Source of the DNA: Catenulispora acidiphila DSM 44928
GTDB taxonomy: Bacteria > Actinomycetota > Actinomycetes > Streptomycetales > Catenulisporaceae
Assembly: GCF_000024025.1 (NCBI RefSeq)
Contig: NC_013131.1
Span: forward strand, 6,324,001 to 6,388,000
Direction: 5' to 3'
DNA: 64,000 bases
Positions within the stretch are counted from its first letter, which is position 1; the number at the start of each line of letters is the position of its first letter. A model generated the notes under the pieces. That model saw nothing but the letters and a program-made list of their open reading frames with translations, did no database searches and was not told where the DNA came from. The position numbers were made by a program, and so were the translations under genes. Shown piece by piece: positions 1 to 64,000 of the stretch.

Positions 1-147
1 CACGCGCGAGCATGCCCGATCGGTCGTGGAACCGATACTAGCAGCTTCCGGCCGGCCGCCGTGACCACGGGTCACCGCCCGAGGACCACCGCCGCCGCCG
101 TGGGAAGCTGGATCCGCACATCGAAAGATCCCCCGCGAGGAGCCGCA

Positions 148-540
148 GTGACCGACAACGCCGCCCACCCCCAGGACATTCCCGCCGCCGCGGCCGACGG
201 CCGGGACGCCCCGGCCGAGCGCCGCGACCTGGCGGACGTCCCCGCGGTCGAGGTCATCGGCACCGTGACGGTCCACCTGATGAGCGCCGCGGCGGTCAAG
301 CTCGGCCTGGCCGAGAACGGCGAGGCCGACCTGGACCTGGACGAGGCCCGCAAGCTGATCACCGCCCTGGCCGGCCTGATCACCGCCGCCGCCCCCGAGA
401 TCGGCTCCCAGCACGCGGGCCCGCTGCGCGACGGCCTGCGCACGCTGCAGCTGGCGTTCCGCGAGGCCTCGCCGTTCCCGGACGAGCCGGGGCAGGGCCC
501 GGGCGAGAAGTTCACCGGAGCGGTCTACGCCCGCGCGTAG
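148..540 (+). CDS. DUF1844 family protein
   Basis: Small acidic cytoplasmic protein of 130 residues and unknown function. The GTG at 148 is chosen because GCGAGGAG lies just upstream; an earlier in-frame start at 61 has no ribosome site and would add a low-complexity stretch. The recognisable DUF1844 core runs from about residue 33 to the end, with the segment VIGTVTVHLMSAAAVKLGL and a helix rich in Asp/Leu. In many actinomycetes this gene neighbours infC and an SseB gene; here SseB is nearby (2.5 kb) but no infC follows. The family assignment is good; the function is unknown. Confidence 0.85.
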   Translation: MTDNAAHPQDIPAAAADGRDAPAERRDLADVPAVEVIGTVTVHLMSAAAVKLGLAENGEADLDLDEARKLITALAGLITAAAPEIGSQHAGPLRDGLRTLQLAFREASPFPDEPGQGPGEKFTGAVYARA

Positions 541-577
541 GCTGTTCGGTATATCAGAGAACGCATAAACTCGGCGT

Positions 578-1486
578 GTGTCCGAGGACGACCTGCCCCG
601 TGCGATCATCGTACTCCTGGCGGTGTTCTCCATCGTGTCCTTCGCCGCCGGCTCCGCGCTGGAGATGGCACGCCCGGACCTGCTCTTCCGGCACCCCTAC
701 TGGGTCAACCTGCTCTCCGGCATGACCGGCTTCACCACCAGCGGTTTCATCATCTCCGTGCTGTTCCGCCGGATCCAGCGCCGGCAGCAGCGCCGGGCGT
801 TCGCCGGCCGCGCCGGGCCCGAGATCAACCAGATCGCGACGGACGCCGACGCCGCCTTGTGGGCGATGCTCGGCCGACTCGACGAGGACGTCGAACGCGG
901 CGGCATCGGGGAGGCGGCCGCGACGGTGCGCGCCGTCCGGCAGCGCATCGACGGCGTCCGCGAGATCGGCGCGATCGTCGCGACCTTCCTGCACGGCGTG
1001 AAGGGGACGAGCAACCAGCCGGTCAGACGGGACGCCATCCTGTTCGGACGCTACGAATCGATGTCCGCGGCGGCGATGGCGGCTCCGCCGTGGGAGATCC
1101 CCGCCTACATCCGGGACGAGGCCCACGACCACGTCGGCGCCCTCGTCACCCTGGCGGAGGGCTCCGGACTCGCCGAGATGACCGAGCGGGGCGACACCCG
1201 CATCGTGCTGGCCCGGCTCCGGCGCGAGACCGCCGCCTGGCGCGAGGATCCGGACGTCCACCAGCTGATGCAGACCACGCTGGACCGCCTGCGCGAGCTG
1301 ATGATCGGCGGAGCGCACCGCGACTTCGAGACCGAGATAGAGGTCGCGCTGCGGACGTATGAGGACGTGGCGACCCGTCCGGTCAGCATCGTCCGCTCGC
1401 TGGCCGCCCTCGCCGTGACGGCGCTCGAGCTGTCCAGTGGCGACCGATTCTCCAAGGAGATCCTGCGCGAGCTGGGGATGGATTAA
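578..1486 (+). CDS. Hypothetical membrane protein with two N-terminal helices
   Basis: 302 residues from a GTG start. Residues 8-28 and about 46-66 are hydrophobic and look like a transmembrane hairpin. The rest is a soluble, charged, helical region rich in Arg/Glu without a motif I recognise. The short linker RRIQRRQQRR after the second helix favours a cytoplasmic C-terminal domain. It begins 37 nt after the DUF1844 gene and may be co-transcribed with it. No function can be assigned. Confidence 0.7.
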   Translation: MSEDDLPRAIIVLLAVFSIVSFAAGSALEMARPDLLFRHPYWVNLLSGMTGFTTSGFIISVLFRRIQRRQQRRAFAGRAGPEINQIATDADAALWAMLGRLDEDVERGGIGEAAATVRAVRQRIDGVREIGAIVATFLHGVKGTSNQPVRRDAILFGRYESMSAAAMAAPPWEIPAYIRDEAHDHVGALVTLAEGSGLAEMTERGDTRIVLARLRRETAAWREDPDVHQLMQTTLDRLRELMIGGAHRDFETEIEVALRTYEDVATRPVSIVRSLAALAVTALELSSGDRFSKEILRELGMD

Positions 1487-1565
1487 TCAGTTGTCCGAAC
1501 TCTGCGAGCGCGGCAATCTGTACTCACCAAGCGGATCCGAAGCCGAGATCGGAAGGAGCAGGGAC

Positions 1566-1643
1566 ATGACCGTCGCAGCGACCCGACTGTGCGTCCTCCG
1601 GTACCTGTGCCTTATGCGCCTTCCGGAGGAGATCTCGGCCTGA
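1566..1643 (+). CDS. Candidate 25-residue leader peptide upstream of a terminator and tRNA genes
   Basis: ATG at 1566 follows the purine-rich GGAAGGAGCAGGG and opens a 25-codon frame ending in TGA at 1643. The peptide contains five Leu (codons CTG, CTC, CTG, CTT, CTT), two Cys and four Arg. A strong intrinsic terminator follows 24 nt later, and then two tRNA genes whose anticodons (CAG and GAG) read exactly those Leu codons. That arrangement resembles an attenuation leader, but no downstream protein gene is in place to be controlled, and a tiny ORF can arise by chance. Confidence 0.35.
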   Translation: MTVAATRLCVLRYLCLMRLPEEISA

Positions 1644-1666
1644 CCGTCACCACATGACGGTCCCAG

Positions 1667-1709
1667 GGCCGCCCGCCGGAAGGGGAACCTCCGGGCGGGC
1701 GGCCTTTTC
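1667..1709 (+). terminator. Intrinsic terminator
   Basis: A 13-bp GC-rich stem (arms at 1667-1679 and 1691-1704, one bulged G) closes an 11-nt loop and is followed directly by TTTTCT. It lies downstream of the 25-codon ORF and upstream of the tRNA genes. Confidence 0.85.
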
Positions 1710-1747
1710 TCGTGGCGCCGCGAGCCCGGAAGCAGCAGCAAAGACCT

Positions 1748-1821
1748 GCTTCCGTAGCCCAATCGGTAGAGGCGCGGCGTTCAGAACGCCGTCAGTGCGG
1801 GTTCGAATCCCGCCGGGAGCA
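1748..1821 (+). tRNA. tRNA with CAG anticodon but a short variable loop
   Basis: A full cloverleaf can be drawn. Acceptor arms are GCTTCCG/CGGGAGC, with one T-G wobble. The D arm is GCC/GGC, and the anticodon stem is CGGCG/CGCCG around loop TTCAGAA. The variable loop is TCAGT, the T arm is GCGGG/CCCGC with TTCGAAT, and A is the discriminator. Loop positions 34-36 read CAG, which would decode the Leu codon CUG, yet bacterial tRNA-Leu normally has a long variable arm and this one has five bases. CCA is not encoded (ACCC follows). Its amino-acid identity is therefore uncertain. It ends 7 nt before a normal tRNA-Leu. Confidence 0.8.
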
Positions 1822-1828
1822 CCCGCGA

Positions 1829-1917
1829 GCACTCGTGCTGCAACTGGTTGACAGCCCGGTCTGAGAAGCCGGGGCCCGGCGACGGGCATAAGGGTTCGAA
1901 TCCCTTCGAGTGCACCA
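1829..1917 (+). tRNA. tRNA-Leu (GAG)
   Basis: Type II tRNA. Acceptor arms are GCACTCG/CGAGTGC, the D stem CTG/CAG, and the anticodon stem CCGGT/GCCGG around loop CTGAGAA (anticodon GAG). A long variable arm has the stem GCCCG/CGGGC. The T arm is AAGGG/CCCTT with loop TTCGAAT, and the discriminator is A followed by an encoded CCA. It reads CUC and CUU codons. Confidence 0.95.
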
Positions 1918-1935
1918 GAAGTCGCTTGTCGACGG

Positions 1936-2481
1936 TCAGCTGGTCGGCAGCACGCGGTAGCGGACGAGCAGAGAACCCGTCGGCGAGACCTCGGTCTCGA
2001 GCGTCTCCAGCGCGATCCCCGGCAGGCCGTCGAGCAGGCGTCGTCCGCCGCCGGCGATGCGGGGGGCGATCACGAGCCGGAGCTCGTCGACCGCGCCGGC
2101 GGCGAGCAGCTCCCGGGCGACCGAGAGGCTGGCGTGGACGCCGATGTCGCCGCCGCTCTGCGCTTTGAGCGCGCGCACGGCTGGGACCAGGCCGCCGTCC
2201 TGGAGGACCGTCGCGTTCTGCCAGTCGGCGTCGAGGGGTGTCGAGGTCGCGACGTGCTTGGCGACCCCGTTGATGAAGCTCGCGAACGGTTCGATGTCGC
2301 TCTTCGGCCAGAACCGCGCCCATGCGCTGTAGCTGCGGCGGCCGAGGATGACGGCGTCCTGGGAGCCGATGACGTCGGCGAGGTTGGCCTCCATCGCCTC
2401 GTCCCAGTTGGCGATGAAGTCGTCCGGGTCCTCGGCGACTCCGTCGAGGGATGTCAATTCGTACACGACGACCTTGCGCAT
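1936..2481 (-). CDS. Dihydrofolate reductase-like (RibD C-terminal family) protein
   Basis: 181 residues starting MRKVVVYELTSLDGVAEDP, the usual first strand and helix of the DHFR/RibD C-terminal fold. Other family segments are VILGRRSYSAWARFW (dinucleotide-binding region) and a late ELRLVIAPRIAGGGRRLL strand-loop. It probably binds NADPH; the substrate is unknown, and these stand-alone actinomycete proteins are generally not true folate enzymes. The start lies 16 nt after the stop of the mycosin-SseB gene on the same strand, so it is probably the last gene of that operon. Its 3' end faces the tRNA-Leu gene. Confidence 0.85.
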   Translation of the reverse strand: MRKVVVYELTSLDGVAEDPDDFIANWDEAMEANLADVIGSQDAVILGRRSYSAWARFWPKSDIEPFASFINGVAKHVATSTPLDADWQNATVLQDGGLVPAVRALKAQSGGDIGVHASLSVARELLAAGAVDELRLVIAPRIAGGGRRLLDGLPGIALETLETEVSPTGSLLVRYRVLPTS

Positions 2482-2497
2482 GCCGTCCGCCTCCGCC

Positions 2498-4558
2498 TCA
2501 GCTCGCGGTCGCCTCGTCGGCGGCCTCGCCGGCATTGTCGCCGGTCTCGGTCTCGGTCTCGGTCTCGGTCCTCGCCTCGGCCTCGGTCTTCTCCAGCAGC
2601 GCGGCGAAGGCGCGCACGGCAGCCGGCTCGACCTCCAGGAACGACGGCCGCGCCAGGTCCACCAACACGATCTCCGCCCCCTCGGCCAGCGCCGCCGCAC
2701 AGGCCCGCGGGAACGCCACCGGCATCGGCCGCGCCTCCGGGTTCCACTCGACGAGCGCGCGCACCGAGGTGAACACCGGCAGCGCGCGCGTGCCGTCCGG
2801 CGCGACCAGCGTCACCAGCGCCATGTCGCTGTTCTTGTCGCGGCGCAGGGTGCGGCCCTGGTCGTCGGTCACTTCCTCGGCCTCGCCGAGCACCGCGACG
2901 ATCGGCGCCAGGACGCGCGCGTTGAGCAGGTACCCGTACGCGTGCTCGACCGCCGCTTCGCTCCGGCCGTGCGCCTCCAGGACGGCCAGCAGCGCAGGGT
3001 CGGCGCCTCCGTCGTCGTTGGTGAAGGCGGAGGGAGCCAGCGTGCGTCCTGCGAAGTCGGTCATGGGCTCGACTTTAGTGGGAGCCCAGACGCGCGGCTG
3101 CTCGGGCACGGGTGCCGGGATCTCGGCCGGGACCCCGGCCAAAAACGGATTCGGCACCGTCACCGACACCGGCGGCATGGGCCCGGGCACCGGCATCGGA
3201 CCGATCGGCATCGGCCCGAGCGGCATGAACCCGATCGGCATCGGCAGGGGCACCGGTATCACGACCGGCGCCAGCAACGCCGCGGCCCGCGCGCGCCGAC
3301 GTCCCCGCGCCACGAACCACCCGCCGAGTACCAGCGACCCGGTCACCGCCACCGCGGCGTCGACCATCCCGCGCCGGCGCTCGTTCAGCCCGCCGATCCG
3401 CTGCTCGGCCACCACCTCCGGCCCGAAGCCGAAGTACTTCGCCCCCTGATACGGCGACGCCTTCGGCGCGGGCGGCGTCCCGGCCACCCCCGCCGCCGCC
3501 TTCAGCGCCGCCACCGGGTCCACGATCCCATTCCCGAGCTGGTCGTTCCGTCCCTGCGCCGGGCGGTGCGACGCGGTGTCCTTCACGATCTGCGCCACCT
3601 GCTCCGGGCTCAGCGCCGGATTCTCCGAGCGGATCAGCGCCACGACCCCGGCGACGTAGGCGCACGCCGGGCTCGTCCCCGCGCCGACCAGGATGTCGTC
3701 GCCGATCTCGGGACCGAAGTCGGCGTAGGTGTCCCCCGCCAGGTCGTTGACCGGCAGCGCCATCGGAATGGCGACGCCGGGTGCGGCGACCGCCACGTCC
3801 CATCCGGTCGAGGAGAAGAAGGCGCGCTTGCCGTTCTGGTCCACCGCCGCCACGCCGATGACCCCGCGCTCGCCGGCCGGGTACTCCGTGACGTCCTTCG
3901 ACGGCTTGTCGCCGGAGTTGCCCGCCGACACCACCACCGACACGCCGTGCGCGATGGCGTAGCGCACCGCGTCGGCCTCGTTCGTGCTGTCGCTGTCCGC
4001 GCCGGACACCGTGCCGCCGAGGGACATGCTTATGACCTGCGCGCCGTGGTCGACGGCGTAGCGGATGCCCTGCGAGATCGGGGTGTGCGAGGCCTGCTGC
4101 AGCCCGGTGTCCGGGCTCTCGTCGTCCCGGATCACCCGCACCGACAGGATCTTCGCCGCCGGCGCGACGCCCATCACGCCCTGGCTGCCGCCGGGACCGT
4201 GCCCGTGCCCGGCGATCACCGAAGCCATCCCGGTCCCGTGCACGCCCCAGTCCGGATCCCCCGGCTTCCCACTCCCGCCGACCAGGTCCGGACCGGTCGT
4301 GACCTGCCCGGTCAGGTCCGCGCGCGAGCCCACGACGCCGGTGTCGAGCACCGCGACCGTGACGCCGGCGCCCTTGGTGGTCTTCCAGGCCTGCGGCAGG
4401 TTCAGGAACGTGATCGGCCACTGCGCCGACCGCACCTCGTCGGCCCGCGCCGCCGGCGCCGCGACCAGCACCGGGAGCAAGGCGGCGACCGCCAGGGCCG
4501 AGGCTCGGCGCACGCGCGTGGAAGTCCTGCTCGTCCCGAGCTCCGGAGCGGTCCTCAC
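2498..4558 (-). CDS. Fused type VII secretion-associated mycosin and SseB-domain protein
   Basis: 686 residues in one open frame. The N-terminal half is a subtilisin-family mycosin: signal peptide (about 17-39), catalytic Asp72 (VLDTG), His107 (WGVHGTG), oxyanion Asn214 (SAGNSG) and Ser296 (GAGTSPAC). A transmembrane helix follows at about 400-416. A Pro/Met-rich linker (about 430-495) then runs without a stop into an SseB N-terminal-like domain beginning near residue 499 (MTDFAGRTLAP), which ends in a repetitive Glu/Thr tail. Mycosins process type VII secretion substrates at the membrane; SseB's role is unclear. The GTG start overlaps the upstream stop by one base (TAGTG), so translation is coupled. 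An internal ATG at 3064 could also give a separate SseB protein, but it has no clear ribosome site. Confidence 0.8.
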   Translation of the reverse strand: MRTAPELGTSRTSTRVRRASALAVAALLPVLVAAPAARADEVRSAQWPITFLNLPQAWKTTKGAGVTVAVLDTGVVGSRADLTGQVTTGPDLVGGSGKPGDPDWGVHGTGMASVIAGHGHGPGGSQGVMGVAPAAKILSVRVIRDDESPDTGLQQASHTPISQGIRYAVDHGAQVISMSLGGTVSGADSDSTNEADAVRYAIAHGVSVVVSAGNSGDKPSKDVTEYPAGERGVIGVAAVDQNGKRAFFSSTGWDVAVAAPGVAIPMALPVNDLAGDTYADFGPEIGDDILVGAGTSPACAYVAGVVALIRSENPALSPEQVAQIVKDTASHRPAQGRNDQLGNGIVDPVAALKAAAGVAGTPPAPKASPYQGAKYFGFGPEVVAEQRIGGLNERRRGMVDAAVAVTGSLVLGGWFVARGRRRARAAALLAPVVIPVPLPMPIGFMPLGPMPIGPMPVPGPMPPVSVTVPNPFLAGVPAEIPAPVPEQPRVWAPTKVEPMTDFAGRTLAPSAFTNDDGGADPALLAVLEAHGRSEAAVEHAYGYLLNARVLAPIVAVLGEAEEVTDDQGRTLRRDKNSDMALVTLVAPDGTRALPVFTSVRALVEWNPEARPMPVAFPRACAAALAEGAEIVLVDLARPSFLEVEPAAVRAFAALLEKTEAEARTETETETETGDNAGEAADEATAS

Positions 4559-5280
4559 TAGCCCTTCCCCGTATTGGTGAACTCGTTGGCGAAAATCTGG
4601 GACAGCCCGGACGCCGCCTGCACCGGCGGCGAATCGGCGACCAGATCCTTGCCGAGCCCGGTCCGCAGGTCCGTGTCCGTGGAACCGGCGCGGCCGTCGC
4701 CGAACGCCGTCACCACATAGATGAGGTACGAGCCGTCGTTGGAAGCCTGGGAGTCCCACGCCACGCGCTGGGTGTCCGTGAGGCCGGCGGCCACCGTACG
4801 GGGAAAGGGGACCACGTCCGGCATCGTGTCCGGCTGCTTGGCGGCCTCGTCGGGCGTCCACTGCCGCCAGACCTTGTCCCGCGCGGAGGCCTCGCCGCCG
4901 ATGACCACGACGCCGACCGTGGCGAAGACGGTCTGCGTGATGTCGGTGTACGTGGCGCGCAGAACCTTGACACACGATGTGCCCGGAGCCTCCGAGGCCA
5001 GTTCGAGAAGGAAGTCCGCCGGCAGCACGGCGCAGGCCGCGGGATCGGCGATGCCCAGGCGCACGTATTGGCTCCCGAGCGTCACGGTCGCCGGGAACAC
5101 CTGCTCGACCGGCTTCGTGCGCCACAGCGCGCGCACCGCCTCATCGGCCTGCCGCGCGGGCGAGACCACCGCGGGCTGGACGCCTTTCGCCGACGCGGAC
5201 GTGGCCAGTACCGCGGTCGCCGCCACCGCCGCCCCGACCGCGACGCTCACCGCCGCGCCGATCCAGTAGCGCTCAGGCAT
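4558..5280 (-). CDS. Hypothetical secreted or membrane-anchored protein next to mycosin
   Basis: 240 residues starting MPERYWIGAAVSVAVGAAV; residues 8-30 form one hydrophobic segment that can be a signal anchor, and the rest is predicted extracellular. No catalytic motif is visible. The stop codon overlaps the GTG of the mycosin gene, so the two are probably made together, which hints at a type VII secretion accessory role (inference from position). An upstream in-frame ATG at 5331 would place extra charged residues before the anchor and is less likely. Confidence 0.7.
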   Translation of the reverse strand: MPERYWIGAAVSVAVGAAVAATAVLATSASAKGVQPAVVSPARQADEAVRALWRTKPVEQVFPATVTLGSQYVRLGIADPAACAVLPADFLLELASEAPGTSCVKVLRATYTDITQTVFATVGVVVIGGEASARDKVWRQWTPDEAAKQPDTMPDVVPFPRTVAAGLTDTQRVAWDSQASNDGSYLIYVVTAFGDGRAGSTDTDLRTGLGKDLVADSPPVQAASGLSQIFANEFTNTGKG

Positions 5281-5437
5281 GCCGCTCCGCGTCCACCCAA
5301 CACCCCTCTTCACTCTCGAACCCCAGAACACTAGCGGCCGGTCCGCCGCCGGCGTAACCCGAACTCTTCCTACTCACCGGTACCAAACCGCCGCCGCCAC
5401 CTACCGCGCCGCCGCTCGCGTGTGCGACGCTGATCTC

Positions 5438-6661
5438 ATGCCCGCCTCCCCGCCCGGACCCGCAGCGGACCGCCGCCGCCTCGACACCGCGACCGCCGCC
5501 TTCGAGCCGCCGTTCGCCGCCGTCGACCTCGACGCGTTCCACGCCAACGCCCAGGACCTGACCCGGCGCGCCGCGGGCAAGGCGATCCGCGTGGCCAGCA
5601 AGTCGGTGCGCTGCCGGGCGCTGCTGGAGGAAGTGCTGAGCCTGCCGGGCTACCAGGGCATCCTGGGCTTCACGCTGCCGGAGGCGCTGTGGCTGGCGGC
5701 GGAGGGCTTCGACGACATCGTCGTGGCCTACCCCTCGGCCGACCGCGCCGCCTACGCCGAGCTGGCCGCCGACGCCACCGCGCTGGCCGCCGTCACGGTC
5801 ATGATCGACAGCACCGACCACCTGGACCTGATCGAGAAGGCGGTGGCCGGCACGCCCGGCGGGCAGTCCGCGCCGATCCGGGTCTGCATCGACATCGACG
5901 CCGCCTTCCACACCGCCGCCGGCCGGATCCGCATCGGCGCGCGCCGCTCCCCGCTGCACACTCCGGCGCAGGTCGCGGCGATGGCCCGGGAGGTGCTGCG
6001 GCGCGAGCAGTTCAAGCTGGTCGGGCTGATGGCCTACGAGTCGCAGATCGCCGGCGTCGGCGACGCGCCCCCCGGACGCCCGCTGCGCGGCGCGGCGATC
6101 CGCGCGATGCAGAGCCGCTCGGCGCGCGAGCTGGCGGCCCGGCGCGGCGCGATCGTCGCGGCGGTCCGCGAGCTGGCGCCGCTGGAGTTCGTCAACGGCG
6201 GCGGCACCGGCAGCATCGAGCGCACCACCGCCGAGGAGGCGGTCACCGAGATCGCCGCCGGCTCCGGCCTTTACCAGCCCTGGCTGTTCGACTCCTACCG
6301 CTCCTTCCGCGGCCGCCCCGCGGCGCTGTTCGCGCTGCCGGTGGTGCGCCGCCCGGGACCTGAGACCGCGACCGCGCTCGGCGGCGGCTACCCGGCCTCC
6401 GGCGCGGCGGGCAAGGATCGGCTCCCGCAGCCCTACCTGCCGCCGGGGCTGTCCTACGACCCGAACGAGGCCGCCGGCGAGGTCCAGACGCCGCTGCTGG
6501 GCAAGGTCGCGGCGAGCCTGCGCGTCGGCGACCGGGTGTGGTTCCGGCACACCAAGGCCGGCGAGCTGTGCGAGCGCTTCGACACGCTGCACCTGATCTC
6601 GGGCGACGAGGTGATCCGCTCCGTCCCGACGTACCGCGGCGAGGGTAAGACCTTCCTGTGA
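5438..6661 (+). CDS. Amino acid deaminase/aldolase (alanine-racemase-fold PLP enzyme)
   Basis: 407 residues with the N-terminal alanine-racemase TIM-barrel signature AAVDLDAFHANAQDL and the lysine expected to bind PLP in RVASKSVRCR. Further barrel strands include VCIDIDAAF and FVNGGGTGS (phosphate-binding loop). The C-terminal part resembles D-threonine aldolase-like enzymes, with a metal-site-like stretch RVGDRVWFRHTKAGELCERF. Substrate is unknown. ATG 5438 is chosen over 5279 because the earlier stretch lies in the divergent promoter region. The previous gene reads away on the other strand. Confidence 0.8.
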   Translation: MPASPPGPAADRRRLDTATAAFEPPFAAVDLDAFHANAQDLTRRAAGKAIRVASKSVRCRALLEEVLSLPGYQGILGFTLPEALWLAAEGFDDIVVAYPSADRAAYAELAADATALAAVTVMIDSTDHLDLIEKAVAGTPGGQSAPIRVCIDIDAAFHTAAGRIRIGARRSPLHTPAQVAAMAREVLRREQFKLVGLMAYESQIAGVGDAPPGRPLRGAAIRAMQSRSARELAARRGAIVAAVRELAPLEFVNGGGTGSIERTTAEEAVTEIAAGSGLYQPWLFDSYRSFRGRPAALFALPVVRRPGPETATALGGGYPASGAAGKDRLPQPYLPPGLSYDPNEAAGEVQTPLLGKVAASLRVGDRVWFRHTKAGELCERFDTLHLISGDEVIRSVPTYRGEGKTFL

Positions 6662-6722
6662 CGGTGGACGAAGCGGAACCCTTGCGTCACCTGCGTCGCA
6701 CGATCGTGATGAGCTGTGTTTG

Positions 6723-7245
6723 ATGCAGAATCGGCGGCGCACCGGGCGCCGGAAAGACGACGATCGCGCGACCGCTGGCCCGTGCTCTGAACATGCCGCT
6801 GTTCGCGAAGGACACCATCAAGGAGCGCATGCACGACGTCCTGACCGAGAACGGCCCGGTAGACCTGGCATGGTCGCAGCGGCTCGGCGCGGCGGCGATG
6901 GAAATGCTGTGGGTCCTGGCGGCCGACGCGCCGGAGTGCGTGCTGGAAGCCAACTTCTGGACCGGTCACGAGGGGCAGAACGCCTCGCTGCGCGCGCTGA
7001 GCGAGGGCGGAACGCTCGTCGAGGTCCACTGCTCGGCGCCACGGGACGTGGTCATCCAGCGGTTCCGCGAGCGCGGCGTGGCCGGCGAGCGCCACGCGGT
7101 GCATCCGGGTCTGACGCTGACGCCGGAGCGCTGGGAGGCGGATTTCAGCGGACCGGTCGGGATCGGGCGGGTGCTGGAAGTGGATACCACGGTGCCAGTG
7201 GACGTGGCGCGGGTCGCCGCTGAGGTGCGCGCGCTGCTGGGTTAA
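6723..7245 (+). pseudogene. P-loop kinase-like gene with a frameshift at codon 3
   Basis: The frame that ends at 7245 carries a clear Walker A, GGAPGAGKTTIARPL, encoded around 6733-6777, followed by an AAA/CPT-like small-molecule kinase fold (ECVLEANFW, VEVHCSAPRDVVIQRFRER). That frame has no usable start: TGA at 6721-6723 is immediately upstream, and the next in-frame ATG is 6793, after the P-loop. The ATG at 6723 is in another frame. Removing one A from the AA at 6729-6730 would give ATG CAG ATC GGC GGC, a normal start for this family. So this is either a real one-base insertion, a sequencing error, or initiation at a non-standard codon such as ATC 6730. Confidence 0.65.
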
Positions 7246-7253
7246 TGTGCTGC

Positions 7254-8246
7254 TCAGAAGTCCCCGTAATCCACCTGCCAGCAGGTCAACCCCATCCGCC
7301 GCCACAGCGCGACGACCCGCGACCGGTCGTCGAGCACCACCCGGACCGCGAACCGGTGCCGGACGTGCGCGTCGAACAGCTCGCCCTTGACGATGTCGTC
7401 CGCCCGCGTGTCGCCGGCCTTGCGCATCCACAGCTCGTCGTACGCCACGCCGTGCTTCGCCAGCCAGCGCTCGGTCCCGGCGCGCACGTCCTCGCCGCGC
7501 CCGGACAGCAGGACGACGCGGTCCCCGCGTGCGGCGAACGCGACCAGGGCGTCGGCGGTCGCGGCGATCAGCTCGTCGGTCTCGACCTTCTGCCAGTCGT
7601 ACGGCCCGCGGTTCCTGTTGTCGGCCAGCGTGCCGTCGATGTCGCACAGCACGGCCGCCGGCAGCGCCGGGTCCGGCACGTAGGCCGAGACCGGCGCGAC
7701 GGCGTTCAGGTCGGCGGCGGTCAGCTTCCAGCCCGAGGACTTCGTCGAGGCCAGCCGCAGCGCCATGGCCCGGATGTGCTCCTCCCCCACCGGGTTCGGG
7801 CGCTGCGCGTCGCGCTTGACGCACTCCTCGACGTCCACGTCCGTCAGGTCGTGCACCTGAAACGCCGCCCGGCCGCCGAGCAGGTTCTTCAGCCGCTTCG
7901 GGATCCGCGAGACCAGGTGGGTGTTGTCCACGACGACGTCGAACCCACCCTCGACCGCGGCGAGCACCACCGCGTCCTGCACCGCCAGCACCGTCTCCTC
8001 GTACCGGCGGCCCAGGCGCTTGGAGCCGTCGTTGTCGTCCATCATCCGGCGCAGCTCGTCCAGGCTGACACGCCGCATCCGGCCCTCGGACTCCGCCATC
8101 ATCCGCCGCGCCAGCGTCGACTTCCCCGACGCCGGCAGCCCGCGCATCACATGGACCACCGGCTTGGCGGCCCGCACGCCGGGACCGGTGGGCACCGTCT
8201 CGGGTCCGGCGTCCGGGAACGCGTCGTCGATGGAGTGGTCTTCCAT
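7254..8246 (-). CDS. T4 Pnkp-like polynucleotide 5'-kinase/3'-phosphatase
   Basis: 330 residues with two domains in the order seen in phage T4 PseT. The kinase has P-loop RGLPASGKSTLARRM at about 35-49, then a long kinase domain. The HAD phosphatase has CDIDGTLADNRNRGPYDW at about 200-217 and ends with the family-typical VDYGDF. Such enzymes convert 2',3'-cyclic phosphate and 5'-OH RNA ends to ligatable 3'-OH and 5'-phosphate. It lies directly downstream of the Rnl1-type ligase part, separated only by a 7-nt tandem repeat, as in phage RNA-repair pairs. Insertion of the 30-kb element has cut it off from the other repair genes and perhaps from its promoter. Confidence 0.85.
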   Translation of the reverse strand: MEDHSIDDAFPDAGPETVPTGPGVRAAKPVVHVMRGLPASGKSTLARRMMAESEGRMRRVSLDELRRMMDDNDGSKRLGRRYEETVLAVQDAVVLAAVEGGFDVVVDNTHLVSRIPKRLKNLLGGRAAFQVHDLTDVDVEECVKRDAQRPNPVGEEHIRAMALRLASTKSSGWKLTAADLNAVAPVSAYVPDPALPAAVLCDIDGTLADNRNRGPYDWQKVETDELIAATADALVAFAARGDRVVLLSGRGEDVRAGTERWLAKHGVAYDELWMRKAGDTRADDIVKGELFDAHVRHRFAVRVVLDDRSRVVALWRRMGLTCWQVDYGDF

Positions 8247-8251
8247 GTGTC

Positions 8252-8324
8252 CTCGGTTCTCAATTCTCGGTTCTCGGGCTCAGGGCTCAGGGCTCAGGGC
8301 TCAGTTCTCAGGGCTCAGGGTTCA
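8252..8324. repeat. 7-nt tandem repeat between rnl1 3' end and the Pnkp-like gene
   Basis: About ten imperfect copies of a 7-nt unit (CAGGGCT / CTCGGTT variants) fill the gap between the kinase/phosphatase start and the ligase stop codon at 8322-8324. Confidence 0.8.
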
Positions 8325-9458
8325 GCCCTCGTCATCGTCCCGGAACGCCTCGGTCGCCTCCGGCTTCACCGCGCGCCACACGTGCATGGCGATCGGCCGT
8401 CCGTCCAGCAGCAGGAACATCCCGGCGCGCACGAACCCGTCGAAGCCCTTCGCCGCCCTCGCGTAAGCGCCCCGGTCGCCGGCCAGATGCGCCAGCGAGC
8501 TGTGCGCCGCCTCGATGCTCGCGGTGAGTTCCGCGGCGCGCGCCGTCAGCTCGTCGCACACGCCGCGCACCCAGGCGTCGTACTCGTCGGGCACGTCCGC
8601 CAGCAGCGGCGCCAGCGGTCCACCGGGAACCCGGCGCATGCCGACGACCTCGTTGGTCTGCACCCCGACAGCCTGCGCGATCTGCACATCGGTCGCCTCC
8701 GGGTACAGCTGCACCGCCAGCGCGCGCCACAGCTGGCGCGGGCCGACACTGGTCAGCCGGTAGTGCAGCGAGACATAGCCGGTGAGCTTGGTCTTGGTGC
8801 GCACGCCCGAGGCGAAGCGGATGACCCAGCCCTCGGCATCAGTGCCGGTGGCATCGGCGCCGTCGAGATGCTGGTTCTTCTCAGCGAGCGCAGCCAGCAC
8901 ACCGAAGGTGTCGGTCCAGTCGTAGGTACGCACGACCGAGCCGATGCCCTCCCACGCCGGCGCCGCATCGCGCAGCGCCAACTCCGAGCCGTCGGCCCGG
9001 AACGCCGCGAGCAGGACCAGGTCCCGGCGATCGCCGTAGTTCACGACGATGCGGTTCTCCGGATAGACGATCTCGGCGAGGTAGGTCACCGACGGATCCA
9101 GCGCCGAGGTGTCCGCCTTGGCGAGGTAGCGCTGAGCCCAGGCAGCCTGATCGGAGATGAACGAACCCTTCGACGCCGCGTGCCACGCACCGTCGTAGTG
9201 AAAGACGATGCCCAGGGACCCGTCAACCTTGTCGTAGACCTCGAAGGGCTCGTCGGGCAGCGTCGGCGCGTAGTCGAACGTGCCGTGCTGGCCGTGATTA
9301 AAGAACTTCGGCAGACACCACGCCGCCACGCGGCCGGTCGTGTCGTCCACGATCAGGCCGCGAGTGCGGGTGGTGACGGAGGTCCAGTACTGCTCGTACT
9401 GTTCCCAGTTCTGGTCATAATGGTCGGCGTGGACCTGGCTGGTCGACGTCAACCGCAC
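8322..9458 (-). CDS. T4 Rnl1-type RNA ligase, C-terminal part (gene split by the integrative element)
   Basis: From 9386 downward this is native ligase sequence: 354 residues starting W-TSVTTRTRGLIVDD. It contains the nucleotidyl-transferase motif I VYDKVDGSLG with the AMP-accepting Lys, and later TYLAEIVYP, GWVIRF and TKTKLTGYV motifs. The first 58 residues of the gene are 30 kb away at 39736-39912. The frame stays open into the element; GTG at 9458 would put 24 element-encoded residues in front, with only a poor, distant ribosome site (GGGAAGG). Whether this hybrid is made or active is unknown. The uninterrupted enzyme would seal RNA ends prepared by the adjacent kinase/phosphatase. Confidence 0.8.
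   Translation of the reverse strand: MRLTSTSQVHADHYDQNWEQYEQYWTSVTTRTRGLIVDDTTGRVAAWCLPKFFNHGQHGTFDYAPTLPDEPFEVYDKVDGSLGIVFHYDGAWHAASKGSFISDQAAWAQRYLAKADTSALDPSVTYLAEIVYPENRIVVNYGDRRDLVLLAAFRADGSELALRDAAPAWEGIGSVVRTYDWTDTFGVLAALAEKNQHLDGADATGTDAEGWVIRFASGVRTKTKLTGYVSLHYRLTSVGPRQLWRALAVQLYPEATDVQIAQAVGVQTNEVVGMRRVPGGPLAPLLADVPDEYDAWVRGVCDELTARAAELTASIEAAHSSLAHLAGDRGAYARAAKGFDGFVRAGMFLLLDGRPIAMHVWRAVKPEATEAFRDDDEG
9386..9401 (+). repeat. attL (core repeat, left end)
   Basis: AGTACTGCTCGTACTG; identical to 39738-39753. It is itself an inverted repeat (AGTAC/GTACT around TGCTC). Confidence 0.92.
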
Positions 9459-9815
9459 TTGAGCACCGAATACCTTCCCTGAGCTGCGCTGGAAGGACGC
9501 CACCCTCGTGACGGCCACCGTGTCAGATCGTGTCACATCATTGCGTTGGGCGGTGCGGTAACGGTGTTGCGGGCCCGTTTTCGAGGCTGCTGTGTTAAAT
9601 CTGTGTTGGCCTGGTAGGGCTACACCGCCATGGGGCGAAGAACTATCACCACAGGTCAGGGGCAGTTTCTTCGCTGGCATTTGCCATTCATCACCGCACG
9701 CTTGCTCTTGGAACGGCGCCCTAAATGCGGCGTATGACCGTTTCGTCACCAACCAAGTGGTCGCGCACCGCGATGCCGTCAAGGCGGCTGGCCCTGCAGT
9801 TCTGGTCAGCGACCA
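9459..9815. other. Left end of the element, no convincing gene
   Basis: Apart from the possible minus-strand extension of the split ligase frame, I see no coding region here. There is a tandem pair GTGTCAGATC/GTGTCACATC near 9521-9540 on the plus strand, which could be arm-type recombinase or excisionase sites; this is only a position-based guess. Confidence 0.4.
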
Positions 9816-9845
9816 CTAGTCACTTGCCTATAGTCAGGTAACTAG
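9816..9845. promoter_or_regulatory. Palindromic candidate operator
   Basis: Imperfect 30-bp palindrome: 12 of 15 half-site positions pair, with outer arms CTAGT.AC and GT.ACTAG. It covers the -35 box and most of the spacer of the promoter for the gene at 9860, the classic placement for a repressor site. Confidence 0.6.
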
Positions 9846-9852
9846 GTATGAT
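9824..9852 (+). promoter_or_regulatory. Sigma-70-type promoter of a leaderless gene
   Basis: TTGCCT (9824-9829), 17-nt spacer, TATGAT (9847-9852). Transcription would begin about 7-8 nt later, at or beside the ATG at 9860. Confidence 0.65.
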
Positions 9853-9859
9853 AGTGATC

Positions 9860-10336
9860 ATGGCTATTAAGAATCCGCTGATGGGGGCTGCCGAGATCGG
9901 CAAGCTGTTCGACGTCAGTCGTCAACGAGTCCAGCAACTGATCGCCAAGGCCGATTTCCCCGTCCCCGAAGCGGACCTGGCCATGGGCAAGGTCTGGAGC
10001 ACCAGGAACGTCAAGGACTGGGGTTTGCAGGCCGGCCGGCCCTTCCTCGTTGCCTACGCGTTCCGTGACCGGGACGGGCAATGGCACGGGCCTGAGCACC
10101 GGCTCGAGACCGGCTACGTCGAGGGCGTGCTGGCCATCTCCGACGACGCCAACGCCAAAGCGTTCGCCGGACAGACCATCACGCTGCGATGCGGGTTCCT
10201 CGCCGGGCAACCCAACCCCGTCGCTGGCGATATCTCTGCCAACTTCGCAATCGTCACCGGCCCCAACGATCAGCGCTACGGCGTTCTACTCACCCACGAA
10301 GTTGCAGATCTCCTCGCTGGCACCTACACCGAGTAA
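9860..10336 (+). CDS. Small helix-turn-helix protein of the element
   Basis: 158 residues starting MAIKNPLMGAAEIGKLF. Residues 8-50 (GAAEIGKLFDVSRQRVQQLI) form a MerR/excisionase-like helix-turn-helix. The remainder is a beta-rich domain I do not recognise. An upstream in-frame ATG at 9848 lies inside the -10 box, so ATG 9860 is the likely start and the mRNA would be leaderless. The palindrome over its promoter suggests autoregulation. It could be the element's regulator or excisionase; position and fold support that only weakly. Confidence 0.65.
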   Translation: MAIKNPLMGAAEIGKLFDVSRQRVQQLIAKADFPVPEADLAMGKVWSTRNVKDWGLQAGRPFLVAYAFRDRDGQWHGPEHRLETGYVEGVLAISDDANAKAFAGQTITLRCGFLAGQPNPVAGDISANFAIVTGPNDQRYGVLLTHEVADLLAGTYTE

Positions 10337-10399
10337 GGGGCCCACGGGCTGGATTCGGCCCGCTGACGCAGGGCTCTGAAGCGAGGCGATCACGCCCCG

Positions 10400-11269
10400 T
10401 CATGAAACTGGGGGGACTCCCGCCGGCGGCGGCAGGATCACCGGAATTGACTGGAACTGCTCGACCTGCGCCAAGCCATCGATCCCGCCCACGACGTCGA
10501 GGCTGTTGACCGGGGGCCACCACACGGTGGGGTTCTTCGGCGGCCAGATCTGCACGAGTACGCGCCCCAAATCGTCACCCACGTCGGCCTGGACCTGAAG
10601 GTCGCCCGGAGCGAAGCCAAGGTCCGTGGCGACCTTGTCGCTGACGGACGAGCCGAAGACGTCGAAGACGACGGTGAACAGCCGGAAGCGCGCGGAATAG
10701 GCCGGGATGCTGAACCGCTTGCTGCCGGCCGTCATGACCATCGGCAACTGCAGGAAGCGGGACTCTCCGATCTGCTGGCCATGCTGGCCGGTGCTCACCG
10801 ATGCCGCGCCGATCCGGATGAAGACCCCGGGCGGCGGTTCGTCGCTGCGATGGAACGCCCGGCAGTGCTCGACCGGGAGCTGCTCCTGGCGGCGGGTGAC
10901 ATGGGCCAAAATGGCGGCGGTCTTGAACGCCCACCGCGCCAGGTCGCGCTGGGCCGCCTCGTCCAGCTCAGTCTGCTTCCCACTGAACATGTTGATCAAC
11001 AGCGGCTTGGCGGCATCCTCCATGCCGCTCGTCCACACGTTGTTGCAGGGCCCGCAGAGGATCTTCAGCGTCTTGCTGAACGGGCCGCCCACCTGGATCT
11101 CCGGCGCGGCACCGTCAACATACTCGCGGATTCCGCTCCCGCCATAGCCGAGCTTCTTCAGCCAGTCGCCGAAGACGTGTTCCTCGGTCAGCGGGCCGCG
11201 GGAGCCATAGAACAGACACACCTTGACCCGCCTCGGCTTCCGGGGCGCCTTCTTACTCGTCGAACTCAT
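10400..11269 (-). CDS. HNH-like zinc-finger protein with one cysteine missing
   Basis: 289 residues, basic N-terminus (SKKAPRKPRRVK). The pattern KVCLFYGSRGPLTEEHVFGDWL followed by ILCGPCNNVWTSGMEDAAKP resembles actinomycete HNH-like proteins that normally read CxxC...EHVF..W...CxxCNN.W. Here the second Cys of the first pair is Tyr (CLFYG), so the zinc knuckle may be incomplete. The C-terminal two thirds carry no motif I know. It stands alone on the minus strand inside the element. A nuclease role is possible but the altered site makes activity doubtful. Confidence 0.55.
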   Translation of the reverse strand: MSSTSKKAPRKPRRVKVCLFYGSRGPLTEEHVFGDWLKKLGYGGSGIREYVDGAAPEIQVGGPFSKTLKILCGPCNNVWTSGMEDAAKPLLINMFSGKQTELDEAAQRDLARWAFKTAAILAHVTRRQEQLPVEHCRAFHRSDEPPPGVFIRIGAASVSTGQHGQQIGESRFLQLPMVMTAGSKRFSIPAYSARFRLFTVVFDVFGSSVSDKVATDLGFAPGDLQVQADVGDDLGRVLVQIWPPKNPTVWWPPVNSLDVVGGIDGLAQVEQFQSIPVILPPPAGVPPVS

Positions 11270-11433
11270 GAAGGATGAGTATCCTCCGGTTCCGGCACCC
11301 CAAGGCCGGTTTTTCCGACCATGCGACTCGCCGGGGCGGCCGGAGGTCCGTCGCCACCGGCGTCACGTACGAACCGCGCCGAGCCCTCGGATTAGCAGAA
11401 AACTGATAGCCGATTGGTCATTCACTCACGACG

Positions 11434-12438
11434 TCAGGAAGCCCGGCTCTCCGCCTGGACGGCCTCGGCTTCCTGGCGGTTCTTCCGCTGCGCGCGCAGA
11501 CCGGTGCCACGAGGCTGGTCACCCCCGTTGCCTCGCCGGGGTGGCTCTTCGCCGGTTCCCGCTTGGCTAGGAACTTTTTTGACCTTCAGTCCGGCCATGC
11601 GGCCACGGGTGGCCTGGCTGGTGTCGCATGTCAGAAGACGCACTTCGCGGCCCGCGATCGCCCGGATCGTGGCGGCGCGTTCGATGATCTCGTCATCGGC
11701 GATGGGCTGACGGGTGTGCCCCGGCTGGTCTAGGACGATCTCGACGGTGACCTGTCCGACGATTGACTGGCCCTCGCCTGGCGCCGAACGGTGCAGGATG
11801 CCGGTGACTCCTGAAGTGATCGCCTCATCCAGGCGTCCCAGGGTGTGGCCGGCGCGCCATCGGGGATGAGTGCCGCCAGTTTCCTTGAGCCGGTCAAGCT
11901 CGTCGACCACCACTATCGGGAACAGCAGGTGGATCTCCTCCTCGACGTGCAGACCCATGACACGGTGAAAGCTGGTGTCTGCGAAGCGCTCGGGGCTGCT
12001 GAGGTAGAAGCTGGAGTCGGCGACGACAAGCCACTTCGGGTCGCCCCAGCGCCCTGCGTACTCGTTCAAGGTCTTCATTGCCGCGTCGAGAGCATCGACG
12101 CGATCGGCGAGTTCCTGGTCGACCAGCCCGTAGACGAGGCCCTGCTGGTCGGTTCCGGCCAGCATGCCGCAGGACTCGAGGAGCGCGTAGTAGCGGCGGG
12201 TCAGGATGAGGTCGTCGACGTCGTTCCGGCTGATCTTGTCCTGAAGGAGTCGAGTGGCGTCAGTGACCCACTCCAAGTACTTCAGGAGCCGCTGGTAAGC
12301 CGAGGAAGGACTCGCACCCCGCAGGTTGGACGCGTCTAAGCGAGCCCGCTGAAGGGCCTCGCTAATGCTGCTTCGGTGGGCGCCCGGCCTCGGGGTAATG
12401 AGCATGGGCTGATCGTGCCACTCAGACGCTGCTGGCAT
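11434..12438 (-). CDS. PIN-domain protein
   Basis: Up to 334 residues; a second in-frame ATG at 12405 (MLITPRPG) is an equally possible start, since neither has a clear ribosome site. The C-terminal half looks like a PIN nuclease: WLVVADSSFYL (first Asp, about 136), FPIVVVDELDRLKE (second acidic pair), DDEIIERAATI and VRLLTCDTSQATRGRM (late acidic cluster). PIN proteins are metal-dependent ribonucleases, many of them toxins. No antitoxin-like small gene is adjacent. The tail is rich in Arg/Gln/Glu. The function is inferred from the fold only. Confidence 0.6.
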   Translation of the reverse strand: MPAASEWHDQPMLITPRPGAHRSSISEALQRARLDASNLRGASPSSAYQRLLKYLEWVTDATRLLQDKISRNDVDDLILTRRYYALLESCGMLAGTDQQGLVYGLVDQELADRVDALDAAMKTLNEYAGRWGDPKWLVVADSSFYLSSPERFADTSFHRVMGLHVEEEIHLLFPIVVVDELDRLKETGGTHPRWRAGHTLGRLDEAITSGVTGILHRSAPGEGQSIVGQVTVEIVLDQPGHTRQPIADDEIIERAATIRAIAGREVRLLTCDTSQATRGRMAGLKVKKVPSQAGTGEEPPRRGNGGDQPRGTGLRAQRKNRQEAEAVQAESRAS

Positions 12439-12790
12439 GGCGGAATTAGCGACTGCCCGATAGCGGCCCGCCGACCACTCTTTGAGGCCGCGCTACGTGA
12501 TAGACATGCCTCGCCCGAGAACCTGCTGGTCAGGCGGCAAAGCCCCCCATAAGGCTGGCAGTTGCCGTGTTGGCGCTTTCGGGCGCTGCTGCGGTAAGCG
12601 CTCGGCCGACGCCGCGTCCTCCTAAGCGTATTGCAGGGACGGTCGCAATTTGGACGCGGCCCTCCCCAAAACAGGAAGTCACAGGGCGCGGGAGGACGAG
12701 TATCAGAGGTTGCCAGCGCAGGGGTCGGCGGGGACGCGGCTGGGCTGACTGCCGAGAAGGGCCGACCCCCCTCGCGCACAAGCCGGACAG
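12439..12790. other. 352-nt gap without a convincing gene
   Basis: Both strands contain only short frames with no ribosome site or known motif. It probably holds the minus-strand promoter of the PIN gene; I see no clear -10/-35 pair. Confidence 0.4.
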
Positions 12791-13219
12791 TTATTGCGCC
12801 GCTAGCTCGCGAAGCGGTAGTGGATCGTCAGCCGCCACGTATCGAAAACTCTGCGGAGGCTGAAAGACCCCGCTCTCCCGCAAGTGATAGAGGTGCAGTG
12901 GCTCATCGAGTTCGCAGATGGCGGTCAGGTGCAGGAGGTATGCCTGATCGGCGCCGTCGAGGTACCCGTCAAACTCTTCCTTTGTCAGACCCAACCGGGC
13001 GCGATGCCGCTTCCACGCCGTCTCAGGAGCAGCGACGTCAACAGTTCGCAGCCGTGCCGTGCCAACGATCGCCATCGTCGGCGCTGACGAGTACAGAACA
13101 ACTCTTGTGCCGGCACCGGCGGCAATAGGTCGTCGCCTAAGCTCCACCGTTTTGGAGCCCTCGAGAATCGCTTCTGCGAAGCGAGGACGCAAAGACAAGA
13201 GGAGCACACGATCAGTCAC
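12791..13219 (-). CDS. ASCH-domain protein coupled to the GNAT-PIN gene
   Basis: 142 residues from GTG. The opening VLLLSLRPRFAEAILEGSKTVELRRR is the typical first strand-helix-strand of ASCH (PUA-like) domains, followed by RVVLYSSAPTMAIVGTARL. ASCH folds bind RNA or modified nucleotides, and some cleave RNA. The GTG overlaps the TGA of the preceding gene (GTGA, 13216-13219), so the two proteins are translationally coupled and probably act together. A partner or antidote role for the upstream nuclease is plausible but not shown. Confidence 0.75.
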   Translation of the reverse strand: MTDRVLLLSLRPRFAEAILEGSKTVELRRRPIAAGAGTRVVLYSSAPTMAIVGTARLRTVDVAAPETAWKRHRARLGLTKEEFDGYLDGADQAYLLHLTAICELDEPLHLYHLRESGVFQPPQSFRYVAADDPLPLRELAAQ

Positions 13220-15285
13220 GATTGGCTCTGGCCTGCCAGGTAGATGGCGCCGAAATACTCAGCCGAGATCCGTACCGGTCCCTGCGGAGTTGCCTGCTCC
13301 CCGTACCGCTTTGAGAGTTCGCGCAGCTCTCGAAGCCCCACGGGTTGCGGCAGGATCTCCGTGTTCGTGAACACCAGCGCTTGCACCTGTCCTTCATGGG
13401 CCGCTGCGACGACTTGTTGTTCGTTCCACACGCCCAGGTGCCGAAACCTACTGTGCAGCTCTTGAGGTACGCCAGTCACGACAGCGTCAAGCTGCGAACA
13501 GGCAATCACGCCTGGGCTCTGCGAACGGGTCTGCCCGCCAGCGCTCATGTACCACAGCAAACGAGACGGTGCTGCCGGTCGCGGTCCACGAGGGCTTCGG
13601 TAGTAGACATGCTCCCGGCTCAGGCCCAACTGATCGTCACGGCCGTCGAGCGTCTCTGGAACCCCAAGCAAGTCGTTCGAAAAGATCTGCTTTATAGGGA
13701 TGAGATACGAGGTCAGCGCGCTGTCGACGACCTTGGCCGGCCACCAAACACGCTCGATCTCGGCAGCGGCGACTGATGGCATGGCTGATCGTAGCAATGG
13801 CGGCTCACTCAGACCTGCGTAACGCGCCGCAAGGATTGCTCGACGGCTGAGTTCCTCTGCGGTTCCACAAACGTTGAGAGAGTGGGCAACCAGCCCTCCA
13901 TCGACCGGCTGGAATCCATCTTCGAGAGCCGCCAACCGGAGCGAACGGCTTGCGTGGGCGTCGGCCAGCCGAATCGTCGAGACAGCATTCCCTCTTGCCA
14001 TCTGGCGGAGAAGGAAGATTATCTGACGCGCCAGAGTCTCGCTGAGCCGCACAGGGGCTACGCGCGCTAATGGGACAACCAACTCGTCGCCGCACGCGTA
14101 GGCGCAGTACGCGGCCGCCATGTGGCCAGCTGCGTCAACGATGCCGATCCGCTCGTGCTGGTCGCGTGCCAGCGATTTTATTAAGTCCTGGAACGCCTTG
14201 GGCCTCTCACCATCTCCCACTAGGTGCATAGCCCGAGCCGCATCGCCGGCGCCAAGCAAGCGGGAGTTCCACGCCGTGCCGAGTAGCCCGGCCGGGCGAT
14301 AAGCCTCCGCCCGAACCAACTCATCGAGATGCGTGATGACGTCAACGGGGAGCATGATCCGCAAACCGTACAGGCGCTCGCACGCTGCGCCCAACGTCCT
14401 GATCATCCGACGATCGCTGGTGATGAGCACATTCAATCCGGCAGCGATCGCGTCACACGCGTGCCGAAGGTCGAACTCGTCCTGCCTCGTCAGCGGGTAC
14501 CCAGGGGACGCCTGAGGGATTGCCGCGATGATCGCAGCCCTGGCCTCGCCAACAGCGGCTGTTTTGCTCCGCACAGCCGCCATGTTGCGAATGCTTTTGG
14601 TGCACTGCGCTCGCAGCGTGCTCTCAATGGTGTCGATCTCTGCGTTTAGGGCAGGGGTGCGAATCAACTCCAGCCTGTCGACGCTCTGGTCGTCCAATAG
14701 GGCCTGAACATCGAGGGTGTCCTGACGCTGTGGGCCGGCCAGAGCCCGCACCACGTTCAAGTCCACCGCGGCGCGCACGAGCACAAGCTCCTCTTGGCGG
14801 CTTAGCAGGTTCGGGTGCCCATGGTCCCGCCACCAAATCACCAGAATATGCCCATCGTCACTTCGACCAAGCCGTTCGCCGATCTGGCTGAAGCCCAAGC
14901 TCACCCACATTTCACCCAGGCCATAGCTATGGCGGCAACTCGCCTTGATCCCCGGGTAGTCGGCCCGTTCGTCAACAATACGTTCGACAAGTCTGCGGCC
15001 GATGCCGAGCCCACGGTAATCGGGCCTGACGCACAGGTGGGTCAGTCGCACATGGTCGCGTGTAAGGCCGTAGAGCGCGTAACCGACGATCTCTCCGCCA
15101 TCTCGCGCCAGAAGCAGACAGCCGTTGTGCGCAGCCTCCCTGTAGGCGGCAAACGGAAGATGTCCCAGGGTGTCGCGCGCCGCGTTGCCGATCAGCACGG
15201 CGGCGTCTACCTCAGCAGAATCACCTCGCCGCGCCGACGCAATCGTTATGGTGCGCGAAGTGGGTTGCTGCGACTCACTAGACAT
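13216..15285 (-). CDS. Multidomain GNAT-PIN-(GNAT-like)-PUA-like protein
   Basis: 689 residues; ATG 15285 (MSSESQQPTS) is preferred over 15354. Residues about 12-155 are a GNAT acetyltransferase with the acetyl-CoA loop VRPDYRGLGIGRRLV. Residues about 165-330 look like a PIN domain (VRAAVDLNVVRALAG, DEFDLRHACDAIAAGLNVLITSD). About 370-510 resemble a second, degenerate GNAT (FLLRQMA, LEDGFQPVDGGLV). About 545-689 form a beta-rich EVE/ASCH-like region (HVYYRSPRGP, GVIACSQLDAVVTG, AEYFGAIYLAG). It overlaps the ASCH gene by 4 nt. The combination suggests an RNA-targeting effector with a sensing domain, possibly a defence or toxin module; substrate unknown. Confidence 0.6.
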   Translation of the reverse strand: MSSESQQPTSRTITIASARRGDSAEVDAAVLIGNAARDTLGHLPFAAYREAAHNGCLLLARDGGEIVGYALYGLTRDHVRLTHLCVRPDYRGLGIGRRLVERIVDERADYPGIKASCRHSYGLGEMWVSLGFSQIGERLGRSDDGHILVIWWRDHGHPNLLSRQEELVLVRAAVDLNVVRALAGPQRQDTLDVQALLDDQSVDRLELIRTPALNAEIDTIESTLRAQCTKSIRNMAAVRSKTAAVGEARAAIIAAIPQASPGYPLTRQDEFDLRHACDAIAAGLNVLITSDRRMIRTLGAACERLYGLRIMLPVDVITHLDELVRAEAYRPAGLLGTAWNSRLLGAGDAARAMHLVGDGERPKAFQDLIKSLARDQHERIGIVDAAGHMAAAYCAYACGDELVVPLARVAPVRLSETLARQIIFLLRQMARGNAVSTIRLADAHASRSLRLAALEDGFQPVDGGLVAHSLNVCGTAEELSRRAILAARYAGLSEPPLLRSAMPSVAAAEIERVWWPAKVVDSALTSYLIPIKQIFSNDLLGVPETLDGRDDQLGLSREHVYYRSPRGPRPAAPSRLLWYMSAGGQTRSQSPGVIACSQLDAVVTGVPQELHSRFRHLGVWNEQQVVAAAHEGQVQALVFTNTEILPQPVGLRELRELSKRYGEQATPQGPVRISAEYFGAIYLAGQSQS

Positions 15286-15505
15286 GCGCGCATTGTCGTA
15301 CCCACCTTCCCTTCTGTGAAGGCTCCGGCTGAGACCGGATAATCTTCGGAACACGCTCGGCGCTCCGCACCTGGTTGGTAGTTGCGCTCGATCGGGTCAT
15401 CTAGCTTCAACTAGCGTGCTCAGATCTGCACGGACATTCACATGGTCACGTCATAACGTCTGACCTTCGGACTCCGGCCACGTCAGTTGAGGGAAGGGAT
15501 GCCCG

Positions 15506-16963
15506 ATGACCCGCAGGCCGCTCAACGACCAGCAATCAAAGATCTTGCGATGGATCAGCCAGGGCTGCCCCGACGGGGAGCAGCCCGGCACCGGCTACAA
15601 ACTGAGCGCGCAGGCGCTGCAGAGTCGCCGCCTGGCGAAGGTGTCCCGACGGCAGGGAATCTGGACCGCAGAACTTACCGACGACGGCCGACACTACCTG
15701 GAACATGGAGACTATCCACCGGCTCCGGCAGCAACGGGAGTTCGCAAGACCACTACCGCAGCCCGGTCCGTGGAGAAGCCGGCACCGGATCAGCGCCTGG
15801 ATGCTCCGGTTGAGACGACGGCTCTGGTCCAGTCGTCGCCCGCCAAACCGAAGGTTCGGGCGGCTCCGTCGCCGAACCAGGGTGACCTCCTGATCACAGA
15901 ACTCCTCGCGGCCGACGGTCGCATTGTGGTCCGCCAGGAATACGGACGGGGTGCCCCGAGCTGGTCTGCGCGCATCGCGTCTGCGGCCCGGTCCAAACTA
16001 CTTCCCGACGGCAAGTACATTTCCCACGGCTGGATCACGGTCGGACGCGACACCGAGATCACCCTGAAAGACATCCCCGTCTGGCGCACCGAAGTCCTCG
16101 CGCCGATCGTGGTTCCGGAGCGTCTAACGAATCCACATCCCATAGGGGCGGCCTTCCGCGACAGGAAGCGCACGCTGCCCCTAACCAAGCCAGTCCTCTC
16201 CCGGGCACTGCACTTGCTGCAGGCTCTCGTTGCGGGGTCTGAACGTCACGGCTACAAGGCGAGACTCGCCCCCGACGACAAACCGCGTTACAAACAGGGT
16301 CGCCTCCAGCTCATCGACCAGTTCACAGTTCAGACGCCGGAAGTCACCATCGGCGTCGCCATCTCCCAGCAGAATGATCGGGTCGAGCATGATCCCACCG
16401 CTCGCGAACTCGCGGATGCCGCAAAAGGCTGGGGAAGGAGGATCCCCCGCTACGACCACGTGCCGTCTACGCGTCTGTCGATCCGCCTGACCGGCGGGCA
16501 GTCGCACTGGGGAACGGAGTGGTCGGACAACAAGGCGGCGGTGCTCGAAGACGCTCTGCCGCAGATCCTGCAGGAGATGAGGCTCCGATCGACGGCAGCT
16601 GAGGCGAAGCGGAAAGCCGATGAGGAGGCCACCGTTCTCAAGCGTCGGCGGTGGGAAGCCGCGATGTCCCAGGCACGAGTTGCCTACCAGGAGTCCTACA
16701 AGGTCAAGGCTCTCCACCAGCAGATCGCCGACTGGCGGAAGTCGCAGGAGATTCGAGAATTCCTCAGCCATGCACAGGACGTCGTGACGAACATGTCGTC
16801 CGGGTCCGATCGCGTCGTGGCCGAGGAGTGGCTGGCGTGGCTCGTAGCCTACGCCGACGAATTGGACCCGCTGGCGGGGCCATTGCACATGCCGGACATC
16901 CCCGAGCCCAGTCCGAAGGATCTTGAACCCCATCTGAAGGGCTGGACACCATATGGTCCCTGA
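15506..16963 (+). CDS. Hypothetical protein with N-terminal winged-helix-like region
   Basis: 485 residues; ATG 15506 follows GAGGGAAGGG at good spacing. Residues 6-68 (NDQQSKILRWISQG...GIWTAELTDDGRHYLE) look like a winged helix. A Pro/Ala/Thr linker (72-120) leads to a large domain with TKPVLSRALHLLQALVAGSERHGYKA and a Lys/Glu-rich coiled segment (about 355-410). I recall similar uncharacterised proteins in actinomycete genomes but know no function. It lies divergent from the GNAT-PIN gene and convergent with the Wadjet operon. Confidence 0.6.
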   Translation: MTRRPLNDQQSKILRWISQGCPDGEQPGTGYKLSAQALQSRRLAKVSRRQGIWTAELTDDGRHYLEHGDYPPAPAATGVRKTTTAARSVEKPAPDQRLDAPVETTALVQSSPAKPKVRAAPSPNQGDLLITELLAADGRIVVRQEYGRGAPSWSARIASAARSKLLPDGKYISHGWITVGRDTEITLKDIPVWRTEVLAPIVVPERLTNPHPIGAAFRDRKRTLPLTKPVLSRALHLLQALVAGSERHGYKARLAPDDKPRYKQGRLQLIDQFTVQTPEVTIGVAISQQNDRVEHDPTARELADAAKGWGRRIPRYDHVPSTRLSIRLTGGQSHWGTEWSDNKAAVLEDALPQILQEMRLRSTAAEAKRKADEEATVLKRRRWEAAMSQARVAYQESYKVKALHQQIADWRKSQEIREFLSHAQDVVTNMSSGSDRVVAEEWLAWLVAYADELDPLAGPLHMPDIPEPSPKDLEPHLKGWTPYGP

Positions 16964-17117
16964 TCCCACTGTCACGCCGTCACACTCACGCCGACCGTTC
17001 CGCATTTCTCATCGGCGTGGAGAACGGCCGAGATCGACATGTTTCACCTGAAATCGGAAACAATTAGGGTTTCGTCTCAGGGCCCGAATCCGCGCCGCAA
17101 CCGACGCGCCTGCAAGC

Positions 17118-18344
17118 TCAGAGATCCCGAAGCAGTACGTCAGAGACCGACTCCTCGTACACCGCACATCCGAGACTCTGCATAGCCAGGGACAACCGGT
17201 CGTCCCAAGGCGTTGGTTGGGCTGCGCCCTTCAGCGGAAGCCGTTCTCCTCCATCGACAGCCATGCGGTAGTCCGACGCACCGAAATGCCAGGCCGCCGC
17301 TTGATGTCGTTCGATCACTTGCCGTGCGATGGACACACCTGGCCAGTCGAAGTCACCGTGGTACCGAAGCCGTCCACCGCCATCGCGGATAATCTGCGCA
17401 AGGCGGTGGAACGCGGCGGACGGTCGACCCTCGGTGCAGATCAGCGGCCTCGACTTTGGGCCTAGTGCCTCAGACGCTCGGCGGAGCACTGCGGGGTTCT
17501 CGCACACGAAGACTTCCACGACGTCGGTCCGGACCAGGTGCCGAGACAGCTGGTTCAACGTCACCTGAAATGGAGTGCCGTATGCTGCCGCTCCCGTCAG
17601 CCACTCCCCCAGACCAGGTCCGGCCGCTGGGAGATTGAGCACCAGCACTCGACTGGCCAGGTCGTCAACGACGACGTCGGCCGACTCCCACAGTTCTCTG
17701 ATGCCCTCGGCGTCTGTGGGTAGGGGTAGTTGGGCTCGTCTGGCCAAGGCCTTCAGCACAAGCGTCGCGGTCGGTGTTCCGCGGTTCAGCGCCTTAGTGT
17801 CTGACGTAATCTTGTCCGCCAGTTCGGGAAGCAGCACGATTGTCGCGGTGCCAGCGCGCTCCTCGATGTGTTCGAGCACGCGCACTGCGTCAAGAATCCG
17901 GTGCGTACCGTTTTGGCGGATGGCTTTGGCGAGTGCACCCCCTGACTCCAGTTCCGCCGCCCATTGGCTGAACCACTCGTGCTGATCGTGTAGCGGGCTG
18001 GATCGCATCTTCGCGAGAACTGCCTCGCGGGCCGCGAGGTCGGTGTCGCGTTCGGCGGGCTTGTTCCGAAGCGGCCCGCCCAAGATGGTGAGCGCTTCGG
18101 CCAGGCTCAATCTCGTAGTGCGTCGCACCGCCTCATCGAGTTCGGTCATGCGGACTGTGACCCGTGCTGAATTCGCGCTCCGATGGCTCCTGGTCAGTCC
18201 GATCACGGCTGCTCGTTCGTCCTCGCTCGGGCTGACGATGCTCACTGAGCCGGTGAGCACTCCCCCGGACCGCTCCAGTGAGCCTCGCGCCGCCTTCCAC
18301 AAGCGTCGATATTCCGGATTGTGGTAGCGGTCCAGGCCCGTCAC
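17118..18344 (-). CDS. jetD: Wadjet type II JetD, Toprim nuclease subunit (TIGR02679-like)
   Basis: 408 residues. The C-terminal half contains the Toprim-type acidic motif YHGDFDWPGVSIA at about 332-344 and VVEVFVCENPAVLR (first Toprim strand and Glu). JetD is the topoisomerase VI A-like endonuclease that cuts plasmid DNA extruded by the SMC complex. Its ATG overlaps the stop of jetC by 4 nt (18341-18344), and it is the last gene of the four-gene operon. Family order and size match type II Wadjet, also known as the TIGR02677-02680 cluster. Confidence 0.88.
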   Translation of the reverse strand: MTGLDRYHNPEYRRLWKAARGSLERSGGVLTGSVSIVSPSEDERAAVIGLTRSHRSANSARVTVRMTELDEAVRRTTRLSLAEALTILGGPLRNKPAERDTDLAAREAVLAKMRSSPLHDQHEWFSQWAAELESGGALAKAIRQNGTHRILDAVRVLEHIEERAGTATIVLLPELADKITSDTKALNRGTPTATLVLKALARRAQLPLPTDAEGIRELWESADVVVDDLASRVLVLNLPAAGPGLGEWLTGAAAYGTPFQVTLNQLSRHLVRTDVVEVFVCENPAVLRRASEALGPKSRPLICTEGRPSAAFHRLAQIIRDGGGRLRYHGDFDWPGVSIARQVIERHQAAAWHFGASDYRMAVDGGERLPLKGAAQPTPWDDRLSLAMQSLGCAVYEESVSDVLLRDL

Positions 18345-21300
18345 GACTCGTCGTCTCCGTCCTCGTCATCGTCCGCGTCGGTGCTGTCGTCGAACGCGAG
18401 GCCGTCCCCGCCTGAATCGGGCTGGACATGCCGGGTGGGCCGGAAGCCGAGGATCTCGGCTTCGAGCTCGTGGTTGCCGGCGAAGCCGGCGCCGGCGTCG
18501 ATGATCTGTTGGCCGTCCCAGATCAGCATGAGCGAGGAGACTGTGTGTGAGGCCTCGTCGTGGTGCATGTCGTAATGCGAGGCCATCGGCACGGCCGCGT
18601 CGCTGACCCACAGGTCGTGTCCGGTCATGAACAGGTCGAGGTCGAACTTCACCGTCAATTCGAGCAGTTCGGGGGTGAAGTTGCCGTCGATGCCGCTGAA
18701 TGCCTCGTCCAGGGCGATCATGCGGGGGCTCGGCCTGTGGCTGGAGGTGTATAACGCGTTGGCTGCGGCGAACAGCGGCAGATGGATCGCGGCCGACTTC
18801 TCGCCTCCGGACATTTCGGAGTGCTTTTTGCTGGTCAGCTTCTCTCCGTCCTTCGGTCCGCCGGGCCGGAACAGTGTGAGTTGGAAGCTATACCAGGTCC
18901 GGTAGTCGAGCACGACCGCCAGCGCTTCCCGGTAGGTGTCTCGTGGGTGCCGGTCGAGGTGGTTGCGGAGCATCGTGCGGATCAGAGTCCTCAGCTGCAC
19001 GTTGTCGTCGGGGCCGAGCGGGTCTGATTTGAGGATTTCGGAGGCCGCGATCTGGTGTTCGTCAGCCTTCTCCGAACGCAACCAGCCGATTCCGATTTTC
19101 GTGCCGGAGGACATCGGCTTGGACTTGGTGTCGGCGTCCATCGCCCGGACGAGGTCGCGGGCTCGGCGGACTCGGTCGTGGATCTGGCGGGCGATACCGG
19201 TCAGCAGCGCGTCTTCGAGCACGGCACGCTCGCGGTCTTCCAGGAGCACGGCCTGTGCTTCCAGATCTTCGGCGATCTTCTTCGCGGCCGAGCCGACGGG
19301 AGCGCGCCCGTCGCCGGAGTCGATGTGGACGGCGAATGGTGCGTGGGGGCTGATTTCGGCTTGGTAGCCGTCTTCGCCGGATTTCAGGGCGAGTTCGAGA
19401 TCACGGAACGACTCCCAGACGCGCTCTGCTGCAGTGGCGACCGCGGCCTCGCCGACTCGGCCGCCGGGTAGCGCCAAATGGTAGGCGTCCAGGAGAGCGA
19501 TGCAGGCGTTCTGAAGGACTGTGCGAAGTCGATCGAGACCTGCGGTAGGTTCCGAGCCGCCGGCCTGTGGGGAAAGCAGTGCCTTGCTGAGCTCATCCGC
19601 CGTCGGCGAAGCCGGCCACAAGGAGTTCTCGGCGACCCCCAGCAACGGTCGTAAATCCGGGTTCGCGGCAGCCTCGAACTCAGATAGCCGCACGATCAGC
19701 TCGGAAAAAGCCTCGCCGGCCTGCGAACGGGCGTGCTGCTGCGTTGCCGCCGCAGTGATGCACTCGTCATGTGCGGTCTGCGCCGATGCCTCCGCTTCTC
19801 TCCGCCTCGACTTCGCCTCCGTGAGCCGCTGACCGACGTCCGCCAGCTCGGACTGGACCTGTTCGAATCCGACACCTTCGACTGCCCTGCGTGCTTCGTA
19901 TTCGCCGGTCTGGGTCAGATGCTCGGAGCGCGCGATCTGGAGTTCCTCCAGTTCGCCCTCGATTTCCTGCTGGCGGCGGATATTTCGCTGAGTGCGTTCA
20001 GCGAGCTGGCCTTCGAGAGTCCGAGCATTTGTCCGGGCGCTGACGAGTTTGGTCACAGCACCGCTCACATCCTCGACTGCCTGGGACACGGCGTCGAGCA
20101 ATTCGGTGGTGGTCGGAAGCGACCGCTGAGCCGCCGCTCGCCTCAGCTCGCGCTCGGCGGTCGCGACTGCCGAGATCGCCTTGTTCAGCTGGTGTTCGGC
20201 CTTGCTGAGCTGGTTCTTCGCGGCAGTGACCAGTGACGCAGCGGTCTGGACCTTGGAGAACAGGTCTGTGAGTCGCTTGGTGGTGGGTAGTGCGTCACGG
20301 GCTCGTGTGAAGTCTCGAACGAACTCCTCCGCTGCAGTCAGCTTGCTGCGCGCCGTGGCGAGTTGCTCGTCGAGCTGCGTCAGCTGCTCGATGAGCTCTG
20401 CCAGACGCTGTTCCCGGCGGCGGGTGCGGTTGGTAGCCCCGATGAACTCAGGGGTGGCCTTGGGACGTGACCCTGTCAGTGTTCCGACTGCGAATCCGCC
20501 TCGTGCCGTCACGGCGGTGTGGCGGGGTGAGTCGCTGCCGTTCATCTCGTCCACGAGGGCGATTCCCGCCAGGATGGACGAGATCCGGTCTGTGGCGACT
20601 ACCGGATGATCCTCGGGGACGAGGACGTCGAGCGCGGTCCGGACGCCCGGTCCGGGGTAGGTGCCTTCGGTGAGGTAGCCGTCGGCCTCGTGGTCGAGCA
20701 ACGCTTGTGCGGTCAGTGCGGCGTCGGGGTGGATCCAGGCCGTGAGGAGCCCGGCTCCGTACAAGGCGCCTTCGATCCCGGCTGCGGTGTCGTCGTCGAC
20801 GTGGTCGGCGAAGCGGACCAGTTCCCATAGCGGTGCTCCGGGTCGGCCAGCGCGCTCAGCGAGGCGGAGGTCGCTGGCGGCCGGAGCTTCGTCTTGCTGG
20901 GCGGCGATCGCGTCGCGTTCGGCCGTGACCGTCGTGATCGTCGTCTCGATTGCCGTGACGGCGTTGCTTGCAATGACCACTGATGTCACGGCGGCTGTGC
21001 GACGGTCTCCCGTGAGCCGGTCGTATGCCTCGGCGATCAGATTGCCCGCGGTCATGTCGAGCTCTGCGACTGCCTCAGCGAGCACCAAGTTGTCGTCGGC
21101 GCCGAAGACAACGTGTTCGTCGTCGCCGGACCAGTCCGCAGCCCAGGTAGTCAGCAAGGCCCGCACAGCGTCTCGTTCCGCCTCGGCGGCCACGCCAGCT
21201 GCCGCGAGTTGCGCCTCTGCTTGCTCAACCTCTGTCTGCGCGGTCTCGGCGTTCTCCTGGGCGGTCTCCCGCACTCTTCCGGCCGACTCGACGCCAGCGA

Positions 21301-22618
21301 TGAGGGTACGTACTTCCCGGACTTCGGTGGTTCTCGCTGCGATCAGCGCCTTTGCTGACAGTTCCAAGTCATCGCCGTCGTCGATGCTGTCGCCAGTGTC
21401 AGGGAATGCTCGGCGTGCGGCGGCGGCCAGATCCGCGCCGAACCGCTCTGCTGCGTCAAGTTCCTCGTCGACAGCCTCTTGGACGTCCTCGGCCTCCTGC
21501 CTCAACTGCTCCAAGTCCAGTTGCGCGCGACCGATCCGCTGCTCGTCGATGTCGAGCCGCTTTGCCTCCTTCGCCAACTGCTCGGCCTCGCGAATCAGGT
21601 CCTTGTAGCCTTCGAACTTCCCCTTCAGGGCACCGAGGCGGCCTTCCAGCACGATGACCTGGTTCTTGGCCTCTTCGGACGCGAGTTTCGCCGTGTCCTG
21701 GGCGTTCCGAGCAGCCAGCTCCGCAGTGGTCGCCTCGCTGACTGTGTCGACGGCGGCAGCTGCCTTGGCCATGCGGTCCCGTGTCAGGTCGACTTGCCGA
21801 CGCACGTAGCGGCGAAGGTAGGTTCGGTACTCCCCGACGAACTCCCCGACCGCCTTGTCCGCTGCTGCGAGTTTGGCGTATTCGTCCTGGACTGCTTTGA
21901 GATTGTCGAAATCCCGCGCCGCCTGATCAACCAGTGCTTCGTCGACCGGGCTCAATCCGGCGCTGAGTGTCGCGGAGACCTTCGCCGGATCCAGATCCTT
22001 GGCCAATAGTGGTCTGCGCAGTGAGATCAGCAGGTCGAGGAGTTGGCTGTACCGCTCACGGCCCAGGCCGAAGAGTTGGGCGTCGACCGCGTCCTGGTAC
22101 TCCGCCTTGCTGTCCAGACGGTTTGCGCGGCCAAGTCGGCCGGTGAGCTGTTTGCGGGTCAGTGGACGGCTGTCTGCGCCGAGTAAGCCGAAGTCGACGC
22201 CGAGCCGCTTGTCGGTGACGTAGAAGGAAGTCTGCGGGCGGTCTTTGTCCTTGTGCTGCACCAGGCCGATCACGAGTGTGACGGTCTCGGCCACACCGCC
22301 GAGGGTTCGGGCGAACTCCATCCAGACGTATCCGTGCTCGGAGTCCTGTCCCCGGTACAGCAGGTTGGACTTCATGGTCCGGTTCTGGCCGCTGAATGGG
22401 TCCAGTCGCTTGGCGTCCAGGCTCCCGTCCAGAACGAACGGGAACAGCACCTCCAAGGCCTTGGTCTTGCCCGAGCCGTTATGCCCGCGCAGCACCAGCC
22501 GACCGTCTGCGAACACGAACTCTTCGTCGAGGTAGTCCCAGAGGTTGATGATCCCTGCGCGGGTGGGTTTGAGTCGTGGCCCGGTCTGGCCGGTTTCGGT
22601 CGCGATAGCGGCGGTCAT
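18341..22618 (-). CDS. jetC: Wadjet type II JetC, MukB-like SMC ATPase (TIGR02680-like)
   Basis: 1425 residues. Walker A LRGHNGSGKTKALEVLFPF at about 43-61 lies near the N-terminus. Long coiled coils rich in Ala/Glu/Arg (about 260-480 and 730-1000) flank a hinge region (about 560-690). Near the C-terminus are the ABC signature EMSGGEKSAAIHLPL and Walker B MIALDEAFSGID. The protein is the DNA-loop-extruding motor of the plasmid-restricting complex. It overlaps jetD and jetB by 4 nt on each side. The acidic C-terminal tail (DDSTDADDDEDGDDES) is poorly conserved in my reading. Confidence 0.92.
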   Translation of the reverse strand: MTAAIATETGQTGPRLKPTRAGIINLWDYLDEEFVFADGRLVLRGHNGSGKTKALEVLFPFVLDGSLDAKRLDPFSGQNRTMKSNLLYRGQDSEHGYVWMEFARTLGGVAETVTLVIGLVQHKDKDRPQTSFYVTDKRLGVDFGLLGADSRPLTRKQLTGRLGRANRLDSKAEYQDAVDAQLFGLGRERYSQLLDLLISLRRPLLAKDLDPAKVSATLSAGLSPVDEALVDQAARDFDNLKAVQDEYAKLAAADKAVGEFVGEYRTYLRRYVRRQVDLTRDRMAKAAAAVDTVSEATTAELAARNAQDTAKLASEEAKNQVIVLEGRLGALKGKFEGYKDLIREAEQLAKEAKRLDIDEQRIGRAQLDLEQLRQEAEDVQEAVDEELDAAERFGADLAAAARRAFPDTGDSIDDGDDLELSAKALIAARTTEVREVRTLIAGVESAGRVRETAQENAETAQTEVEQAEAQLAAAGVAAEAERDAVRALLTTWAADWSGDDEHVVFGADDNLVLAEAVAELDMTAGNLIAEAYDRLTGDRRTAAVTSVVIASNAVTAIETTITTVTAERDAIAAQQDEAPAASDLRLAERAGRPGAPLWELVRFADHVDDDTAAGIEGALYGAGLLTAWIHPDAALTAQALLDHEADGYLTEGTYPGPGVRTALDVLVPEDHPVVATDRISSILAGIALVDEMNGSDSPRHTAVTARGGFAVGTLTGSRPKATPEFIGATNRTRRREQRLAELIEQLTQLDEQLATARSKLTAAEEFVRDFTRARDALPTTKRLTDLFSKVQTAASLVTAAKNQLSKAEHQLNKAISAVATAERELRRAAAQRSLPTTTELLDAVSQAVEDVSGAVTKLVSARTNARTLEGQLAERTQRNIRRQQEIEGELEELQIARSEHLTQTGEYEARRAVEGVGFEQVQSELADVGQRLTEAKSRRREAEASAQTAHDECITAAATQQHARSQAGEAFSELIVRLSEFEAAANPDLRPLLGVAENSLWPASPTADELSKALLSPQAGGSEPTAGLDRLRTVLQNACIALLDAYHLALPGGRVGEAAVATAAERVWESFRDLELALKSGEDGYQAEISPHAPFAVHIDSGDGRAPVGSAAKKIAEDLEAQAVLLEDRERAVLEDALLTGIARQIHDRVRRARDLVRAMDADTKSKPMSSGTKIGIGWLRSEKADEHQIAASEILKSDPLGPDDNVQLRTLIRTMLRNHLDRHPRDTYREALAVVLDYRTWYSFQLTLFRPGGPKDGEKLTSKKHSEMSGGEKSAAIHLPLFAAANALYTSSHRPSPRMIALDEAFSGIDGNFTPELLELTVKFDLDLFMTGHDLWVSDAAVPMASHYDMHHDEASHTVSSLMLIWDGQQIIDAGAGFAGNHELEAEILGFRPTRHVQPDSGGDGLAFDDSTDADDDEDGDDES

Positions 22619-24012
22619 CCGTCGGTTCCGTCCTTGTTCTCGGTGAAGTCCAGGGGGAACAATCCGTCAGGGGCGGGCTGAGGGAGAACTCCTTGAATGT
22701 TTCGGTAGCGGGCGGCTGCGGGCAGTACGAGGAGTCCACCGGGGATTTCGTGGACGAGTCCCAGGTCTGCGAGGAATCTGGTGGCAGCCCGAGCGAGTCC
22801 GGTGGGGTCGCCCTGCCAGATCGCTGTAAACGACGATGCGCCGAACTCGACGTACAGCTCGTCGACGATGGTGGCCACCTGCGCGGTCGACAGGAAAGGC
22901 GCGTTCAGGCCTAGCTGATTCGGCTCCGCGTCCGTAACTGATGCCTGCGGCCGGCCCGGTCGGTCGTCGTCGCGCAGCGGACGTGCGGAGTCGATGCGGG
23001 TGACTAGGTCGGCCGTCTCCTCGGTGAGGGTCGGGACCGGCAGACGTGGCAGCCTTCGGGCCTCATTGGGGTCTTCGAGCAGGTTGGCGATCGCGCCCAG
23101 AATAAGGCCGGCGGTCCGATTCACCGCGCCGCCCTTCAGCGGGAAGATCCGATCCGTGAAGCGTCCTGACGGGTCTGCGAGCATGACGCCTTCGGCTCGA
23201 CGCTCGACCACCAGACCGGTCAAGCGTGCCAGGTTCTCCGCCAGATCTGGTGACCGCAGCGCGGCGGCCACAGCTGATTCGCATCGTTCGAAGTAAACGA
23301 CAGGTTGTTCGATCAAGAGTCTGCGGGCGCGCCGTGTGGCGGCTTCCCGCCGGGCGCTCTTGTTCGGCCCGTCGGCACCTTCCATGAGCTGCGCCGCGCT
23401 GGCCACATGCTGCAGTGCCGCGGGAGGCCGGAACAAGGCACCGCATACATCGTGATCGATGTCGTACAGGGCGTCGCCTTCGCGGTCGCCGCCCGCCCAC
23501 GCGTCCAGTGAGCCGTCCGACAGCCGCAGTGCCCCTCGATCGGTCAACCAGTCCAGGACGTCCACCACGGCTCGGCGATGTTCGGTGATGGTCGGTTCGA
23601 ACCCGAGGCTGGGCTGAGCGTTCGCCAATGGGGTGACTGCTTTGACGATGTCCACGAGTGACACCTCGATCCGCGACCGCTGGAAGCCGGCGAGCACCAG
23701 GCACAGATAGGCCAGGCGCCGCCGGTCGAACTGACGGCCGGACCTGCTGGTGAATATCAAGTGCTGGGTCGGGTCCAGGACGTCGTTTCGACGAACCAGC
23801 CGTACTTGGCGCGCGGTCGCGATGAGGGTATAGGCGAACAGCTCCTGCATATCGACGGAGATCCGGTCGGCCCACCGAAGCACCACGTCCAGACTTCCGG
23901 ACCGCGGCCGATCGGCAGTGATCAGATCATTGGTCAGCACCAGGCGTACGGCATGCTGGAAGGATCCAAGGTCGCTGGGAATGACTCCTGCTGCGGCAAG
24001 GTGCTCGGCCAT
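22615..24012 (-). CDS. jetB: Wadjet type II JetB, MukE-like subunit (TIGR02678-like)
   Basis: 465 residues, mainly winged-helix and helical (LVLTNDLITADRP; YLCLVLAGFQRSRIEVSLVDI; DVLDWLTDRGALRLSDG). In SMC complexes of this type MukE-like KITE proteins dimerise and bind the kleisin and DNA. The start codon shares one base with the jetA stop (24012) and the end overlaps jetC by 4 nt. The assignment rests on operon position, length and characteristic sequence; no catalytic site is expected. Confidence 0.85.
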   Translation of the reverse strand: MAEHLAAAGVIPSDLGSFQHAVRLVLTNDLITADRPRSGSLDVVLRWADRISVDMQELFAYTLIATARQVRLVRRNDVLDPTQHLIFTSRSGRQFDRRRLAYLCLVLAGFQRSRIEVSLVDIVKAVTPLANAQPSLGFEPTITEHRRAVVDVLDWLTDRGALRLSDGSLDAWAGGDREGDALYDIDHDVCGALFRPPAALQHVASAAQLMEGADGPNKSARREAATRRARRLLIEQPVVYFERCESAVAAALRSPDLAENLARLTGLVVERRAEGVMLADPSGRFTDRIFPLKGGAVNRTAGLILGAIANLLEDPNEARRLPRLPVPTLTEETADLVTRIDSARPLRDDDRPGRPQASVTDAEPNQLGLNAPFLSTAQVATIVDELYVEFGASSFTAIWQGDPTGLARAATRFLADLGLVHEIPGGLLVLPAAARYRNIQGVLPQPAPDGLFPLDFTENKDGTDG

Positions 24013-25601
24013 CAGACACTGCCTTCCGTAACGTTCGCGCCGAGGATTCGGCCATCGCGGGCCGGCTTGATCTCTACCTGGAAGCCCGCCAAGTACAGGG
24101 TCCCGGTTGGTGTACGCACTGTGCTGCCAGTTGGCGACGGCGACAGCCGCAGCACAGCGACATCCGTGGCGCAGCTGGACCCGACCAGGCGTCCGGCGAC
24201 GACCGTCCGGGACTCCAGCGCCCTGGTCAGCAGCTTGAGGAGGACGCCGACCTGCTCCTCATCGAGTGCAATGTCGTGCGGACCTTCAGCCACCAGGCGT
24301 TCTGTCGCCGCACGCTCGGCGGCGCGATCGGCCCGTTGCTTCTCGCGAAGGGCCGCGCGGACAGCGTTCCGCTCGGCGACCTTCTGTGGAGGGCTGGCCT
24401 TTGGGGCACGACCCTTGCGGAACAAGCTCACCGAGACTTCGACCCCGGGTGCCTGCCACCATGTCGAGGCATCTGGGATCAGCTCCTCGTCCTCATGGAC
24501 GCCGCCGAGGTGCCGCGCCGAACGCACATTGAACGCGGCCGCCATCAGGGCATGCGCTGCCTGATCGTCGGGGCAATCAAACACCCATGCGGCCAGATGG
24601 CGTAGTTCGGTACCGCGGTTCACCCCTCGACGCTGCGTCTCGGTGATCTGACGCAAGAGAGCCAGCACGCTGGACACCGCCGTGCCGGTGACCTCCCGCA
24701 ACTGTTCAGTACGCGGCACCCTGCCGGCCTCGTCCGGCGCGAACCACGCTCGTGCCGCGAACCAGCGCCGCCGCCAGTCCTCGATCAGGGCGTCGATACG
24801 CATGAACGGCCGGTCGTCGGCCTCCGCGGCTCGGTTCAACAGCGTCGCGATCCCGGTGGCCTCCACAGCCGCCACTGCCTCTGACAGGCGCGGCAAGTAC
24901 CGGTCCAGCTCTGCCATGAAATCGTTCATATGGACAAGAAGCGCCCTCTTGAACTCCAGGAACTTCTCCGGGCTGGCGTCCGAGGAACGCATGATCTCGC
25001 CGAGCGCCAGGTGGAATCGCGCCGAGCGCCGAGCCATGTCCTCTACTGCGGCGTCGAGAGAACGCAGACGGCGTGCGACCTCGGGACCGTTGCCTTCGCG
25101 GTTGGCCTTCGCGAGGTCGTTCAGGTCGCGCAGGATGTCCGAGACAATGAGCCGGGACAGGTTCGCGTCCTCGAACCGGGCGCCCAAGACCGCCTCGACC
25201 GCTAGGTATGCCGAGTACCCCAGGTCGGAGAACTGGTAAACCGACTGCCGGTTTCGATAGCCGGCGAGCGAACCGGTACGGGCCGCATCCTCCAGCCGGT
25301 GTAAGACTCGGTCCTCGTTCTCGTCTGCGAGCTGGTCGAGACAGGCCCGGAGGTTATCGACGGTTCGCGGAGCATCGGGATAGTCGACCGAAAGTTCGAC
25401 AAGCGCACGGGCGACGTCATCGCTATGGGCTTGGGGAACTCGAACTTCCCGCAGGCGGTCCATGGCCCGCAAGATCCACAGATAGTGATCGCCCCGGCGA
25501 GTGAAATTGAAGAGCTTGAACCGGTCGCCAACCGCCAGTGCGTCAAGTCCGAACGCGGCGGCCTGGACAGACGACTGAGCCGAGTTGTCGGGTTCGGGCA
25601 T
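24012..25601 (-). CDS. jetA: Wadjet type II JetA, MukF-like kleisin (TIGR02677-like)
   Basis: 529 residues from ATG 25601 (MPEPDNSAQSS); the frame is open further upstream to 25778, but that part overlaps the divergent promoter region. The N-terminus is winged-helix-like (YLWILRAMDRLREV; GYRNRQSVYQFSDLGYSAYLAVEAVL). The middle is helical (LRSLDAAVEDMARRSARFHLALGEIM) and the C-terminal part binds the SMC head in homologues. It is the first gene of the jetABCD operon, and its promoter must lie in 25602-25937. Confidence 0.85.
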   Translation of the reverse strand: MPEPDNSAQSSVQAAAFGLDALAVGDRFKLFNFTRRGDHYLWILRAMDRLREVRVPQAHSDDVARALVELSVDYPDAPRTVDNLRACLDQLADENEDRVLHRLEDAARTGSLAGYRNRQSVYQFSDLGYSAYLAVEAVLGARFEDANLSRLIVSDILRDLNDLAKANREGNGPEVARRLRSLDAAVEDMARRSARFHLALGEIMRSSDASPEKFLEFKRALLVHMNDFMAELDRYLPRLSEAVAAVEATGIATLLNRAAEADDRPFMRIDALIEDWRRRWFAARAWFAPDEAGRVPRTEQLREVTGTAVSSVLALLRQITETQRRGVNRGTELRHLAAWVFDCPDDQAAHALMAAAFNVRSARHLGGVHEDEELIPDASTWWQAPGVEVSVSLFRKGRAPKASPPQKVAERNAVRAALREKQRADRAAERAATERLVAEGPHDIALDEEQVGVLLKLLTRALESRTVVAGRLVGSSCATDVAVLRLSPSPTGSTVRTPTGTLYLAGFQVEIKPARDGRILGANVTEGSV

Positions 25602-25937
25602 GCGAGGAAATCTACCGGTTGATCGGACAATTCGGTAAGCCATGTACCTGCCACGCTGCCACACGGTACACAGGCAAACACTCGTGAGACATGGGGACGC
25701 CACCAGCCAACCGATCGACGAGACGGTTCCCAACCGGCCGCCGAGCGTGCAGTACACCAGTCTCCAAGGCCGGGCCATCGACGTCGGAGACCTTGCGCAC
25801 CAAACGCTCGACCAGGCTCCAAGCCCGGAGTGATTCCTACGTAGGCTGTGACCACGTTGGTATCTGCCGGGATCGAGAGGCTTGATCGGCTAGCTTCGAC
25901 CCAACGATCAAGCTTCGACCACAAGACAGGCCAGGAC
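25602..25937. other. Divergent promoter region between Wadjet and Septu
   Basis: 336 nt with no gene of its own. The right part holds an inverted repeat (25881-25912) and a duplicated 10-mer AGCTTCGACC (25892-25901, 25911-25920) just upstream of the Septu ATPase start. Confidence 0.6.
25881..25912. promoter_or_regulatory. Inverted repeat upstream of Septu ptuA
   Basis: CTTGATCG (25881-25888) and CGATCAAG (25905-25912) are perfect 8-bp arms, 16 nt apart, 25 nt before the ATG. It could be an operator or an mRNA hairpin. Confidence 0.5.
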
Positions 25938-27332
25938 ATGTACCTCAAGCGCGTGACACTGAAGAACATCCGAGGGTTTCACGGCGACCGCCGGGTGGAC
26001 TTGGATCTGACGCGTCCCGACCGCTCCTACGCCGGCTGGACGGTCTTGGCTGGGCGGAATGGATCGGGCAAGACAACGCTGCTCCGTGCCATCGCTCTCG
26101 CGATAGCCGGACCGACTGCCGCGTCACGTCTGATCCCCGACTTCGAGGACTGGGTCAGCCACAGGACATCCGGTGGTACTGCCACGGTCGAGCTGGTGCC
26201 CGATCCGGCCGTCGACTTGTTCGGAACGCACTCGCTGCCGGACCTTCAGACGTATTACTCGGAGCAGACCGATCCGCTTCTCACAGGACTAGCATGGATG
26301 TGGACACAGCCGATTGCAGACCGCAGCGGTAAGCAGGTTCGAAGGCGGCAGCTCGCTCTCACGGCCGTCGATCCAGAATCCAGCGAGAGGAACCAGCTCG
26401 GCCCCTGGATCGATCTCCCAGCGGGCTGGTTCTGTGCCGGGTATGGACCATTCCGCCGGCTGATGGGGGGCGCAGCCGACGTTCAGCGCCTCATGCAAAG
26501 TGATGACAAGGTCGCTCGACTCGCGGGTCTGTTCTTCGAAGATGCATCCCTTGCTGAAGGCGTCAGCTGGCTGATTGACCAACATCTGCGCACCTTGGAG
26601 AAGCGAGAGGGCGCGCTGGAGCTGCGGACTGCGGCTCTGGCGATCCTCGGTGACGGCCTTCTGCCGGACGACTACCAGATTATGGACGTCGACTCCGACG
26701 GGCTGTGGATCGAGCACGGGGGAAGCCGTTTTCCCCTGCGCGAGATGAGCGACGGCTATCGATCGGTGGCCGCGCTCGTCGTGGACATCCTCAAGCAACT
26801 GTGGGCCGTCTACGGGGAAATCATCATCGATGACTCCGGCGGCAAGCCGGTTATCCGGCAACCGGGCATCATCCTCATCGACGAGGTAGACGCTCATCTC
26901 CACGTGTCGTGGCAGAAGCGAATCGGCGGGTGGCTCAAAACACACTTCCCGGCGATCCAGTTCATCGTCACCACCCACAGTCCCTACATCTGCCAAGCTG
27001 CCGACCCAGGCGGATTGATCCGCCTGCCGGGTCCCGACGAGCGCCGCGGAGCCGAGATCGTCGCGCCGGAGCTGTACGACCGCATCGTCTTCGGGTCCGG
27101 CGAGGACGTAGTGCTATCCGATCTGTTCGGGTTGGACACCCCCTACTCCGAACAGGCTGACGCGGTTAGAGCCGAACTCGTCGCCCTCGAAAGAGAGGTC
27201 GTCACAGGTCGGGCCAGTGCGGAGCAGATCGAACGCCACCGCGAACTCACCATCCTGTTGACCAGTTCACCGAGCGCCCGAGTCGAGGAAGTCGCCGCGC
27301 GCCTGTACGAGCGTTCACAGGCGGATTCGTGA
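25938..27332 (+). CDS. ptuA: Septu-like ATPase PtuA
   Basis: 464 residues from ATG 25938, which follows CCAGGA at close spacing. It is a RecF/SMC-type AAA ATPase: MYLKRVTLKNIRGFHG, Walker A LAGRNGSGKTTLLRAI at about 37-52, signature region REMSDGYRSVAALVVDIL, Walker B IILIDEVDAHLH at about 311-322, and H-loop FIVTTHSPYICQ. The last codons overlap the GTG of an HNH nuclease gene (GTGA), the arrangement typical of Septu, an anti-phage system in which the ATPase complex controls the nuclease. It is divergent from the Wadjet operon. Confidence 0.82.
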   Translation: MYLKRVTLKNIRGFHGDRRVDLDLTRPDRSYAGWTVLAGRNGSGKTTLLRAIALAIAGPTAASRLIPDFEDWVSHRTSGGTATVELVPDPAVDLFGTHSLPDLQTYYSEQTDPLLTGLAWMWTQPIADRSGKQVRRRQLALTAVDPESSERNQLGPWIDLPAGWFCAGYGPFRRLMGGAADVQRLMQSDDKVARLAGLFFEDASLAEGVSWLIDQHLRTLEKREGALELRTAALAILGDGLLPDDYQIMDVDSDGLWIEHGGSRFPLREMSDGYRSVAALVVDILKQLWAVYGEIIIDDSGGKPVIRQPGIILIDEVDAHLHVSWQKRIGGWLKTHFPAIQFIVTTHSPYICQAADPGGLIRLPGPDERRGAEIVAPELYDRIVFGSGEDVVLSDLFGLDTPYSEQADAVRAELVALEREVVTGRASAEQIERHRELTILLTSSPSARVEEVAARLYERSQADS

Positions 27333-28087
27333 TCCGAATCGTGCGGCCTCGCCTTCCAGACACTGCGGCGGCCATGCTGGCCGACCAGACATCAAAGATC
27401 GAGCAGGCTGTGTCGCAGATCCATATGGCAAAACGGCTCTGGAAGGACACCAACGTTCGCTCTACCGTGCTCACTCCCCACGTGCGGCCTGCGCTCGAGC
27501 GCATGGCCCCCGGGATTGCCCGCTGTATGTACTGCGGCGAGAATTACGGCACCGACATCGACCACTACAGGCCGAAGAGCTTGTGGCCGCTGCACACGTT
27601 CGACTGGTTGAACCACCTCTTGTCATGCTCGGCATGCAACAGCAGTCACAAGGGAAACCGATTCCCGCTCGCGGAAGACGGTTCACCCCTCCTGATCGAC
27701 CCGACGACCGAGGATCCCGCCGATCACCTCCATTTAACCCTTGCCACGGGCGACTACATCGGTCTGACGTCTCGTGGTGAAGCAACGATCAAGACTCTTG
27801 GCCTCAACCGCGGAGTCTTGGTTCAAGGCCGTGCTCGCGCTGTACGAGACACAGTGAGGCTCATGCGTGAGTGGCGTATCGCCATCGAGCGCCAAGATAT
27901 CCTTCTCGAAGAGATAGTTCTTAACGATTTGCGACAGCAGCCCTTCACAGCGGTTGCCGACGCGCTGTTTCGCCAAGCATCCGGGATTGCGGTCATGACA
28001 ATCTTCAGTGCCGATCTCGACACACTCGCGTTCTTGCGCGATCCAGAGGTACTGGAGACTGCGTCCCGCGCACTCGTCGGGCGGTAG
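27329..28087 (+). CDS. ptuB: Septu-like HNH endonuclease PtuB
   Basis: 252 residues from GTG 27329, overlapping the ptuA stop by 4 nt. The HNH core is CMYCGENYGTDIDHYRPKS (about 66-84), with the zinc-binding CxxC and the DH catalytic pair, then CSACNSSHKGNRFP (about 100-113), with the second CxxC and Asn. Length and pairing with an ATPase match PtuB (TIGR02646-like). It probably nicks or cuts DNA when released from ATPase control during phage infection. Confidence 0.82.
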   Translation: MIRIVRPRLPDTAAAMLADQTSKIEQAVSQIHMAKRLWKDTNVRSTVLTPHVRPALERMAPGIARCMYCGENYGTDIDHYRPKSLWPLHTFDWLNHLLSCSACNSSHKGNRFPLAEDGSPLLIDPTTEDPADHLHLTLATGDYIGLTSRGEATIKTLGLNRGVLVQGRARAVRDTVRLMREWRIAIERQDILLEEIVLNDLRQQPFTAVADALFRQASGIAVMTIFSADLDTLAFLRDPEVLETASRALVGR

Positions 28088-28088
28088 C

Positions 28089-28545
28089 GCTGACTCCATG
28101 GGCGCCACCGCCGCACAGGCAATGCTCGACAACTGCCGGATCCGGGCCGAGAGCCACCTCGACGGCTCGATGTACGGCCCGGTCCTGGCCGGCGGGCTGG
28201 ATCGGCCCTTCCTATTGATGTGCTCACAGCTGGACGACATAGGCGACGACCCGACCGGCCGAGCTGAGGTCGCATCTGCGCGGCTGACACGCGGAGCTGT
28301 GGCTGGACGCAGGGCACAATTCGTGCACTGACTTCCAGTCGCTGGCGCCCGAGGCCAGCACCGCGATCGGCTTCCCGCCGAGTTCGGTGTAGCAGCTGAC
28401 GGGCACGATCGGCCCGATCCGGTCGGCGCTCCCGTACGGACCTACGTGAGGCGTACTTCGACCGCATCCGCGGGCGCGACAACCACCTCTCGAACAGCCG
28501 TCCCCCGCCTTCCCCGAGATCGAGTTCCTGGCCTGGCCTCGAGCC
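28089..28545 (+). pseudogene. Decayed alpha/beta-hydrolase (PAF-acetylhydrolase/lipase-like)
   Basis: Three frames together spell the C-terminal part of a secreted-lipase-type hydrolase. Frame one has DSMGATAAQAM (nucleophile Ser retained), then LDGSMYGPV and LDRPFLLM. Frame two has WLDAGHNSCTDFQSLAPE (His region). Frame three has LREAYFDRIRGRDNHL, then PSPAFPEIEF. At least two frameshifts and internal stops separate them, and the N-terminal half is missing, cut off where ptuB begins. It marks an old junction inside the element. Confidence 0.65.
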
Positions 28546-28604
28546 GGATTCCGACGAGCGGTAGACCTCGATCAGGGATATGTGTTCAGTTGATGGATAT
28601 AGAA

Positions 28605-28621
28605 TGCGATTCGCGATCGCA
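28605..28621. promoter_or_regulatory. Short palindrome upstream of the YhaO/YhaN-like pair
   Basis: TGCGAT and ATCGCA are perfect arms around TCGCG, about 100 nt before the start of the nuclease gene. It may be an operator; no promoter boxes can be placed with confidence. Confidence 0.35.
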
Positions 28622-28722
28622 GGTCCAATCGCCCGTTTCCCTGCGGCACGTTTCAGCGTTCAGCTATGGTGAGACCTCTTTCCCACTGAATCAGTGTGCT
28701 GAACCGCTTGGGGGTCCCACCG

Positions 28723-29973
28723 TTGAAGCTGCTCCACGCCGCAGACCTGCATATAGACAGCCCGTTGCACGGCCTGGAGAAGTATCCGGACGCGCCAGTT
28801 GACATGATCCGCGCGGCCTCGCGCCGGGCGACAGAGAACCTGGTCGCACTTGCCCTGGACGAGCAAGTGGACGCGGTGCTGCTCGCGGGCGACGTGTACG
28901 ACGGCGACTGGCGCGGCTATGACACGGGATTGTTCTTTCAACGCCAGCTAGGAATACTTGGGGATGCAGGGATCCAGGTCTATTTGGTCTCCGGAAACCA
29001 CGACGCTCAAAGCCAAATCACCAAGAACCTTCGCCTCCCGAATAACGTACATAAGTTCGATACCCACCAGAGCCAGAGCATTGAAGACCCCGATGTGGGG
29101 CTGGTGGTACACGGGCAGGGCTACGCGCGCCGTGACGTGATGGAGAACCTGGCCGCCGACTATCCCCGGGCAATGCCCGGCATGTTCAACGTGGGTCTAC
29201 TGCACACTGCTCTCACTGGCCGGGCCGGCCACACCAAATACGCGCCATGCAGTGTCGAGGAACTCGTGTCTCGCGGCTATGGGTACTGGGCCCTCGGGCA
29301 CGTCCACACTCGCGAGGTGGTCTTCGAGGAGCCGCATATCGTCTTCCCCGGCAACATCCAGGGACGCAGTATCCGCGAGACCGGCCCCAAGGGCTGCACC
29401 CTAGTCACCGTGACCGACAAGGGCTCGGTGGCCGTGGAACACCGTGACCTCGACGTGGTGCGGTGGGCTCATCTCCGTGTCGACGCGACGTCCGCCGATG
29501 ACCTCGACGATGTGTGCGAGCTCGTCCGCACACAACTCGCCACGGAACGCGATCGGAGTGACGGTCGGCTGGTGGCGGCACGGGTGACGGTGACGGGCCG
29601 TTCGGCTGCACACGCCGAGCTGTGGCGGGAGCGCGAGCGTCTGACGGTCGAGGTCCGCTCCATTGCGGTGGACCTCGGCGAGGTATGGGTTGAGAAGGTG
29701 GGCCCTGGAACGAGCCCGCTGGATGCGGGGGCCGGTGATGGTGTAAATGACGTCACCGACATGATCGCAGGGCTGCTGCGCACCGCGAAGGAGCTCGGCA
29801 CCGACGAGGACGCGGTACGCAGGTTCGTCGAGAGAGACCCTCTGTGGAGCAAACTCAGCGGTGATGTGCGCGGCGAGGACAGGCTAAACAGCAGTAGCGC
29901 CGAATGGTGCGCACAGCTGCTCAGCGAAGCCTCGGATCTGCTGGTCTCGATGCTGCAGGAGGGCTCGCGATGA
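28723..29973 (+). CDS. SbcD/YhaO-like metallophosphoesterase
   Basis: 416 residues from TTG 28723 (MKLLHAADLHIDSPL); GGGGGTC upstream supports this start over GTG 28696. All metallophosphoesterase motifs are present: ADLHID, LLAGDVYDG, SGNHD, LLH and LGHVHTRE, each with its metal ligands. Paired with the ATPase that follows (4-nt ATGA overlap) it forms an SbcDC/Mre11-Rad50-like nuclease of the YhaO/YhaN type. Such pairs process DNA ends or hairpins. Inside a defence element it may act on foreign DNA, but a housekeeping repair role is equally possible. Confidence 0.82.
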   Translation: MKLLHAADLHIDSPLHGLEKYPDAPVDMIRAASRRATENLVALALDEQVDAVLLAGDVYDGDWRGYDTGLFFQRQLGILGDAGIQVYLVSGNHDAQSQITKNLRLPNNVHKFDTHQSQSIEDPDVGLVVHGQGYARRDVMENLAADYPRAMPGMFNVGLLHTALTGRAGHTKYAPCSVEELVSRGYGYWALGHVHTREVVFEEPHIVFPGNIQGRSIRETGPKGCTLVTVTDKGSVAVEHRDLDVVRWAHLRVDATSADDLDDVCELVRTQLATERDRSDGRLVAARVTVTGRSAAHAELWRERERLTVEVRSIAVDLGEVWVEKVGPGTSPLDAGAGDGVNDVTDMIAGLLRTAKELGTDEDAVRRFVERDPLWSKLSGDVRGEDRLNSSSAEWCAQLLSEASDLLVSMLQEGSR

Positions 29974-32900
29974 GGCTGGATCGCCTGGATCTGGTGAAGT
30001 ACGGACGGTTCACCGACCACGTCCTCGACTTCTCCGCTCCGGGAGTACACCTGGTCGTCGGCCCGAACGAGGCCGGCAAGTCGACGATGCGCAACGCCGT
30101 CACCGATCTCCTGTACGGCATACCGGCTCGCACGACTTACGGCTATCTGCATGGCATGCAGGATCTGCGGATCGGCGCTTTGCTCCGCGCCGGTGACGGC
30201 AGCGAGCTCGAGATCGTGCGCCTGAAGAAGATCAAAGATCCTCTGCGTACCGTCGGCGACGAGGTTCTCGACCCCCGGGAACTTCAGTCGATCCTGGCCG
30301 GTGTGACGAAGGACGACTTCACCGATGTGTTCGCGATCGACCACGAGGAGCTGCGCACCGGCGGAGCCGCGCTGCTCGCGGGCAAGGGCGATCTGGCCAA
30401 GGCGTTGTTTGAGAGCCGGTCGAGCGCTCAGCTGACGACGTTGCTGGCTCGTCTGAGGGAGGAGCACAGCCAGCTATACGTACCGCGTGGCAGGATTCCC
30501 GTCCTCAACGCCGCCATCGGCCCCGACGGGTCCCTGTCGCAAGCGCGCCGGGAGCTGGACGAACAGATCCTGCGGCCTGAAACCTACCGGGAGTCAGAAC
30601 GCGCCGTCGATGATGCGACGAAGCAGTACGAGGGGATCAGCGAGGATCTGAAGCGGGCCCGTACCGAACAGTCGCGGCTGACCCGCATCAGACAGGCCTA
30701 CGCGGGGATGGAGCAGCGCAGGCAGTTGCTAGAGGAGCGCGCTCAGCTGCTGGCTGCGGGACCGCTGGTCGCGGGGGACGTCGGCTATCGGTACGACACG
30801 TTGCGCTCGGAGCGGAAAGAGGCCGAGACCATACTCCAAGGCTTCGTAGACGATGTTCGGGAGGTCGAGGACGAGCTCCGCGAACAGAGTCCGGACCTCG
30901 CAGTGCTGGCAGTGGCCGAAACGATTGCGGTGCTTCATGCAGATGCCAATGGGGTCGAGAAGGCGGAGAAGGCAGGGCTGAAGGCAGCGCGTTCAGCCGA
31001 CGAACTGCGCGGCCAGGCATCATCGAGGCTTGCAAAGCTGCGGGCCGGCGTCAGCGGTGATTCAGAGGTCGAGACAGTAGCGCCGACCTTGCGTGCGCGG
31101 GTAGGCGAGCTGATGAACGAGCAGACGGTCCTGGCGACCGAACTGGGTGCCGCGCGTAAGCAGGTGAAGAGCAGGGGCCGGGCCCTGGACGCGGAGTTGG
31201 CAAAGCTTCCGGCGGACGCCAAACTGGTCGATCGTGCGCCACTGGCGGCCGTCGTCAAGGCCGTACCCTCATCTTTGTCGGGCCAGATCCTGGCCTTGGA
31301 GAAGCAGTACACGGCCGCACAAGCGAAACTTGCGAAGGCACGCAAGCGCAATGCGCGGTTCGCCCTGCCCGAAGATGTCGGCGATCTGACGGTACCCAGC
31401 GTCGAGGAGATCGCAGCGTACAGGAAGCGCATCGACGACACTGACAAGGCTGTGGCCCGCTGTGGAGAGCGAGTAGCGCTTCGCACCACCGAGCTCACCG
31501 GGCACCGCCGCGATCTAGAAAACTTCCTACGCCAGGATCCGCCTCCAAGCGAGACAGATCTCGCGGCCAGTCGTGCACACAGGCAGGAGCTCTGGGGACA
31601 ACTACACTCCGGGCTCGTCGATCCTCCGTCGGCGAGTACTGCTCCGCTGCCAGTCAGCGAATACGAGACGGCTGTGGCAGCCAGTGATGAGACCGTCGAC
31701 CGGATGCGCCGCGACGCTCAGCGGATGGCCGAGCGCTCGCAGCTCGAAGAGGCGGTCGAAAAGACCGAACACCTTCTCTCCGAGGTGCAGAAGGAACACG
31801 AGGTCGCGGTCGAGGACAGACAGGCCCTTGAGACGGGATGGAACGAGCTCTGGACTCCCAGCGATCTACCCGCTCCCGCAGTCGAAGCGGCTACCGATCT
31901 ACTCGCAGCCTTACAGATACTGCGCGAGCAGATCGATGAACGTGACGCCCTGCTTCTAACTCTCGACTCTGATCGTGCCGCTGCCAACGCCCATGCGACG
32001 CGCTTGCGTGAGGCGCTTGCGGACGCTGGCTTTGCCGTCCCTCCGGAGTCAGCGTCCCTCGACGAACTGATCGAAGCAGCCAGCGCCTTTCATGCGACTC
32101 TCGCCGAGACGGCAAAGAAGCGGTCCAGGATCACCGCGGCCGCAGAGAACCTCCGCAACGAACTCACCGACGCGCAGTCAGAGGTCACGAGGCTGGAAAC
32201 CGAACTCGCGGACTGGGACGAGAAATGGAAGCGGCTGCTCGCCGACAACCAGCTCACCGGCACCCCAGCCCAGGTGGCCGCGTCTCTCAGCGAGCTCGAC
32301 GAGATAGCTCGCCTCCACGCAGACGCACTTCGCTTCCAGGAGCAGGCCGACGAAGCCGACATCCAAGTCTCTGCATTCACTTCAAGACTCGACCAAGCCC
32401 TCGCAGACGCCGGCCAGCCGCCCCTCACCACACCAGACCGCCGATACGCCGTGGTGCGAAGCCTCAAGGATTACCTCGACCGCCAGAGCGCGTCGCAGGA
32501 CCAGATCACCCGGCTGACGGATCGGCTCGCCACGCTGCGCGGCAAGCTGGAAAGCGCGCGGAACAACCGTGCCGAGGCGGACCAGAACGTCGCCGCGGTG
32601 CTCGCTGAGGACTCGATGCACCATGAGCATGAGCTAGTGGAAGCGATCGAACGCACGGACGCGATCCGGGACCTCGATAAGCAGCTCAAAGCCGTTGAGA
32701 ACTCCCTCGCAGGGGCCGGCGTCGGCATCGCTCAACTCGAGCAGGAAGTATCAGACCACGATCCCGACGAGCTCACGGCTCTCATCGCCGATCTCGATGC
32801 GCGGATCCTTCAGCTGGAAGGCGATCTCGGCACGAGGGCTGCCGAACTCGCGCGTTGTAAGAACACATTGGAACAGATGAACGGCTCCGACGCCGCGGCG

Positions 32901-33452
32901 ATCGCAGCAGATGCCGTGGAAGAGCAGCGCTCTGGCATCGTGCACCACGCCCACGACTACCTGCGACTGCGCCTCGCCGAGCAGATCCTCCTAAAAAGCA
33001 TCGAGACCTACCGCCAAGAGAATCAGGCCCCAGTCCTGCGCAGAGCCCAGCACATCTTCGCCCGGATCACTCACGACGAGTATCCCGAACTGGTCGACGA
33101 CACTGACGTGGACGGCAAGGCCGTGCTACGAGCCCGTCGCGGGTCCGGACCGCTCGTAGACGTGGAGGACATGAGCGAGGGCACGCGCGACCAGCTCTAC
33201 TTGGCGCTGCGCCTAGCGTCACTCGACCGCTACGCCGACGAAGGCCGCGCCATGCCGCTACTGCTGGACGACGTGTTGATGACGTTCGACGATGGACGCA
33301 CCGGCGCCGGTCTGAGCCTGCTCGATGAGATGGCGGACCGGTTTCAGGTCATCGTGTTCACCCATCATGAACACATCGGCCGGATCGCCCAGGACGCGCT
33401 GGCAGCAGGGCGGATTCATGTCCACGACCTCATCCCGGCTTCCGAATGCTGA
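29970..33452 (+). CDS. SbcC/YhaN-like coiled-coil ATPase
   Basis: 1160 residues from ATG 29970. The N-terminal Walker A is VVGPNEAGKSTMRNAV (about 29-44), followed by a YhaN-type DLLYGIP. Very long coiled coils (about 200-1000) are interrupted near the middle. The C-terminal signature is DMSEGTRDQLYLALRLASLDR, with Walker B MPLLLDDVLMTFDD. It is the Rad50-like partner of the preceding phosphoesterase. The GC of third positions is lower than in the flanking chromosome, as in other element genes. Confidence 0.82.
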   Translation: MRLDRLDLVKYGRFTDHVLDFSAPGVHLVVGPNEAGKSTMRNAVTDLLYGIPARTTYGYLHGMQDLRIGALLRAGDGSELEIVRLKKIKDPLRTVGDEVLDPRELQSILAGVTKDDFTDVFAIDHEELRTGGAALLAGKGDLAKALFESRSSAQLTTLLARLREEHSQLYVPRGRIPVLNAAIGPDGSLSQARRELDEQILRPETYRESERAVDDATKQYEGISEDLKRARTEQSRLTRIRQAYAGMEQRRQLLEERAQLLAAGPLVAGDVGYRYDTLRSERKEAETILQGFVDDVREVEDELREQSPDLAVLAVAETIAVLHADANGVEKAEKAGLKAARSADELRGQASSRLAKLRAGVSGDSEVETVAPTLRARVGELMNEQTVLATELGAARKQVKSRGRALDAELAKLPADAKLVDRAPLAAVVKAVPSSLSGQILALEKQYTAAQAKLAKARKRNARFALPEDVGDLTVPSVEEIAAYRKRIDDTDKAVARCGERVALRTTELTGHRRDLENFLRQDPPPSETDLAASRAHRQELWGQLHSGLVDPPSASTAPLPVSEYETAVAASDETVDRMRRDAQRMAERSQLEEAVEKTEHLLSEVQKEHEVAVEDRQALETGWNELWTPSDLPAPAVEAATDLLAALQILREQIDERDALLLTLDSDRAAANAHATRLREALADAGFAVPPESASLDELIEAASAFHATLAETAKKRSRITAAAENLRNELTDAQSEVTRLETELADWDEKWKRLLADNQLTGTPAQVAASLSELDEIARLHADALRFQEQADEADIQVSAFTSRLDQALADAGQPPLTTPDRRYAVVRSLKDYLDRQSASQDQITRLTDRLATLRGKLESARNNRAEADQNVAAVLAEDSMHHEHELVEAIERTDAIRDLDKQLKAVENSLAGAGVGIAQLEQEVSDHDPDELTALIADLDARILQLEGDLGTRAAELARCKNTLEQMNGSDAAAIAADAVEEQRSGIVHHAHDYLRLRLAEQILLKSIETYRQENQAPVLRRAQHIFARITHDEYPELVDDTDVDGKAVLRARRGSGPLVDVEDMSEGTRDQLYLALRLASLDRYADEGRAMPLLLDDVLMTFDDGRTGAGLSLLDEMADRFQVIVFTHHEHIGRIAQDALAAGRIHVHDLIPASEC

Positions 33453-33464
33453 GAGCGGAGCTCT

Positions 33465-33501
33465 GAATTTCTCACGCACGCTGAGGCGCCGGGAGAAATT
33501 C
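33465..33501. terminator. Stem-loop after the YhaO/YhaN-like operon
   Basis: Perfect 9-bp arms GAATTTCTC/GAGAAATTC (33465-33473, 33493-33501) begin 12 nt after the ATPase stop. No T run follows, so termination is likely but not certain. Confidence 0.5.
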
Positions 33502-33662
33502 GACGCCGAGAACTTCCTGTCCGCAGCAGCCAGGCACTGGAGATTGCGTGGGACTACGTCTACAGGGTCTCGTGGCGAGTCCTGACCTACGCGCGGTACC
33601 GGACCGCTTCGGTCGCCCGGTACCGCGCCTGCACGGATCAGGGATCAATGTCCTATTAGCGC

Positions 33663-35720
33663 TCAGCCTCCGCCCTCCAGCCGGCGGGAGAGCGCTGCCA
33701 GAGCCACAGCCGCCACGCGAGTCGCCGTCGCGCCTCCTCGGGCGAGGCGCCCTACGACACCTGGTCGCGCCGGCCAGACCGCCGCAACCGGCACCGGCTT
33801 TCCGAGCAGTTTTAGCAAATCCTCGCGGCTCCGCGGTGCCGCTGGATCGGCGATGCTCGTCACCAGCGGATGAATACCGTCCTTCTCTTCCGCCCACTCC
33901 TGCGGCTGCGGCGCGACAACCGTGGACAACAGAGTCAATGCACGAAGGATCAGCGCCGCGTACCCGGGACCGATCCTGGTCACGAACCCGTGAGCGATCT
34001 CGTTCCGAAGGTTGGGGCCTTCGGGCGCGGCCAACAACCAGCGGAGGAAGTAGGCCCACGACTCGTCGAGGGCCAGCTCATCCAGCTTCTTCAGGAGAGC
34101 GTATAATCCCGGGTATCCGCCCGGCGTGTCCGCAGCCTGCGTTCGATAGATGCCTTCGTCGAGCTCTCGGAGTAGAAGCCGTGCCACGGATTCGAATCTT
34201 GCCGCCGCGACATGAACGCAGGCTTCGTAATCTTCGTTCCAGAAATGGATAAATGCCCTCGCGACGCTTGCCGCGATCGTCGAATCAGCCGCGCCACGAC
34301 GCGAAAGCGTCACCATGAGTTCAGACTCACTCGGCACCCCGTATCGTTCCGCCATGCGAACGAGGCCCGTCGCGAGAAGCCGGCCTCGATTCATCGCATA
34401 GTGGTTCGCCGTCTCGGAAAGCCGATCCGCATATCCCCCGTCATCCGGCGTCGAGGTCCATCGGGGAAGACCGTCGGCGTTCAACTTCATGCTAGAGATC
34501 GCCAACAAAAAGCCGGTGGTCTTGGCGATTTGCTCGGTCTGACTCTTCAACGTCGCAAGATCACCAGAAGGGCAGTCTGTGCTCAGGAAGTACTCAAGCC
34601 CGAAGCGCCAATCCGAGTAGTTGGTGAACGGCGCAAGCCACCGCTCGATGTAGTCAGGAGGGATCGACACGGACGTGGACATGACCACGAGACCCAGGTC
34701 TGCCTTGGGGATCGCCTGCATGAGAGCGGTCGCCCGTTCGACCAAATCTGTCAGCCCATAGTCGCGCGCGACCCGCACTGCGGACTCAAGGATAGAAAGC
34801 CGGACAAGGCCTGGACGGGACAGTGCTTCATCAATATACGCCTGGGCCTCACGCCGATTGGCAGCTTGCGTCTCATCCGGCGTCTGTGCACGCCTACGCA
34901 AATAGTCGGCAAGTTCAGACCGAAGCCAGCCCTCTTCATAAGCCCGCCATGCCTCCTCCAACAGGGCATCGATACGTGCGTCATCTCCTGCACCGGCCGG
35001 GCCACCGCGCGAGGCCTTCTTGGATTCCTTCGGCTTGGTGGACAGCGCTCCGATAAGCGGCAGCACGACACCGGGCCACTTCGACTCGCCCTTCATGGTG
35101 TTCTCAGCCGCGCTCAACATCGCGCTCCGCACCTTGGCCTCGCGAGCCAGGTCACCGACGCTACGAGTAAGGTCCCATGCACGCACAAGACCCTGGGCTT
35201 GGGTCAGATCTGCTTCGGCGGTGACATCGACGTCGGCCAAGTACGCGTCGATCGCTGTCGTGGCCCGGATATACGGGTTGCCGTCGCGCCGCAGGAACAG
35301 CAGGTCGTTGAGACGGGCCTTGGCGCCCGGATGCTGCACCTTCTCGGCAAGGTCACGCCAGAGCGAGACGACCTCATCGTCCACGTCCGGCACGGCAGGC
35401 GGATAGGCGTTCGCCCCCGATCCCGACAACGGGCCCAGAGCGCAGCCCGACGGCTCGCCCCTGGCCGACAACCGAAGACCGTAAGCCATCGCGAGTACCA
35501 GCTCTCTGATCTCCGGACCTTCCGGATCCAGACCAGCGTCTGCCCCCTCTCGCCGAATGTCGTCGACGACATTCCATCGCAGGGTGCTCGTCGCATGCGC
35601 ACTGTCGAGCACCAAAGCCAGTACTTCGGCATTCTGTTGATCGTGGACATACGGCTCAAAGGGCCGGTCTGTCACGTCGGCAAGTTCGGCGGGAATGAAT
35701 TCCTCGGAGCATTCGTCCAT
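33663..35720 (-). CDS. DUF4209-like protein with a HEPN-type motif
   Basis: 685 residues from ATG 35720 (MDECSEEFIPAELADV); the frame is open upstream but crosses a decayed sigma-factor gene. The protein is mostly helical. Near residues 580-640 it has WAYFLRWLLAAPEGPNLRNEIAHGFVTRIG (motif cited here as LRNEIAHG), typical of DUF4209-type proteins. RNEIAH fits the R-x4-6-H signature of HEPN ribonucleases, seen in many abortive-infection effectors. The gene is alone on its strand between the YhaN-like gene and the XRE gene. A ribonuclease role is inferred from this one motif. Confidence 0.55.
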   Translation of the reverse strand: MDECSEEFIPAELADVTDRPFEPYVHDQQNAEVLALVLDSAHATSTLRWNVVDDIRREGADAGLDPEGPEIRELVLAMAYGLRLSARGEPSGCALGPLSGSGANAYPPAVPDVDDEVVSLWRDLAEKVQHPGAKARLNDLLFLRRDGNPYIRATTAIDAYLADVDVTAEADLTQAQGLVRAWDLTRSVGDLAREAKVRSAMLSAAENTMKGESKWPGVVLPLIGALSTKPKESKKASRGGPAGAGDDARIDALLEEAWRAYEEGWLRSELADYLRRRAQTPDETQAANRREAQAYIDEALSRPGLVRLSILESAVRVARDYGLTDLVERATALMQAIPKADLGLVVMSTSVSIPPDYIERWLAPFTNYSDWRFGLEYFLSTDCPSGDLATLKSQTEQIAKTTGFLLAISSMKLNADGLPRWTSTPDDGGYADRLSETANHYAMNRGRLLATGLVRMAERYGVPSESELMVTLSRRGAADSTIAASVARAFIHFWNEDYEACVHVAAARFESVARLLLRELDEGIYRTQAADTPGGYPGLYALLKKLDELALDESWAYFLRWLLAAPEGPNLRNEIAHGFVTRIGPGYAALILRALTLLSTVVAPQPQEWAEEKDGIHPLVTSIADPAAPRSREDLLKLLGKPVPVAAVWPARPGVVGRLARGGATATRVAAVALAALSRRLEGGG

Positions 35721-35761
35721 AGCCAATCTTAGCTTGCCGCCCGGCGCTGGCGATGGCTTTA

Positions 35762-36150
35762 TCAGGCCGCCGCCAAGGCCTCCGCACTCAGCAACGGCTC
35801 CGCCTCCCGAAAGGCGTGCAACGCGTAATGCACTGGGACTTGACCGTCCCCTCGGGCACCCCGAGTACGTCGGCGGCCTGCCGCGCCGCGAGGTCGCGGT
35901 AGAACATCTCGAACAGCGCGGCCGGCGGTCCGGGCTGAGCCGCCGCAGCGCCACCCGCACGTCGTGTGCCTTCGCGACCCCCTTGACGTCGCCGACCGCG
36001 TCGGCCATGGGGGCACGTCCTCGACGATCATCTCGGCCGTGCGTACCTGGCGGGCCTGGACCGCGTCAATCACGACCCAGCGGGCACCTGAACAGCCACG
36101 GGCGCGCCGTCCAGCACGGCGGTGTTCATGGTGGTGCTGGCGGTCATGTC
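35762..36150 (-). pseudogene. Decayed ECF sigma factor fragment
   Basis: Reading from 36110 down, several frames spell a sigma-70 family C-terminal half: WVVIDAVQARQVRTAEMIV, VRVALRRLSPDR, ALFEMFYRDLAARQAADVLG and VPEGTVKS (region 4), then VHYALHAFREA. At least three frameshifts separate these pieces, and region 2 is gone. In front, a strong ribosome site (AGGAGGGG) and ATG 36150 open a 25-codon frame ending in TGA near 36073; this seems to be the 5' remnant of another gene joined to the fragment. Confidence 0.65.
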
Positions 36151-36232
36151 AGACACCCCTCCTGTGTCCACGGATACGGGCTGGCAGGAAGCACTGGACC
36201 GCGCAGCCCTCATCGGGGAGACCGACGATTCG

Positions 36233-36499
36233 CTACGCGGACCCGCCCTCGTTCTGGCATTCGTGAGCTTCACCATCGAACAGGTCCTTGGGCGACACAC
36301 GCAATCCTTCGGCGATCTTTAGGAGGGTCAGCACGCCCGCATTGCGACGTCCATGCTCGATATAGATCAGTCCGCGAAAACTCATGTCGCTGAGGTGGGC
36401 GAGTTCCTCCAAACTCAACTGCCGCGCCTCACGAAGCGTCCGGATGCGCAGGCCGAGCGCAAGCAGTCGCGGGTCGGGTGGATCGTCGGCAGATGACAC
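36233..36499 (-). CDS. XRE-family transcriptional regulator
   Basis: 88 residues from GTG 36499. The helix-turn-helix spans about 14-70: LGLRIRTLREARQLSLEEL, AHLSDMSFRGLIYIEHGRR and LTLLKIAEGLRVSPKDLF, the classic Cro/C1 pattern. It is divergent from the integrase with about 340 nt between them, so it may repress integration or excision functions. The short C-terminal tail carries no other domain. Confidence 0.85.
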   Translation of the reverse strand: MSSADDPPDPRLLALGLRIRTLREARQLSLEELAHLSDMSFRGLIYIEHGRRNAGVLTLLKIAEGLRVSPKDLFDGEAHECQNEGGSA

Positions 36500-36727
36500 G
36501 ACTCGACTGAATCGGCGCGAAGATCAGCGAACCATGAACAGCTGTGCATAATCGATTCGACGCGGCTACGACGTCGCTCTTTGCACGCGAATGCACGACC
36601 GAAAGGCATCCGGACATGGGCACAAGGCTGCAATCGTTCTGGCTGCCGCGACAGTCACGGAGCGACGGCGGTTCGTCAGATCATGTGCCTGTTGCAGGAC
36701 CGGGGGTGGCTGCGGACCGTCCCTCGC

Positions 36728-36841
36728 ATGAATACTCCGCAGCAGGTCCTGACGGCCTTGCCCAAGAAGTCGTCCTGGACCGTCGGCGCGCTCCGACGCG
36801 TCCAGAAGTGCTCGACGTTGTCGGCGGGAGGCGCACAGTGA
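36728..36841 (+). CDS. Possible small ORF coupled to the integrase
   Basis: 37 codons from ATG 36728 (MNTPQQVLTALPKKSSW), with mostly G/C third positions. Its TGA overlaps the integrase GTG (GTGA). The frame is open upstream to 36581, so a longer product is possible. No known motif; it occupies the place where excisionase genes are often found, but it does not look like one. Confidence 0.25.
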   Translation: MNTPQQVLTALPKKSSWTVGALRRVQKCSTLSAGGAQ

Positions 36842-38082
36842 GCGGCATCCGGAGCAGCAGCGGGATCATTAAGACCCTCGATGGCATCACCATCTATCCT
36901 CCGGTGCACGACGACGACCCGTGGCGCGCCGCCTATTACGATCGCGACGGTAGGCGCAAGTATCGCCAGGCCGTCGACGAGGACGGGCTGGCGCGCAAGC
37001 TCGATCCGGTCAAGCGCCGGCTCGCGGGTCTCCCCGACCTCACCCGGTTCGAGGCAGCGTCAGGCGCCGACCTCATCGCTTACTACCTCTCTCCCGACCG
37101 GTTACCGACTGACAGGCAGTGGTCGAGCTCCTATCGAGCAGATCAGGAGCGATTCGGAAGGAAGGCGCGCGAGGTGATCGGCGAGGTGCCGTGCCGAGCC
37201 ATCGAGACGTGGCATATGCAGCAAATCGTCAACCGCGCAAATACCGCGACTACGGGCGCCCGGATGCGAACGTTCATCTCAGGGCTGATCAAGGTCGGCA
37301 GCAGCGTGGGGTTCCTCACTGAGCCATTGCCGACTGTCGTCCACTGGCAGGCCGGCGATCGTCCTCGCCCCACTCCGAGAGCGCGGATCTGCGGAGAGAG
37401 CTCCGACTTCATCGACATGGCCTCGCTACCGCGCCATCAGGATGTGTCGGCACTCGCCTTGGCCACACAGCAGAAGAGGCTATGCCTCTGGTGGCGTGAG
37501 TTGATGCCGTACGTCGCGGCCTACTCAGGTATCCGACGCGGCGAAATGCTCGCGCTTTCGGCCGACGACGTGGATTCGACAAGACGCACGATCGCCGTCC
37601 TGCGGAAGGTCATCGAAGTCAACGGCAAGCAGACCATCGAGCTACCGAAGAACGGCATCATCCGCACGACCCTGTTCCCTGAGATGGCGCCGGACGGCTA
37701 CCGTCTCGCCGACATGCTCGCCCGTCGTATCAGTGAGGCGAGAGCTGAACGGGACGCCGGTTCCAATCCCAACGCGCTACTCTTCCCCGCCAGAGGCGGC
37801 AAGTACATGTACGCCTGCAGCTTCTACTCGTCCATCGCAGAGCCAGCATTTGCGGCGGCTGGATGGCGCACTCCCGAGTCAGGCCGTCGTTGGACTTGGC
37901 ACACACTCCGGCACGTCTTCTGCACCACTGCGCTCGTCGAATGGAAGCTCGACCTACCCGACATTTCCAAGCTCGCCGGACACTCCACCATCCGCATCAC
38001 ATCGGACAGATACGTCGGCGCTGTGACTGGGACCCTTGAACGAGCCTTCGAGCGAACTCAAGTCAAACGGACCATGGACTGA
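36838..38082 (+). CDS. int: Tyrosine recombinase (integrase) of the element
   Basis: 414 residues from GTG 36838, preceded by GCGGGAGG at good spacing. Catalytic residues of the tyrosine recombinase family are visible: Arg in AAYSGIRRGEMLALS (about 231), HTLRH (about 355-359), and GHSTIRITSDRYVG (His about 381, nucleophile Tyr about 392). The N-terminal part (about 95-190) is the SAM-like DNA-binding domain. An att-like sequence begins 26 nt after the stop, and the true right end is 1.7 kb further. It most likely inserted the element into the RNA-ligase gene, and the rebuilt target has the inverted-repeat layout this family uses. Confidence 0.9.
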   Translation: MSGIRSSSGIIKTLDGITIYPPVHDDDPWRAAYYDRDGRRKYRQAVDEDGLARKLDPVKRRLAGLPDLTRFEAASGADLIAYYLSPDRLPTDRQWSSSYRADQERFGRKAREVIGEVPCRAIETWHMQQIVNRANTATTGARMRTFISGLIKVGSSVGFLTEPLPTVVHWQAGDRPRPTPRARICGESSDFIDMASLPRHQDVSALALATQQKRLCLWWRELMPYVAAYSGIRRGEMLALSADDVDSTRRTIAVLRKVIEVNGKQTIELPKNGIIRTTLFPEMAPDGYRLADMLARRISEARAERDAGSNPNALLFPARGGKYMYACSFYSSIAEPAFAAAGWRTPESGRRWTWHTLRHVFCTTALVEWKLDLPDISKLAGHSTIRITSDRYVGAVTGTLERAFERTQVKRTMD

Positions 38083-38107
38083 CAAGGTGCCAACACAGGC
38101 AGGTTAT

Positions 38108-38133
38108 TTCGATAATCGGCACTGCTCGGATTG
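38108..38133 (+). repeat. Degenerate internal att-like site
   Basis: 26 nt that match the right-end sequence 39728-39753 at 21 positions, including TTCGATAAT and ACTGCTCG. It lies just downstream of the integrase gene, the usual place for an attachment site, and together with the true right end brackets the two PIN genes. Confidence 0.65.
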
Positions 38134-38298
38134 AACACGCTGTTTCGCCATCTGCCTGAACGTTCGAGTTGGCAAATTTGATCCGCACTGGTGTCGTCCT
38201 TACTTGTCGTCATCGGTAGTCGTTGGCCGACCTTTCACGGCTCAAAGCCAGTCCGCGACGGCAACCTCCGTAACACGCAGATCCGTGCTTCAATCAGT

Positions 38299-38952
38299 TT
38301 ACTCAACGCCGCCGTTCGCTCCCTGGCCGATATCAGCCTCTGCAGGCCATTCGGGAAGTGGACCGCGTTCAGGCAGAAGGCTGTGCAACTTCCGCATCGC
38401 GGCGACCCGGCTTCGTGTTTCACTGAGAGCTTGAGTTGGAGTCCAGATTCGCATGCCAGCTGAGCCTGACAAGTTCTGGATGACAGAGTCCTTCTTGACA
38501 AGCTTTATATCGCTAGTGACGAAGGCGTATCCCGCGTAGCGGATTGCGGTGGACACGTGCATTGCGTCCCGCAAATCGTTCTTGTTCGCTGCATTCCGGT
38601 CCTTACCCGGAAATAGCATCGCGAACACGGCGTTAAGTCGCATCTCGTCTTCCCCGGTCGCGTAATAGCTGCGGTCCCACCGGGAGTGGCCCCATACTGC
38701 GGGTCCGTACGTCTCTGGGAAGTCAGCCGTCTCAGCCAGGCGTCTCGCGACGGTCTCGTCATCTTGGCCATCGGTCCGCTCGGTGTCCACAACGTCAGTA
38801 CGGGCTAACCCAATCCAACCTTCGGTCCAAAACCTCAGGAGGTTGCTGATGTCCGACGGGGTCTGAGTGTTGTCCAGGAAGTCGATGAGGACGTTGCTGT
38901 CGAGGTAGTACTGGACTCCGACAAGGTTCTGACCGCGCTCGAATGTTGTCAC
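38299..38952 (-). CDS. PIN-domain protein (probable ribonuclease)
   Basis: 217 residues from GTG 38952. PIN motifs: YYLDSNVLIDFLDN (first Asp, about 17), ARTDVVDTER, then NDLRDAMHVSTAIRYAGYAFVTSDIKLVKK with the late acidic residues. It lacks a preceding small antitoxin gene, unlike VapC. Its promoter (-10 GATAAT on the minus strand at 38964-38959) would start transcription at the GTG, giving a leaderless mRNA, and an operator-like palindrome overlaps the promoter. It is divergent from a second PIN gene. Confidence 0.75.
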   Translation of the reverse strand: MTTFERGQNLVGVQYYLDSNVLIDFLDNTQTPSDISNLLRFWTEGWIGLARTDVVDTERTDGQDDETVARRLAETADFPETYGPAVWGHSRWDRSYYATGEDEMRLNAVFAMLFPGKDRNAANKNDLRDAMHVSTAIRYAGYAFVTSDIKLVKKDSVIQNLSGSAGMRIWTPTQALSETRSRVAAMRKLHSLLPERGPLPEWPAEADIGQGANGGVE

Positions 38953-38958
38953 TGTTCC

Positions 38959-38987
38959 ATTATCCCCTAATACAGATCAGAATTAGG
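38959..38987 (-). promoter_or_regulatory. Promoter of the PIN gene at 38952
   Basis: Minus-strand GATAAT (38964-38959) is followed by 6 nt and then the GTG start. The -35 position (38987-38982, CCTAAT) is poor. A leaderless transcript is predicted. Confidence 0.5.
38966..38987. promoter_or_regulatory. Palindromic operator between divergent PIN genes
   Basis: 22-bp palindrome with perfect outer arms CCTAAT/ATTAGG and a GATC centre; 9 of 11 half-site positions pair. It covers the spacer and -35 of the minus-strand promoter and lies 16 nt before the ATG at 39003. Confidence 0.65.
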
Positions 38988-39002
38988 AGTAGCATCCGCA
39001 GG

Positions 39003-39461
39003 ATGTGACGCCTCGTACTCGATTCCAACGCAATCGACCCCATCGCGGACCGCCGCGGAGCCTACGAGGTGGTGCGAGCAGCGGTTGACGGTGGTGATCT
39101 TGAACTACTGATCACTCACGTTAACATCGACGAGCTTGCAGCCATCCCAGATTTGGAACGGCGCAGCTTCTTGCTACTGATTCTGTGCGACCTGGGCACG
39201 CTTGTCCCAACGGGCGCAACGGTCCTCGACTTCTCTCGACTCCACTTCTCTCGCCTCGGTGAAGATGCAGACGGTACCGAGGCACTCAGGTCCGGCAACA
39301 TCGATCACACTCGTGACGCCCTGATCGCCGTAACGGCTGAGTTCGAAAAGTGTGCACTTTTCACTAATGAACGCCGCCTGACCAACCGTGCTCGAGATCG
39401 CGGGATCGAGGTCATCACCACCGATACTCTGCTTACTGATCTGGGCTACCAGCAACCCTGA
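39003..39461 (+). pseudogene. PIN-domain gene with a stop codon right after its start
   Basis: The frame ending at 39461 begins with RLVLDSNAIDPIADRRGAY, a normal PIN start with the first catalytic Asp, and continues with LITHVNIDELAAIPDLERR, then NIDHTRDALIAVTAEFEKCALFTNERRL, which holds the other acidic residues. The only ATG before it (39003) is followed directly by TGA (39006-39008). The next in-frame starts (GTG 39069) would drop the first catalytic strand. So the gene is inactivated, has a sequence error, or starts in an unusual way. Confidence 0.6.
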
Positions 39462-39735
39462 GGCTGTCTGGAAGCGGCGTTTTCTACGCGCGTCAAGACC
39501 TGCCGATGCCCTGCCCCGTGGCTACCGCCACATAGTGCGGGCTGAGGTTCTGAGCCTTCTGTCGGACATGCAGGCTTGTCCTTTCCGGGCCGCGCTGGGG
39601 CAAGGCATGTTCTTCACCTTGCACCCCCAGCCCGGTCTGGAAGTCGCATCGCGATGGCAGGCCGACGGAATGCCCAGAACCGACCCACGTCCGCATACCC
39701 AATCCGCCGACTTCCCGCTCGACTAGATTCGATAA

Positions 39736-39912
39736 TTAGTACTGCTCGTACTGGCAAGCGCGGCTGTAGGAGTAGATCGACAGCGGCAGGGTCGGGTGCG
39801 CGCGGCGGGTGACCTTCTCCGCGGCGATCTCGCGGTCCAGGTCCTGCGGGTCCAGGACGTCGGCGAGCAGGGGGCGCTCGATGCGCTCCCCCGCCTTCGT
39901 CTGCTCACTCAT
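39736..39912 (-). pseudogene. N-terminal fragment of the split Rnl1-type RNA ligase
   Basis: 58 codons from ATG 39912 ending in TAA created at the element junction. The fragment contains HPTLPLSIYSYSRACQYEQY, the usual N-terminal segment of actinomycete Rnl1-type ligases. The native continuation, W-TSVTTRTRG, is at 9386 downward. The ATG overlaps the stop of the upstream RNA ligase gene by 8 nt (39905-39912), so the intact gene was translationally coupled to it. This fragment lacks motif I and cannot be an active ligase. Confidence 0.88.
39738..39753 (+). repeat. attR (core repeat, right end)
   Basis: AGTACTGCTCGTACTG, identical to 9386-9401; it lies in the coding sequence for YEQY of the ligase fragment. 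Confidence 0.92.
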
Positions 39913-40987
39913 ACTCGGTCCCCCCGCTGCGCGTCACGTACTCTGCCGACACGATCTTGCCGATCGTGCGGCTCCCCACCACCGCGTTGCCGTGCTCCTG
40001 CTGCGAGCGCACGACGATGCCCTCGCGGATGTGGGCGCTCGTGCCGCTGACGGTCTCCTTGCCGGAGGCCAGAGCCAGCAGCAGCGCCTCATCGTAAGGG
40101 CCTTCGTAGAGCGTGGGCACCAGCGGGATGTCGATGCCGGTGTCCTTCAGCGCCTGGGACCATTCCGGGGCGCCGAGCCAGCGCACGGTGCCCTCGACGT
40201 CGAGGCAGACGTCGAACGCGGCGAAGCCCGGTGTGCTCTGGGCGTTGGCGCCGTACGCGAGGTCCTGCACGCCCTTGCCGTAGACCTCGCCGTAGATGCC
40301 GACCCGGCGCGCGCCGTAGGCTTCGGCGATCTTCGCGGCGGCTTCCGGGACTCCGTGGGCGCGCGCGGTCCGCCAGTACAGGTTCTTGTCGCTCTCGACC
40401 AGAGCCAGGTACTTGGACCCGAAGCCCTTGGACGACACCAGATACTCGCCGGTCTGGGCCAGGTACGTGAGCAGGCAGCACGTTCCGTGCACCTTCTCGG
40501 TCGCGGACACCGGCTCGCCGGGCTCGAAGATCCCGGGATAGCGCGCGATGTTCTCGATGTCGGTCCACGGCAGCAGGTCGGCGGCGGAGACCACGTCCCC
40601 GGACATGGTGACCGGCACCGGCGGCACCCACTTCACGACGCCCAGCAGCTCGGCGAAGTCCTCCCCGGCAGCGTGCGCGGCAGCCAGATCGACCCCCGCC
40701 AGCGCCTTCGGCCGGCACACGATGCCCTGCGACAGCTCCCCGCGCAGCCGGATCGCCCGCACCCGGTCCTTGCCCGACCCCGCCAGCCGCCCGGTCAGTC
40801 CCAGCTCCTCGATCAGCCCGGCCGGAAGCACGGACTGCTCGGGGATGTATATCGCGAAGTCACCGGTCCGGTAGGCGCCCTTGGCCACAACGGCGCGGTA
40901 GAGCCCGACCTGCGCCAACTCCAACGCGTCGGCGTCAGGGTGACCGTGGATCGTCAGGGGTTCGGCGGTGACTCGCAGGGTCGACAT
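39905..40987 (-). CDS. DRB0094-type RNA ligase (ATP)
   Basis: 360 residues. An N-terminal OB-like region (about 1-110; VGLYRAVVAKGAYRTGDFA) precedes the nucleotidyl-transferase domain, the order seen in Deinococcus DRB0094-type ligases. Motif I is SATEKVHGTCCL with Lys about 166; later motifs include VGIYGEVYGKG and REGIVVRS. These ligases join 3'-OH and 5'-phosphate ends, preferring nicks. It follows pnkp with about 145 nt between, and its stop overlaps the start of the split Rnl1-type gene. Confidence 0.85.
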   Translation of the reverse strand: MSTLRVTAEPLTIHGHPDADALELAQVGLYRAVVAKGAYRTGDFAIYIPEQSVLPAGLIEELGLTGRLAGSGKDRVRAIRLRGELSQGIVCRPKALAGVDLAAAHAAGEDFAELLGVVKWVPPVPVTMSGDVVSAADLLPWTDIENIARYPGIFEPGEPVSATEKVHGTCCLLTYLAQTGEYLVSSKGFGSKYLALVESDKNLYWRTARAHGVPEAAAKIAEAYGARRVGIYGEVYGKGVQDLAYGANAQSTPGFAAFDVCLDVEGTVRWLGAPEWSQALKDTGIDIPLVPTLYEGPYDEALLLALASGKETVSGTSAHIREGIVVRSQQEHGNAVVGSRTIGKIVSAEYVTRSGGTEYE

Positions 40988-41132
40988 GGCGGCCCGTCCT
41001 CGTTTCGTGGTGGTCGCGGGTCCGATCAGGTTTTCCGATCAGGACTTTGACCACGACGGTAGAGGTGACGGGCCGCCAGTTCGAATGGATTTCCGAACCC
41101 CGCGTCCACCCCGCGCCGACTGAGCGCCCGCC

Positions 41133-43745
41133 CTACAGCCGCGGGTCCACCGGCTCGGACTCCAGCGCCAGGACGGCAAAGGCCGCCTCGTGCACGCGCC
41201 ACAGGGGCTCGCCGCTGACGAAGCGTTCCACCGACTCCAGGCCGAGGGCGTATTCGCGGGAGGCCAGGGAGCGCTTGCGGCCCAGGCTGCGGTTGCGGAG
41301 GCGGTCCAGGTTCGCCGGTTCCAGGTACTCCGGGCCGTAGATGATGCGGAGGTACTCCGGGCCTCGGCACTTCACGCCGGGCTGGACCGGGCCGCGCGGG
41401 CCGGGGGCGAAGCCGTGGAGCGGCTTGACCACCATGCCCTCGCCGCCGGCCGCGGTCATGGTCTGCCACCACGCCGTCGCCTCGGCGACCGATGCCTCGT
41501 CGGCCAGGTCCACCACGCGCCGCTCGGTGCGGGTGAAGAACTCCGGGTCGGCGGCGGCCAGGCGGTCGGCCAACGCGATGTGCCAGTCGTTGCCCTTGGT
41601 CACGGCGTGGTTCGTGCCCTGCGAAGCCAGGATCTGGAACGGCGCCAGGCGCAGTCCTTCCAGACCGTCCACCGGCCAGCAGTACCGGCCGTAGGCGGTC
41701 GTGAACGCGACCGCGTCCGCGAGCCGCCGCTCCTGCCTCCCGGCCAGCTCCGCGACCTCCAGCCCGCGTGCCGCGGCAGCCTCCAGCGCCGCCGTGGCAG
41801 CCGTCAGCGACACCCGCGCCGCCGCGCCGACCGCCGCGTACTGGTCGCGCAGCAGCCCCATCGCCTTCGCCGACCACGGCAGCAGCTCGCAGTCCAGCAG
41901 CAGCCAGTCCGTCTCCAGCTCCGACCAGAGCCCGGCGGCGTCGGCCGCGGAGCGCACCCGCGCCAGGACCGCCTCGATCTGCGCGGGACGGTCGAAGAAC
42001 GGGCGGCCGGTGCGCGTGTGGACCGCGCCGGTGCTGCCGTCCTCGACGCCGAAGCGGGCCCGCGCGGCGTCGGCGTCGCGGGCGACCACGACCACCGCGC
42101 GGGAGCCCATGTGCTTCTCCTCGCACAGCAGCTCCCCGACGCCCTCCTCCCGGTACGCCGCGAACGCCTGCGCCGGGTGCTCCAGGAAGCCCGGCAGCGT
42201 GGAGGTGCCGCACGGCGCCATGGTCGGCGGCAGGTAGACCAGCCAGCGCGGGTCCACCGCGAAGCGGCTCATCACCTCCAGCGCCGCCGCGGCGTTCTCC
42301 TCCTGCACCGTCACCCGGCCCAGGTGGCGCGCCTCGACGGTCCGGCGGCCGAGCACGTCGTCCAGGTCCAGCACGCCGGGGTCGCGCCGCACCACGCCGG
42401 CGCCGGAGGCGAACGTCGTCGCCGCCAGCGGACGCACCGGCTCGTACCAGACCTGCTCGGCCGGCACCGACACCGGCTCGCGCTCCGGGTATCGCAGAGC
42501 ACTGATCTTGCCGCCGAACACCACGCCGGTGTCCAGGCACAGCGTGTTGTTGACCCACTCCAGGTTCAGCACCGGCGTGTGCCCGTAGAGCACCATCGCC
42601 GTGCCGCGGTAGTCGTTCGCCCACGGGTAGCGCACCGGCAGCCCGAACTCGTCGGTCTCGCCGGTGGTCTCCCCGTACATCGCGAAGGAGCGGACCCGCC
42701 CGGAGGCGCGTCCGTGGAACTCCTCCTTGAGTCCGGCGTGCGCGACGACCAGCTTGCCGCCGTCCAGGACGTAGTGGCTGATCAGCCCGTCGCAGAAGGC
42801 GCGGACCCGCTTGCGGAAGTCCTCGTCCTCGGCGTCCAGCTGCGCCAGCGATTCGGCCAGGCCGTGGGCGACCTTCACCTTCCGGCCGTCGAGCGCGCGC
42901 ACCAGCTTGTTCTCGTGGTTCCCGGTGACGCACAGCGCGTTGCCGGCCTCGACCATGCCCATCGCCAGCCGCAGCACGCCGGGCGTGTCCGGGCCGCGGT
43001 CGACCAGGTCGCCGACGAAGACCGCGGTGCGGCCCTCGGGGTGCACGGCGTCGACGGGACGTCCGAGGTCGTCGCGCAGCAGGGCGTAGCCGAGCGTGGT
43101 CAGCAGGGTCTCGAGCTCGGAGCGGCAGCCGTGGACGTCGCCGATGACGTCGAAGGGACCGGTGAGCTCCCGCTTGTCGTTGTACGCCTTCTCGTAGGCG
43201 ATGACGGCCTGGTCGACCTCTTCGACGCTCTTGAGGACGTGCACCTTGCGGAAGCCCTCGCGCGCCAGGTTCCGCAGGCCGCTGCGAAGCTCGCGCCGCT
43301 GCCGGGAGATCACGCGCGCGGGCAGGTCCGCACGGTCCGCGCGCTCAGCGTTGCGGTCCACGCAGACCCGCTCGGGGATGTCCAGCACGATCGCGATCGG
43401 CAGCACGTCGTGCTCCCGCGCCAGCTTCACCAGCGCCTCGCGTGCCTTGGTCTGCACGTTCGTGGCGTCGACGACGGTCAGCAGCCCGCGGCGCAGGCGC
43501 ACGCCGGCGATGTGGTGCAGGAGCGCGAAGGCCTCGGGGGTCGCGGACTGGTCGTTCTCGTCGTCGGAGACGATGCCGCGGCAGGCGTCGGAGGACACGA
43601 TCGCGGTGGGGCGGAAGTGCTTGCGGGCGAAGGTGGACTTGCCGGAGCCGCTGCTGCCGATCAGGACGACCAGGGACAGCTCGGGGACGGCGAGGGGCAG
43701 CTCGGGCGCCGCGAGGGGCAGCTCGGTGGTGGTCGGGTCAGACAT
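41133..43745 (-). CDS. pnkp: Bacterial Pnkp: polynucleotide kinase-phosphatase-ligase-like
   Basis: 870 residues with the three Pnkp modules in order. The 5'-kinase has P-loop IGSSGSGKSTFARKHF (about 31-46). The calcineurin-like phosphatase has DVIGDVHGCRSE (about 197-208), FVGDLVDRGPD (about 245) and VTGNHENKL (about 275). A ligase-like adenylyltransferase domain carries CEEKHMGSRAV (Lys about 544). In characterised systems Pnkp heals broken RNA ends and, together with Hen1, seals them. The ATG overlaps the hen1 stop by 8 nt (43738-43745), as in known Hen1-Pnkp operons. Confidence 0.93.
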   Translation of the reverse strand: MSDPTTTELPLAAPELPLAVPELSLVVLIGSSGSGKSTFARKHFRPTAIVSSDACRGIVSDDENDQSATPEAFALLHHIAGVRLRRGLLTVVDATNVQTKAREALVKLAREHDVLPIAIVLDIPERVCVDRNAERADRADLPARVISRQRRELRSGLRNLAREGFRKVHVLKSVEEVDQAVIAYEKAYNDKRELTGPFDVIGDVHGCRSELETLLTTLGYALLRDDLGRPVDAVHPEGRTAVFVGDLVDRGPDTPGVLRLAMGMVEAGNALCVTGNHENKLVRALDGRKVKVAHGLAESLAQLDAEDEDFRKRVRAFCDGLISHYVLDGGKLVVAHAGLKEEFHGRASGRVRSFAMYGETTGETDEFGLPVRYPWANDYRGTAMVLYGHTPVLNLEWVNNTLCLDTGVVFGGKISALRYPEREPVSVPAEQVWYEPVRPLAATTFASGAGVVRRDPGVLDLDDVLGRRTVEARHLGRVTVQEENAAAALEVMSRFAVDPRWLVYLPPTMAPCGTSTLPGFLEHPAQAFAAYREEGVGELLCEEKHMGSRAVVVVARDADAARARFGVEDGSTGAVHTRTGRPFFDRPAQIEAVLARVRSAADAAGLWSELETDWLLLDCELLPWSAKAMGLLRDQYAAVGAAARVSLTAATAALEAAAARGLEVAELAGRQERRLADAVAFTTAYGRYCWPVDGLEGLRLAPFQILASQGTNHAVTKGNDWHIALADRLAAADPEFFTRTERRVVDLADEASVAEATAWWQTMTAAGGEGMVVKPLHGFAPGPRGPVQPGVKCRGPEYLRIIYGPEYLEPANLDRLRNRSLGRKRSLASREYALGLESVERFVSGEPLWRVHEAAFAVLALESEPVDPRL

Positions 43746-45273
43746 CTGCCGAGGCCTCCTTCGGGTTGTCGTTGGTCAGGTTCTCGTTGGTCAGGTTCTC
43801 GTTGGTCAGGTTTTCGTTGGTCGGGCTCTTGGCGAGAGTGAACAGCGCGAGCTGCGTGGACGGCCCGAGCTCCGGGTCGACCTCGCCGACGGGCTTGAAG
43901 CGGACGTCGTAACCGTGCGCCGCGGCGACCCGTTCGGCCCAGGCGCGGAACTCCGCACGCGTCCACTCGAACCGGTGGTCGCTGTGCCGGAAGCGGCCGG
44001 CCTCCAGGGTCTCGTAGCGCGCGTTGTATTCGACGTTCGGCGTGGTCACCACGACCGCGCGGGGGTGCGCGGCGCGGAAGACGGCGTGCTCGAGCGCGGG
44101 GAGGCGGTGGGCGTCGACGTGCTCGATGACCTCCATCAGGACCGCGGCGTCGTAGCCGGCGAGCCGCGCGTCGGTGTAGGTCAGCGCGCCCTGGCGCAGG
44201 GTCAGGCGGGCCTTGACGCGGTCGGGCAGCCGATCGACGTGGAGCTTGCGGGCGGCGATCTGGAGGGCGCGCGCCGAGACGTCGATGCCGACGACCTCGG
44301 TGAACGCCTTGTCCTTCAGCAGGTCGCGCAGCAGTGCGCCCTCGCCGCAGCCGAGGTCCAGGACCCGCGAGGCTTCGGCCTCGTGCAGGGTCTCGACGAC
44401 GGCTTCGCGGCGGGCGGTGGCCAGCGACAGCTTGCGTTCTTTCGCCGGGACGGCGTCCGGAGCGGATTCCTGCACCGGCTCGCCGTCGAACCCCACCGCG
44501 TTGTCCAGTACCTCCGGCTCGACGTCGTCCACCTCCGCCAGCCGTGCCAGCGCCTCGCGGACCAGCGGCTGGCGCCGGGCCAGGTAGCGGCGGGCGATCA
44601 TGCCGCGCAGCGGGTGGGCGCCGAGCCAGCCCTCGCCGGCGCGGACCAGCTTGTCGACCTCGTCGCTGGCGACCCAGTAGTGCTTGGCGCCGTCGAGGGC
44701 GGCCAGCAGGACGAACAGGTGCGACAGCGCCTCGGACAGGCGCAGGGTGCCGGTGAGGGTCAGGCTCGTGTAGCGCGAGGCGCCCCATTCGGGGAACGCC
44801 GGGTCCAGGGCGACCGGCTCGGCCGCGACCGTCCAGCCCAGCGGCTCGAAGAGCTCGACCGCCAGCTGCGGTTCGCGGCAGATGAGCGCCGGGACCTCGA
44901 CGCGCAGCGGCAGGGCGGTGGCGGCCAGGTCCGGGCGCTGGTCGCAGCGGCCGCGCAGGGCGGTGCGGAAGACGTTCCCGAGGGCGGAGGCCAGCAGCGA
45001 GGACGCCGCGTAGGGCCGGTCGTTGACGTACTGCGAGAGCGCGAAGTCCGGGGCGTTGCGGCCGCGGCCGCGCACCAGGGCGATCGGATCCACCTCGAGC
45101 AGCAACGCGGCGGTGCACTCCTGAGGACCGGCGGCTGGATAGAACACATGGGCCTTGCCGTAGGTCACGTCGAAGGCCTGGACCCGGTCGGGGTTCTTGT
45201 GGAGCAGGAAGCCCAGGTCGGTGGCCGGCCACTCGGCGCCGGGCGGCGGCGTCGCGGTAATCGTCAGGAGCAT
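43738..45273 (-). CDS. hen1: 3'-terminal RNA ribose 2'-O-methyltransferase Hen1
   Basis: 511 residues. The N-terminal half (1 to about 240) is the bacterial Hen1 N domain that activates Pnkp ligation. The C-terminal half is the methyltransferase: VLDLGCGEGALL (SAM binding, about 300) and LMEVIEHVDAHRL (metal-binding Glu/His set, about 378), then VVVTTPNVEYN. It methylates the 2'-OH of the 3' end at a break before sealing, making the repaired RNA resistant to re-cutting. The C-terminus contains three copies of the pentapeptide LTNEN from a 15-nt DNA repeat. Confidence 0.93.
   Translation of the reverse strand: MLLTITATPPPGAEWPATDLGFLLHKNPDRVQAFDVTYGKAHVFYPAAGPQECTAALLLEVDPIALVRGRGRNAPDFALSQYVNDRPYAASSLLASALGNVFRTALRGRCDQRPDLAATALPLRVEVPALICREPQLAVELFEPLGWTVAAEPVALDPAFPEWGASRYTSLTLTGTLRLSEALSHLFVLLAALDGAKHYWVASDEVDKLVRAGEGWLGAHPLRGMIARRYLARRQPLVREALARLAEVDDVEPEVLDNAVGFDGEPVQESAPDAVPAKERKLSLATARREAVVETLHEAEASRVLDLGCGEGALLRDLLKDKAFTEVVGIDVSARALQIAARKLHVDRLPDRVKARLTLRQGALTYTDARLAGYDAAVLMEVIEHVDAHRLPALEHAVFRAAHPRAVVVTTPNVEYNARYETLEAGRFRHSDHRFEWTRAEFRAWAERVAAAHGYDVRFKPVGEVDPELGPSTQLALFTLAKSPTNENLTNENLTNENLTNDNPKEASADV
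43771..43825. repeat. 15-nt tandem repeat in the hen1 3' end
   Basis: Three near-identical copies of GTTGGTCAGGTTCTC (43771, 43786, 43801) plus a partial fourth, encoding repeated LTNEN at the Hen1 C-terminus just before the overlap with pnkp. Confidence 0.85.
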
Positions 45274-45308
45274 TGCACGATCGTGTCGGACCAGGTCCCG
45301 CCCGGCAA

Positions 45309-45368
45309 ACCAGTATTCAGACCGTTATACGAACCGGCACTCGAACCAGCATCCGAACCGGTACTCAG
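45309..45368. repeat. 12-nt tandem repeat between kptA and hen1
   Basis: Five imperfect 12-nt units of the form ACCRGYAYTCRA (45309, 45321, 45333, 45345, 45357), filling the gap between the two genes and ending at the kptA stop codon. Confidence 0.75.
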
Positions 45369-45922
45369 CCGAGCGCCGGAACCTCGCGCAGGTACTCCGC
45401 CGGCACGGCGTCGGTCAGCCACACACCGTTCCCCGTCACGAAGAACGTGTAGCCCTCGGCGTGCATGCGCGCGGCGGCGACGGCCAAGACCGCCGGCTTG
45501 CCGTGCCGGGATCCGACCTTCACGGCCGTCTCCTTGTCCGGCGAGAGGTGCACCGCATGGCGTTTCATCGGGAGCAGCCCGTCGCGCCAGATCAGTGTGA
45601 GCGTGTTCTGCGCCGTCCCGTGGAACAGCACCTCCGGCGGCTCAGCCGTCGCATAGCCGAGTTCGACCGGTATCGAATGACCCTGACGGGCCCGGATGAG
45701 CGTCTCGGTCTCGTCGAATTCGAAGCGCTTCTTGGTGTTCTCGGCGACGACTTCTTCCAACTGGGCCCGGCTGAAAGCCTGCCCGCGCGCCGCCGCCTTG
45801 GCGAGCAGCTCGTCCACCCGCACCCACCCCGCGCCGTCCATCTCCAGGCCGATCGCCTCGGGGTGGTGGCGCAGCCAGCTCGACATCCGCTTCGACAAGC
45901 GGATCATGTTCTTCTCATTCAT
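45365..45922 (-). CDS. kptA: RNA 2'-phosphotransferase (Tpt1/KptA family)
   Basis: 185 residues from ATG 45922 (MNEKNMIRLSKRMSSWLRHH). The family pattern is complete: LSKRMSSWLRHHPE, RARQGHSIPVELGYA, LFHGTAQNTL, HAVHLSPDKETAVKVGSRHG and GNGVWLTDAVP, with the Arg-His-Arg-Arg active-site set. The enzyme moves an internal 2'-phosphate from RNA to NAD, the step needed after plant/fungal-type ligation. Here it heads the minus-strand RNA-repair cluster, 92 nt upstream of hen1. A longer start at 46018 overlaps a hairpin and is unlikely. Confidence 0.9.
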   Translation of the reverse strand: MNEKNMIRLSKRMSSWLRHHPEAIGLEMDGAGWVRVDELLAKAAARGQAFSRAQLEEVVAENTKKRFEFDETETLIRARQGHSIPVELGYATAEPPEVLFHGTAQNTLTLIWRDGLLPMKRHAVHLSPDKETAVKVGSRHGKPAVLAVAAARMHAEGYTFFVTGNGVWLTDAVPAEYLREVPALG

Positions 45923-46017
45923 AACGCGACCAAGGTCCCGCACGCGCGGCGCAGATCGCAACAGAGTTTGAGATGAGCCACCGAGGGCGGCTACCGAACA
46001 CCTGCCCGGTAAATGCA

Positions 46018-46065
46018 TTCGGCTCCGGGCCCCGCCGGGAATGGGCGACGGGTTCCGGAGCCGAA
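46018..46065. promoter_or_regulatory. Stem-loop upstream of kptA
   Basis: Perfect 11-bp arms TTCGGCTCCGG/CCGGAGCCGAA, about 95 nt before the kptA start. Role unknown. Confidence 0.5.
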
Positions 46066-46302
46066 CGCTGTACGAGATGCCACCTTCTCGCCGCTAATAC
46101 AGGCGTCGCGGTTCGCTCTGGCGTTACACCCCCTGCTGACCTGCGACGAAAGCACTCGCCGGGGAGGGCGGCCAGGGCCGGGCGGAGGCGGCGGCGCGCC
46201 GGTGGGACGCACCGAGTGGCCGGGGTATCCGTCGGGGCTGGGCGGCGCGGACGGAGGCGGGGGCGGTGTGGCGCGTCGCGGGTCGTCCGCACTCGCACGG
46301 TG

Positions 46303-46428
46303 AGGCTCCGCCTCCGCGAAGCACGGCTCGGCGCTCGCGAAGCACCGCTGCCAGCTCGCGACACGAAGCCTCCCGCCCGCGAAACAAGGCTCCGCCTCCG
46401 CGGGGCGAGGCTCCGACGGCGCGCTCTG
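46303..46428. repeat. Degenerate 21-nt tandem repeat
   Basis: About five to six 21-nt units of the type GCTCCGCCTCCGCGAAGCAC, strongly diverged from one another. Confidence 0.55.
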
Positions 46429-46521
46429 CCCCGGAGTCCCGCCCGGCGAAACAGGCGGCACGGCGTCTGGTCGTCCCGTCGGGGTCTGCACGTCCGTCGT
46501 CCTTCGCCGAATGCTGATGGT

Positions 46522-46552
46522 TGTGCCCCGCCGCGGAAAGCAGCGGGGCACA
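46522..46552. terminator. Hairpin downstream of the sigma-factor operon
   Basis: Perfect 10-bp arms TGTGCCCCGC/GCGGGGCACA around 11 nt, about 120 nt after the stop at 46670 on the minus strand. No T run, so a weak or factor-dependent terminator. Confidence 0.5.
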
Positions 46553-46669
46553 GCCTGGAGGACCGGCCGGCAGGGATGGGTTCGGCCGGGCTCGCATGCC
46601 GCGATCCCTCTTGCGGGAAAAGGCGCGCCGCGCCCCGCTGCCGTTACTTCGGCAGGTCAGAGGGCTGCG

Positions 46670-47953
46670 TCAGCGGCCGCGGCGGGTCGGGTCGGGAACG
46701 TGGGCGTGCGCCGCGCTCGAGGAGCTGACCGCCGGCCCGAACGCCGCCCCGGCGCTGGAGGACGACGTACTCGCGGCGGGCTTGTGATCGTGCGAGGGCG
46801 AGGGCGGGGCGGACGTGGACGGCGCGGGCTGCGAGGTGCTCGCGGCGCCGGTCGGCTGCGGAACCGTGGGGGTCGGCGCCGCCGCGAGAACCTGCGCGCA
46901 GTACGCGTCGATCTTGTCCGCGCCGCCGGCCAGCGCGACGAGCTTGCGCCGGTCGTGCTCGCTGAGCCCGCCGTTGCCGTTGCCCTTCTTGTGTGTCGCG
47001 TACTCGCGGCACAGCGTCAGCGCCTCGGCGGCGTCCGAGGCGGAGGTGCTCGGCGCCGAGGAGTCCGCCGTGCCGGCCGGGGTGCCCGGCAGCAGACCGT
47101 CGCTGCTGGAGGGGTCTGCGGAGGCCTGGTCAGGGCTCTGCGAGCCGTGCGGTGCGCCCAGCTGTCCTGTCGACGGCCTCGACGACGCCCCCGGCACCTG
47201 CGAGGGCTGCGACGAGGACGCCATCGTCTGCCCGGCGCGCGACTCCGGATCCGGCTCGGGCACGCCGACGCCGCCGAGCATCTGGTGCGCGGCCCGCTGG
47301 ATCGGCGAGGGCAGGACGTCGGCCTCGGCCGCGACCGCCACGCCGGTGACGGTCAGCGCCCCGGCGACGGCGGCGAGCTTCACGCCGATCAGCCGCCGCA
47401 ACGGCACCGCGGCGCTGCGCCGGACCGGTGTCGCCCCGGCGTTCTCGAACGCCCTGCGCGCTGCTTCGTAACCCCGTAGCTCATGCGGCCACGGCGGCGC
47501 GGTCGCCGCGGCCAGGACCCGCGCCACCGCCCGCGTGTCCGCCGACGGCCCGAGGTCCGCGAGGAAGTCCACGCTGCTCACGGTCGTGCCACCTCCGTTG
47601 TCCCCCGAGCCTGCGTGCCCGTCCGGCCGGCGGGTCCCGTCCAGGGCCGCCGGACCTTCAGATCCCGCTGGGGCGTGCGCGCCGTTGGTGGCATCGCCGG
47701 CGCCGTCCCAGCCGGGCGAGTATGGCATCTGCGGTACCGATTCGGCGACGGCAGAATTTCCCGCAGTCGGAAGAGCCGCCGGACCAGGGACGGAAGGCTT
47801 GGAAGACGCAGAAGACGCAGAAGGCGCGGAAGACCGGTCACCGGTTCCGACACCGGACTGTCGATCCGGAGTGGGAATCGGTGCCGGAGCAAGACCCGCG
47901 GCCCGGAACGCCTCCAACAAGCGTTCCGCCTCATCGTCGCTGAGCTCAGCCAT
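46670..47953 (-). CDS. Single-pass membrane protein partner of the ECF sigma factor
   Basis: 427 residues from ATG 47953 (MAELSDDEAERLLEAF). An intracellular, Ser/Pro-rich N-terminal part contains VDFLADLGPSADTRAVARVL. One transmembrane helix (about 190-212; IGVKLAAVAGALTVTGVAV) follows a basic stretch. The long outer part is Ser/Pro/Ala-rich, with a short folded patch (LTLCREYATHKKGNGNGGLSEH). The start overlaps the sigma gene stop by 8 nt. It occupies the anti-sigma position, but no zinc-finger anti-sigma motif is visible, so the role is inferred. Confidence 0.7.
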   Translation of the reverse strand: MAELSDDEAERLLEAFRAAGLAPAPIPTPDRQSGVGTGDRSSAPSASSASSKPSVPGPAALPTAGNSAVAESVPQMPYSPGWDGAGDATNGAHAPAGSEGPAALDGTRRPDGHAGSGDNGGGTTVSSVDFLADLGPSADTRAVARVLAAATAPPWPHELRGYEAARRAFENAGATPVRRSAAVPLRRLIGVKLAAVAGALTVTGVAVAAEADVLPSPIQRAAHQMLGGVGVPEPDPESRAGQTMASSSQPSQVPGASSRPSTGQLGAPHGSQSPDQASADPSSSDGLLPGTPAGTADSSAPSTSASDAAEALTLCREYATHKKGNGNGGLSEHDRRKLVALAGGADKIDAYCAQVLAAAPTPTVPQPTGAASTSQPAPSTSAPPSPSHDHKPAASTSSSSAGAAFGPAVSSSSAAHAHVPDPTRRGR

Positions 47954-48608
47954 ACTCCGCACCCTTCACCGTGCGCGAGCCCCGGCCGGCCCTGCCGCTC
48001 CCCGCGTCCCCGGTGCCCTCCATCCCCCCGCCGTCCCCCGTGTCGTGGCCGACGCCGTCGGCCTGTTGCTCGGCCAGGATCGCCGCGAGCCGCTTGAGCC
48101 CGCGCATCGCCGCGATCCGCACCGCGCCGTCGCGCTTGTCCAGCACCTTGGCGGTCTGCGCCACGTCCAGCCCGGCGACCACCCGCAGCAGCACCGCCTC
48201 GGCCTGGTCCTTGGGCAGCCGGGCTATCAGCCGCAAAGCGCGCTCGGTGTCCTCGCGCTCGGCGGCGGCCTGCTCGGTGTCGTCGGGCGCCGGCCAGTCG
48301 GTGACGTACTCGGCCACGTCCCCGTTGTCCTCCTTGCGGCGGGAGGTCTTGCGCAACTCGTCCAGGGCGCGGTGGCGCGCCACCCGGAACAGCCAGACGC
48401 GGAACCCCGCCGCGTCGCCACGATACCCGCGCACGTCCTTGGCTGCCTGGAGCCAGGTCTCGCTGGCCACGTCCTCGGCGGCGTCGCCGACCACGGCGCG
48501 CAGGTAGCGCAGCAGCGGCGGGTGCAGGCCGTGCCAAAGCTCTGCGAATCCCCTCTCCTCGCCGCGGCGGGCCGCGGCCAGGGCGGAATCCAGATCGCCC
48601 CAGGCCAA
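47946..48608 (-). CDS. ECF-type RNA polymerase sigma factor
   Basis: 220 residues if TTG 48608 is used, supported by GGAGGGG 6 nt upstream; GTG 48671 would add 21 residues. Region 2 is LLRYLRAVVGDAAEDVASETWLQAAKDV, cited as DAAEDVASETWLQA, and region 2.4 has FRVWLFRVARHRALDELR. Region 4 is LPKDQAEAVLLRVVAGLDVAQTAKVL, with helix-turn-helix core LDVAQTAKVLDKRDGAVRI. It belongs to the SigK/SigL-like group of ECF factors. The downstream membrane protein probably controls it. Confidence 0.85.
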   Translation of the reverse strand: MAWGDLDSALAAARRGEERGFAELWHGLHPPLLRYLRAVVGDAAEDVASETWLQAAKDVRGYRGDAAGFRVWLFRVARHRALDELRKTSRRKEDNGDVAEYVTDWPAPDDTEQAAAEREDTERALRLIARLPKDQAEAVLLRVVAGLDVAQTAKVLDKRDGAVRIAAMRGLKRLAAILAEQQADGVGHDTGDGGGMEGTGDAGSGRAGRGSRTVKGAEYG

Positions 48609-48775
48609 GCCGTACCCCTCCTCGAACCGTGCGTGCCCGCACCCTGTGTGCGCGAGCACCGCCGCCGCCACAGACCGCCCCTGCTACAGCTTGTCGCCGC
48701 CCGAACGATACACGTCCGGCGGCGCCGTCCTTGACCGGACGCGGCGACACGCCACCTGGAGGTATGGCGTTTCCT

Positions 48776-48787
48776 TGACGACAGTCA
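48776..48787. promoter_or_regulatory. Candidate operator TGAC-N4-GTCA (site 1)
   Basis: TGACGACAGTCA, an inverted repeat found 43 nt before the enoyl-CoA hydratase gene. The same pattern occurs at 55215-55226 before the acyl-CoA dehydrogenase gene. Confidence 0.55.
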
Positions 48788-48829
48788 TATGTTGGTGATG
48801 ACCGTCCACAGACCACCGGGAGGACACCG

Positions 48830-49657
48830 ATGAGCCCGTTCCGGGGTTCAGTCCCGTTCACCACTACGTGGGAGCACTTCCGCGTGGAGCACGCCGACGG
48901 GATCGCGACCGTCACCCTCGACCGCCCCGACAAGATCAACGCCTTGACCTTCGAGGCCTACGCCGACCTGCGCGACCTGCTCGCCGAGCTGCCGCACCGC
49001 GGCGACACCCGGGTCCTGGTGCTGCGCGGGGAGGGTCCGGGCTTCTGCTCCGGCGGCGACGTCAACGAGATCATCGGCGAGCTGCTGGCGATGCGCCCCG
49101 ACGAGCACCTGGCCTTCACGCGCATGACCGGCGACGTGGTGCGCGCGCTGCGGGAGATCCCGATCCCGGTGATCGCCTCGATCCACGGCATCGCCGCCGG
49201 CGCGGGCTCGGTGCTGGCCCTGGCCGCCGACTTCCGGATCGTGGCGCGCTCGGCGCGCTTCGCGTTCCTGTTCACCAAGGTCGGGCTGTCCGGCTCCGAC
49301 ATGGGAGCGGCCTACCTGCTGCCGCGGATCGCCGGGCTGGGCAACGCCACCAAGCTGCTGATGCTCGGCGACACCGTCAAGGCGCCGGAGGCCGACAAGT
49401 ACGGCCTGGTCAGCGAGCTGGTCGAGGACGAGGACCTGGAGGCGGCGACCACCGCGCTGGCCCGGCGGCTGGCCGACGGTCCGGCGCTGGCCTACGCGCA
49501 GACCAAGATGCTGCTGACCCGCGAGCTGGACATGGGCCTGTCGCCGTCGCTGGAGATGGACGCCGCGGTCCAGGCGCTGCTGATGAACACCCGCGACCAC
49601 GCCGAGTTCCACCGCGCGTTCAACGCCAAGGAGACGCCGAAGTGGGAGGGCCGATGA
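48830..49657 (+). CDS. Enoyl-CoA hydratase/isomerase family protein
   Basis: 275 residues; ATG 48830 follows GGGAGGACACCG. Crotonase-fold motifs are present: VTLDRPDKINALTFEAY, GEGPGFCSGGDVNEI (oxyanion region) and IHGIAAGAGSVLALAADFRI. Residue choice at the active site (SGSDMGAAYLLPRI) suits a hydratase-like enzyme. It overlaps RidA by 4 nt (ATGA) and probably takes part in the beta-oxidation-like steps after ring reduction in the aminobenzoyl-CoA pathway (inferred from neighbours). Confidence 0.85.
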   Translation: MSPFRGSVPFTTTWEHFRVEHADGIATVTLDRPDKINALTFEAYADLRDLLAELPHRGDTRVLVLRGEGPGFCSGGDVNEIIGELLAMRPDEHLAFTRMTGDVVRALREIPIPVIASIHGIAAGAGSVLALAADFRIVARSARFAFLFTKVGLSGSDMGAAYLLPRIAGLGNATKLLMLGDTVKAPEADKYGLVSELVEDEDLEAATTALARRLADGPALAYAQTKMLLTRELDMGLSPSLEMDAAVQALLMNTRDHAEFHRAFNAKETPKWEGR

Positions 49658-50058
49658 CCCCGCACGAGCTGGTGAACCCGCCGGAGCTGGCGCCGGCGGT
49701 CGGGTTCTCGCACGCCGTGGCGGCGGCGCCCGGCCGCACGGTCTACCTCGGCGGCCAGGCCGGGCTGCACCCGGACGGCACCGTGGACCCGACGTCCACG
49801 CTGGCCGAGCAGTTCGACCTGGCGCTGGCCAACATGGCCGCGACGCTGAGCGCCGCCGGCGCGGCGCCGGAGCACCTGGTCACCGTCACGGTGTTCGCCA
49901 CCGACGCCGAGCAGTACCGCGCGAGCCTCAAGGAGCTCGGCGCGATCTGGCGCCGCCACCTGGGCAAGCACTACCCGGCGATGGCGTTCTTCGAAGTCAA
50001 GGGCCTGTTCGACCCGGCGGCGCTGGTGGAGCTGACCGGCGTCGCGGTGGTGCCGTGA
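49654..50058 (+). CDS. RidA/YjgF-family imine deaminase
   Basis: 134 residues, Rid family: VYLGGQAGLHPDGT, LEQFDLALANM-type helix (here EQFDLALANMAATL), and VTVTVFATD. The usual catalytic Arg near residue 105 is not obvious (the segment reads YPAMAFFEVKGLFDP), so it may be a non-canonical subfamily. RidA proteins hydrolyse enamine/imine intermediates, which fits a pathway that removes an amino group from an aminobenzoyl-CoA derivative. It overlaps both neighbours by 4 nt. Confidence 0.8.
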   Translation: MTPHELVNPPELAPAVGFSHAVAAAPGRTVYLGGQAGLHPDGTVDPTSTLAEQFDLALANMAATLSAAGAAPEHLVTVTVFATDAEQYRASLKELGAIWRRHLGKHYPAMAFFEVKGLFDPAALVELTGVAVVP

Positions 50059-52430
50059 GTCCGGGCGGCGCCGTGAGCCCCGGCGGCGCCCGGCGGATCG
50101 CGATCGTCGGCGGCGGTCCCGGCGGGCTGTACTTCGCGGCGCTGGCCAAGCAGCTGGACCCGGCGGCAGTCGTGGACGTCTGGGAGCGCAACGCCGCCGA
50201 CGACACCTTCGGCTTCGGCGTGGTCTTCTCCGACGAGACGCTCGGCGGCATCGAGCACGCCGACGCCGAGATCCACGAGGCGATGGCCGCCGAGTTCGCC
50301 CGTTGGGACGACATCGACGTGCACTACCGCGGCAAGGTCGTGACCTCCGGCGGCCACGGCTTCGCGGCGCTGAGCCGGGTCCGCCTGCTGCAGATGCTCC
50401 AGCAGCGCTGCGCGGACCTGGGCATCGCGGTGCGCTATCTGACCCCGGCGCCGCCGACCGAGCAGCTGTCCGCCGAGTACGACCTGGTGGTCGCCGCCGA
50501 CGGCGTGAACTCGGCGATCCGCACCAAGTACGCCGACGCCTTCCAGCCCTCGGTCCGCACCCACGACTGCCGCTACATGTGGCTCGGCACGGACCTGGTC
50601 TTCGACGCCTTCCGCTTCCAGGTCCAGCCGACGCCGTACGGCGTGATGCAGGTCCACGGCTACCCCTACGACGCGCACGGCTCGACGTTCATCGTGGAGA
50701 TGCACGAGCGGGTCTGGCGCGCCGCCGGCTTCGACCGCTCGGCGGGGCGCGACTTCGCCCCCGGCGAGAGCGACCACGAGAGCATCGCGCAGATCGCGGA
50801 CCTGTTCGCCGACATGCTCGACGGCCACCGGCTGATCGCCAACAACTCGCGCTGGCTCAGCTTCGCGACCGTCGCCACGGCGCACTGGTCGCACGGCAAC
50901 ATCGTGTTGCTCGGCGACGCCGCGCACACCGCGCACTTCTCGATCGGCTCCGGCACGAAGCTGGCGATGGAGGACGCGTTGGCGTTGGCGGCGTGCCTGC
51001 ACGAGAACCCGGACACCGCCTCGGCGCTGGCGGCGTACGAGGCGGAGCGGCGGCCGGTCGTCGCCTCCACGCAGCGCGCCGCGGCAGCCTCCCTGCGCTG
51101 GTTCGAGGACCTGGGCCGCTACACCGAGCAGGAGCCGCTGCAGTTCGCGTTCAACCTGCTCACACGCTCGCGCCGGGTCACCTACGACAACCTCAAGCTG
51201 CGCGACCCGGAGTTCGTCGCGGAGGTGAACGGCGACGCCACGCCCCCGATGTTCCGGCCGTTCCGCCTGCGCGAGCTGACGCTGAAGAACCGCGTCATCG
51301 TCTCGCCGATGGACATGTACTCGGCGCACGGCGACGGCATGCCGAACGACTTCCACCTCGTCCACCTGGGCTCCAAGGCGCTCGGCGGCGCCGGGCTGGT
51401 GATGACCGAGATGGTCTGCGTCTCCGCCGACGGCCGGATCACGCCGGGCTGCACCGGGATGTACACCGAAGAGCAGGAGGCCGGGTGGCGGCGGATCGTG
51501 GACTTCGTCCACGCGCAGTCCACCGCGGCCATCGGGCTCCAGCTGGGGCACTCGGGCCGCAAGGGCTCGACGAAGCTGATGTGGGAGGGCATCGACGAGC
51601 CGCTGCCGGACGGGAACTGGCCGGTGGTCGGGCCCTCGCCACTGCCGTACAAGCCCGGGGTGAATCAGGTCCCGCACGAGCTCACCGTCCCGGAGCTGGC
51701 CGCGGTCAAGGCCGAGTTCGCCGCCGCCGCCGAACGCGGCGTCCGCGCCGGCTTCGACCTGCTGGAGCTGCACTGCGCCCACGGCTACCTGCTCTCCAGC
51801 TTCCTGTCGCCGCTGACCAACCAGCGCACCGACGAGTACGGAGGCTCGCTGGAGAACCGCCTGCGCTTCCCGCTGGAGGTCTTCGACGCGGTACGCGCCG
51901 TCTGGCCCGCCGAGCGCCCGATGACCGTCCGCGTGTCGGCGACCGACTGGGTCCCCGGCGGCGTGGACGGCGCGGAATCGGTCCAGATCGCCCAAGCCTT
52001 CGCCACCCACGCCGCCGACGCCATCGACGTCTCCACCGGCCAGGTCACCCCCACCGAGCAACCGGAATACGGACGCTCATACCAAACCCCCTACGCCGAC
52101 CGCATCCGCCACGAAGCAGGCATCGCCACCATCGCCGTCGGAGCCATCTCCTCCTACGACGACGTGAACTCGATCCTCCTAGCCGGCCGCGCAGACCTCT
52201 GCGCCCTAGGCCGCACGCACCTGTACGACCCCCAGTGGACCCTCCACGCAGCCGCCGACCAGGACTACACCGGCCCAGCCGCCGCCTGGCCCAACCCCTT
52301 CCGCGCCGGCGCCCGCAAACCGGCATCAGGCCGCACCGACGGCCCGCGCCCCCGCCTGGAGCTGATCCGAGAGGGGATCGAGGGGACAGCGCACGCTCGG
52401 TGGCGGCCGGGTGAGCGGTCTGGCGGGTAG
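50055..52430 (+). CDS. FAD monooxygenase-OYE fusion (2-aminobenzoyl-CoA or salicylyl-CoA type)
   Basis: 791 residues. The N-terminal half is a class A flavin monooxygenase: IAIVGGGPGGLYFAAL (about 14-30), DLVVAADGVNSAIR and LLGDAAHTAHFSIGSG. The C-terminal half (about 400-760) is an old-yellow-enzyme FMN reductase: PFRLRELTLKNRVIVSPMDMY, GLQLGHSGRKG and FDLLELHCAHGYLLSSFLSP. This fusion is known from 2-aminobenzoyl-CoA monooxygenase/reductase and the salicylyl-CoA 5-hydroxylase of Streptomyces. No gentisate dioxygenase is nearby, and RidA is, so I favour 2-aminobenzoate degradation. The GTG start overlaps the ridA stop. Confidence 0.85.
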   Translation: MSPGGAVSPGGARRIAIVGGGPGGLYFAALAKQLDPAAVVDVWERNAADDTFGFGVVFSDETLGGIEHADAEIHEAMAAEFARWDDIDVHYRGKVVTSGGHGFAALSRVRLLQMLQQRCADLGIAVRYLTPAPPTEQLSAEYDLVVAADGVNSAIRTKYADAFQPSVRTHDCRYMWLGTDLVFDAFRFQVQPTPYGVMQVHGYPYDAHGSTFIVEMHERVWRAAGFDRSAGRDFAPGESDHESIAQIADLFADMLDGHRLIANNSRWLSFATVATAHWSHGNIVLLGDAAHTAHFSIGSGTKLAMEDALALAACLHENPDTASALAAYEAERRPVVASTQRAAAASLRWFEDLGRYTEQEPLQFAFNLLTRSRRVTYDNLKLRDPEFVAEVNGDATPPMFRPFRLRELTLKNRVIVSPMDMYSAHGDGMPNDFHLVHLGSKALGGAGLVMTEMVCVSADGRITPGCTGMYTEEQEAGWRRIVDFVHAQSTAAIGLQLGHSGRKGSTKLMWEGIDEPLPDGNWPVVGPSPLPYKPGVNQVPHELTVPELAAVKAEFAAAAERGVRAGFDLLELHCAHGYLLSSFLSPLTNQRTDEYGGSLENRLRFPLEVFDAVRAVWPAERPMTVRVSATDWVPGGVDGAESVQIAQAFATHAADAIDVSTGQVTPTEQPEYGRSYQTPYADRIRHEAGIATIAVGAISSYDDVNSILLAGRADLCALGRTHLYDPQWTLHAAADQDYTGPAAAWPNPFRAGARKPASGRTDGPRPRLELIREGIEGTAHARWRPGERSGG

Positions 52431-52447
52431 GCAATGCGTAACGCCGA

Positions 52448-52478
52448 AGCGCCCACCACAGTCATGAGGTGAGCGCCT
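52448..52478. terminator. Bidirectional terminator-like hairpin
   Basis: Arms AGCGCCCACC/GGTGAGCGCC (one mismatch) lie between the convergent FMO-OYE and PaaX genes. Confidence 0.5.
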
Positions 52479-52499
52479 TAAGCATCAGCCACCTGATAG

Positions 52500-53351
52500 C
52501 TACCTGGACACCACGCTCTTCACGTAGCTCAGCCCGCGTCCGCGCAGGCGGTCGTGCAGTCCGAAGAAGATGTCCGCGGCCTGTGTTCCCTGCCAGTCCT
52601 GCGGCAACAGCTCCGGCGGCAGGCCGGGGTCGCGGTAGGGCATGCGGCGCCAGGCGTCCAAGGCGCGCAGGTAGGTCGCGAATGCGTCGGCGTCGTCGGC
52701 GGAATCGGTGTCCGTGTCGGTGGCGAGGAACTGCGCGGAGAACTCCGCGTAGCCGGCCTGCACCGCGCCGAGGTCCCACCAGCGTGCTGCCGAGTCGCGC
52801 AGGTCGGCGTAGGCGAGGTAGTCGGCGTGGAAGAGGTCTACGTAGGCCGCAAGCTCCAGCCGCTCGAGGGTGTGCCGGGCTTCTTCGGCCAGGTGGGAGG
52901 GGGCGATCCAGACGCCGGGGGCGGTGGTGCCGAAGCCGAGGCGGGACAGGCGCGAGCGCAGGAGGTGGCGGCGGTGGCGCTCGGTTTCGGGTACTGAGAA
53001 CACCGCGAGGACCCAGCCGTCGGACAGCTGCACGTCCTGGCGCAGGTAGATGCGGCGGTCGCCGTCGGCGAGGATCTCCTCGGCCTCGGGGGACAGCGAG
53101 TAGCCGGCGACGCCGTCGGCCTGGCGTGCCTGCAGGAAGCCGCGCTGCTTCTGGCGGGACACCGCGGAGCGGACGGCTGGGGCGTCCACGCCGAGTCGGC
53201 CCAGGAGGGTGACCAGGTCCGCGACCGCGATCCAGCCGCCGAGTTCGCGGCCGTAGGCGCCGAAGAAGGACACGATCAAGGACCGGGGCGTGGGCGCCTT
53301 CATGGCGGTGGCCTCGGCTGACGCGCCTTCGGTCTTCGACAGTGCGCTCAC
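52500..53351 (-). CDS. PaaX-family transcriptional regulator
   Basis: 283 residues from GTG 53351; ATG 53303 (MKAPTPRSLIVSFF), with GAGG 8 nt upstream, is an equally likely start. The PaaX pattern is clear: APTPRSLIVSFFGAYGRELGG, winged helix LGVDAPAVRSAVSRQKQRGFL, then WVLAVFSVPETERHRRHLLRSRLSRLGF and GVWIAPS. PaaX proteins are repressors released by aryl-CoA thioesters such as phenylacetyl-CoA. Its place between the catabolic genes suggests an aminobenzoyl-CoA-type ligand and control through the TGAC-N4-GTCA sites. Confidence 0.88.
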   Translation of the reverse strand: MSALSKTEGASAEATAMKAPTPRSLIVSFFGAYGRELGGWIAVADLVTLLGRLGVDAPAVRSAVSRQKQRGFLQARQADGVAGYSLSPEAEEILADGDRRIYLRQDVQLSDGWVLAVFSVPETERHRRHLLRSRLSRLGFGTTAPGVWIAPSHLAEEARHTLERLELAAYVDLFHADYLAYADLRDSAARWWDLGAVQAGYAEFSAQFLATDTDTDSADDADAFATYLRALDAWRRMPYRDPGLPPELLPQDWQGTQAADIFFGLHDRLRGRGLSYVKSVVSR

Positions 53352-53421
53352 TGGCTGCTGTTTCTCCCTGGCGGAGTCGGTCGCTGTGTCGGCAGCAAGA
53401 TACCGCGCCGGTCGGCGCGGC

Positions 53422-55095
53422 TCAGAGCAGATCTCGGAGCTTGAACCGCTGGAGCTTGCCGGTGTTGGTGCGCGGCAGCGCGGGGACGAAGTGCACGGCG
53501 CGCGGGTACTTGTACGGCGCGATGCGTGCCTTCACGAACTCCTGCAGCTCCTTGACAGTCGCCTCCCCGGTCGCCGCCTCCGGCCGCAGCACCACGAACG
53601 CCGTCACCAGCTGCCCGCGATCCGCGTCCGGCATGCCGATGACGCCAGCTTCCAGCACCGAGGGATGCCGCAGCAGCGCGTTCTCCACCTCCGGACCGGC
53701 GATGTTGTAGCCGGAGGAGATGATCATGTCATCGGAGCGCGCCTGGTACCAGAAATAGCCGTCCGCGTCGCGGATGTAGGTGTCGCCGGTGTAGTTCCAG
53801 CCGTGGCGCACATACGTGCTCTGCCTCTCGTCGGCGAGGTAGCGGCAGCCGACCGGGCCGCGCACCGCCAGCAGCCCCGGTTCGCCGTCCGGGACCGGGT
53901 TCCCCTCGGCGTCCAGGATCACGGCCTCCCAGCCGGGCACCGGACGGCCGGTGGAGCCGGGGCGGATGTCGTCGTCGGCAGCCGAGATGAAGATGTGCAG
54001 CAGCTCCGTGGCGCCGATGCCGTCGATGATCTTGACGCCGGTCGCGGCGTGCCAGGCGCGCCAGGTCTCCCCCGGCAGCGCCTCGCCCGCCGAGACGCAG
54101 CGTCGCAGCGTGCTCAGACGCGTGTCGCCGCCTCCCTCGCCGCTGCCGCCGCTGCTGCTGTCGCCATCCCCGCTCCGGGAGTCCGACTCCAGCATCGCGA
54201 GCATGGCGCGGTAGGCGGTCGGCGCCGTGAACAGCACGCTGACGCCGTGCTTCTCGATCGCACCGAGCAGCGCCTCCGGGCTGCCCCGCTCGAGCAGCAC
54301 CGTCGAGGCGCCGACGTGCAGCGGGAAGATGACCAGGCCGCCGAGCCCGAAGGTGAAGCCCAGCGGCGGGCTACCGGTGAAGACGTCGTCGGGCCGGGCC
54401 CGCAGGACATGTTCGGCGAAGGTGTCGGCGATCGCCAGGACGTCGCGGTGGAAGTGCAGGCAGCCCTTGGGGCGGCCGGTGGTCCCGGAGGTGAAGGCGA
54501 TCATCGCGACGTCGTCCTGCGACGTCCGCACCGTGTCGAACTCCCCCGCCGCGACCCGGGAGCAGCGCTCGACCAGGTCCTCGGGTCCCTTGCCGCCGAC
54601 GGTGAGGACCCGCATGCCCGCCACGCCGGCCAGCGACGCCTGCTCGTCGCACCCCGGCGCGCACAGCGCCACGCTCACCTGCGCGATCTCGGCGACGGTC
54701 GCGATCTCCTCGCTGCGCAGCAGCGGCACGACGGTCACCACCACGCCGCCGGCCTTGAGCACGCCGAACCAGCACGCCACGGTCCAGGGACTGTTCGGGC
54801 CGCAGATCAGGACCCGGTTGCCGGGCACGACGCCGAGCTCGGCGGTCAGGACGTGCGCGATCTGGTCGCTGTGCCGGTCCAGGTCGCCGTAGGTCCAGGT
54901 CTCGGCGTTGGAGATCAGGCATTTGCGGTCCGGCCCATAGGCGGCGATCGCGGTGTCGAGCAGGTGGCCGGCGCAGTTCAGCTGATCGGGATAGTGCAGT
55001 CCGTCGAGGTCGAAGCGCAGCTCGGGCCACCGGTCCGCGGCGGGCAGGCGGTCGCGGGCGAAGCTGTCGACGTGCGCTGACGGGAGCAGGTCCAT
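53422..55095 (-). CDS. Aryl-CoA ligase (2-aminobenzoate/benzoate-CoA ligase family)
   Basis: 557 residues from ATG 55095 (MDLLPSAHVDSFARDRLP), with GGAGGACCCG upstream. Adenylate-forming motifs: FTSGTTGRPKGCLHFHRD, IDGIGATELLHIF, NYTGDTYIRDADGYFW and the C-terminal Lys in RTNTGKLQRF. The sequence style (ATELLHIFIS) is that of benzoate/2-aminobenzoate-CoA ligases. It would start the pathway by making the CoA thioester. A Ser/Gly-rich insert (about residues 307-325) is unusual. It diverges from the acyl-CoA dehydrogenase gene. Confidence 0.85.
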   Translation of the reverse strand: MDLLPSAHVDSFARDRLPAADRWPELRFDLDGLHYPDQLNCAGHLLDTAIAAYGPDRKCLISNAETWTYGDLDRHSDQIAHVLTAELGVVPGNRVLICGPNSPWTVACWFGVLKAGGVVVTVVPLLRSEEIATVAEIAQVSVALCAPGCDEQASLAGVAGMRVLTVGGKGPEDLVERCSRVAAGEFDTVRTSQDDVAMIAFTSGTTGRPKGCLHFHRDVLAIADTFAEHVLRARPDDVFTGSPPLGFTFGLGGLVIFPLHVGASTVLLERGSPEALLGAIEKHGVSVLFTAPTAYRAMLAMLESDSRSGDGDSSSGGSGEGGGDTRLSTLRRCVSAGEALPGETWRAWHAATGVKIIDGIGATELLHIFISAADDDIRPGSTGRPVPGWEAVILDAEGNPVPDGEPGLLAVRGPVGCRYLADERQSTYVRHGWNYTGDTYIRDADGYFWYQARSDDMIISSGYNIAGPEVENALLRHPSVLEAGVIGMPDADRGQLVTAFVVLRPEAATGEATVKELQEFVKARIAPYKYPRAVHFVPALPRTNTGKLQRFKLRDLL

Positions 55096-55214
55096 CGGGT
55101 CCTCCGGGACTCCGTGGTGCTGGCTTGATCTGGCGTTTTCTAGCGGGTGCGGCAAGGAGGCAGCCGAGCTCGGCGCGCTGTTCACGGCGGTGGATTTCAA
55201 GCGTACGACTTCTG

Positions 55215-55226
55215 TGACGGCAGTCA
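55215..55226. promoter_or_regulatory. Candidate operator TGAC-N4-GTCA (site 2)
   Basis: TGACGGCAGTCA in the divergent promoter between the CoA ligase and acyl-CoA dehydrogenase genes, 23 nt before the latter. It matches site 1 (48776-48787) at 11 of 12 positions. Confidence 0.6.
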
Positions 55227-55248
55227 AGATTTTGTTACATTGACTCCT

Positions 55249-56442
55249 ATGGAATCCGGACCCCAGTTCCGCCTGACCCCGGCCCAGTCAGCTTTCTGCG
55301 CCCAGGTCCGCGCCCTCGCCGAGACCGACCTCGCCCCGCTGGCCGCCGCCGGCGCCCCCGGGCACGTCAACCGCCCCCTGCTGGCCGCCATGGGCCGGCA
55401 CGGGCTGCTGGCGCGCCTGTTCCCCGGCGGCGCGGACGGCCGCGCCGAGGCCGCCGCCTTGGACCTGTGCCTGCTGCGGGAGTCGCTCGCGCAGGTGTCG
55501 ACCGAAGCCGAGACCGCCCTGGCTCTGCAGGGACTCGGCACATATCCGGTGGTGCAGAGCGGGACGCAGGAACAGATCGCGCACTGGCTGCCGAAGGTGG
55601 TGGCCGGCGAGGCGGTCGCGGCGTTCGCGCTGTCGGAGCCGGGGAGCGGGTCGGACGCGGCGTCGCTGTCGCTGGCGGCGACGCCGGCGGGCTCGGGTTC
55701 CGGATCTGGCGCCGCTCCCGGCTCCGGCTCCGAATCCAGCGAGGGCTGGACGCTGAACGGCGAGAAGATCTGGATCTCCAACGCCCCCGAAGCCGACTTC
55801 TACAGCGTCTTCGCCCGCACGACCCCCGACGCGGGAGCCCGAGGCGTCACGGCCTTCCTGGTCCCGGCCGACCGCCCCGGCGTCGGCGGCGAGCACCTGG
55901 ACATGATCTCCCCGCACCCCATCGGCCGCGTCACCTTCGACAACGTCCCGGTCACCCGCGCCGACCTGCTCGGCGACGTCGACCAGGGCTTCCGCGTCGC
56001 CATGCGCACCCTGGACCTGTTCCGCCCCAGCGTCGGCGCCTTCGCCGTCGGCATGGCCCAGGCCGCGCTCGACGCCTCCATCACCCACGCCGGCCGGCGC
56101 GAAGCCTTCGGCGGCGTCCTGAAAGACCTCCAGGCGGTCTCCCACAACCTGGCCGAAATGGCCACCCGCACCGAAGCCGCCCGCCTCCTCGTCTACAGCG
56201 CCGCCGAGGCCTACGACAGCGGCGAGAAGCGCATCGCCGGCCGCTCAGCGATGGCCAAGCTCTTCGCCACCGAGACCGCGCAGTTCGTCATCGACGCCGC
56301 CGTCCAGATCCACGGCGCCCTCGCCCTCCAACAAGGCCACCTGCTCGAGCACCTCTACCGCGAGGTACGCGCGCCGCGGATCTACGAAGGCGCCTCCGAG
56401 GTGCAGCGGACGATCATCGGGCGCGAGCTGTATCGGAGCTAG
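55249..56442 (+). CDS. Acyl-CoA dehydrogenase
   Basis: 397 residues from ATG 55249 (MESGPQFRLTPAQSAFCAQV). Family motifs: FALSEPGSGSDAAS (FAD-binding loop), WTLNGEKIWISNAPEADFY, RREAFGGVLKDLQAVSHNLAEMA, and QIHGALALQQGHLLEHLYREVRAPRIYEGASEVQR (cited here as YREVRAPRIYEGASEVQR), containing the expected late active-site region. A Gly/Ser-rich insert (about 145-165) follows the first motif. It probably oxidises the reduced ring or its opened acyl-CoA product. Its last 29 nt overlap the convergent acetyltransferase gene. Confidence 0.88.
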   Translation: MESGPQFRLTPAQSAFCAQVRALAETDLAPLAAAGAPGHVNRPLLAAMGRHGLLARLFPGGADGRAEAAALDLCLLRESLAQVSTEAETALALQGLGTYPVVQSGTQEQIAHWLPKVVAGEAVAAFALSEPGSGSDAASLSLAATPAGSGSGSGAAPGSGSESSEGWTLNGEKIWISNAPEADFYSVFARTTPDAGARGVTAFLVPADRPGVGGEHLDMISPHPIGRVTFDNVPVTRADLLGDVDQGFRVAMRTLDLFRPSVGAFAVGMAQAALDASITHAGRREAFGGVLKDLQAVSHNLAEMATRTEAARLLVYSAAEAYDSGEKRIAGRSAMAKLFATETAQFVIDAAVQIHGALALQQGHLLEHLYREVRAPRIYEGASEVQRTIIGRELYRS

Positions 56443-57019
56443 GCGCTGACAGCTGCATGGCGAAGCGACGGCAGACGTGGACCCGCGAGAACTCTTCTCG
56501 CATGCGCTGCTCGTCGGCGAGCTTCCCGTGCAGGAAGAGGATCATCGGTTTCAGGCCGGGTCTGGGCGTGGCGACAGCTCGCTTCGGCTCGGCGGGCTCG
56601 GTGTAGTGGTTGGCGTAGACGTGCAAGTAGTGGTCGCTCTCGGCGAAGCCCATGGCGCGATACCAGTCCAAGGTTCCCGGATCGTCGCGGGTCCAGGCGT
56701 CGAGGGTGGTCGCCGACGCGGCGGCGGCCCGCGCGGTCGCAGCGGCGAGCAGCGCCCGGCCGAGCCCGCGCCGCCGGTGATCGGGATGCACCGCGACGGT
56801 CTCGATGGTCGCCAGCCCGTCCTCGACCGCGACGTCCATGACCGCGGCCATCGCGCCGTGCTCGTCGGCGGCGACCAGTGCGAAGCCCGGAGCGGCCACT
56901 GGCGGCTTGGCCCGCCACACGTCGTCGAAGTACGCGGTGTCCAGGAACGCGAGGACTCGGCAGCGCAGCCAGGACGTCTCGTCGGCGGGTGCGTACTCCC
57001 GGATGGTGTAGCTCGACAT
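56414..57019 (-). CDS. GNAT acetyltransferase
   Basis: 201 residues from ATG 57019 (MSSYTIREYAPADETSW). The acetyl-CoA site is VAVHPDHRRRGLGRALLAAATARA (motif A, cited as VHPDHRRRGLGRALLAA), followed by WYRAMGFAESDHYLHVYAN (motif B). Substrate unknown. The C-terminal tail beyond about residue 150 is unusual for the family and overlaps the end of the acyl-CoA dehydrogenase gene, so the true stop might be read with caution. Confidence 0.75.
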   Translation of the reverse strand: MSSYTIREYAPADETSWLRCRVLAFLDTAYFDDVWRAKPPVAAPGFALVAADEHGAMAAVMDVAVEDGLATIETVAVHPDHRRRGLGRALLAAATARAAAASATTLDAWTRDDPGTLDWYRAMGFAESDHYLHVYANHYTEPAEPKRAVATPRPGLKPMILFLHGKLADEQRMREEFSRVHVCRRFAMQLSAPSSDTARAR

Positions 57020-57048
57020 AGCGAATCCCCCATGCTTCTCAACACTTC

Positions 57049-57642
57049 TCACCCCCGCCGCTCGCTGATCCGCAGCTGCCGCTGACATTCGTCGAGCAGG
57101 TCAGGGTACGTCTTCGCGATCGCCTCCAGCGCGCGGCGGCGGAGGAGCTTCTCGGCGGCGGCGCGGCCGATCTGGCCGAACAGGCCTTCCAGCATCGAGT
57201 CGTAGTGCGTCAAGTGGTGGCGGAGGTAGTTGACCTTCCAGCGGTTCAGAGTATTGCTGTCGGCTTTGGCGGCGTCGATCGAATTGCGGGGTTCGCGGTG
57301 GCGGACGGCGCGGTCGGCCAGGACGTCGGGCGCCAAGCGGGGGATCGGGATCTCGTCGGCGGCCATGAGGCGGAGCACCTCCACGCGCCGGCGGTCCGCG
57401 GCCTGCTTGCTGATCGCGGATCTTCGGGCGGCGAGATCGCGGCGGGGGGCGAAGGTCGGGGCGCGTTCGGCGGCTTGGACGCGGGCCAGGGCGAACAGCA
57501 GGGTCGGGGCGGCGCGGCGGAAGCGCGGGACGAACTCGGTCCGGTCGGGGCGGCCCAGGAAGTCGCGGATCATCGCCGGGGTCCAGCCGCGGGCGGCGAG
57601 CTGCGTGGCGTTGAGATAGCTGGTGGTGGTGCGCGGAGCCAT
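57049..57642 (-). CDS. Hypothetical Arg-rich protein
   Basis: 197 residues from ATG 57642 (MAPRTTTSYLNATQLAARGW), with GGGGG upstream. The N-terminal LNATQLAARGWTPAMIRDFLG looks like a short helix-turn-helix-type segment; the remainder is helical and rich in Arg/Ala (VNYLRHHLTHYDSMLEGLF). I do not recognise the family. It lies 29 nt upstream of the acetyltransferase on the same strand and may share its mRNA. Confidence 0.6.
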   Translation of the reverse strand: MAPRTTTSYLNATQLAARGWTPAMIRDFLGRPDRTEFVPRFRRAAPTLLFALARVQAAERAPTFAPRRDLAARRSAISKQAADRRRVEVLRLMAADEIPIPRLAPDVLADRAVRHREPRNSIDAAKADSNTLNRWKVNYLRHHLTHYDSMLEGLFGQIGRAAAEKLLRRRALEAIAKTYPDLLDECQRQLRISERRG

Positions 57643-57806
57643 GGTGGCGCCCCCTTTCTCCTGTCCCCTCAGGAATGTGAAGGCACCAGGATGATTGGGG
57701 GCGAATAGTGCGGGCAAGTCAGAATGCGGATGATTCACCCGGTCGGCGGCATCGCTCGGCGTGTCGCGGCCTGGAACAACCCGGGTCCGCCGTGCGTTCA
57801 CCGATC

Positions 57807-58097
57807 ATGAGCGTCTTCTTCGACATGTTCGCCCCGAGCCGGCGCCACCTCGAGGAGGAGCGGAACCGGCTCGAGTGGACCCGCGACGAGGAGGGCGAGG
57901 GCGACCCGCACCGCGGCCCGATCGACCTGGACAGCGGCGTGGTGAGCATCAAGACCGCCGGCCCGGACCCCGACCCGAACCTCGAGCCGGACCCCGAGCC
58001 GACTGAAACACCGCAGGTCAGCGAGACGCCGCAGGCCGGCGCAGCACCGCAGGTCACCAAGCCAGCAGCATCGGGAACGCCCCGCAGCGAGCCATAG
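57807..58097 (+). CDS. Small DUF6191-like protein
   Basis: 96 residues from ATG 57807: MSVFFDMFAPSRRHLEEERN, then ELTRDE-type segment (here LEWTRDEEGEGDPHRGPIDL) and SGVVSIKTAG. This resembles small actinomycete proteins I know as DUF6191, function unknown. The C-terminal 40 residues are Pro/Thr-rich and overlap the convergent DUF402 gene by 44 nt. Confidence 0.6.
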   Translation: MSVFFDMFAPSRRHLEEERNRLEWTRDEEGEGDPHRGPIDLDSGVVSIKTAGPDPDPNLEPDPEPTETPQVSETPQAGAAPQVTKPAASGTPRSEP

Positions 58098-58617
58098 CCT
58101 CCAGCTCGTCCAGCGAGGCGACGGCCTGCGCCGCGGTCTCCGGCTCCCGCTCGGTCAGCCCGCTCTCGGCGAACTCGTCCTCGTCCAGGCGCAGGATCTG
58201 CGTGGTGTCGCCGGACAGCCACAGATCCAGGTCCAGGTCGCCGATGACCAGGCTCGGGCCTTCGCCGTCGCTGCCGCCCCCGCCGTCGCTGCCGCCCCCG
58301 CCGTCCCCGGCGCGCACCGTCGGCGGCCGGGTCACGTCGCAATACCAGCCCTTGACCGCGCCGGAGGCGTCACGGACCTCCTTGATGGAGTACCACCGCG
58401 AGCGCCAGTAGTGCTCGGTCCAGACGTCGCCGGGCTCGAACACCGTGAAGCCCATATCGCGCGCGCCGGTGTCCGAAGCCCAGGGCCCGACGACCACGAT
58501 GTGCTCGCCGTCGTCGTGCCGGACCACGACCGGATACTCGACATCCGGCCGCGGCGTCTTCACCAGCCGAACGGTGATGGAAGTGTTTAGCTTCAGTAAG
58601 GAGTTTTCGTTGCTCAC
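58054..58617 (-). CDS. DUF402 family protein
   Basis: 187 residues from GTG 58617, chosen because GAGGA lies 5-6 nt upstream. DUF402 features: WASDTGARDMGFTVFEPGDVWTEHYW region (cited as GFTVFEPGDVWTEHYW), RWYSIKEVRDASGAVKGWYC and VIGDLDLDLWLSGD. Proteins of this fold include nucleoside di/triphosphate phosphatases that use the acidic residues seen here. A Gly/Ser/Asp repeat (two copies of GGGGSDG) is inserted before the last part. Divergent from plsC. Confidence 0.75.
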   Translation of the reverse strand: MSNENSLLKLNTSITVRLVKTPRPDVEYPVVVRHDDGEHIVVVGPWASDTGARDMGFTVFEPGDVWTEHYWRSRWYSIKEVRDASGAVKGWYCDVTRPPTVRAGDGGGGSDGGGGSDGEGPSLVIGDLDLDLWLSGDTTQILRLDEDEFAESGLTEREPETAAQAVASLDELEAMARCGAFPMLLAW

Positions 58618-58657
58618 GTCATTCCTCATATCCCAAACCGGTTCCAACGAGGTCAAT

Positions 58658-58693
58658 GTAAGTACCGGTCCTCAGCGAGGGTCGGTAACTTAC
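58658..58693. promoter_or_regulatory. Inverted repeat upstream of plsC
   Basis: GTAAGTACCG and CGGTAACTTAC pair over 10 positions with one bulge, 25 nt before the GTG start; a candidate operator of the divergent DUF402/plsC promoter region. Confidence 0.45.
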
Positions 58694-58717
58694 GCCACGG
58701 TAGGTTAGGGTCCTCCT

Positions 58718-59659
58718 GTGGCCGAACGCGAATACGTATACCCCCCGGTTATCCGGGCGATGATGGGTGCTTTCCGAGCGCTCGACCTGAAGGTCGACGT
58801 GCGCGGAGCCGACCGGATCCCGCGCAGCGGCGGGGCGGTGCTGGCCAGCAACCACATCAGCTACCTGGACTTCATCTTCGCCGGGGCGGCCGCACTGCCC
58901 TCGCGCCGCCGCGTGCGGTTCATGGCCAAGAAAGAAGTCTTCGACAACCGGATCTCCGGACCGTTGATGCGCGGTATGCGGCACATCCCGGTGGACCGGG
59001 AAGCCGGTTTGTCGTCTTACCGCCAAGCGCTGGCCAACCTGAAGTCCGGCGAAGTCGTCGGCGTCTTCGGCGAGGCGACGATCAGCCGGTCCTTCATGAT
59101 CAAGGATCTGAAGAACGGCGCGGTGCGCATGGCACAGGCCGCCGACGTCCCGCTGATCCCGGTGGTGCTGTGGGGCACGCAGCGCATGTGGACCAAGGGC
59201 CGCCCGAAGAACCTGCTCCAGCGGCACGTGCCGATCACCGTGCTCGTCGGCGAGCCGATGTACCCCAAGAAGGGTCAGAACTCGAACGACCTGACCGCCG
59301 AGCTGCACGCGCGCCTGAGCGCCCTGCTCGACGAGGCGCAGTCGACCTACCCGGACAAGCCCTCGGGCCCGGCGGACTCCTGGTGGCTGCCGGCACACCT
59401 CGGCGGCACCGCGCCGACGCTGGAAGAGGCGGCGGAGATGGACGCGCGCGACCGCGAGGAGAAGGACGGCGCGAAGGACAGCGCGAAGGACGGCGCGAAG
59501 GACGGCGACGCCAAGCCGGAGCAGGCTGCCGCGCCGGCGCCCGCCACGGAGACCGTCGCTGCCAAGGACGCTGGCGCTGACGCCAACGCCGACGCTCCCG
59601 AGGAAGCAGTCGTCGCCGCGGAGACCACCCCTGCCGAGGACACCGCCGACGACGCCTGA
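58718..59659 (+). CDS. plsC: 1-acyl-sn-glycerol-3-phosphate acyltransferase (PlsC family)
   Basis: 313 residues from GTG 58718. Acyltransferase motifs: [13 protein letters not shown] (H-x4-D catalytic pair, about 46-51), [25 protein letters not shown] (phosphate-binding motif III, with A replacing the usual G), and [12 protein letters not shown]. It transfers an acyl chain to lysophosphatidic acid at the membrane. The last 90 residues are an acidic/Ala tail with repeats of KDGAKDS type that is not part of the enzyme. Confidence 0.88.
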
Positions 59660-59784
59660 GCCCCGCCCCCTCGACGACCGCGCGAGCCGGCGGAACCGCT
59701 GAATCCAGCTACCGTCGGCACCCGTCCCGTCACCCAGTAAAGTTTCCTTTGACGTGCCGTGACCTGGCACTTTACCGTCAACGC

Positions 59785-60147
59785 ATGGACTTCCCGCCGC
59801 ACGACGACGCGCCGCCGCTGGCCTCCCCCCTGGCCGGCGTCGTGGCCGCGTTCATGCCGCGCCTCGCCGAGTTCGCCTTCGACCCCGGCCTGCTCGCGGC
59901 GATCGACCAGCACGCGGCGGCGGTCTGCGACACGCTCAACAGCGACACCCTCGGCGCCGACCTGCCCGAAGTGCTCATCCCCGCGCAGCGCACGGTCGGC
60001 CGCGAGGAGCTGACCGACTACGTGCTCGGCTTCAGCGACGTGCTGGCCGAGAAGGGCTGGGAGGAGCCGGTCGGCTACGACTTCGCCACCCTGCGCCTGA
60101 CCGCCATCTGCTGGCTGGTGCGGGAACAGGACCTGCTCGCGTTCTGA
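59785..60147 (+). CDS. Hypothetical small protein
   Basis: 120 residues from ATG 59785 ([20 protein letters not shown]). Mostly helical with a hydrophobic core ([37 protein letters not shown]); no catalytic motif. TTGACG at about 59750 and a -10-like TTACCG 17 nt later could drive a short-leader or leaderless transcript. Function unknown. Confidence 0.6.
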
Positions 60148-60217
60148 CGCCGGGCACGACACCCCTGCGCACGACCGCTCCCCTAGCCGAACCGTGCCGC
60201 GTCGGGGAGGATCAAGC

Positions 60218-60610
60218 ATGCGATCTCGTCGTTCAGGCATGTGGTGGGGCACCGCGATCGAAGCACCCGACCCCTCCGCCCTCGCACGCTTCTACTCCGA
60301 GCTGCTGGACTGGCCGATCGGCCACGAGGAGCCCGGCACCGCCATCCTCGCCCCGGCACCCGAGGGCCCGTACTTCGTCTTCCAGCAAGCCGACGGCTTC
60401 CGCCCGCCGGTCTGGCCGCCGGTCGAGGGCGAGCAGCGGCCGATGGTCCACTTCGACTTCCAGGTCGGCGACCTGGACGAGGCGGTCGCCGAAGCCCTCG
60501 CGCTGGGCGCCACCCTCGCCTCCCACCAGCCGCAGGACAACGTGCGGGTGCTCCTGGACCCGGCCGGGCATCCGTTCTGCCTGTGCTACGACGGCGACGA
60601 CCTGCCCTAG
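60218..60610 (+). CDS. VOC (glyoxalase/bleomycin-resistance fold) protein
   Basis: 130 residues from ATG 60218, after GGGGAGGATCAAGC. VOC-fold segments: WWGTAIEAPDPSALARFYSELLDW, PMVHFDFQVGDLDEAVAEALALGA and VLLDPAGHPFCLCYDGDD, with the typical paired betaalphabetabetabeta modules. Such proteins bind metals or small ligands; substrate unknown. Confidence 0.85.
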   Translation: MRSRRSGMWWGTAIEAPDPSALARFYSELLDWPIGHEEPGTAILAPAPEGPYFVFQQADGFRPPVWPPVEGEQRPMVHFDFQVGDLDEAVAEALALGATLASHQPQDNVRVLLDPAGHPFCLCYDGDDLP

Positions 60611-60651
60611 AGCTGATCAGCCCTAGAGCCTTCCAGCCTTCCAGCCCCACC

Positions 60652-60681
60652 CCGGAGGACCGCGCACGCGGCATCCTCCGG
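60652..60681. terminator. Hairpin between convergent genes
   Basis: Perfect 8-bp arms CCGGAGGA/TCCTCCGG, 42 nt after the VOC gene and facing the end of the channel-like gene. Confidence 0.5.
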
Positions 60682-60794
60682 CGCGGCCTCGGCGATCCCG
60701 CTGCGCAGCGGAAAACGCCAGGGCGCGGATCCGATCCCGTCGGACCCGCACCCCGGCCTCACCGCGTCAGCCCGTTCCTGACGGGGTGAAGAGG

Positions 60795-61613
60795 TCACGC
60801 TGTCGTGCCGGGCTCCCGGCCGTACGGCGTGTTCGTCTGGGTGGTGCGCTGCACGTCGGTGGGCTGCCCGGTGCGGGCGTCGGTACGGCCCTTCTGGTAG
60901 GCCAGCGCGTTCTGCTGCACCGAGGCCTGCACCCGCGTGGTCTCCGACTCGGCCTTGGTCAGCATGCGCTCCCAGCGGGACCGCATCGGCTGGATCAGGC
61001 CGCCGCCGACGCCGACGATGGCGATGCCGGCCATGGTGAGCAGGACCGCGTTCATGATCGGTCCCAGGACGAAGGTCGCGACCCCGATCTGGGCCAGCGC
61101 CGCGATGGCGCCGAAGAACGCGATGAAGCCCCACGCCATCCAGCCCAGCACCTTGCCGTAGGAGGCGGCGGACAGGATGTTGGTCACGAACTCGCGCGCG
61201 ACGTTCGCCAGCCACATCGCCACCACGACGATGATCAGCGCGACGATCGCCTTGGGGATCCAGGCCACCACGCTGTGGATCATGTCGCTGATCGGGTTCG
61301 GCCCGAAGACGCCCAACGCCAGCTGCAGGACGACCAGCAGCAGCCCGTAGTAGACGACCTTCACCAGGATCGCGGTGGTGTCCCACTTGGAGTTCGCCAG
61401 GACCCGGCCGGCGCCGGCCCGCTCGGCCATCCGCTCCACACCAGCGCGGCGCAGTACCGCGTCCAGCGCCTTGGCGACGGCCTTGCAGATCAGCCAGCCG
61501 ATCACCATGATGACGGCGAACGCCAGCAGCTTCGGAATGATGTTCGCCACTGAGGACCAGGCGTTCGAAATGCCCTGGCCCCAGTTAACCGATACAGCCA
61601 GTCTCGGTCCCAT
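60795..61613 (-). CDS. Mechanosensitive-channel-like membrane protein (conserved TM helix family)
   Basis: 272 residues with four to five hydrophobic segments (about 26-46, 82-104, 116-138, 150-180, 184-208). The first contains LLAFAVIMVIGWLICKAVAK followed by a charged helix (ALDAVLRRAGVERMAERAG), the conserved TM-helix repeat seen in CmpX/MscS-related proteins. A second copy starts at IPKAIVALIIVVVAMWLANV. The C-terminal soluble tail is polar. It is likely a stress-related membrane protein; channel activity is inferred. Confidence 0.75.
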   Translation of the reverse strand: MGPRLAVSVNWGQGISNAWSSVANIIPKLLAFAVIMVIGWLICKAVAKALDAVLRRAGVERMAERAGAGRVLANSKWDTTAILVKVVYYGLLLVVLQLALGVFGPNPISDMIHSVVAWIPKAIVALIIVVVAMWLANVAREFVTNILSAASYGKVLGWMAWGFIAFFGAIAALAQIGVATFVLGPIMNAVLLTMAGIAIVGVGGGLIQPMRSRWERMLTKAESETTRVQASVQQNALAYQKGRTDARTGQPTDVQRTTQTNTPYGREPGTTA

Positions 61614-61768
61614 GTGGGTTCCTCCAACTTGGTGGTGACGGGGCGCATCCCCACATCGTTGGTAACACCCGTATTTTGACGCCGCACGTCAGCTGTGCGT
61701 TCGTGGTACTCCGGTCAGGTGGCTGGAGCGTTGACGGCCCGCGCGTATGTTCGAGGCCTCCGATCGCC

Positions 61769-62941
61769 TCAGAAGGCGTGCTGCAGGAACTGCTTCAAGT
61801 CCGGTCCGACCTGAGCCGCGAACGGCAGCGAGGCGTCGGCGTAGTCGGACGCGGGGTTCGGCGTGCCGCTGATCAGCTGGTAGAGATGGTTGGCGTTCGC
61901 GACCTCGTCGTGAACGACCGCGCTGTCGCCTTGGAGCGCGGCGAGCAGTGGAGCGGTGTCGGCGTCGGTCACCTGCGTGTCCTTGGTTCCGTGCAGGACG
62001 AGGACGGGCATCGACGGTCCGAGGCTCTTGGCGAGCGCCGCCGGATCCTGCTGGTCTTCGTCGTGCAGGATCGGGACGTTGGTCCGCGACAGGAGCGCGG
62101 CGACGCTCTTGTCGTCCAGCTGGGTGGTCACCGGGTTGCCGGCGCGGATGCTCGCGAAGGCGGTGTTCAGCTGCTGGGTGAGGACGTTCGCCTCGTCGTG
62201 GGTGATCGTTCCGGCTGCGGCTTGAGCCTGGTAGCCGGCGGTGTACTGCTGGTCCAGCAGGTCGATGAAGCGGAGACCGACCGTGGAGGCGAGGATCAGC
62301 GCGTGCGGGGCGGGGGGAGCGTGCAGGGCGGGCGGAGCGGGCTGGGTGCCGGCACCGCTGCCGCTGCCGCTGCCGCTGCCAGTCGCCTTCAGCTTGTTCG
62401 TGAGCCAGAGTGCGTACAAGCCGCCTTCGCTGTGGCCGAGGATGATCAGCTTGTGCGGGTCCACGCCGGGCTGCGCGGCGAGGGTGCGGTAGGCGTCGAG
62501 CGCTTCATTGCCATAGAGGTCGAAGGTGATGCCTTGGCCGGTGGTGTGGGTGGCCAGTCCGGTCTGGCCGCTGCCGAGCTTGTCGTAGCGCAGGGAGCTC
62601 ACGCCGTCGGCGGCCAGTTCCTGCGCGAAGTGCTGGTAGGTGTTGCCTTTGACGAGCTGCGCGTCGTCGCCGTTGCGGTCGGTGGCGCCGCTGCCGGCGA
62701 TGATGAGGACGGCTGCGCCGGGGTTCTGCGTGCCTTCGGCCGGCTGGAAGGTCGCGGAGATCTTGTCCGCACCGCTGGTGAAGGTGAGGTTGTGGGGCGC
62801 GGGCGCGGGCGCGGCGCCTGCCTGCTTCACCGACCCCGCGGAGCTGCACGCGGCGAGGAGCAACGCGGCGGCTCCGATGGCCGCGGCGGCTTGGACGGCG
62901 TGGACCGCGTGGACGGCACGGTACGTGCGGTGGGTACGCAT
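61769..62941 (-). CDS. Lipoprotein alpha/beta-hydrolase
   Basis: 390 residues. A signal peptide ends in lipobox LLAACSS (Cys about 31), so the protein is membrane-anchored outside the cell. The hydrolase has ADGVSSLRYDKLGSGQTG (oxyanion region) and the nucleophile elbow LGHSEGGLYAL (Ser about 172). Then come VLVLHGTKDTQVT (acid) and ANHLYQ (His). A Gly/Ser repeat interrupts residues about 185-200. Substrate unknown, probably an ester or peptide derivative. Confidence 0.82.
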   Translation of the reverse strand: MRTHRTYRAVHAVHAVQAAAAIGAAALLLAACSSAGSVKQAGAAPAPAPHNLTFTSGADKISATFQPAEGTQNPGAAVLIIAGSGATDRNGDDAQLVKGNTYQHFAQELAADGVSSLRYDKLGSGQTGLATHTTGQGITFDLYGNEALDAYRTLAAQPGVDPHKLIILGHSEGGLYALWLTNKLKATGSGSGSGSGAGTQPAPPALHAPPAPHALILASTVGLRFIDLLDQQYTAGYQAQAAAGTITHDEANVLTQQLNTAFASIRAGNPVTTQLDDKSVAALLSRTNVPILHDEDQQDPAALAKSLGPSMPVLVLHGTKDTQVTDADTAPLLAALQGDSAVVHDEVANANHLYQLISGTPNPASDYADASLPFAAQVGPDLKQFLQHAF

Positions 62942-63047
62942 GGTGCCCCCTGATCCCTGATCCCTGCGTGTTCGGCGTCAGATGCGTGACACCAGCATGC
63001 CCCCGGAAGGGAGGAAGGCGGTCAGTTCCGGCGCAGGAATCATGGAG

Positions 63048-63554
63048 CTACTCGACGATCGGGCTCCGCCGCTCGAGGAGCACCACGTCGCGCCACACTC
63101 CGGCGGCCGTCTTGCCGATCCGTTCCTGGCGTCCGAGGACGCGGAAGCCGTGGCGCTCGTGCAGGGCGAGGCTCGCGGTGTTCTCCGGGAAGATCCCGGC
63201 GTTGATCGTCCAGACACCCGCCGCCTCGGTCGAGGCGATGAGGGCGCTGAGCAGGCGGTTGCCGACCCCGCGACCCCGAGCTGCGGGATCGACGTAGACG
63301 GAGATCTCGACGACGCCTGCGTAGCACGCGCGTTTCGAATTGGCCGACACGACGACGTACCCCAGAACCGCTGGCTTCGCGGGGTCCAGCGCGACGAAGC
63401 GATGCTCGGGCAGCTTCCCGGCATCGAAGACGTCCCAGCTCGGCGCAGCGGTCTCGAAGGTGGCGTTGCCCTCGTCGATCCCGTGTTGGTAGATGCGCAG
63501 GACGTCGTCCGCGTGTGCGGCCGTCATCGGGGCGATCACGATGGACGGAGTCAT
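63048..63554 (-). CDS. Phosphinothricin N-acetyltransferase-like GNAT protein
   Basis: 168 residues with the Pat-like pattern: IAPMTAAHADDVLRIYQHGI, GNATFETAAPSWDVF, ISVYVDPAARGRGVGNRLLSALI (acetyl-CoA loop) and LHERHGFRVLGRQERIGKTAAGVWRDVVLLER, cited as HERHGFRVLGRQERIGK. Enzymes of this group acetylate amino groups of small molecules such as phosphinothricin or methionine sulfone. It is divergent from the exonuclease gene. Confidence 0.85.
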   Translation of the reverse strand: MTPSIVIAPMTAAHADDVLRIYQHGIDEGNATFETAAPSWDVFDAGKLPEHRFVALDPAKPAVLGYVVVSANSKRACYAGVVEISVYVDPAARGRGVGNRLLSALIASTEAAGVWTINAGIFPENTASLALHERHGFRVLGRQERIGKTAAGVWRDVVLLERRSPIVE

Positions 63555-63643
63555 GATCGTAGGCTAGAGGCGCACGGTTTCCCCAATGTTTCGGCGGAAA
63601 ATCGAGCGGCGCACCAAGCCCGTCCACATCTACCCTGCCGACC

Positions 63644-64000
63644 ATGGAAACGCACGGACGCTTTCTGAACGTAGTCGACGTGGAGGCCACCTGCTGGTCC
63701 GGCAAACAACCGGCGGACCAGGTCTCCGAGATCATCGAGATCGGCTTGACCATCGTAGACGTCCACAAGCGCGTCCGCCTCGCAAAGCACCAGATCATGG
63801 TGCGTCCGGAGCGCTCGACAGTGAGCGAGTTCTGCACCGGGCTCACCGGACTGACGCAGGCACAGGTCGACACCGGAGTGACCTTCGCAGAAGCCTGCGA
63901 CCAGCTCCGCCGCCAGCACTACGCAGACTCCCGACCATGGGCAAGCTGGGGCGACTACGACCGCAAGCAGTTCCTCCGTCAATGCGACGCCACCACCGTG
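63644..64000 (+). CDS. DEDD 3'-5' exonuclease, partial (runs off the window)
   Basis: At least 119 residues from ATG 63644 (METHGRFLNVVDVEATCWSG). Exo I motif VVDVEATCW supplies the first Asp and Glu; EIIEIGLTIVD and ASWGDYDRKQF (Exo II Asp) follow. The Exo III motif must lie beyond the window. The style resembles KapD/ERI-type RNase T-like exonucleases acting on RNA or DNA ends. Confidence 0.82.
   Translation, partial: METHGRFLNVVDVEATCWSGKQPADQVSEIIEIGLTIVDVHKRVRLAKHQIMVRPERSTVSEFCTGLTGLTQAQVDTGVTFAEACDQLRRQHYADSRPWASWGDYDRKQFLRQCDATTV

Follow-up and report, generated by a model that had tools for sequence, protein, structure and literature searches.

An island inside an RNA ligase gene

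Is the 30-kb stretch that interrupts an RNA ligase gene of Catenulispora (chromosome of 10.47 Mb) a mobile element with a specific landing site, and what becomes of the gene that it splits? We analyzed a 64,000-nucleotide stretch of DNA around this locus, referred to as the window. The integrated island (9386..39753) was delimited by repeats, a rebuilt reading frame and empty sites in relatives. It measures 30,352 bp from core to core and is bounded, to the base, by two copies of the 16-bp repeat AGTACTGCTCGTACTG at 9386-9401 (attL core) and 39738-39753 (attR core), both assigned by exact repetition and comparison with empty sites. As the sequence-only reading had claimed, the repeat is perfect at both ends, and the window holds no further copy at up to 2 mismatches; the repeat was absent from 100 of 100 shuffles. 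The G+C content is 0.59-0.66 in the island vs 0.68-0.75 in the flanks (2-kb bins).

The rebuilt target, CCAGTAC-TGCTC-GTACTGG, is the palindrome previously described, but its weight as support was overstated: the window contains 8 perfect 7-5-7 inverted repeats, and the palindrome was dropped as stand-alone evidence. Likewise, 57 distinct 16-mers are found repeatedly in the window. By themselves, then, the repeat and the palindrome prove nothing; the decisive support comes from the comparison with relatives.

The split gene, rnl1, lies on the minus strand as a displaced 5′ fragment of 58 codons (39736..39912), whose first 8 bp are shared with the upstream ligase gene, and a 3′ remainder of 354 codons with the KVDGS motif (8322..9386). 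Deletion of the interior with one core copy leaves 1,239 bp with a single open frame of 412 amino acids across QYEQYWTSV; the restored Rnl1-type frame, proposed from the letters, is contiguous and both piece lengths were correct.

The island target is a T4 Rnl1-type RNA ligase by its Pfam match, KxDGS motif and fold. The remainder scores 55.2 bits against Pfam RNA_lig_T4_1, above the cut-off of 28.3; K111, D113, G114 and S115 are invariant in 16 intact ligase sequences, and the fold search with an intact relative's ligase gave 2c5u (Rnl1 fold) as the top match. The T4 RnlA model (NCBIfam) scored 38.7 on the remainder, below its cut-off of 242, and a PDB sequence search with the intact ligase returned weak unrelated matches and no ligase.

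The neighboring host genes, all on the minus strand, encode the Hen1 RNA 3′-end methyltransferase (43738..45273), bacterial Pnkp with kinase, phosphatase and ligase (41133..43745), and a DRB0094-type RNA ligase (39905..40987) on one side of the island, and a T4-like Pnkp with kinase and HAD phosphatase (7254..8246), cut off from the upstream genes, on the other. In this gene order, the insertion severs the Rnl1/T4-like-Pnkp pair from the Hen1-Pnkp-Rnl RNA-repair cluster. Outside the genus, neighboring Pnkp and Rnl genes were checked at 7 of 16 ligase loci. PMC4411300 describes repair of cleaved RNA by T4 Rnl1/Pnkp, the same two enzyme types as the severed pair, and bacterial Pnkp-Hen1 repair, the system to which the neighboring Hen1 and Pnkp genes belong; here the genes sit on the chromosome, where an island targets them.

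Occupied and empty sites in the genus

Among 10 genus genomes, rnl1 is split in 3, exactly those with a tyrosine integrase of 87-100% identity (Fisher p = 0.0083). In the 7 empty ones rnl1 is unbroken and contains the 16-mer without a mismatch, so that the search of related genomes proposed earlier found both the intact gene and, in 7 of 7 empty loci, the repeat; neither of the two outcomes named beforehand as refuting occurred. The palindrome arms are matched at 7/7 positions in 4 of these natural empty sites and at 6/7 in the other 3. The same structure in three separate assemblies, with empty sites in seven, refuted the reading as a direct repeat arisen by chance or as an error of assembly, to which we give next to no credence even with the many repeated 16-mers of the window. 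The related islands at the same spot in two other Catenulispora members, G002 and G009, make rnl1 a genuine landing site.

Over 29,098 bp, the islands of G002 and G009 share 98.6% identity (the G009 island spans two contigs whose junction was assumed), while their flanks show 86.3-88.5% identity, with one 383-bp patch at 79.4%. BLAST pieces shorter than 100 bp were omitted in one island comparison and pieces of 80 bp or less in another. In the ligase tree the split G002 gene is sister to the empty G001 gene (support 1.000) and the split G009 gene to the empty G003 gene (support 0.997); the window copy stands apart. These islands resemble each other much more closely than the flanks do, and the split genes have unsplit sisters, so the site was reused by horizontal transfer.

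A single ancestral insertion, inherited vertically by the three species, would account for the same site and related integrases in all three. It is highly improbable, being contradicted for G002 and G009 by the unsplit sisters of these two of the three split genes (the window copy standing apart) and by the island and flank identities; a second locus agrees on the host distances, G001 having 95% identity with G002 and 87% with G009.

The position of the exchange may be read from G002, where attL differs from attB at positions 14-15 only and attR at position 4 only, placing it between these positions; a crossover inside the 16-bp core is strongly indicated by these differences. When the G002 flanks are rejoined, 214 of their 223 bases agree with the empty G001 site.

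Backbone and exchanged cargo

By integrase motifs, identical flanking cores and empty sites, the element appears to be a tyrosine-integrase genomic island. The tyrosine recombinase (36544..38082, plus strand) has both the recombinase domain and the catalytic motifs (GIRRGE, HTLRH and GHSTIRITSDRY) and appears intact. The left end, conserved among all three islands (9402..9614), is probably the integrase arm region. Directly 3′ of the integrase lies a degenerate internal att-like copy (38108..38133), and the module from there to attR (38134..39737) carries genes at 38299-38952 (minus) and 39069-39461 (plus) with PIN matches under the Pfam cut-off.

The shared backbone also includes an SbcD-like metallophosphoesterase (28696..29973, plus), an SbcC-like ATPase (29970..33452, plus), a protein with a partial match to the PADLOC PDC-S39 candidate defence family (33663..36008, minus) and a protein without family match (15506..16963, plus). 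At E ≤ 1e-50, three of the 10 genus genomes have the SbcC-like ATPase, and these are the three with split rnl1. Three plus-strand ORFs (33548-34252, 34212-35732 and 35695-36393) were considered as integrase partners and rejected: they have no family match, and the substitution phase identifies the minus-strand frame 33663-36008 as coding.

The cargo of the window copy comprises type II Wadjet, with JetA (24012..25778), JetB (22615..24012), JetC (18341..22618) and JetD (17118..18344) on the minus strand, Septu, with PtuA (25848..27332) and the HNH protein PtuB (27329..28087) on the plus strand, and a PIN_4-domain protein (11434..12438, minus). All JetABCD and PtuAB subunits are present with near full-length model matches, as ordinary members of their systems with nothing notable; the full sets and the tyrosine recombinase bear out the description of a 30-kb defence element in an RNA ligase gene. 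Comparison of the three islands shows that this cargo is swapped around the constant backbone.

The integrase gave no pattern match in IMG/VR, 2 records of one phage at 24.5% identity and 1 plasmid record at 26.9%. The 10 proteins compared with PHROGs gave integrase and SbcC/D-like matches, and weak tail- and terminase-labelled matches were obtained at E 0.008-0.03. No conjugation or mobilization genes were found among the island ORFs scanned against Pfam, which included part of the small ORFs, and no directionality factor was identified for the island. The class-wide searches covered 394 genomes from the larger class, with 3 (E ≤ 1e-60) or 4 (E ≤ 1e-40) candidates scored per genome.

These data very probably describe a modular mobile defence island whose integrase targets the 16-bp core of rnl1, and which spreads in Catenulispora and swaps cassettes. 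We infer that the tyrosine integrase recombines the core in its own attP with the palindromic 16-bp core formed by the QYEQYW codons of host rnl1. Integration splits rnl1 after codon ~58; rnl1 and the T4-like Pnkp gene that comes next are parted from the Hen1-Pnkp-Rnl genes upstream. Between Catenulispora species the island spreads into the same rnl1 site, defence cassettes being exchanged around the integrase, the SbcD/SbcC-like pair, the PDC-S39-like protein and the one backbone protein without family match. Island, site, empty sites, repeated occupancy, horizontal transfer and cassette swap are all read from sequence comparison.

Fate of the split ligase gene

Ligase function would be lost while the island is integrated and regained on excision. 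The rnl1 remainders are without stops, with pairwise dN/dS of 0.105-0.318 where a split gene is involved vs 0.138-0.284 for intact pairs (excluding a paralog and a single non-genus sequence), and the undecayed remainders could reflect recent insertion or residual function.

The absence of decay also suits a chimeric Rnl1 that stays active, the island supplying promoter and new 5′ end, as proposed for dusA islands, whose own sequence likewise takes the place of the target 5′ end (PMC4482086). We consider this a minor possibility. The frame of the remainder runs into the island, forming an in-frame extension (9402..9458, minus) that begins, in 3 of 3 islands, with a start codon at an equivalent place (GTG, GTG and ATG; in the window a GTG at 9458), so that a chimeric protein could be made; one of the three extensions has a 21-bp difference that keeps the frame. 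The island end weakly resembles the lost peptide (p 0.007-0.03, for the better of two offsets and related sequences). However, substitutions in the extension have no third-position bias (3, 2 and 4 between window and G002), the G+C content at codon position 3 is 0.64 in 9402-9782 vs 0.90 in the gene body, and no sigma-70-like match, the only promoter type searched, was found on the minus strand of 9300-9900. The invariant L25, V34, R36, H39, P40, L42, L44 and Y49 are gone and the modelled N-terminus is disordered: in structure models built on 15-16 sequences, the first 70 residues of the chimera have block means of 24-66 vs 91-97 for residues 11-80 of the intact ligase. This suggests that the island-made N-terminus, as modelled, does not restore the ligase fold.

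Conditional excision, e.g., upon infection, could instead restore rnl1 and make the island a switch for gene integrity. Precise att sites, the apparently intact integrase and the two gene halves that still join in frame in the window are consistent with such regulation, but the displaced 5′ fragment of G009 has an in-frame stop near the usual start, so that excision there would not plainly return the usual protein. A switch is unlikely.

Relation to known islands

Integration into a protein gene had been called unusual, which did not hold: in the TIGER/Islander survey, coding sequence hosts 43.4% of mapped islands (PMC12424338). The accompanying statement, that no described element targets an RNA ligase, agrees with the matches listed (e.g., the best 12 of 749), largely from open-access literature, among which there was no RNA-ligase-targeting island.

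The dusA islands (PMC4482086) are likewise inserted by a tyrosine integrase, at a conserved site near the 5′ end of a gene whose product acts on RNA, likewise have variable cargo and a constant integrase, and have island sequence that replaces the target 5′ end; their integrases are reported there as limited to Proteobacterial lineages. Here, the gene is rnl1, not dus, the replacement 5′ end looks, from the models, unable to restore the fold, and the recognized cargo is mostly anti-phage. The dusA islands are a close precedent, the target gene and a possible tie to tRNA-cleaving cargo being new. SGI1-type islands, at trmE, with relatives at dusA, likewise occupy genes for tRNA-modifying enzymes (PMC8409611); those are mobilized by conjugative plasmids, whereas no mobilization gene was recognized among the ORFs scanned here.

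Islands at tRNA genes have a related integrase. An integrase relative of 47% identity lies beside tRNA-Pro in G001, where synteny breaks at the tRNA gene, while here the target is rnl1. Integration of the relative at tRNA-Pro is only probable, because the 40 kb read there contain no matching att repeat or second att copy. Downstream of the second G001 integrase, the other genus genomes match the flank over ~130 bases or less.

RNA repair and immunity

The island may have picked rnl1 since disabled RNA repair strengthens its own immunity, with excision turning repair back on; we regard this as quite unlikely. The severed T4-like Rnl1/Pnkp pair is of the enzyme type that reverses tRNA cleavage, and the cargo effectors may cleave tRNA or other RNA: Septu and PIN_4 in the window, weakly PIN-like proteins in the window and in G002, and a Schlafen-AlbA_2 protein in G009. 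Were this true, defence would operate partly through the insertion site itself. tRNA-Tyr is cleaved by an E. coli Septu and its relative in retron-Eco7 (PMC13096335, PMC11555353), and with RNA repair by T4 Rnl1/Pnkp this gives a direct test, rnl1 loss against the strength of tRNA-cleaving immunity.

With this locus, an RNA-repair ligase joins the genes known as landing sites, and the islands illustrate defence-cassette exchange around a fixed integrase backbone. The 3 split and 7 intact genomes form a naturally replicated experiment on cargo, target and occupancy.

Insertion site and its distribution

The approximately 30-kb mobile defence island with its tyrosine integrase lies inside rnl1, a T4-Rnl1-type RNA ligase gene, on a single 10,467,782-bp chromosome. 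As the sequence-only reading had described, the 16-bp repeat occurs exactly twice in the window (attL, 9386-9401; attR, 39738-39753), with no other copy at up to two mismatches, and removal of the interior and one repeat copy joins 8322-9401 to 39754-39912 in one 412-codon frame. The 3' remainder of rnl1 (8322-9386, minus strand) scored over the cut-off of Pfam RNA_lig_T4_1 in the profile search, and a modelled intact relative (mean pLDDT 90.4) had T4 RNA ligase 1 as its top solved structure (2c5u, Foldseek E = 4.2e-14). The score against the NCBIfam T4 RnlA model was well under its cut-off, and the ligase is therefore a distant Rnl1.

The uninterrupted ligase expected from that reading was found in seven of the ten Catenulispora genomes (G001, G003-G008), each carrying the 16-mer without mismatch; attB is AGTACTGCTCGTACTG in 7/7 empty sites. 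The ligase is broken at the identical position in the other three: G000, which holds the window, G002, and G009. A near full-length integrase (87-100% identity) was detected in these three and no other of the ten, and the SbcC-like island gene at E <= 1e-50 marked exactly the same set. G001 and G008 carry remoter integrase relatives or fragments (38-47%) and an intact ligase. Named relatives reached by the integrase search are Catenulispora pinistramenti NL8 and C. pinisilvae NH11. Allowing for at most one mismatch, each genus genome contains 1-3 copies of the 16-mer; in G003 (6% contamination), two additional exact copies lie outside rnl1.

In 393 sampled non-genus genomes of the class, with 3-4 candidates scored per genome, the ligase was detected at E <= 1e-40 in 16, each as one stretch with no stops, and the integrase at E <= 1e-60 in none. 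QYE is kept in 13 of these 16 ligases and QYW, the second half of the core, in 0/16, which fits an island restricted to Catenulispora.

Repeated occupation and crossover

The islands of G002 and G009 share 98.6% identity over 29,098 bp; identity in their flanks is 86.3-88.5%, apart from one 383-bp patch at 79.4%. In the ligase-body tree, split G002 is sister to unsplit G001 (support 1.000) and split G009 to unsplit G003 (0.997); the window copy stands apart with no close unsplit sister. Host distances at another locus were concordant (G001 vs G002 95%, G001 vs G009 87%). Taken together, these comparisons indicate at least two, and probably three, occupations of the rnl1 site.

Compared with attB, G002 departs at positions 14-15 in attL and at position 4 in attR, and the position-4 change recurs in G009 attR. 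Because G002 and G009 have this change in common, we infer that the differing letters come from attP, the island's own core, rather than from later mutation; if so, the exchange would lie between positions 4 and 14, around TGCTC.

Island backbone, cargo and right end

The shared backbone segments (15466-17092, 28350-33484 and 33485-38095) show 89-94% DNA identity and include a protein with a partial match to PADLOC PDC-S39 (33663-36008). The SbcD/SbcC-like pair (28696-33452) is kept in all three at 93-96% protein identity despite the swapped cargo. The window cargo comprises Wadjet II JetABCD (17118-25778), Septu PtuAB (25848-28087), a PIN_4 protein and others. A 712-aa ORF (13216-15354) has an N-terminal GNAT domain, the rest being without match, and adjoins an ASCH-like protein. 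Wadjet II of G002 and G009 is 44-59% identical at the protein level to that of the window and 99-100% between the two. G002 additionally carries a CD-NTase/HORMA/AAA/SAVED set, a PLD protein with a kinase-helicase, a caspase-helicase and a DrmD-like helicase. G009 has the last two in common with G002, plus a Schlafen-AlbA_2 protein and an M78-HTH protein, as seen on two contigs with an unproven junction, where other cargo may exist. From core to core the islands measure 30,352 bp (window), 41,931 bp (G002) and 1,831 + 34,266 bp (G009, across that junction).

The left end (9402-9614) is conserved in 3/3 copies though the adjacent cargo differs, and possibly holds integrase arm sites. At the right end, a degenerate att-like copy (38108-38133) lies directly 3' of the integrase, with a counterpart in G002 and a weaker one in G009. 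The following stretch to attR (38134-39737), a module whose two genes are weakly PIN-like, is common to the window and G002 and different in G009, where it terminates in a C-terminal remnant of another same-family integrase (56% identity) abutting attR (locus L038, ~10230-10630). The right end looks to have grown by accretion of modules. A 47%-identical integrase in G001 (locus L041, 4154-4600) adjoins tRNA-Pro(ggg) at a break in genus synteny, which suggests that integrases related to the rnl1-targeting one use tRNA genes as sites.

Host RNA-repair genes

The minus-strand host order is Hen1, Pnkp, DRB0094-type RNA ligase (Rnl), Rnl1 and T4-like Pnkp; Hen1 and Pnkp overlap by 8 bp, as do Rnl and Rnl1. 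Rnl-Rnl1-T4Pnkp is kept in 7/7 empty genus loci, so insertion in rnl1 cuts the Rnl1/T4-Pnkp pair off from the remaining repair genes. Among the seven non-genus loci checked (of 16), a T4-Pnkp-like match, weak in the most distant, adjoins Rnl1 in all and a DRB0094-type ligase in none. Between rnl1 and the T4-like Pnkp gene stands a short tandem array of GGGCTCA-type units (8260-8320).

Integration into a protein gene, regarded as unusual in the sequence-only reading, is not rare: 43.4% of 1,757,053 islands lie in coding sequence (PMC12424338). The nearest described case found is that of the dusA islands (PMC4482086). What is new is rnl1 as a target, its repeated use, and a Septu coinciding with loss of the T4-kind repair pair. 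An E. coli Septu cleaves tRNA-Tyr (PMC13096335). We do not take this co-occurrence as evidence of function, because defence islands may commonly carry RNases.

State of the split ligase

The remainder frame runs on into the island, with starts GTG, GTG and ATG at one position in the three islands, and could yield a chimeric product. The remainders have no stops and a dN/dS like that of intact genes, which argues for either a recent insertion or a functional product. On the other side, and against function, the part lost contains invariant residues and substitutions in the island-encoded extension show no coding bias. In models built from shallow alignments (15-16 rows), the first 35 residues of the chimera were disordered and the region up to about residue 70 weak, where the intact ligase was modelled confidently. 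The displaced 5' fragment of G009 has an in-frame stop close to the usual start. We consider an inactivated ligase distinctly the likelier state.

G000 encodes a second Rnl1-type ligase (3322549-3323646 of the chromosome; loci L019 and L021), 56% identical over residues 16-283 and with no stops; at E <= 1e-5, none was among the matches listed for the other nine genus genomes. It adjoins a T4-Pnkp-like gene, its core is two mismatches from the att core, and it may compensate for the split rnl1.
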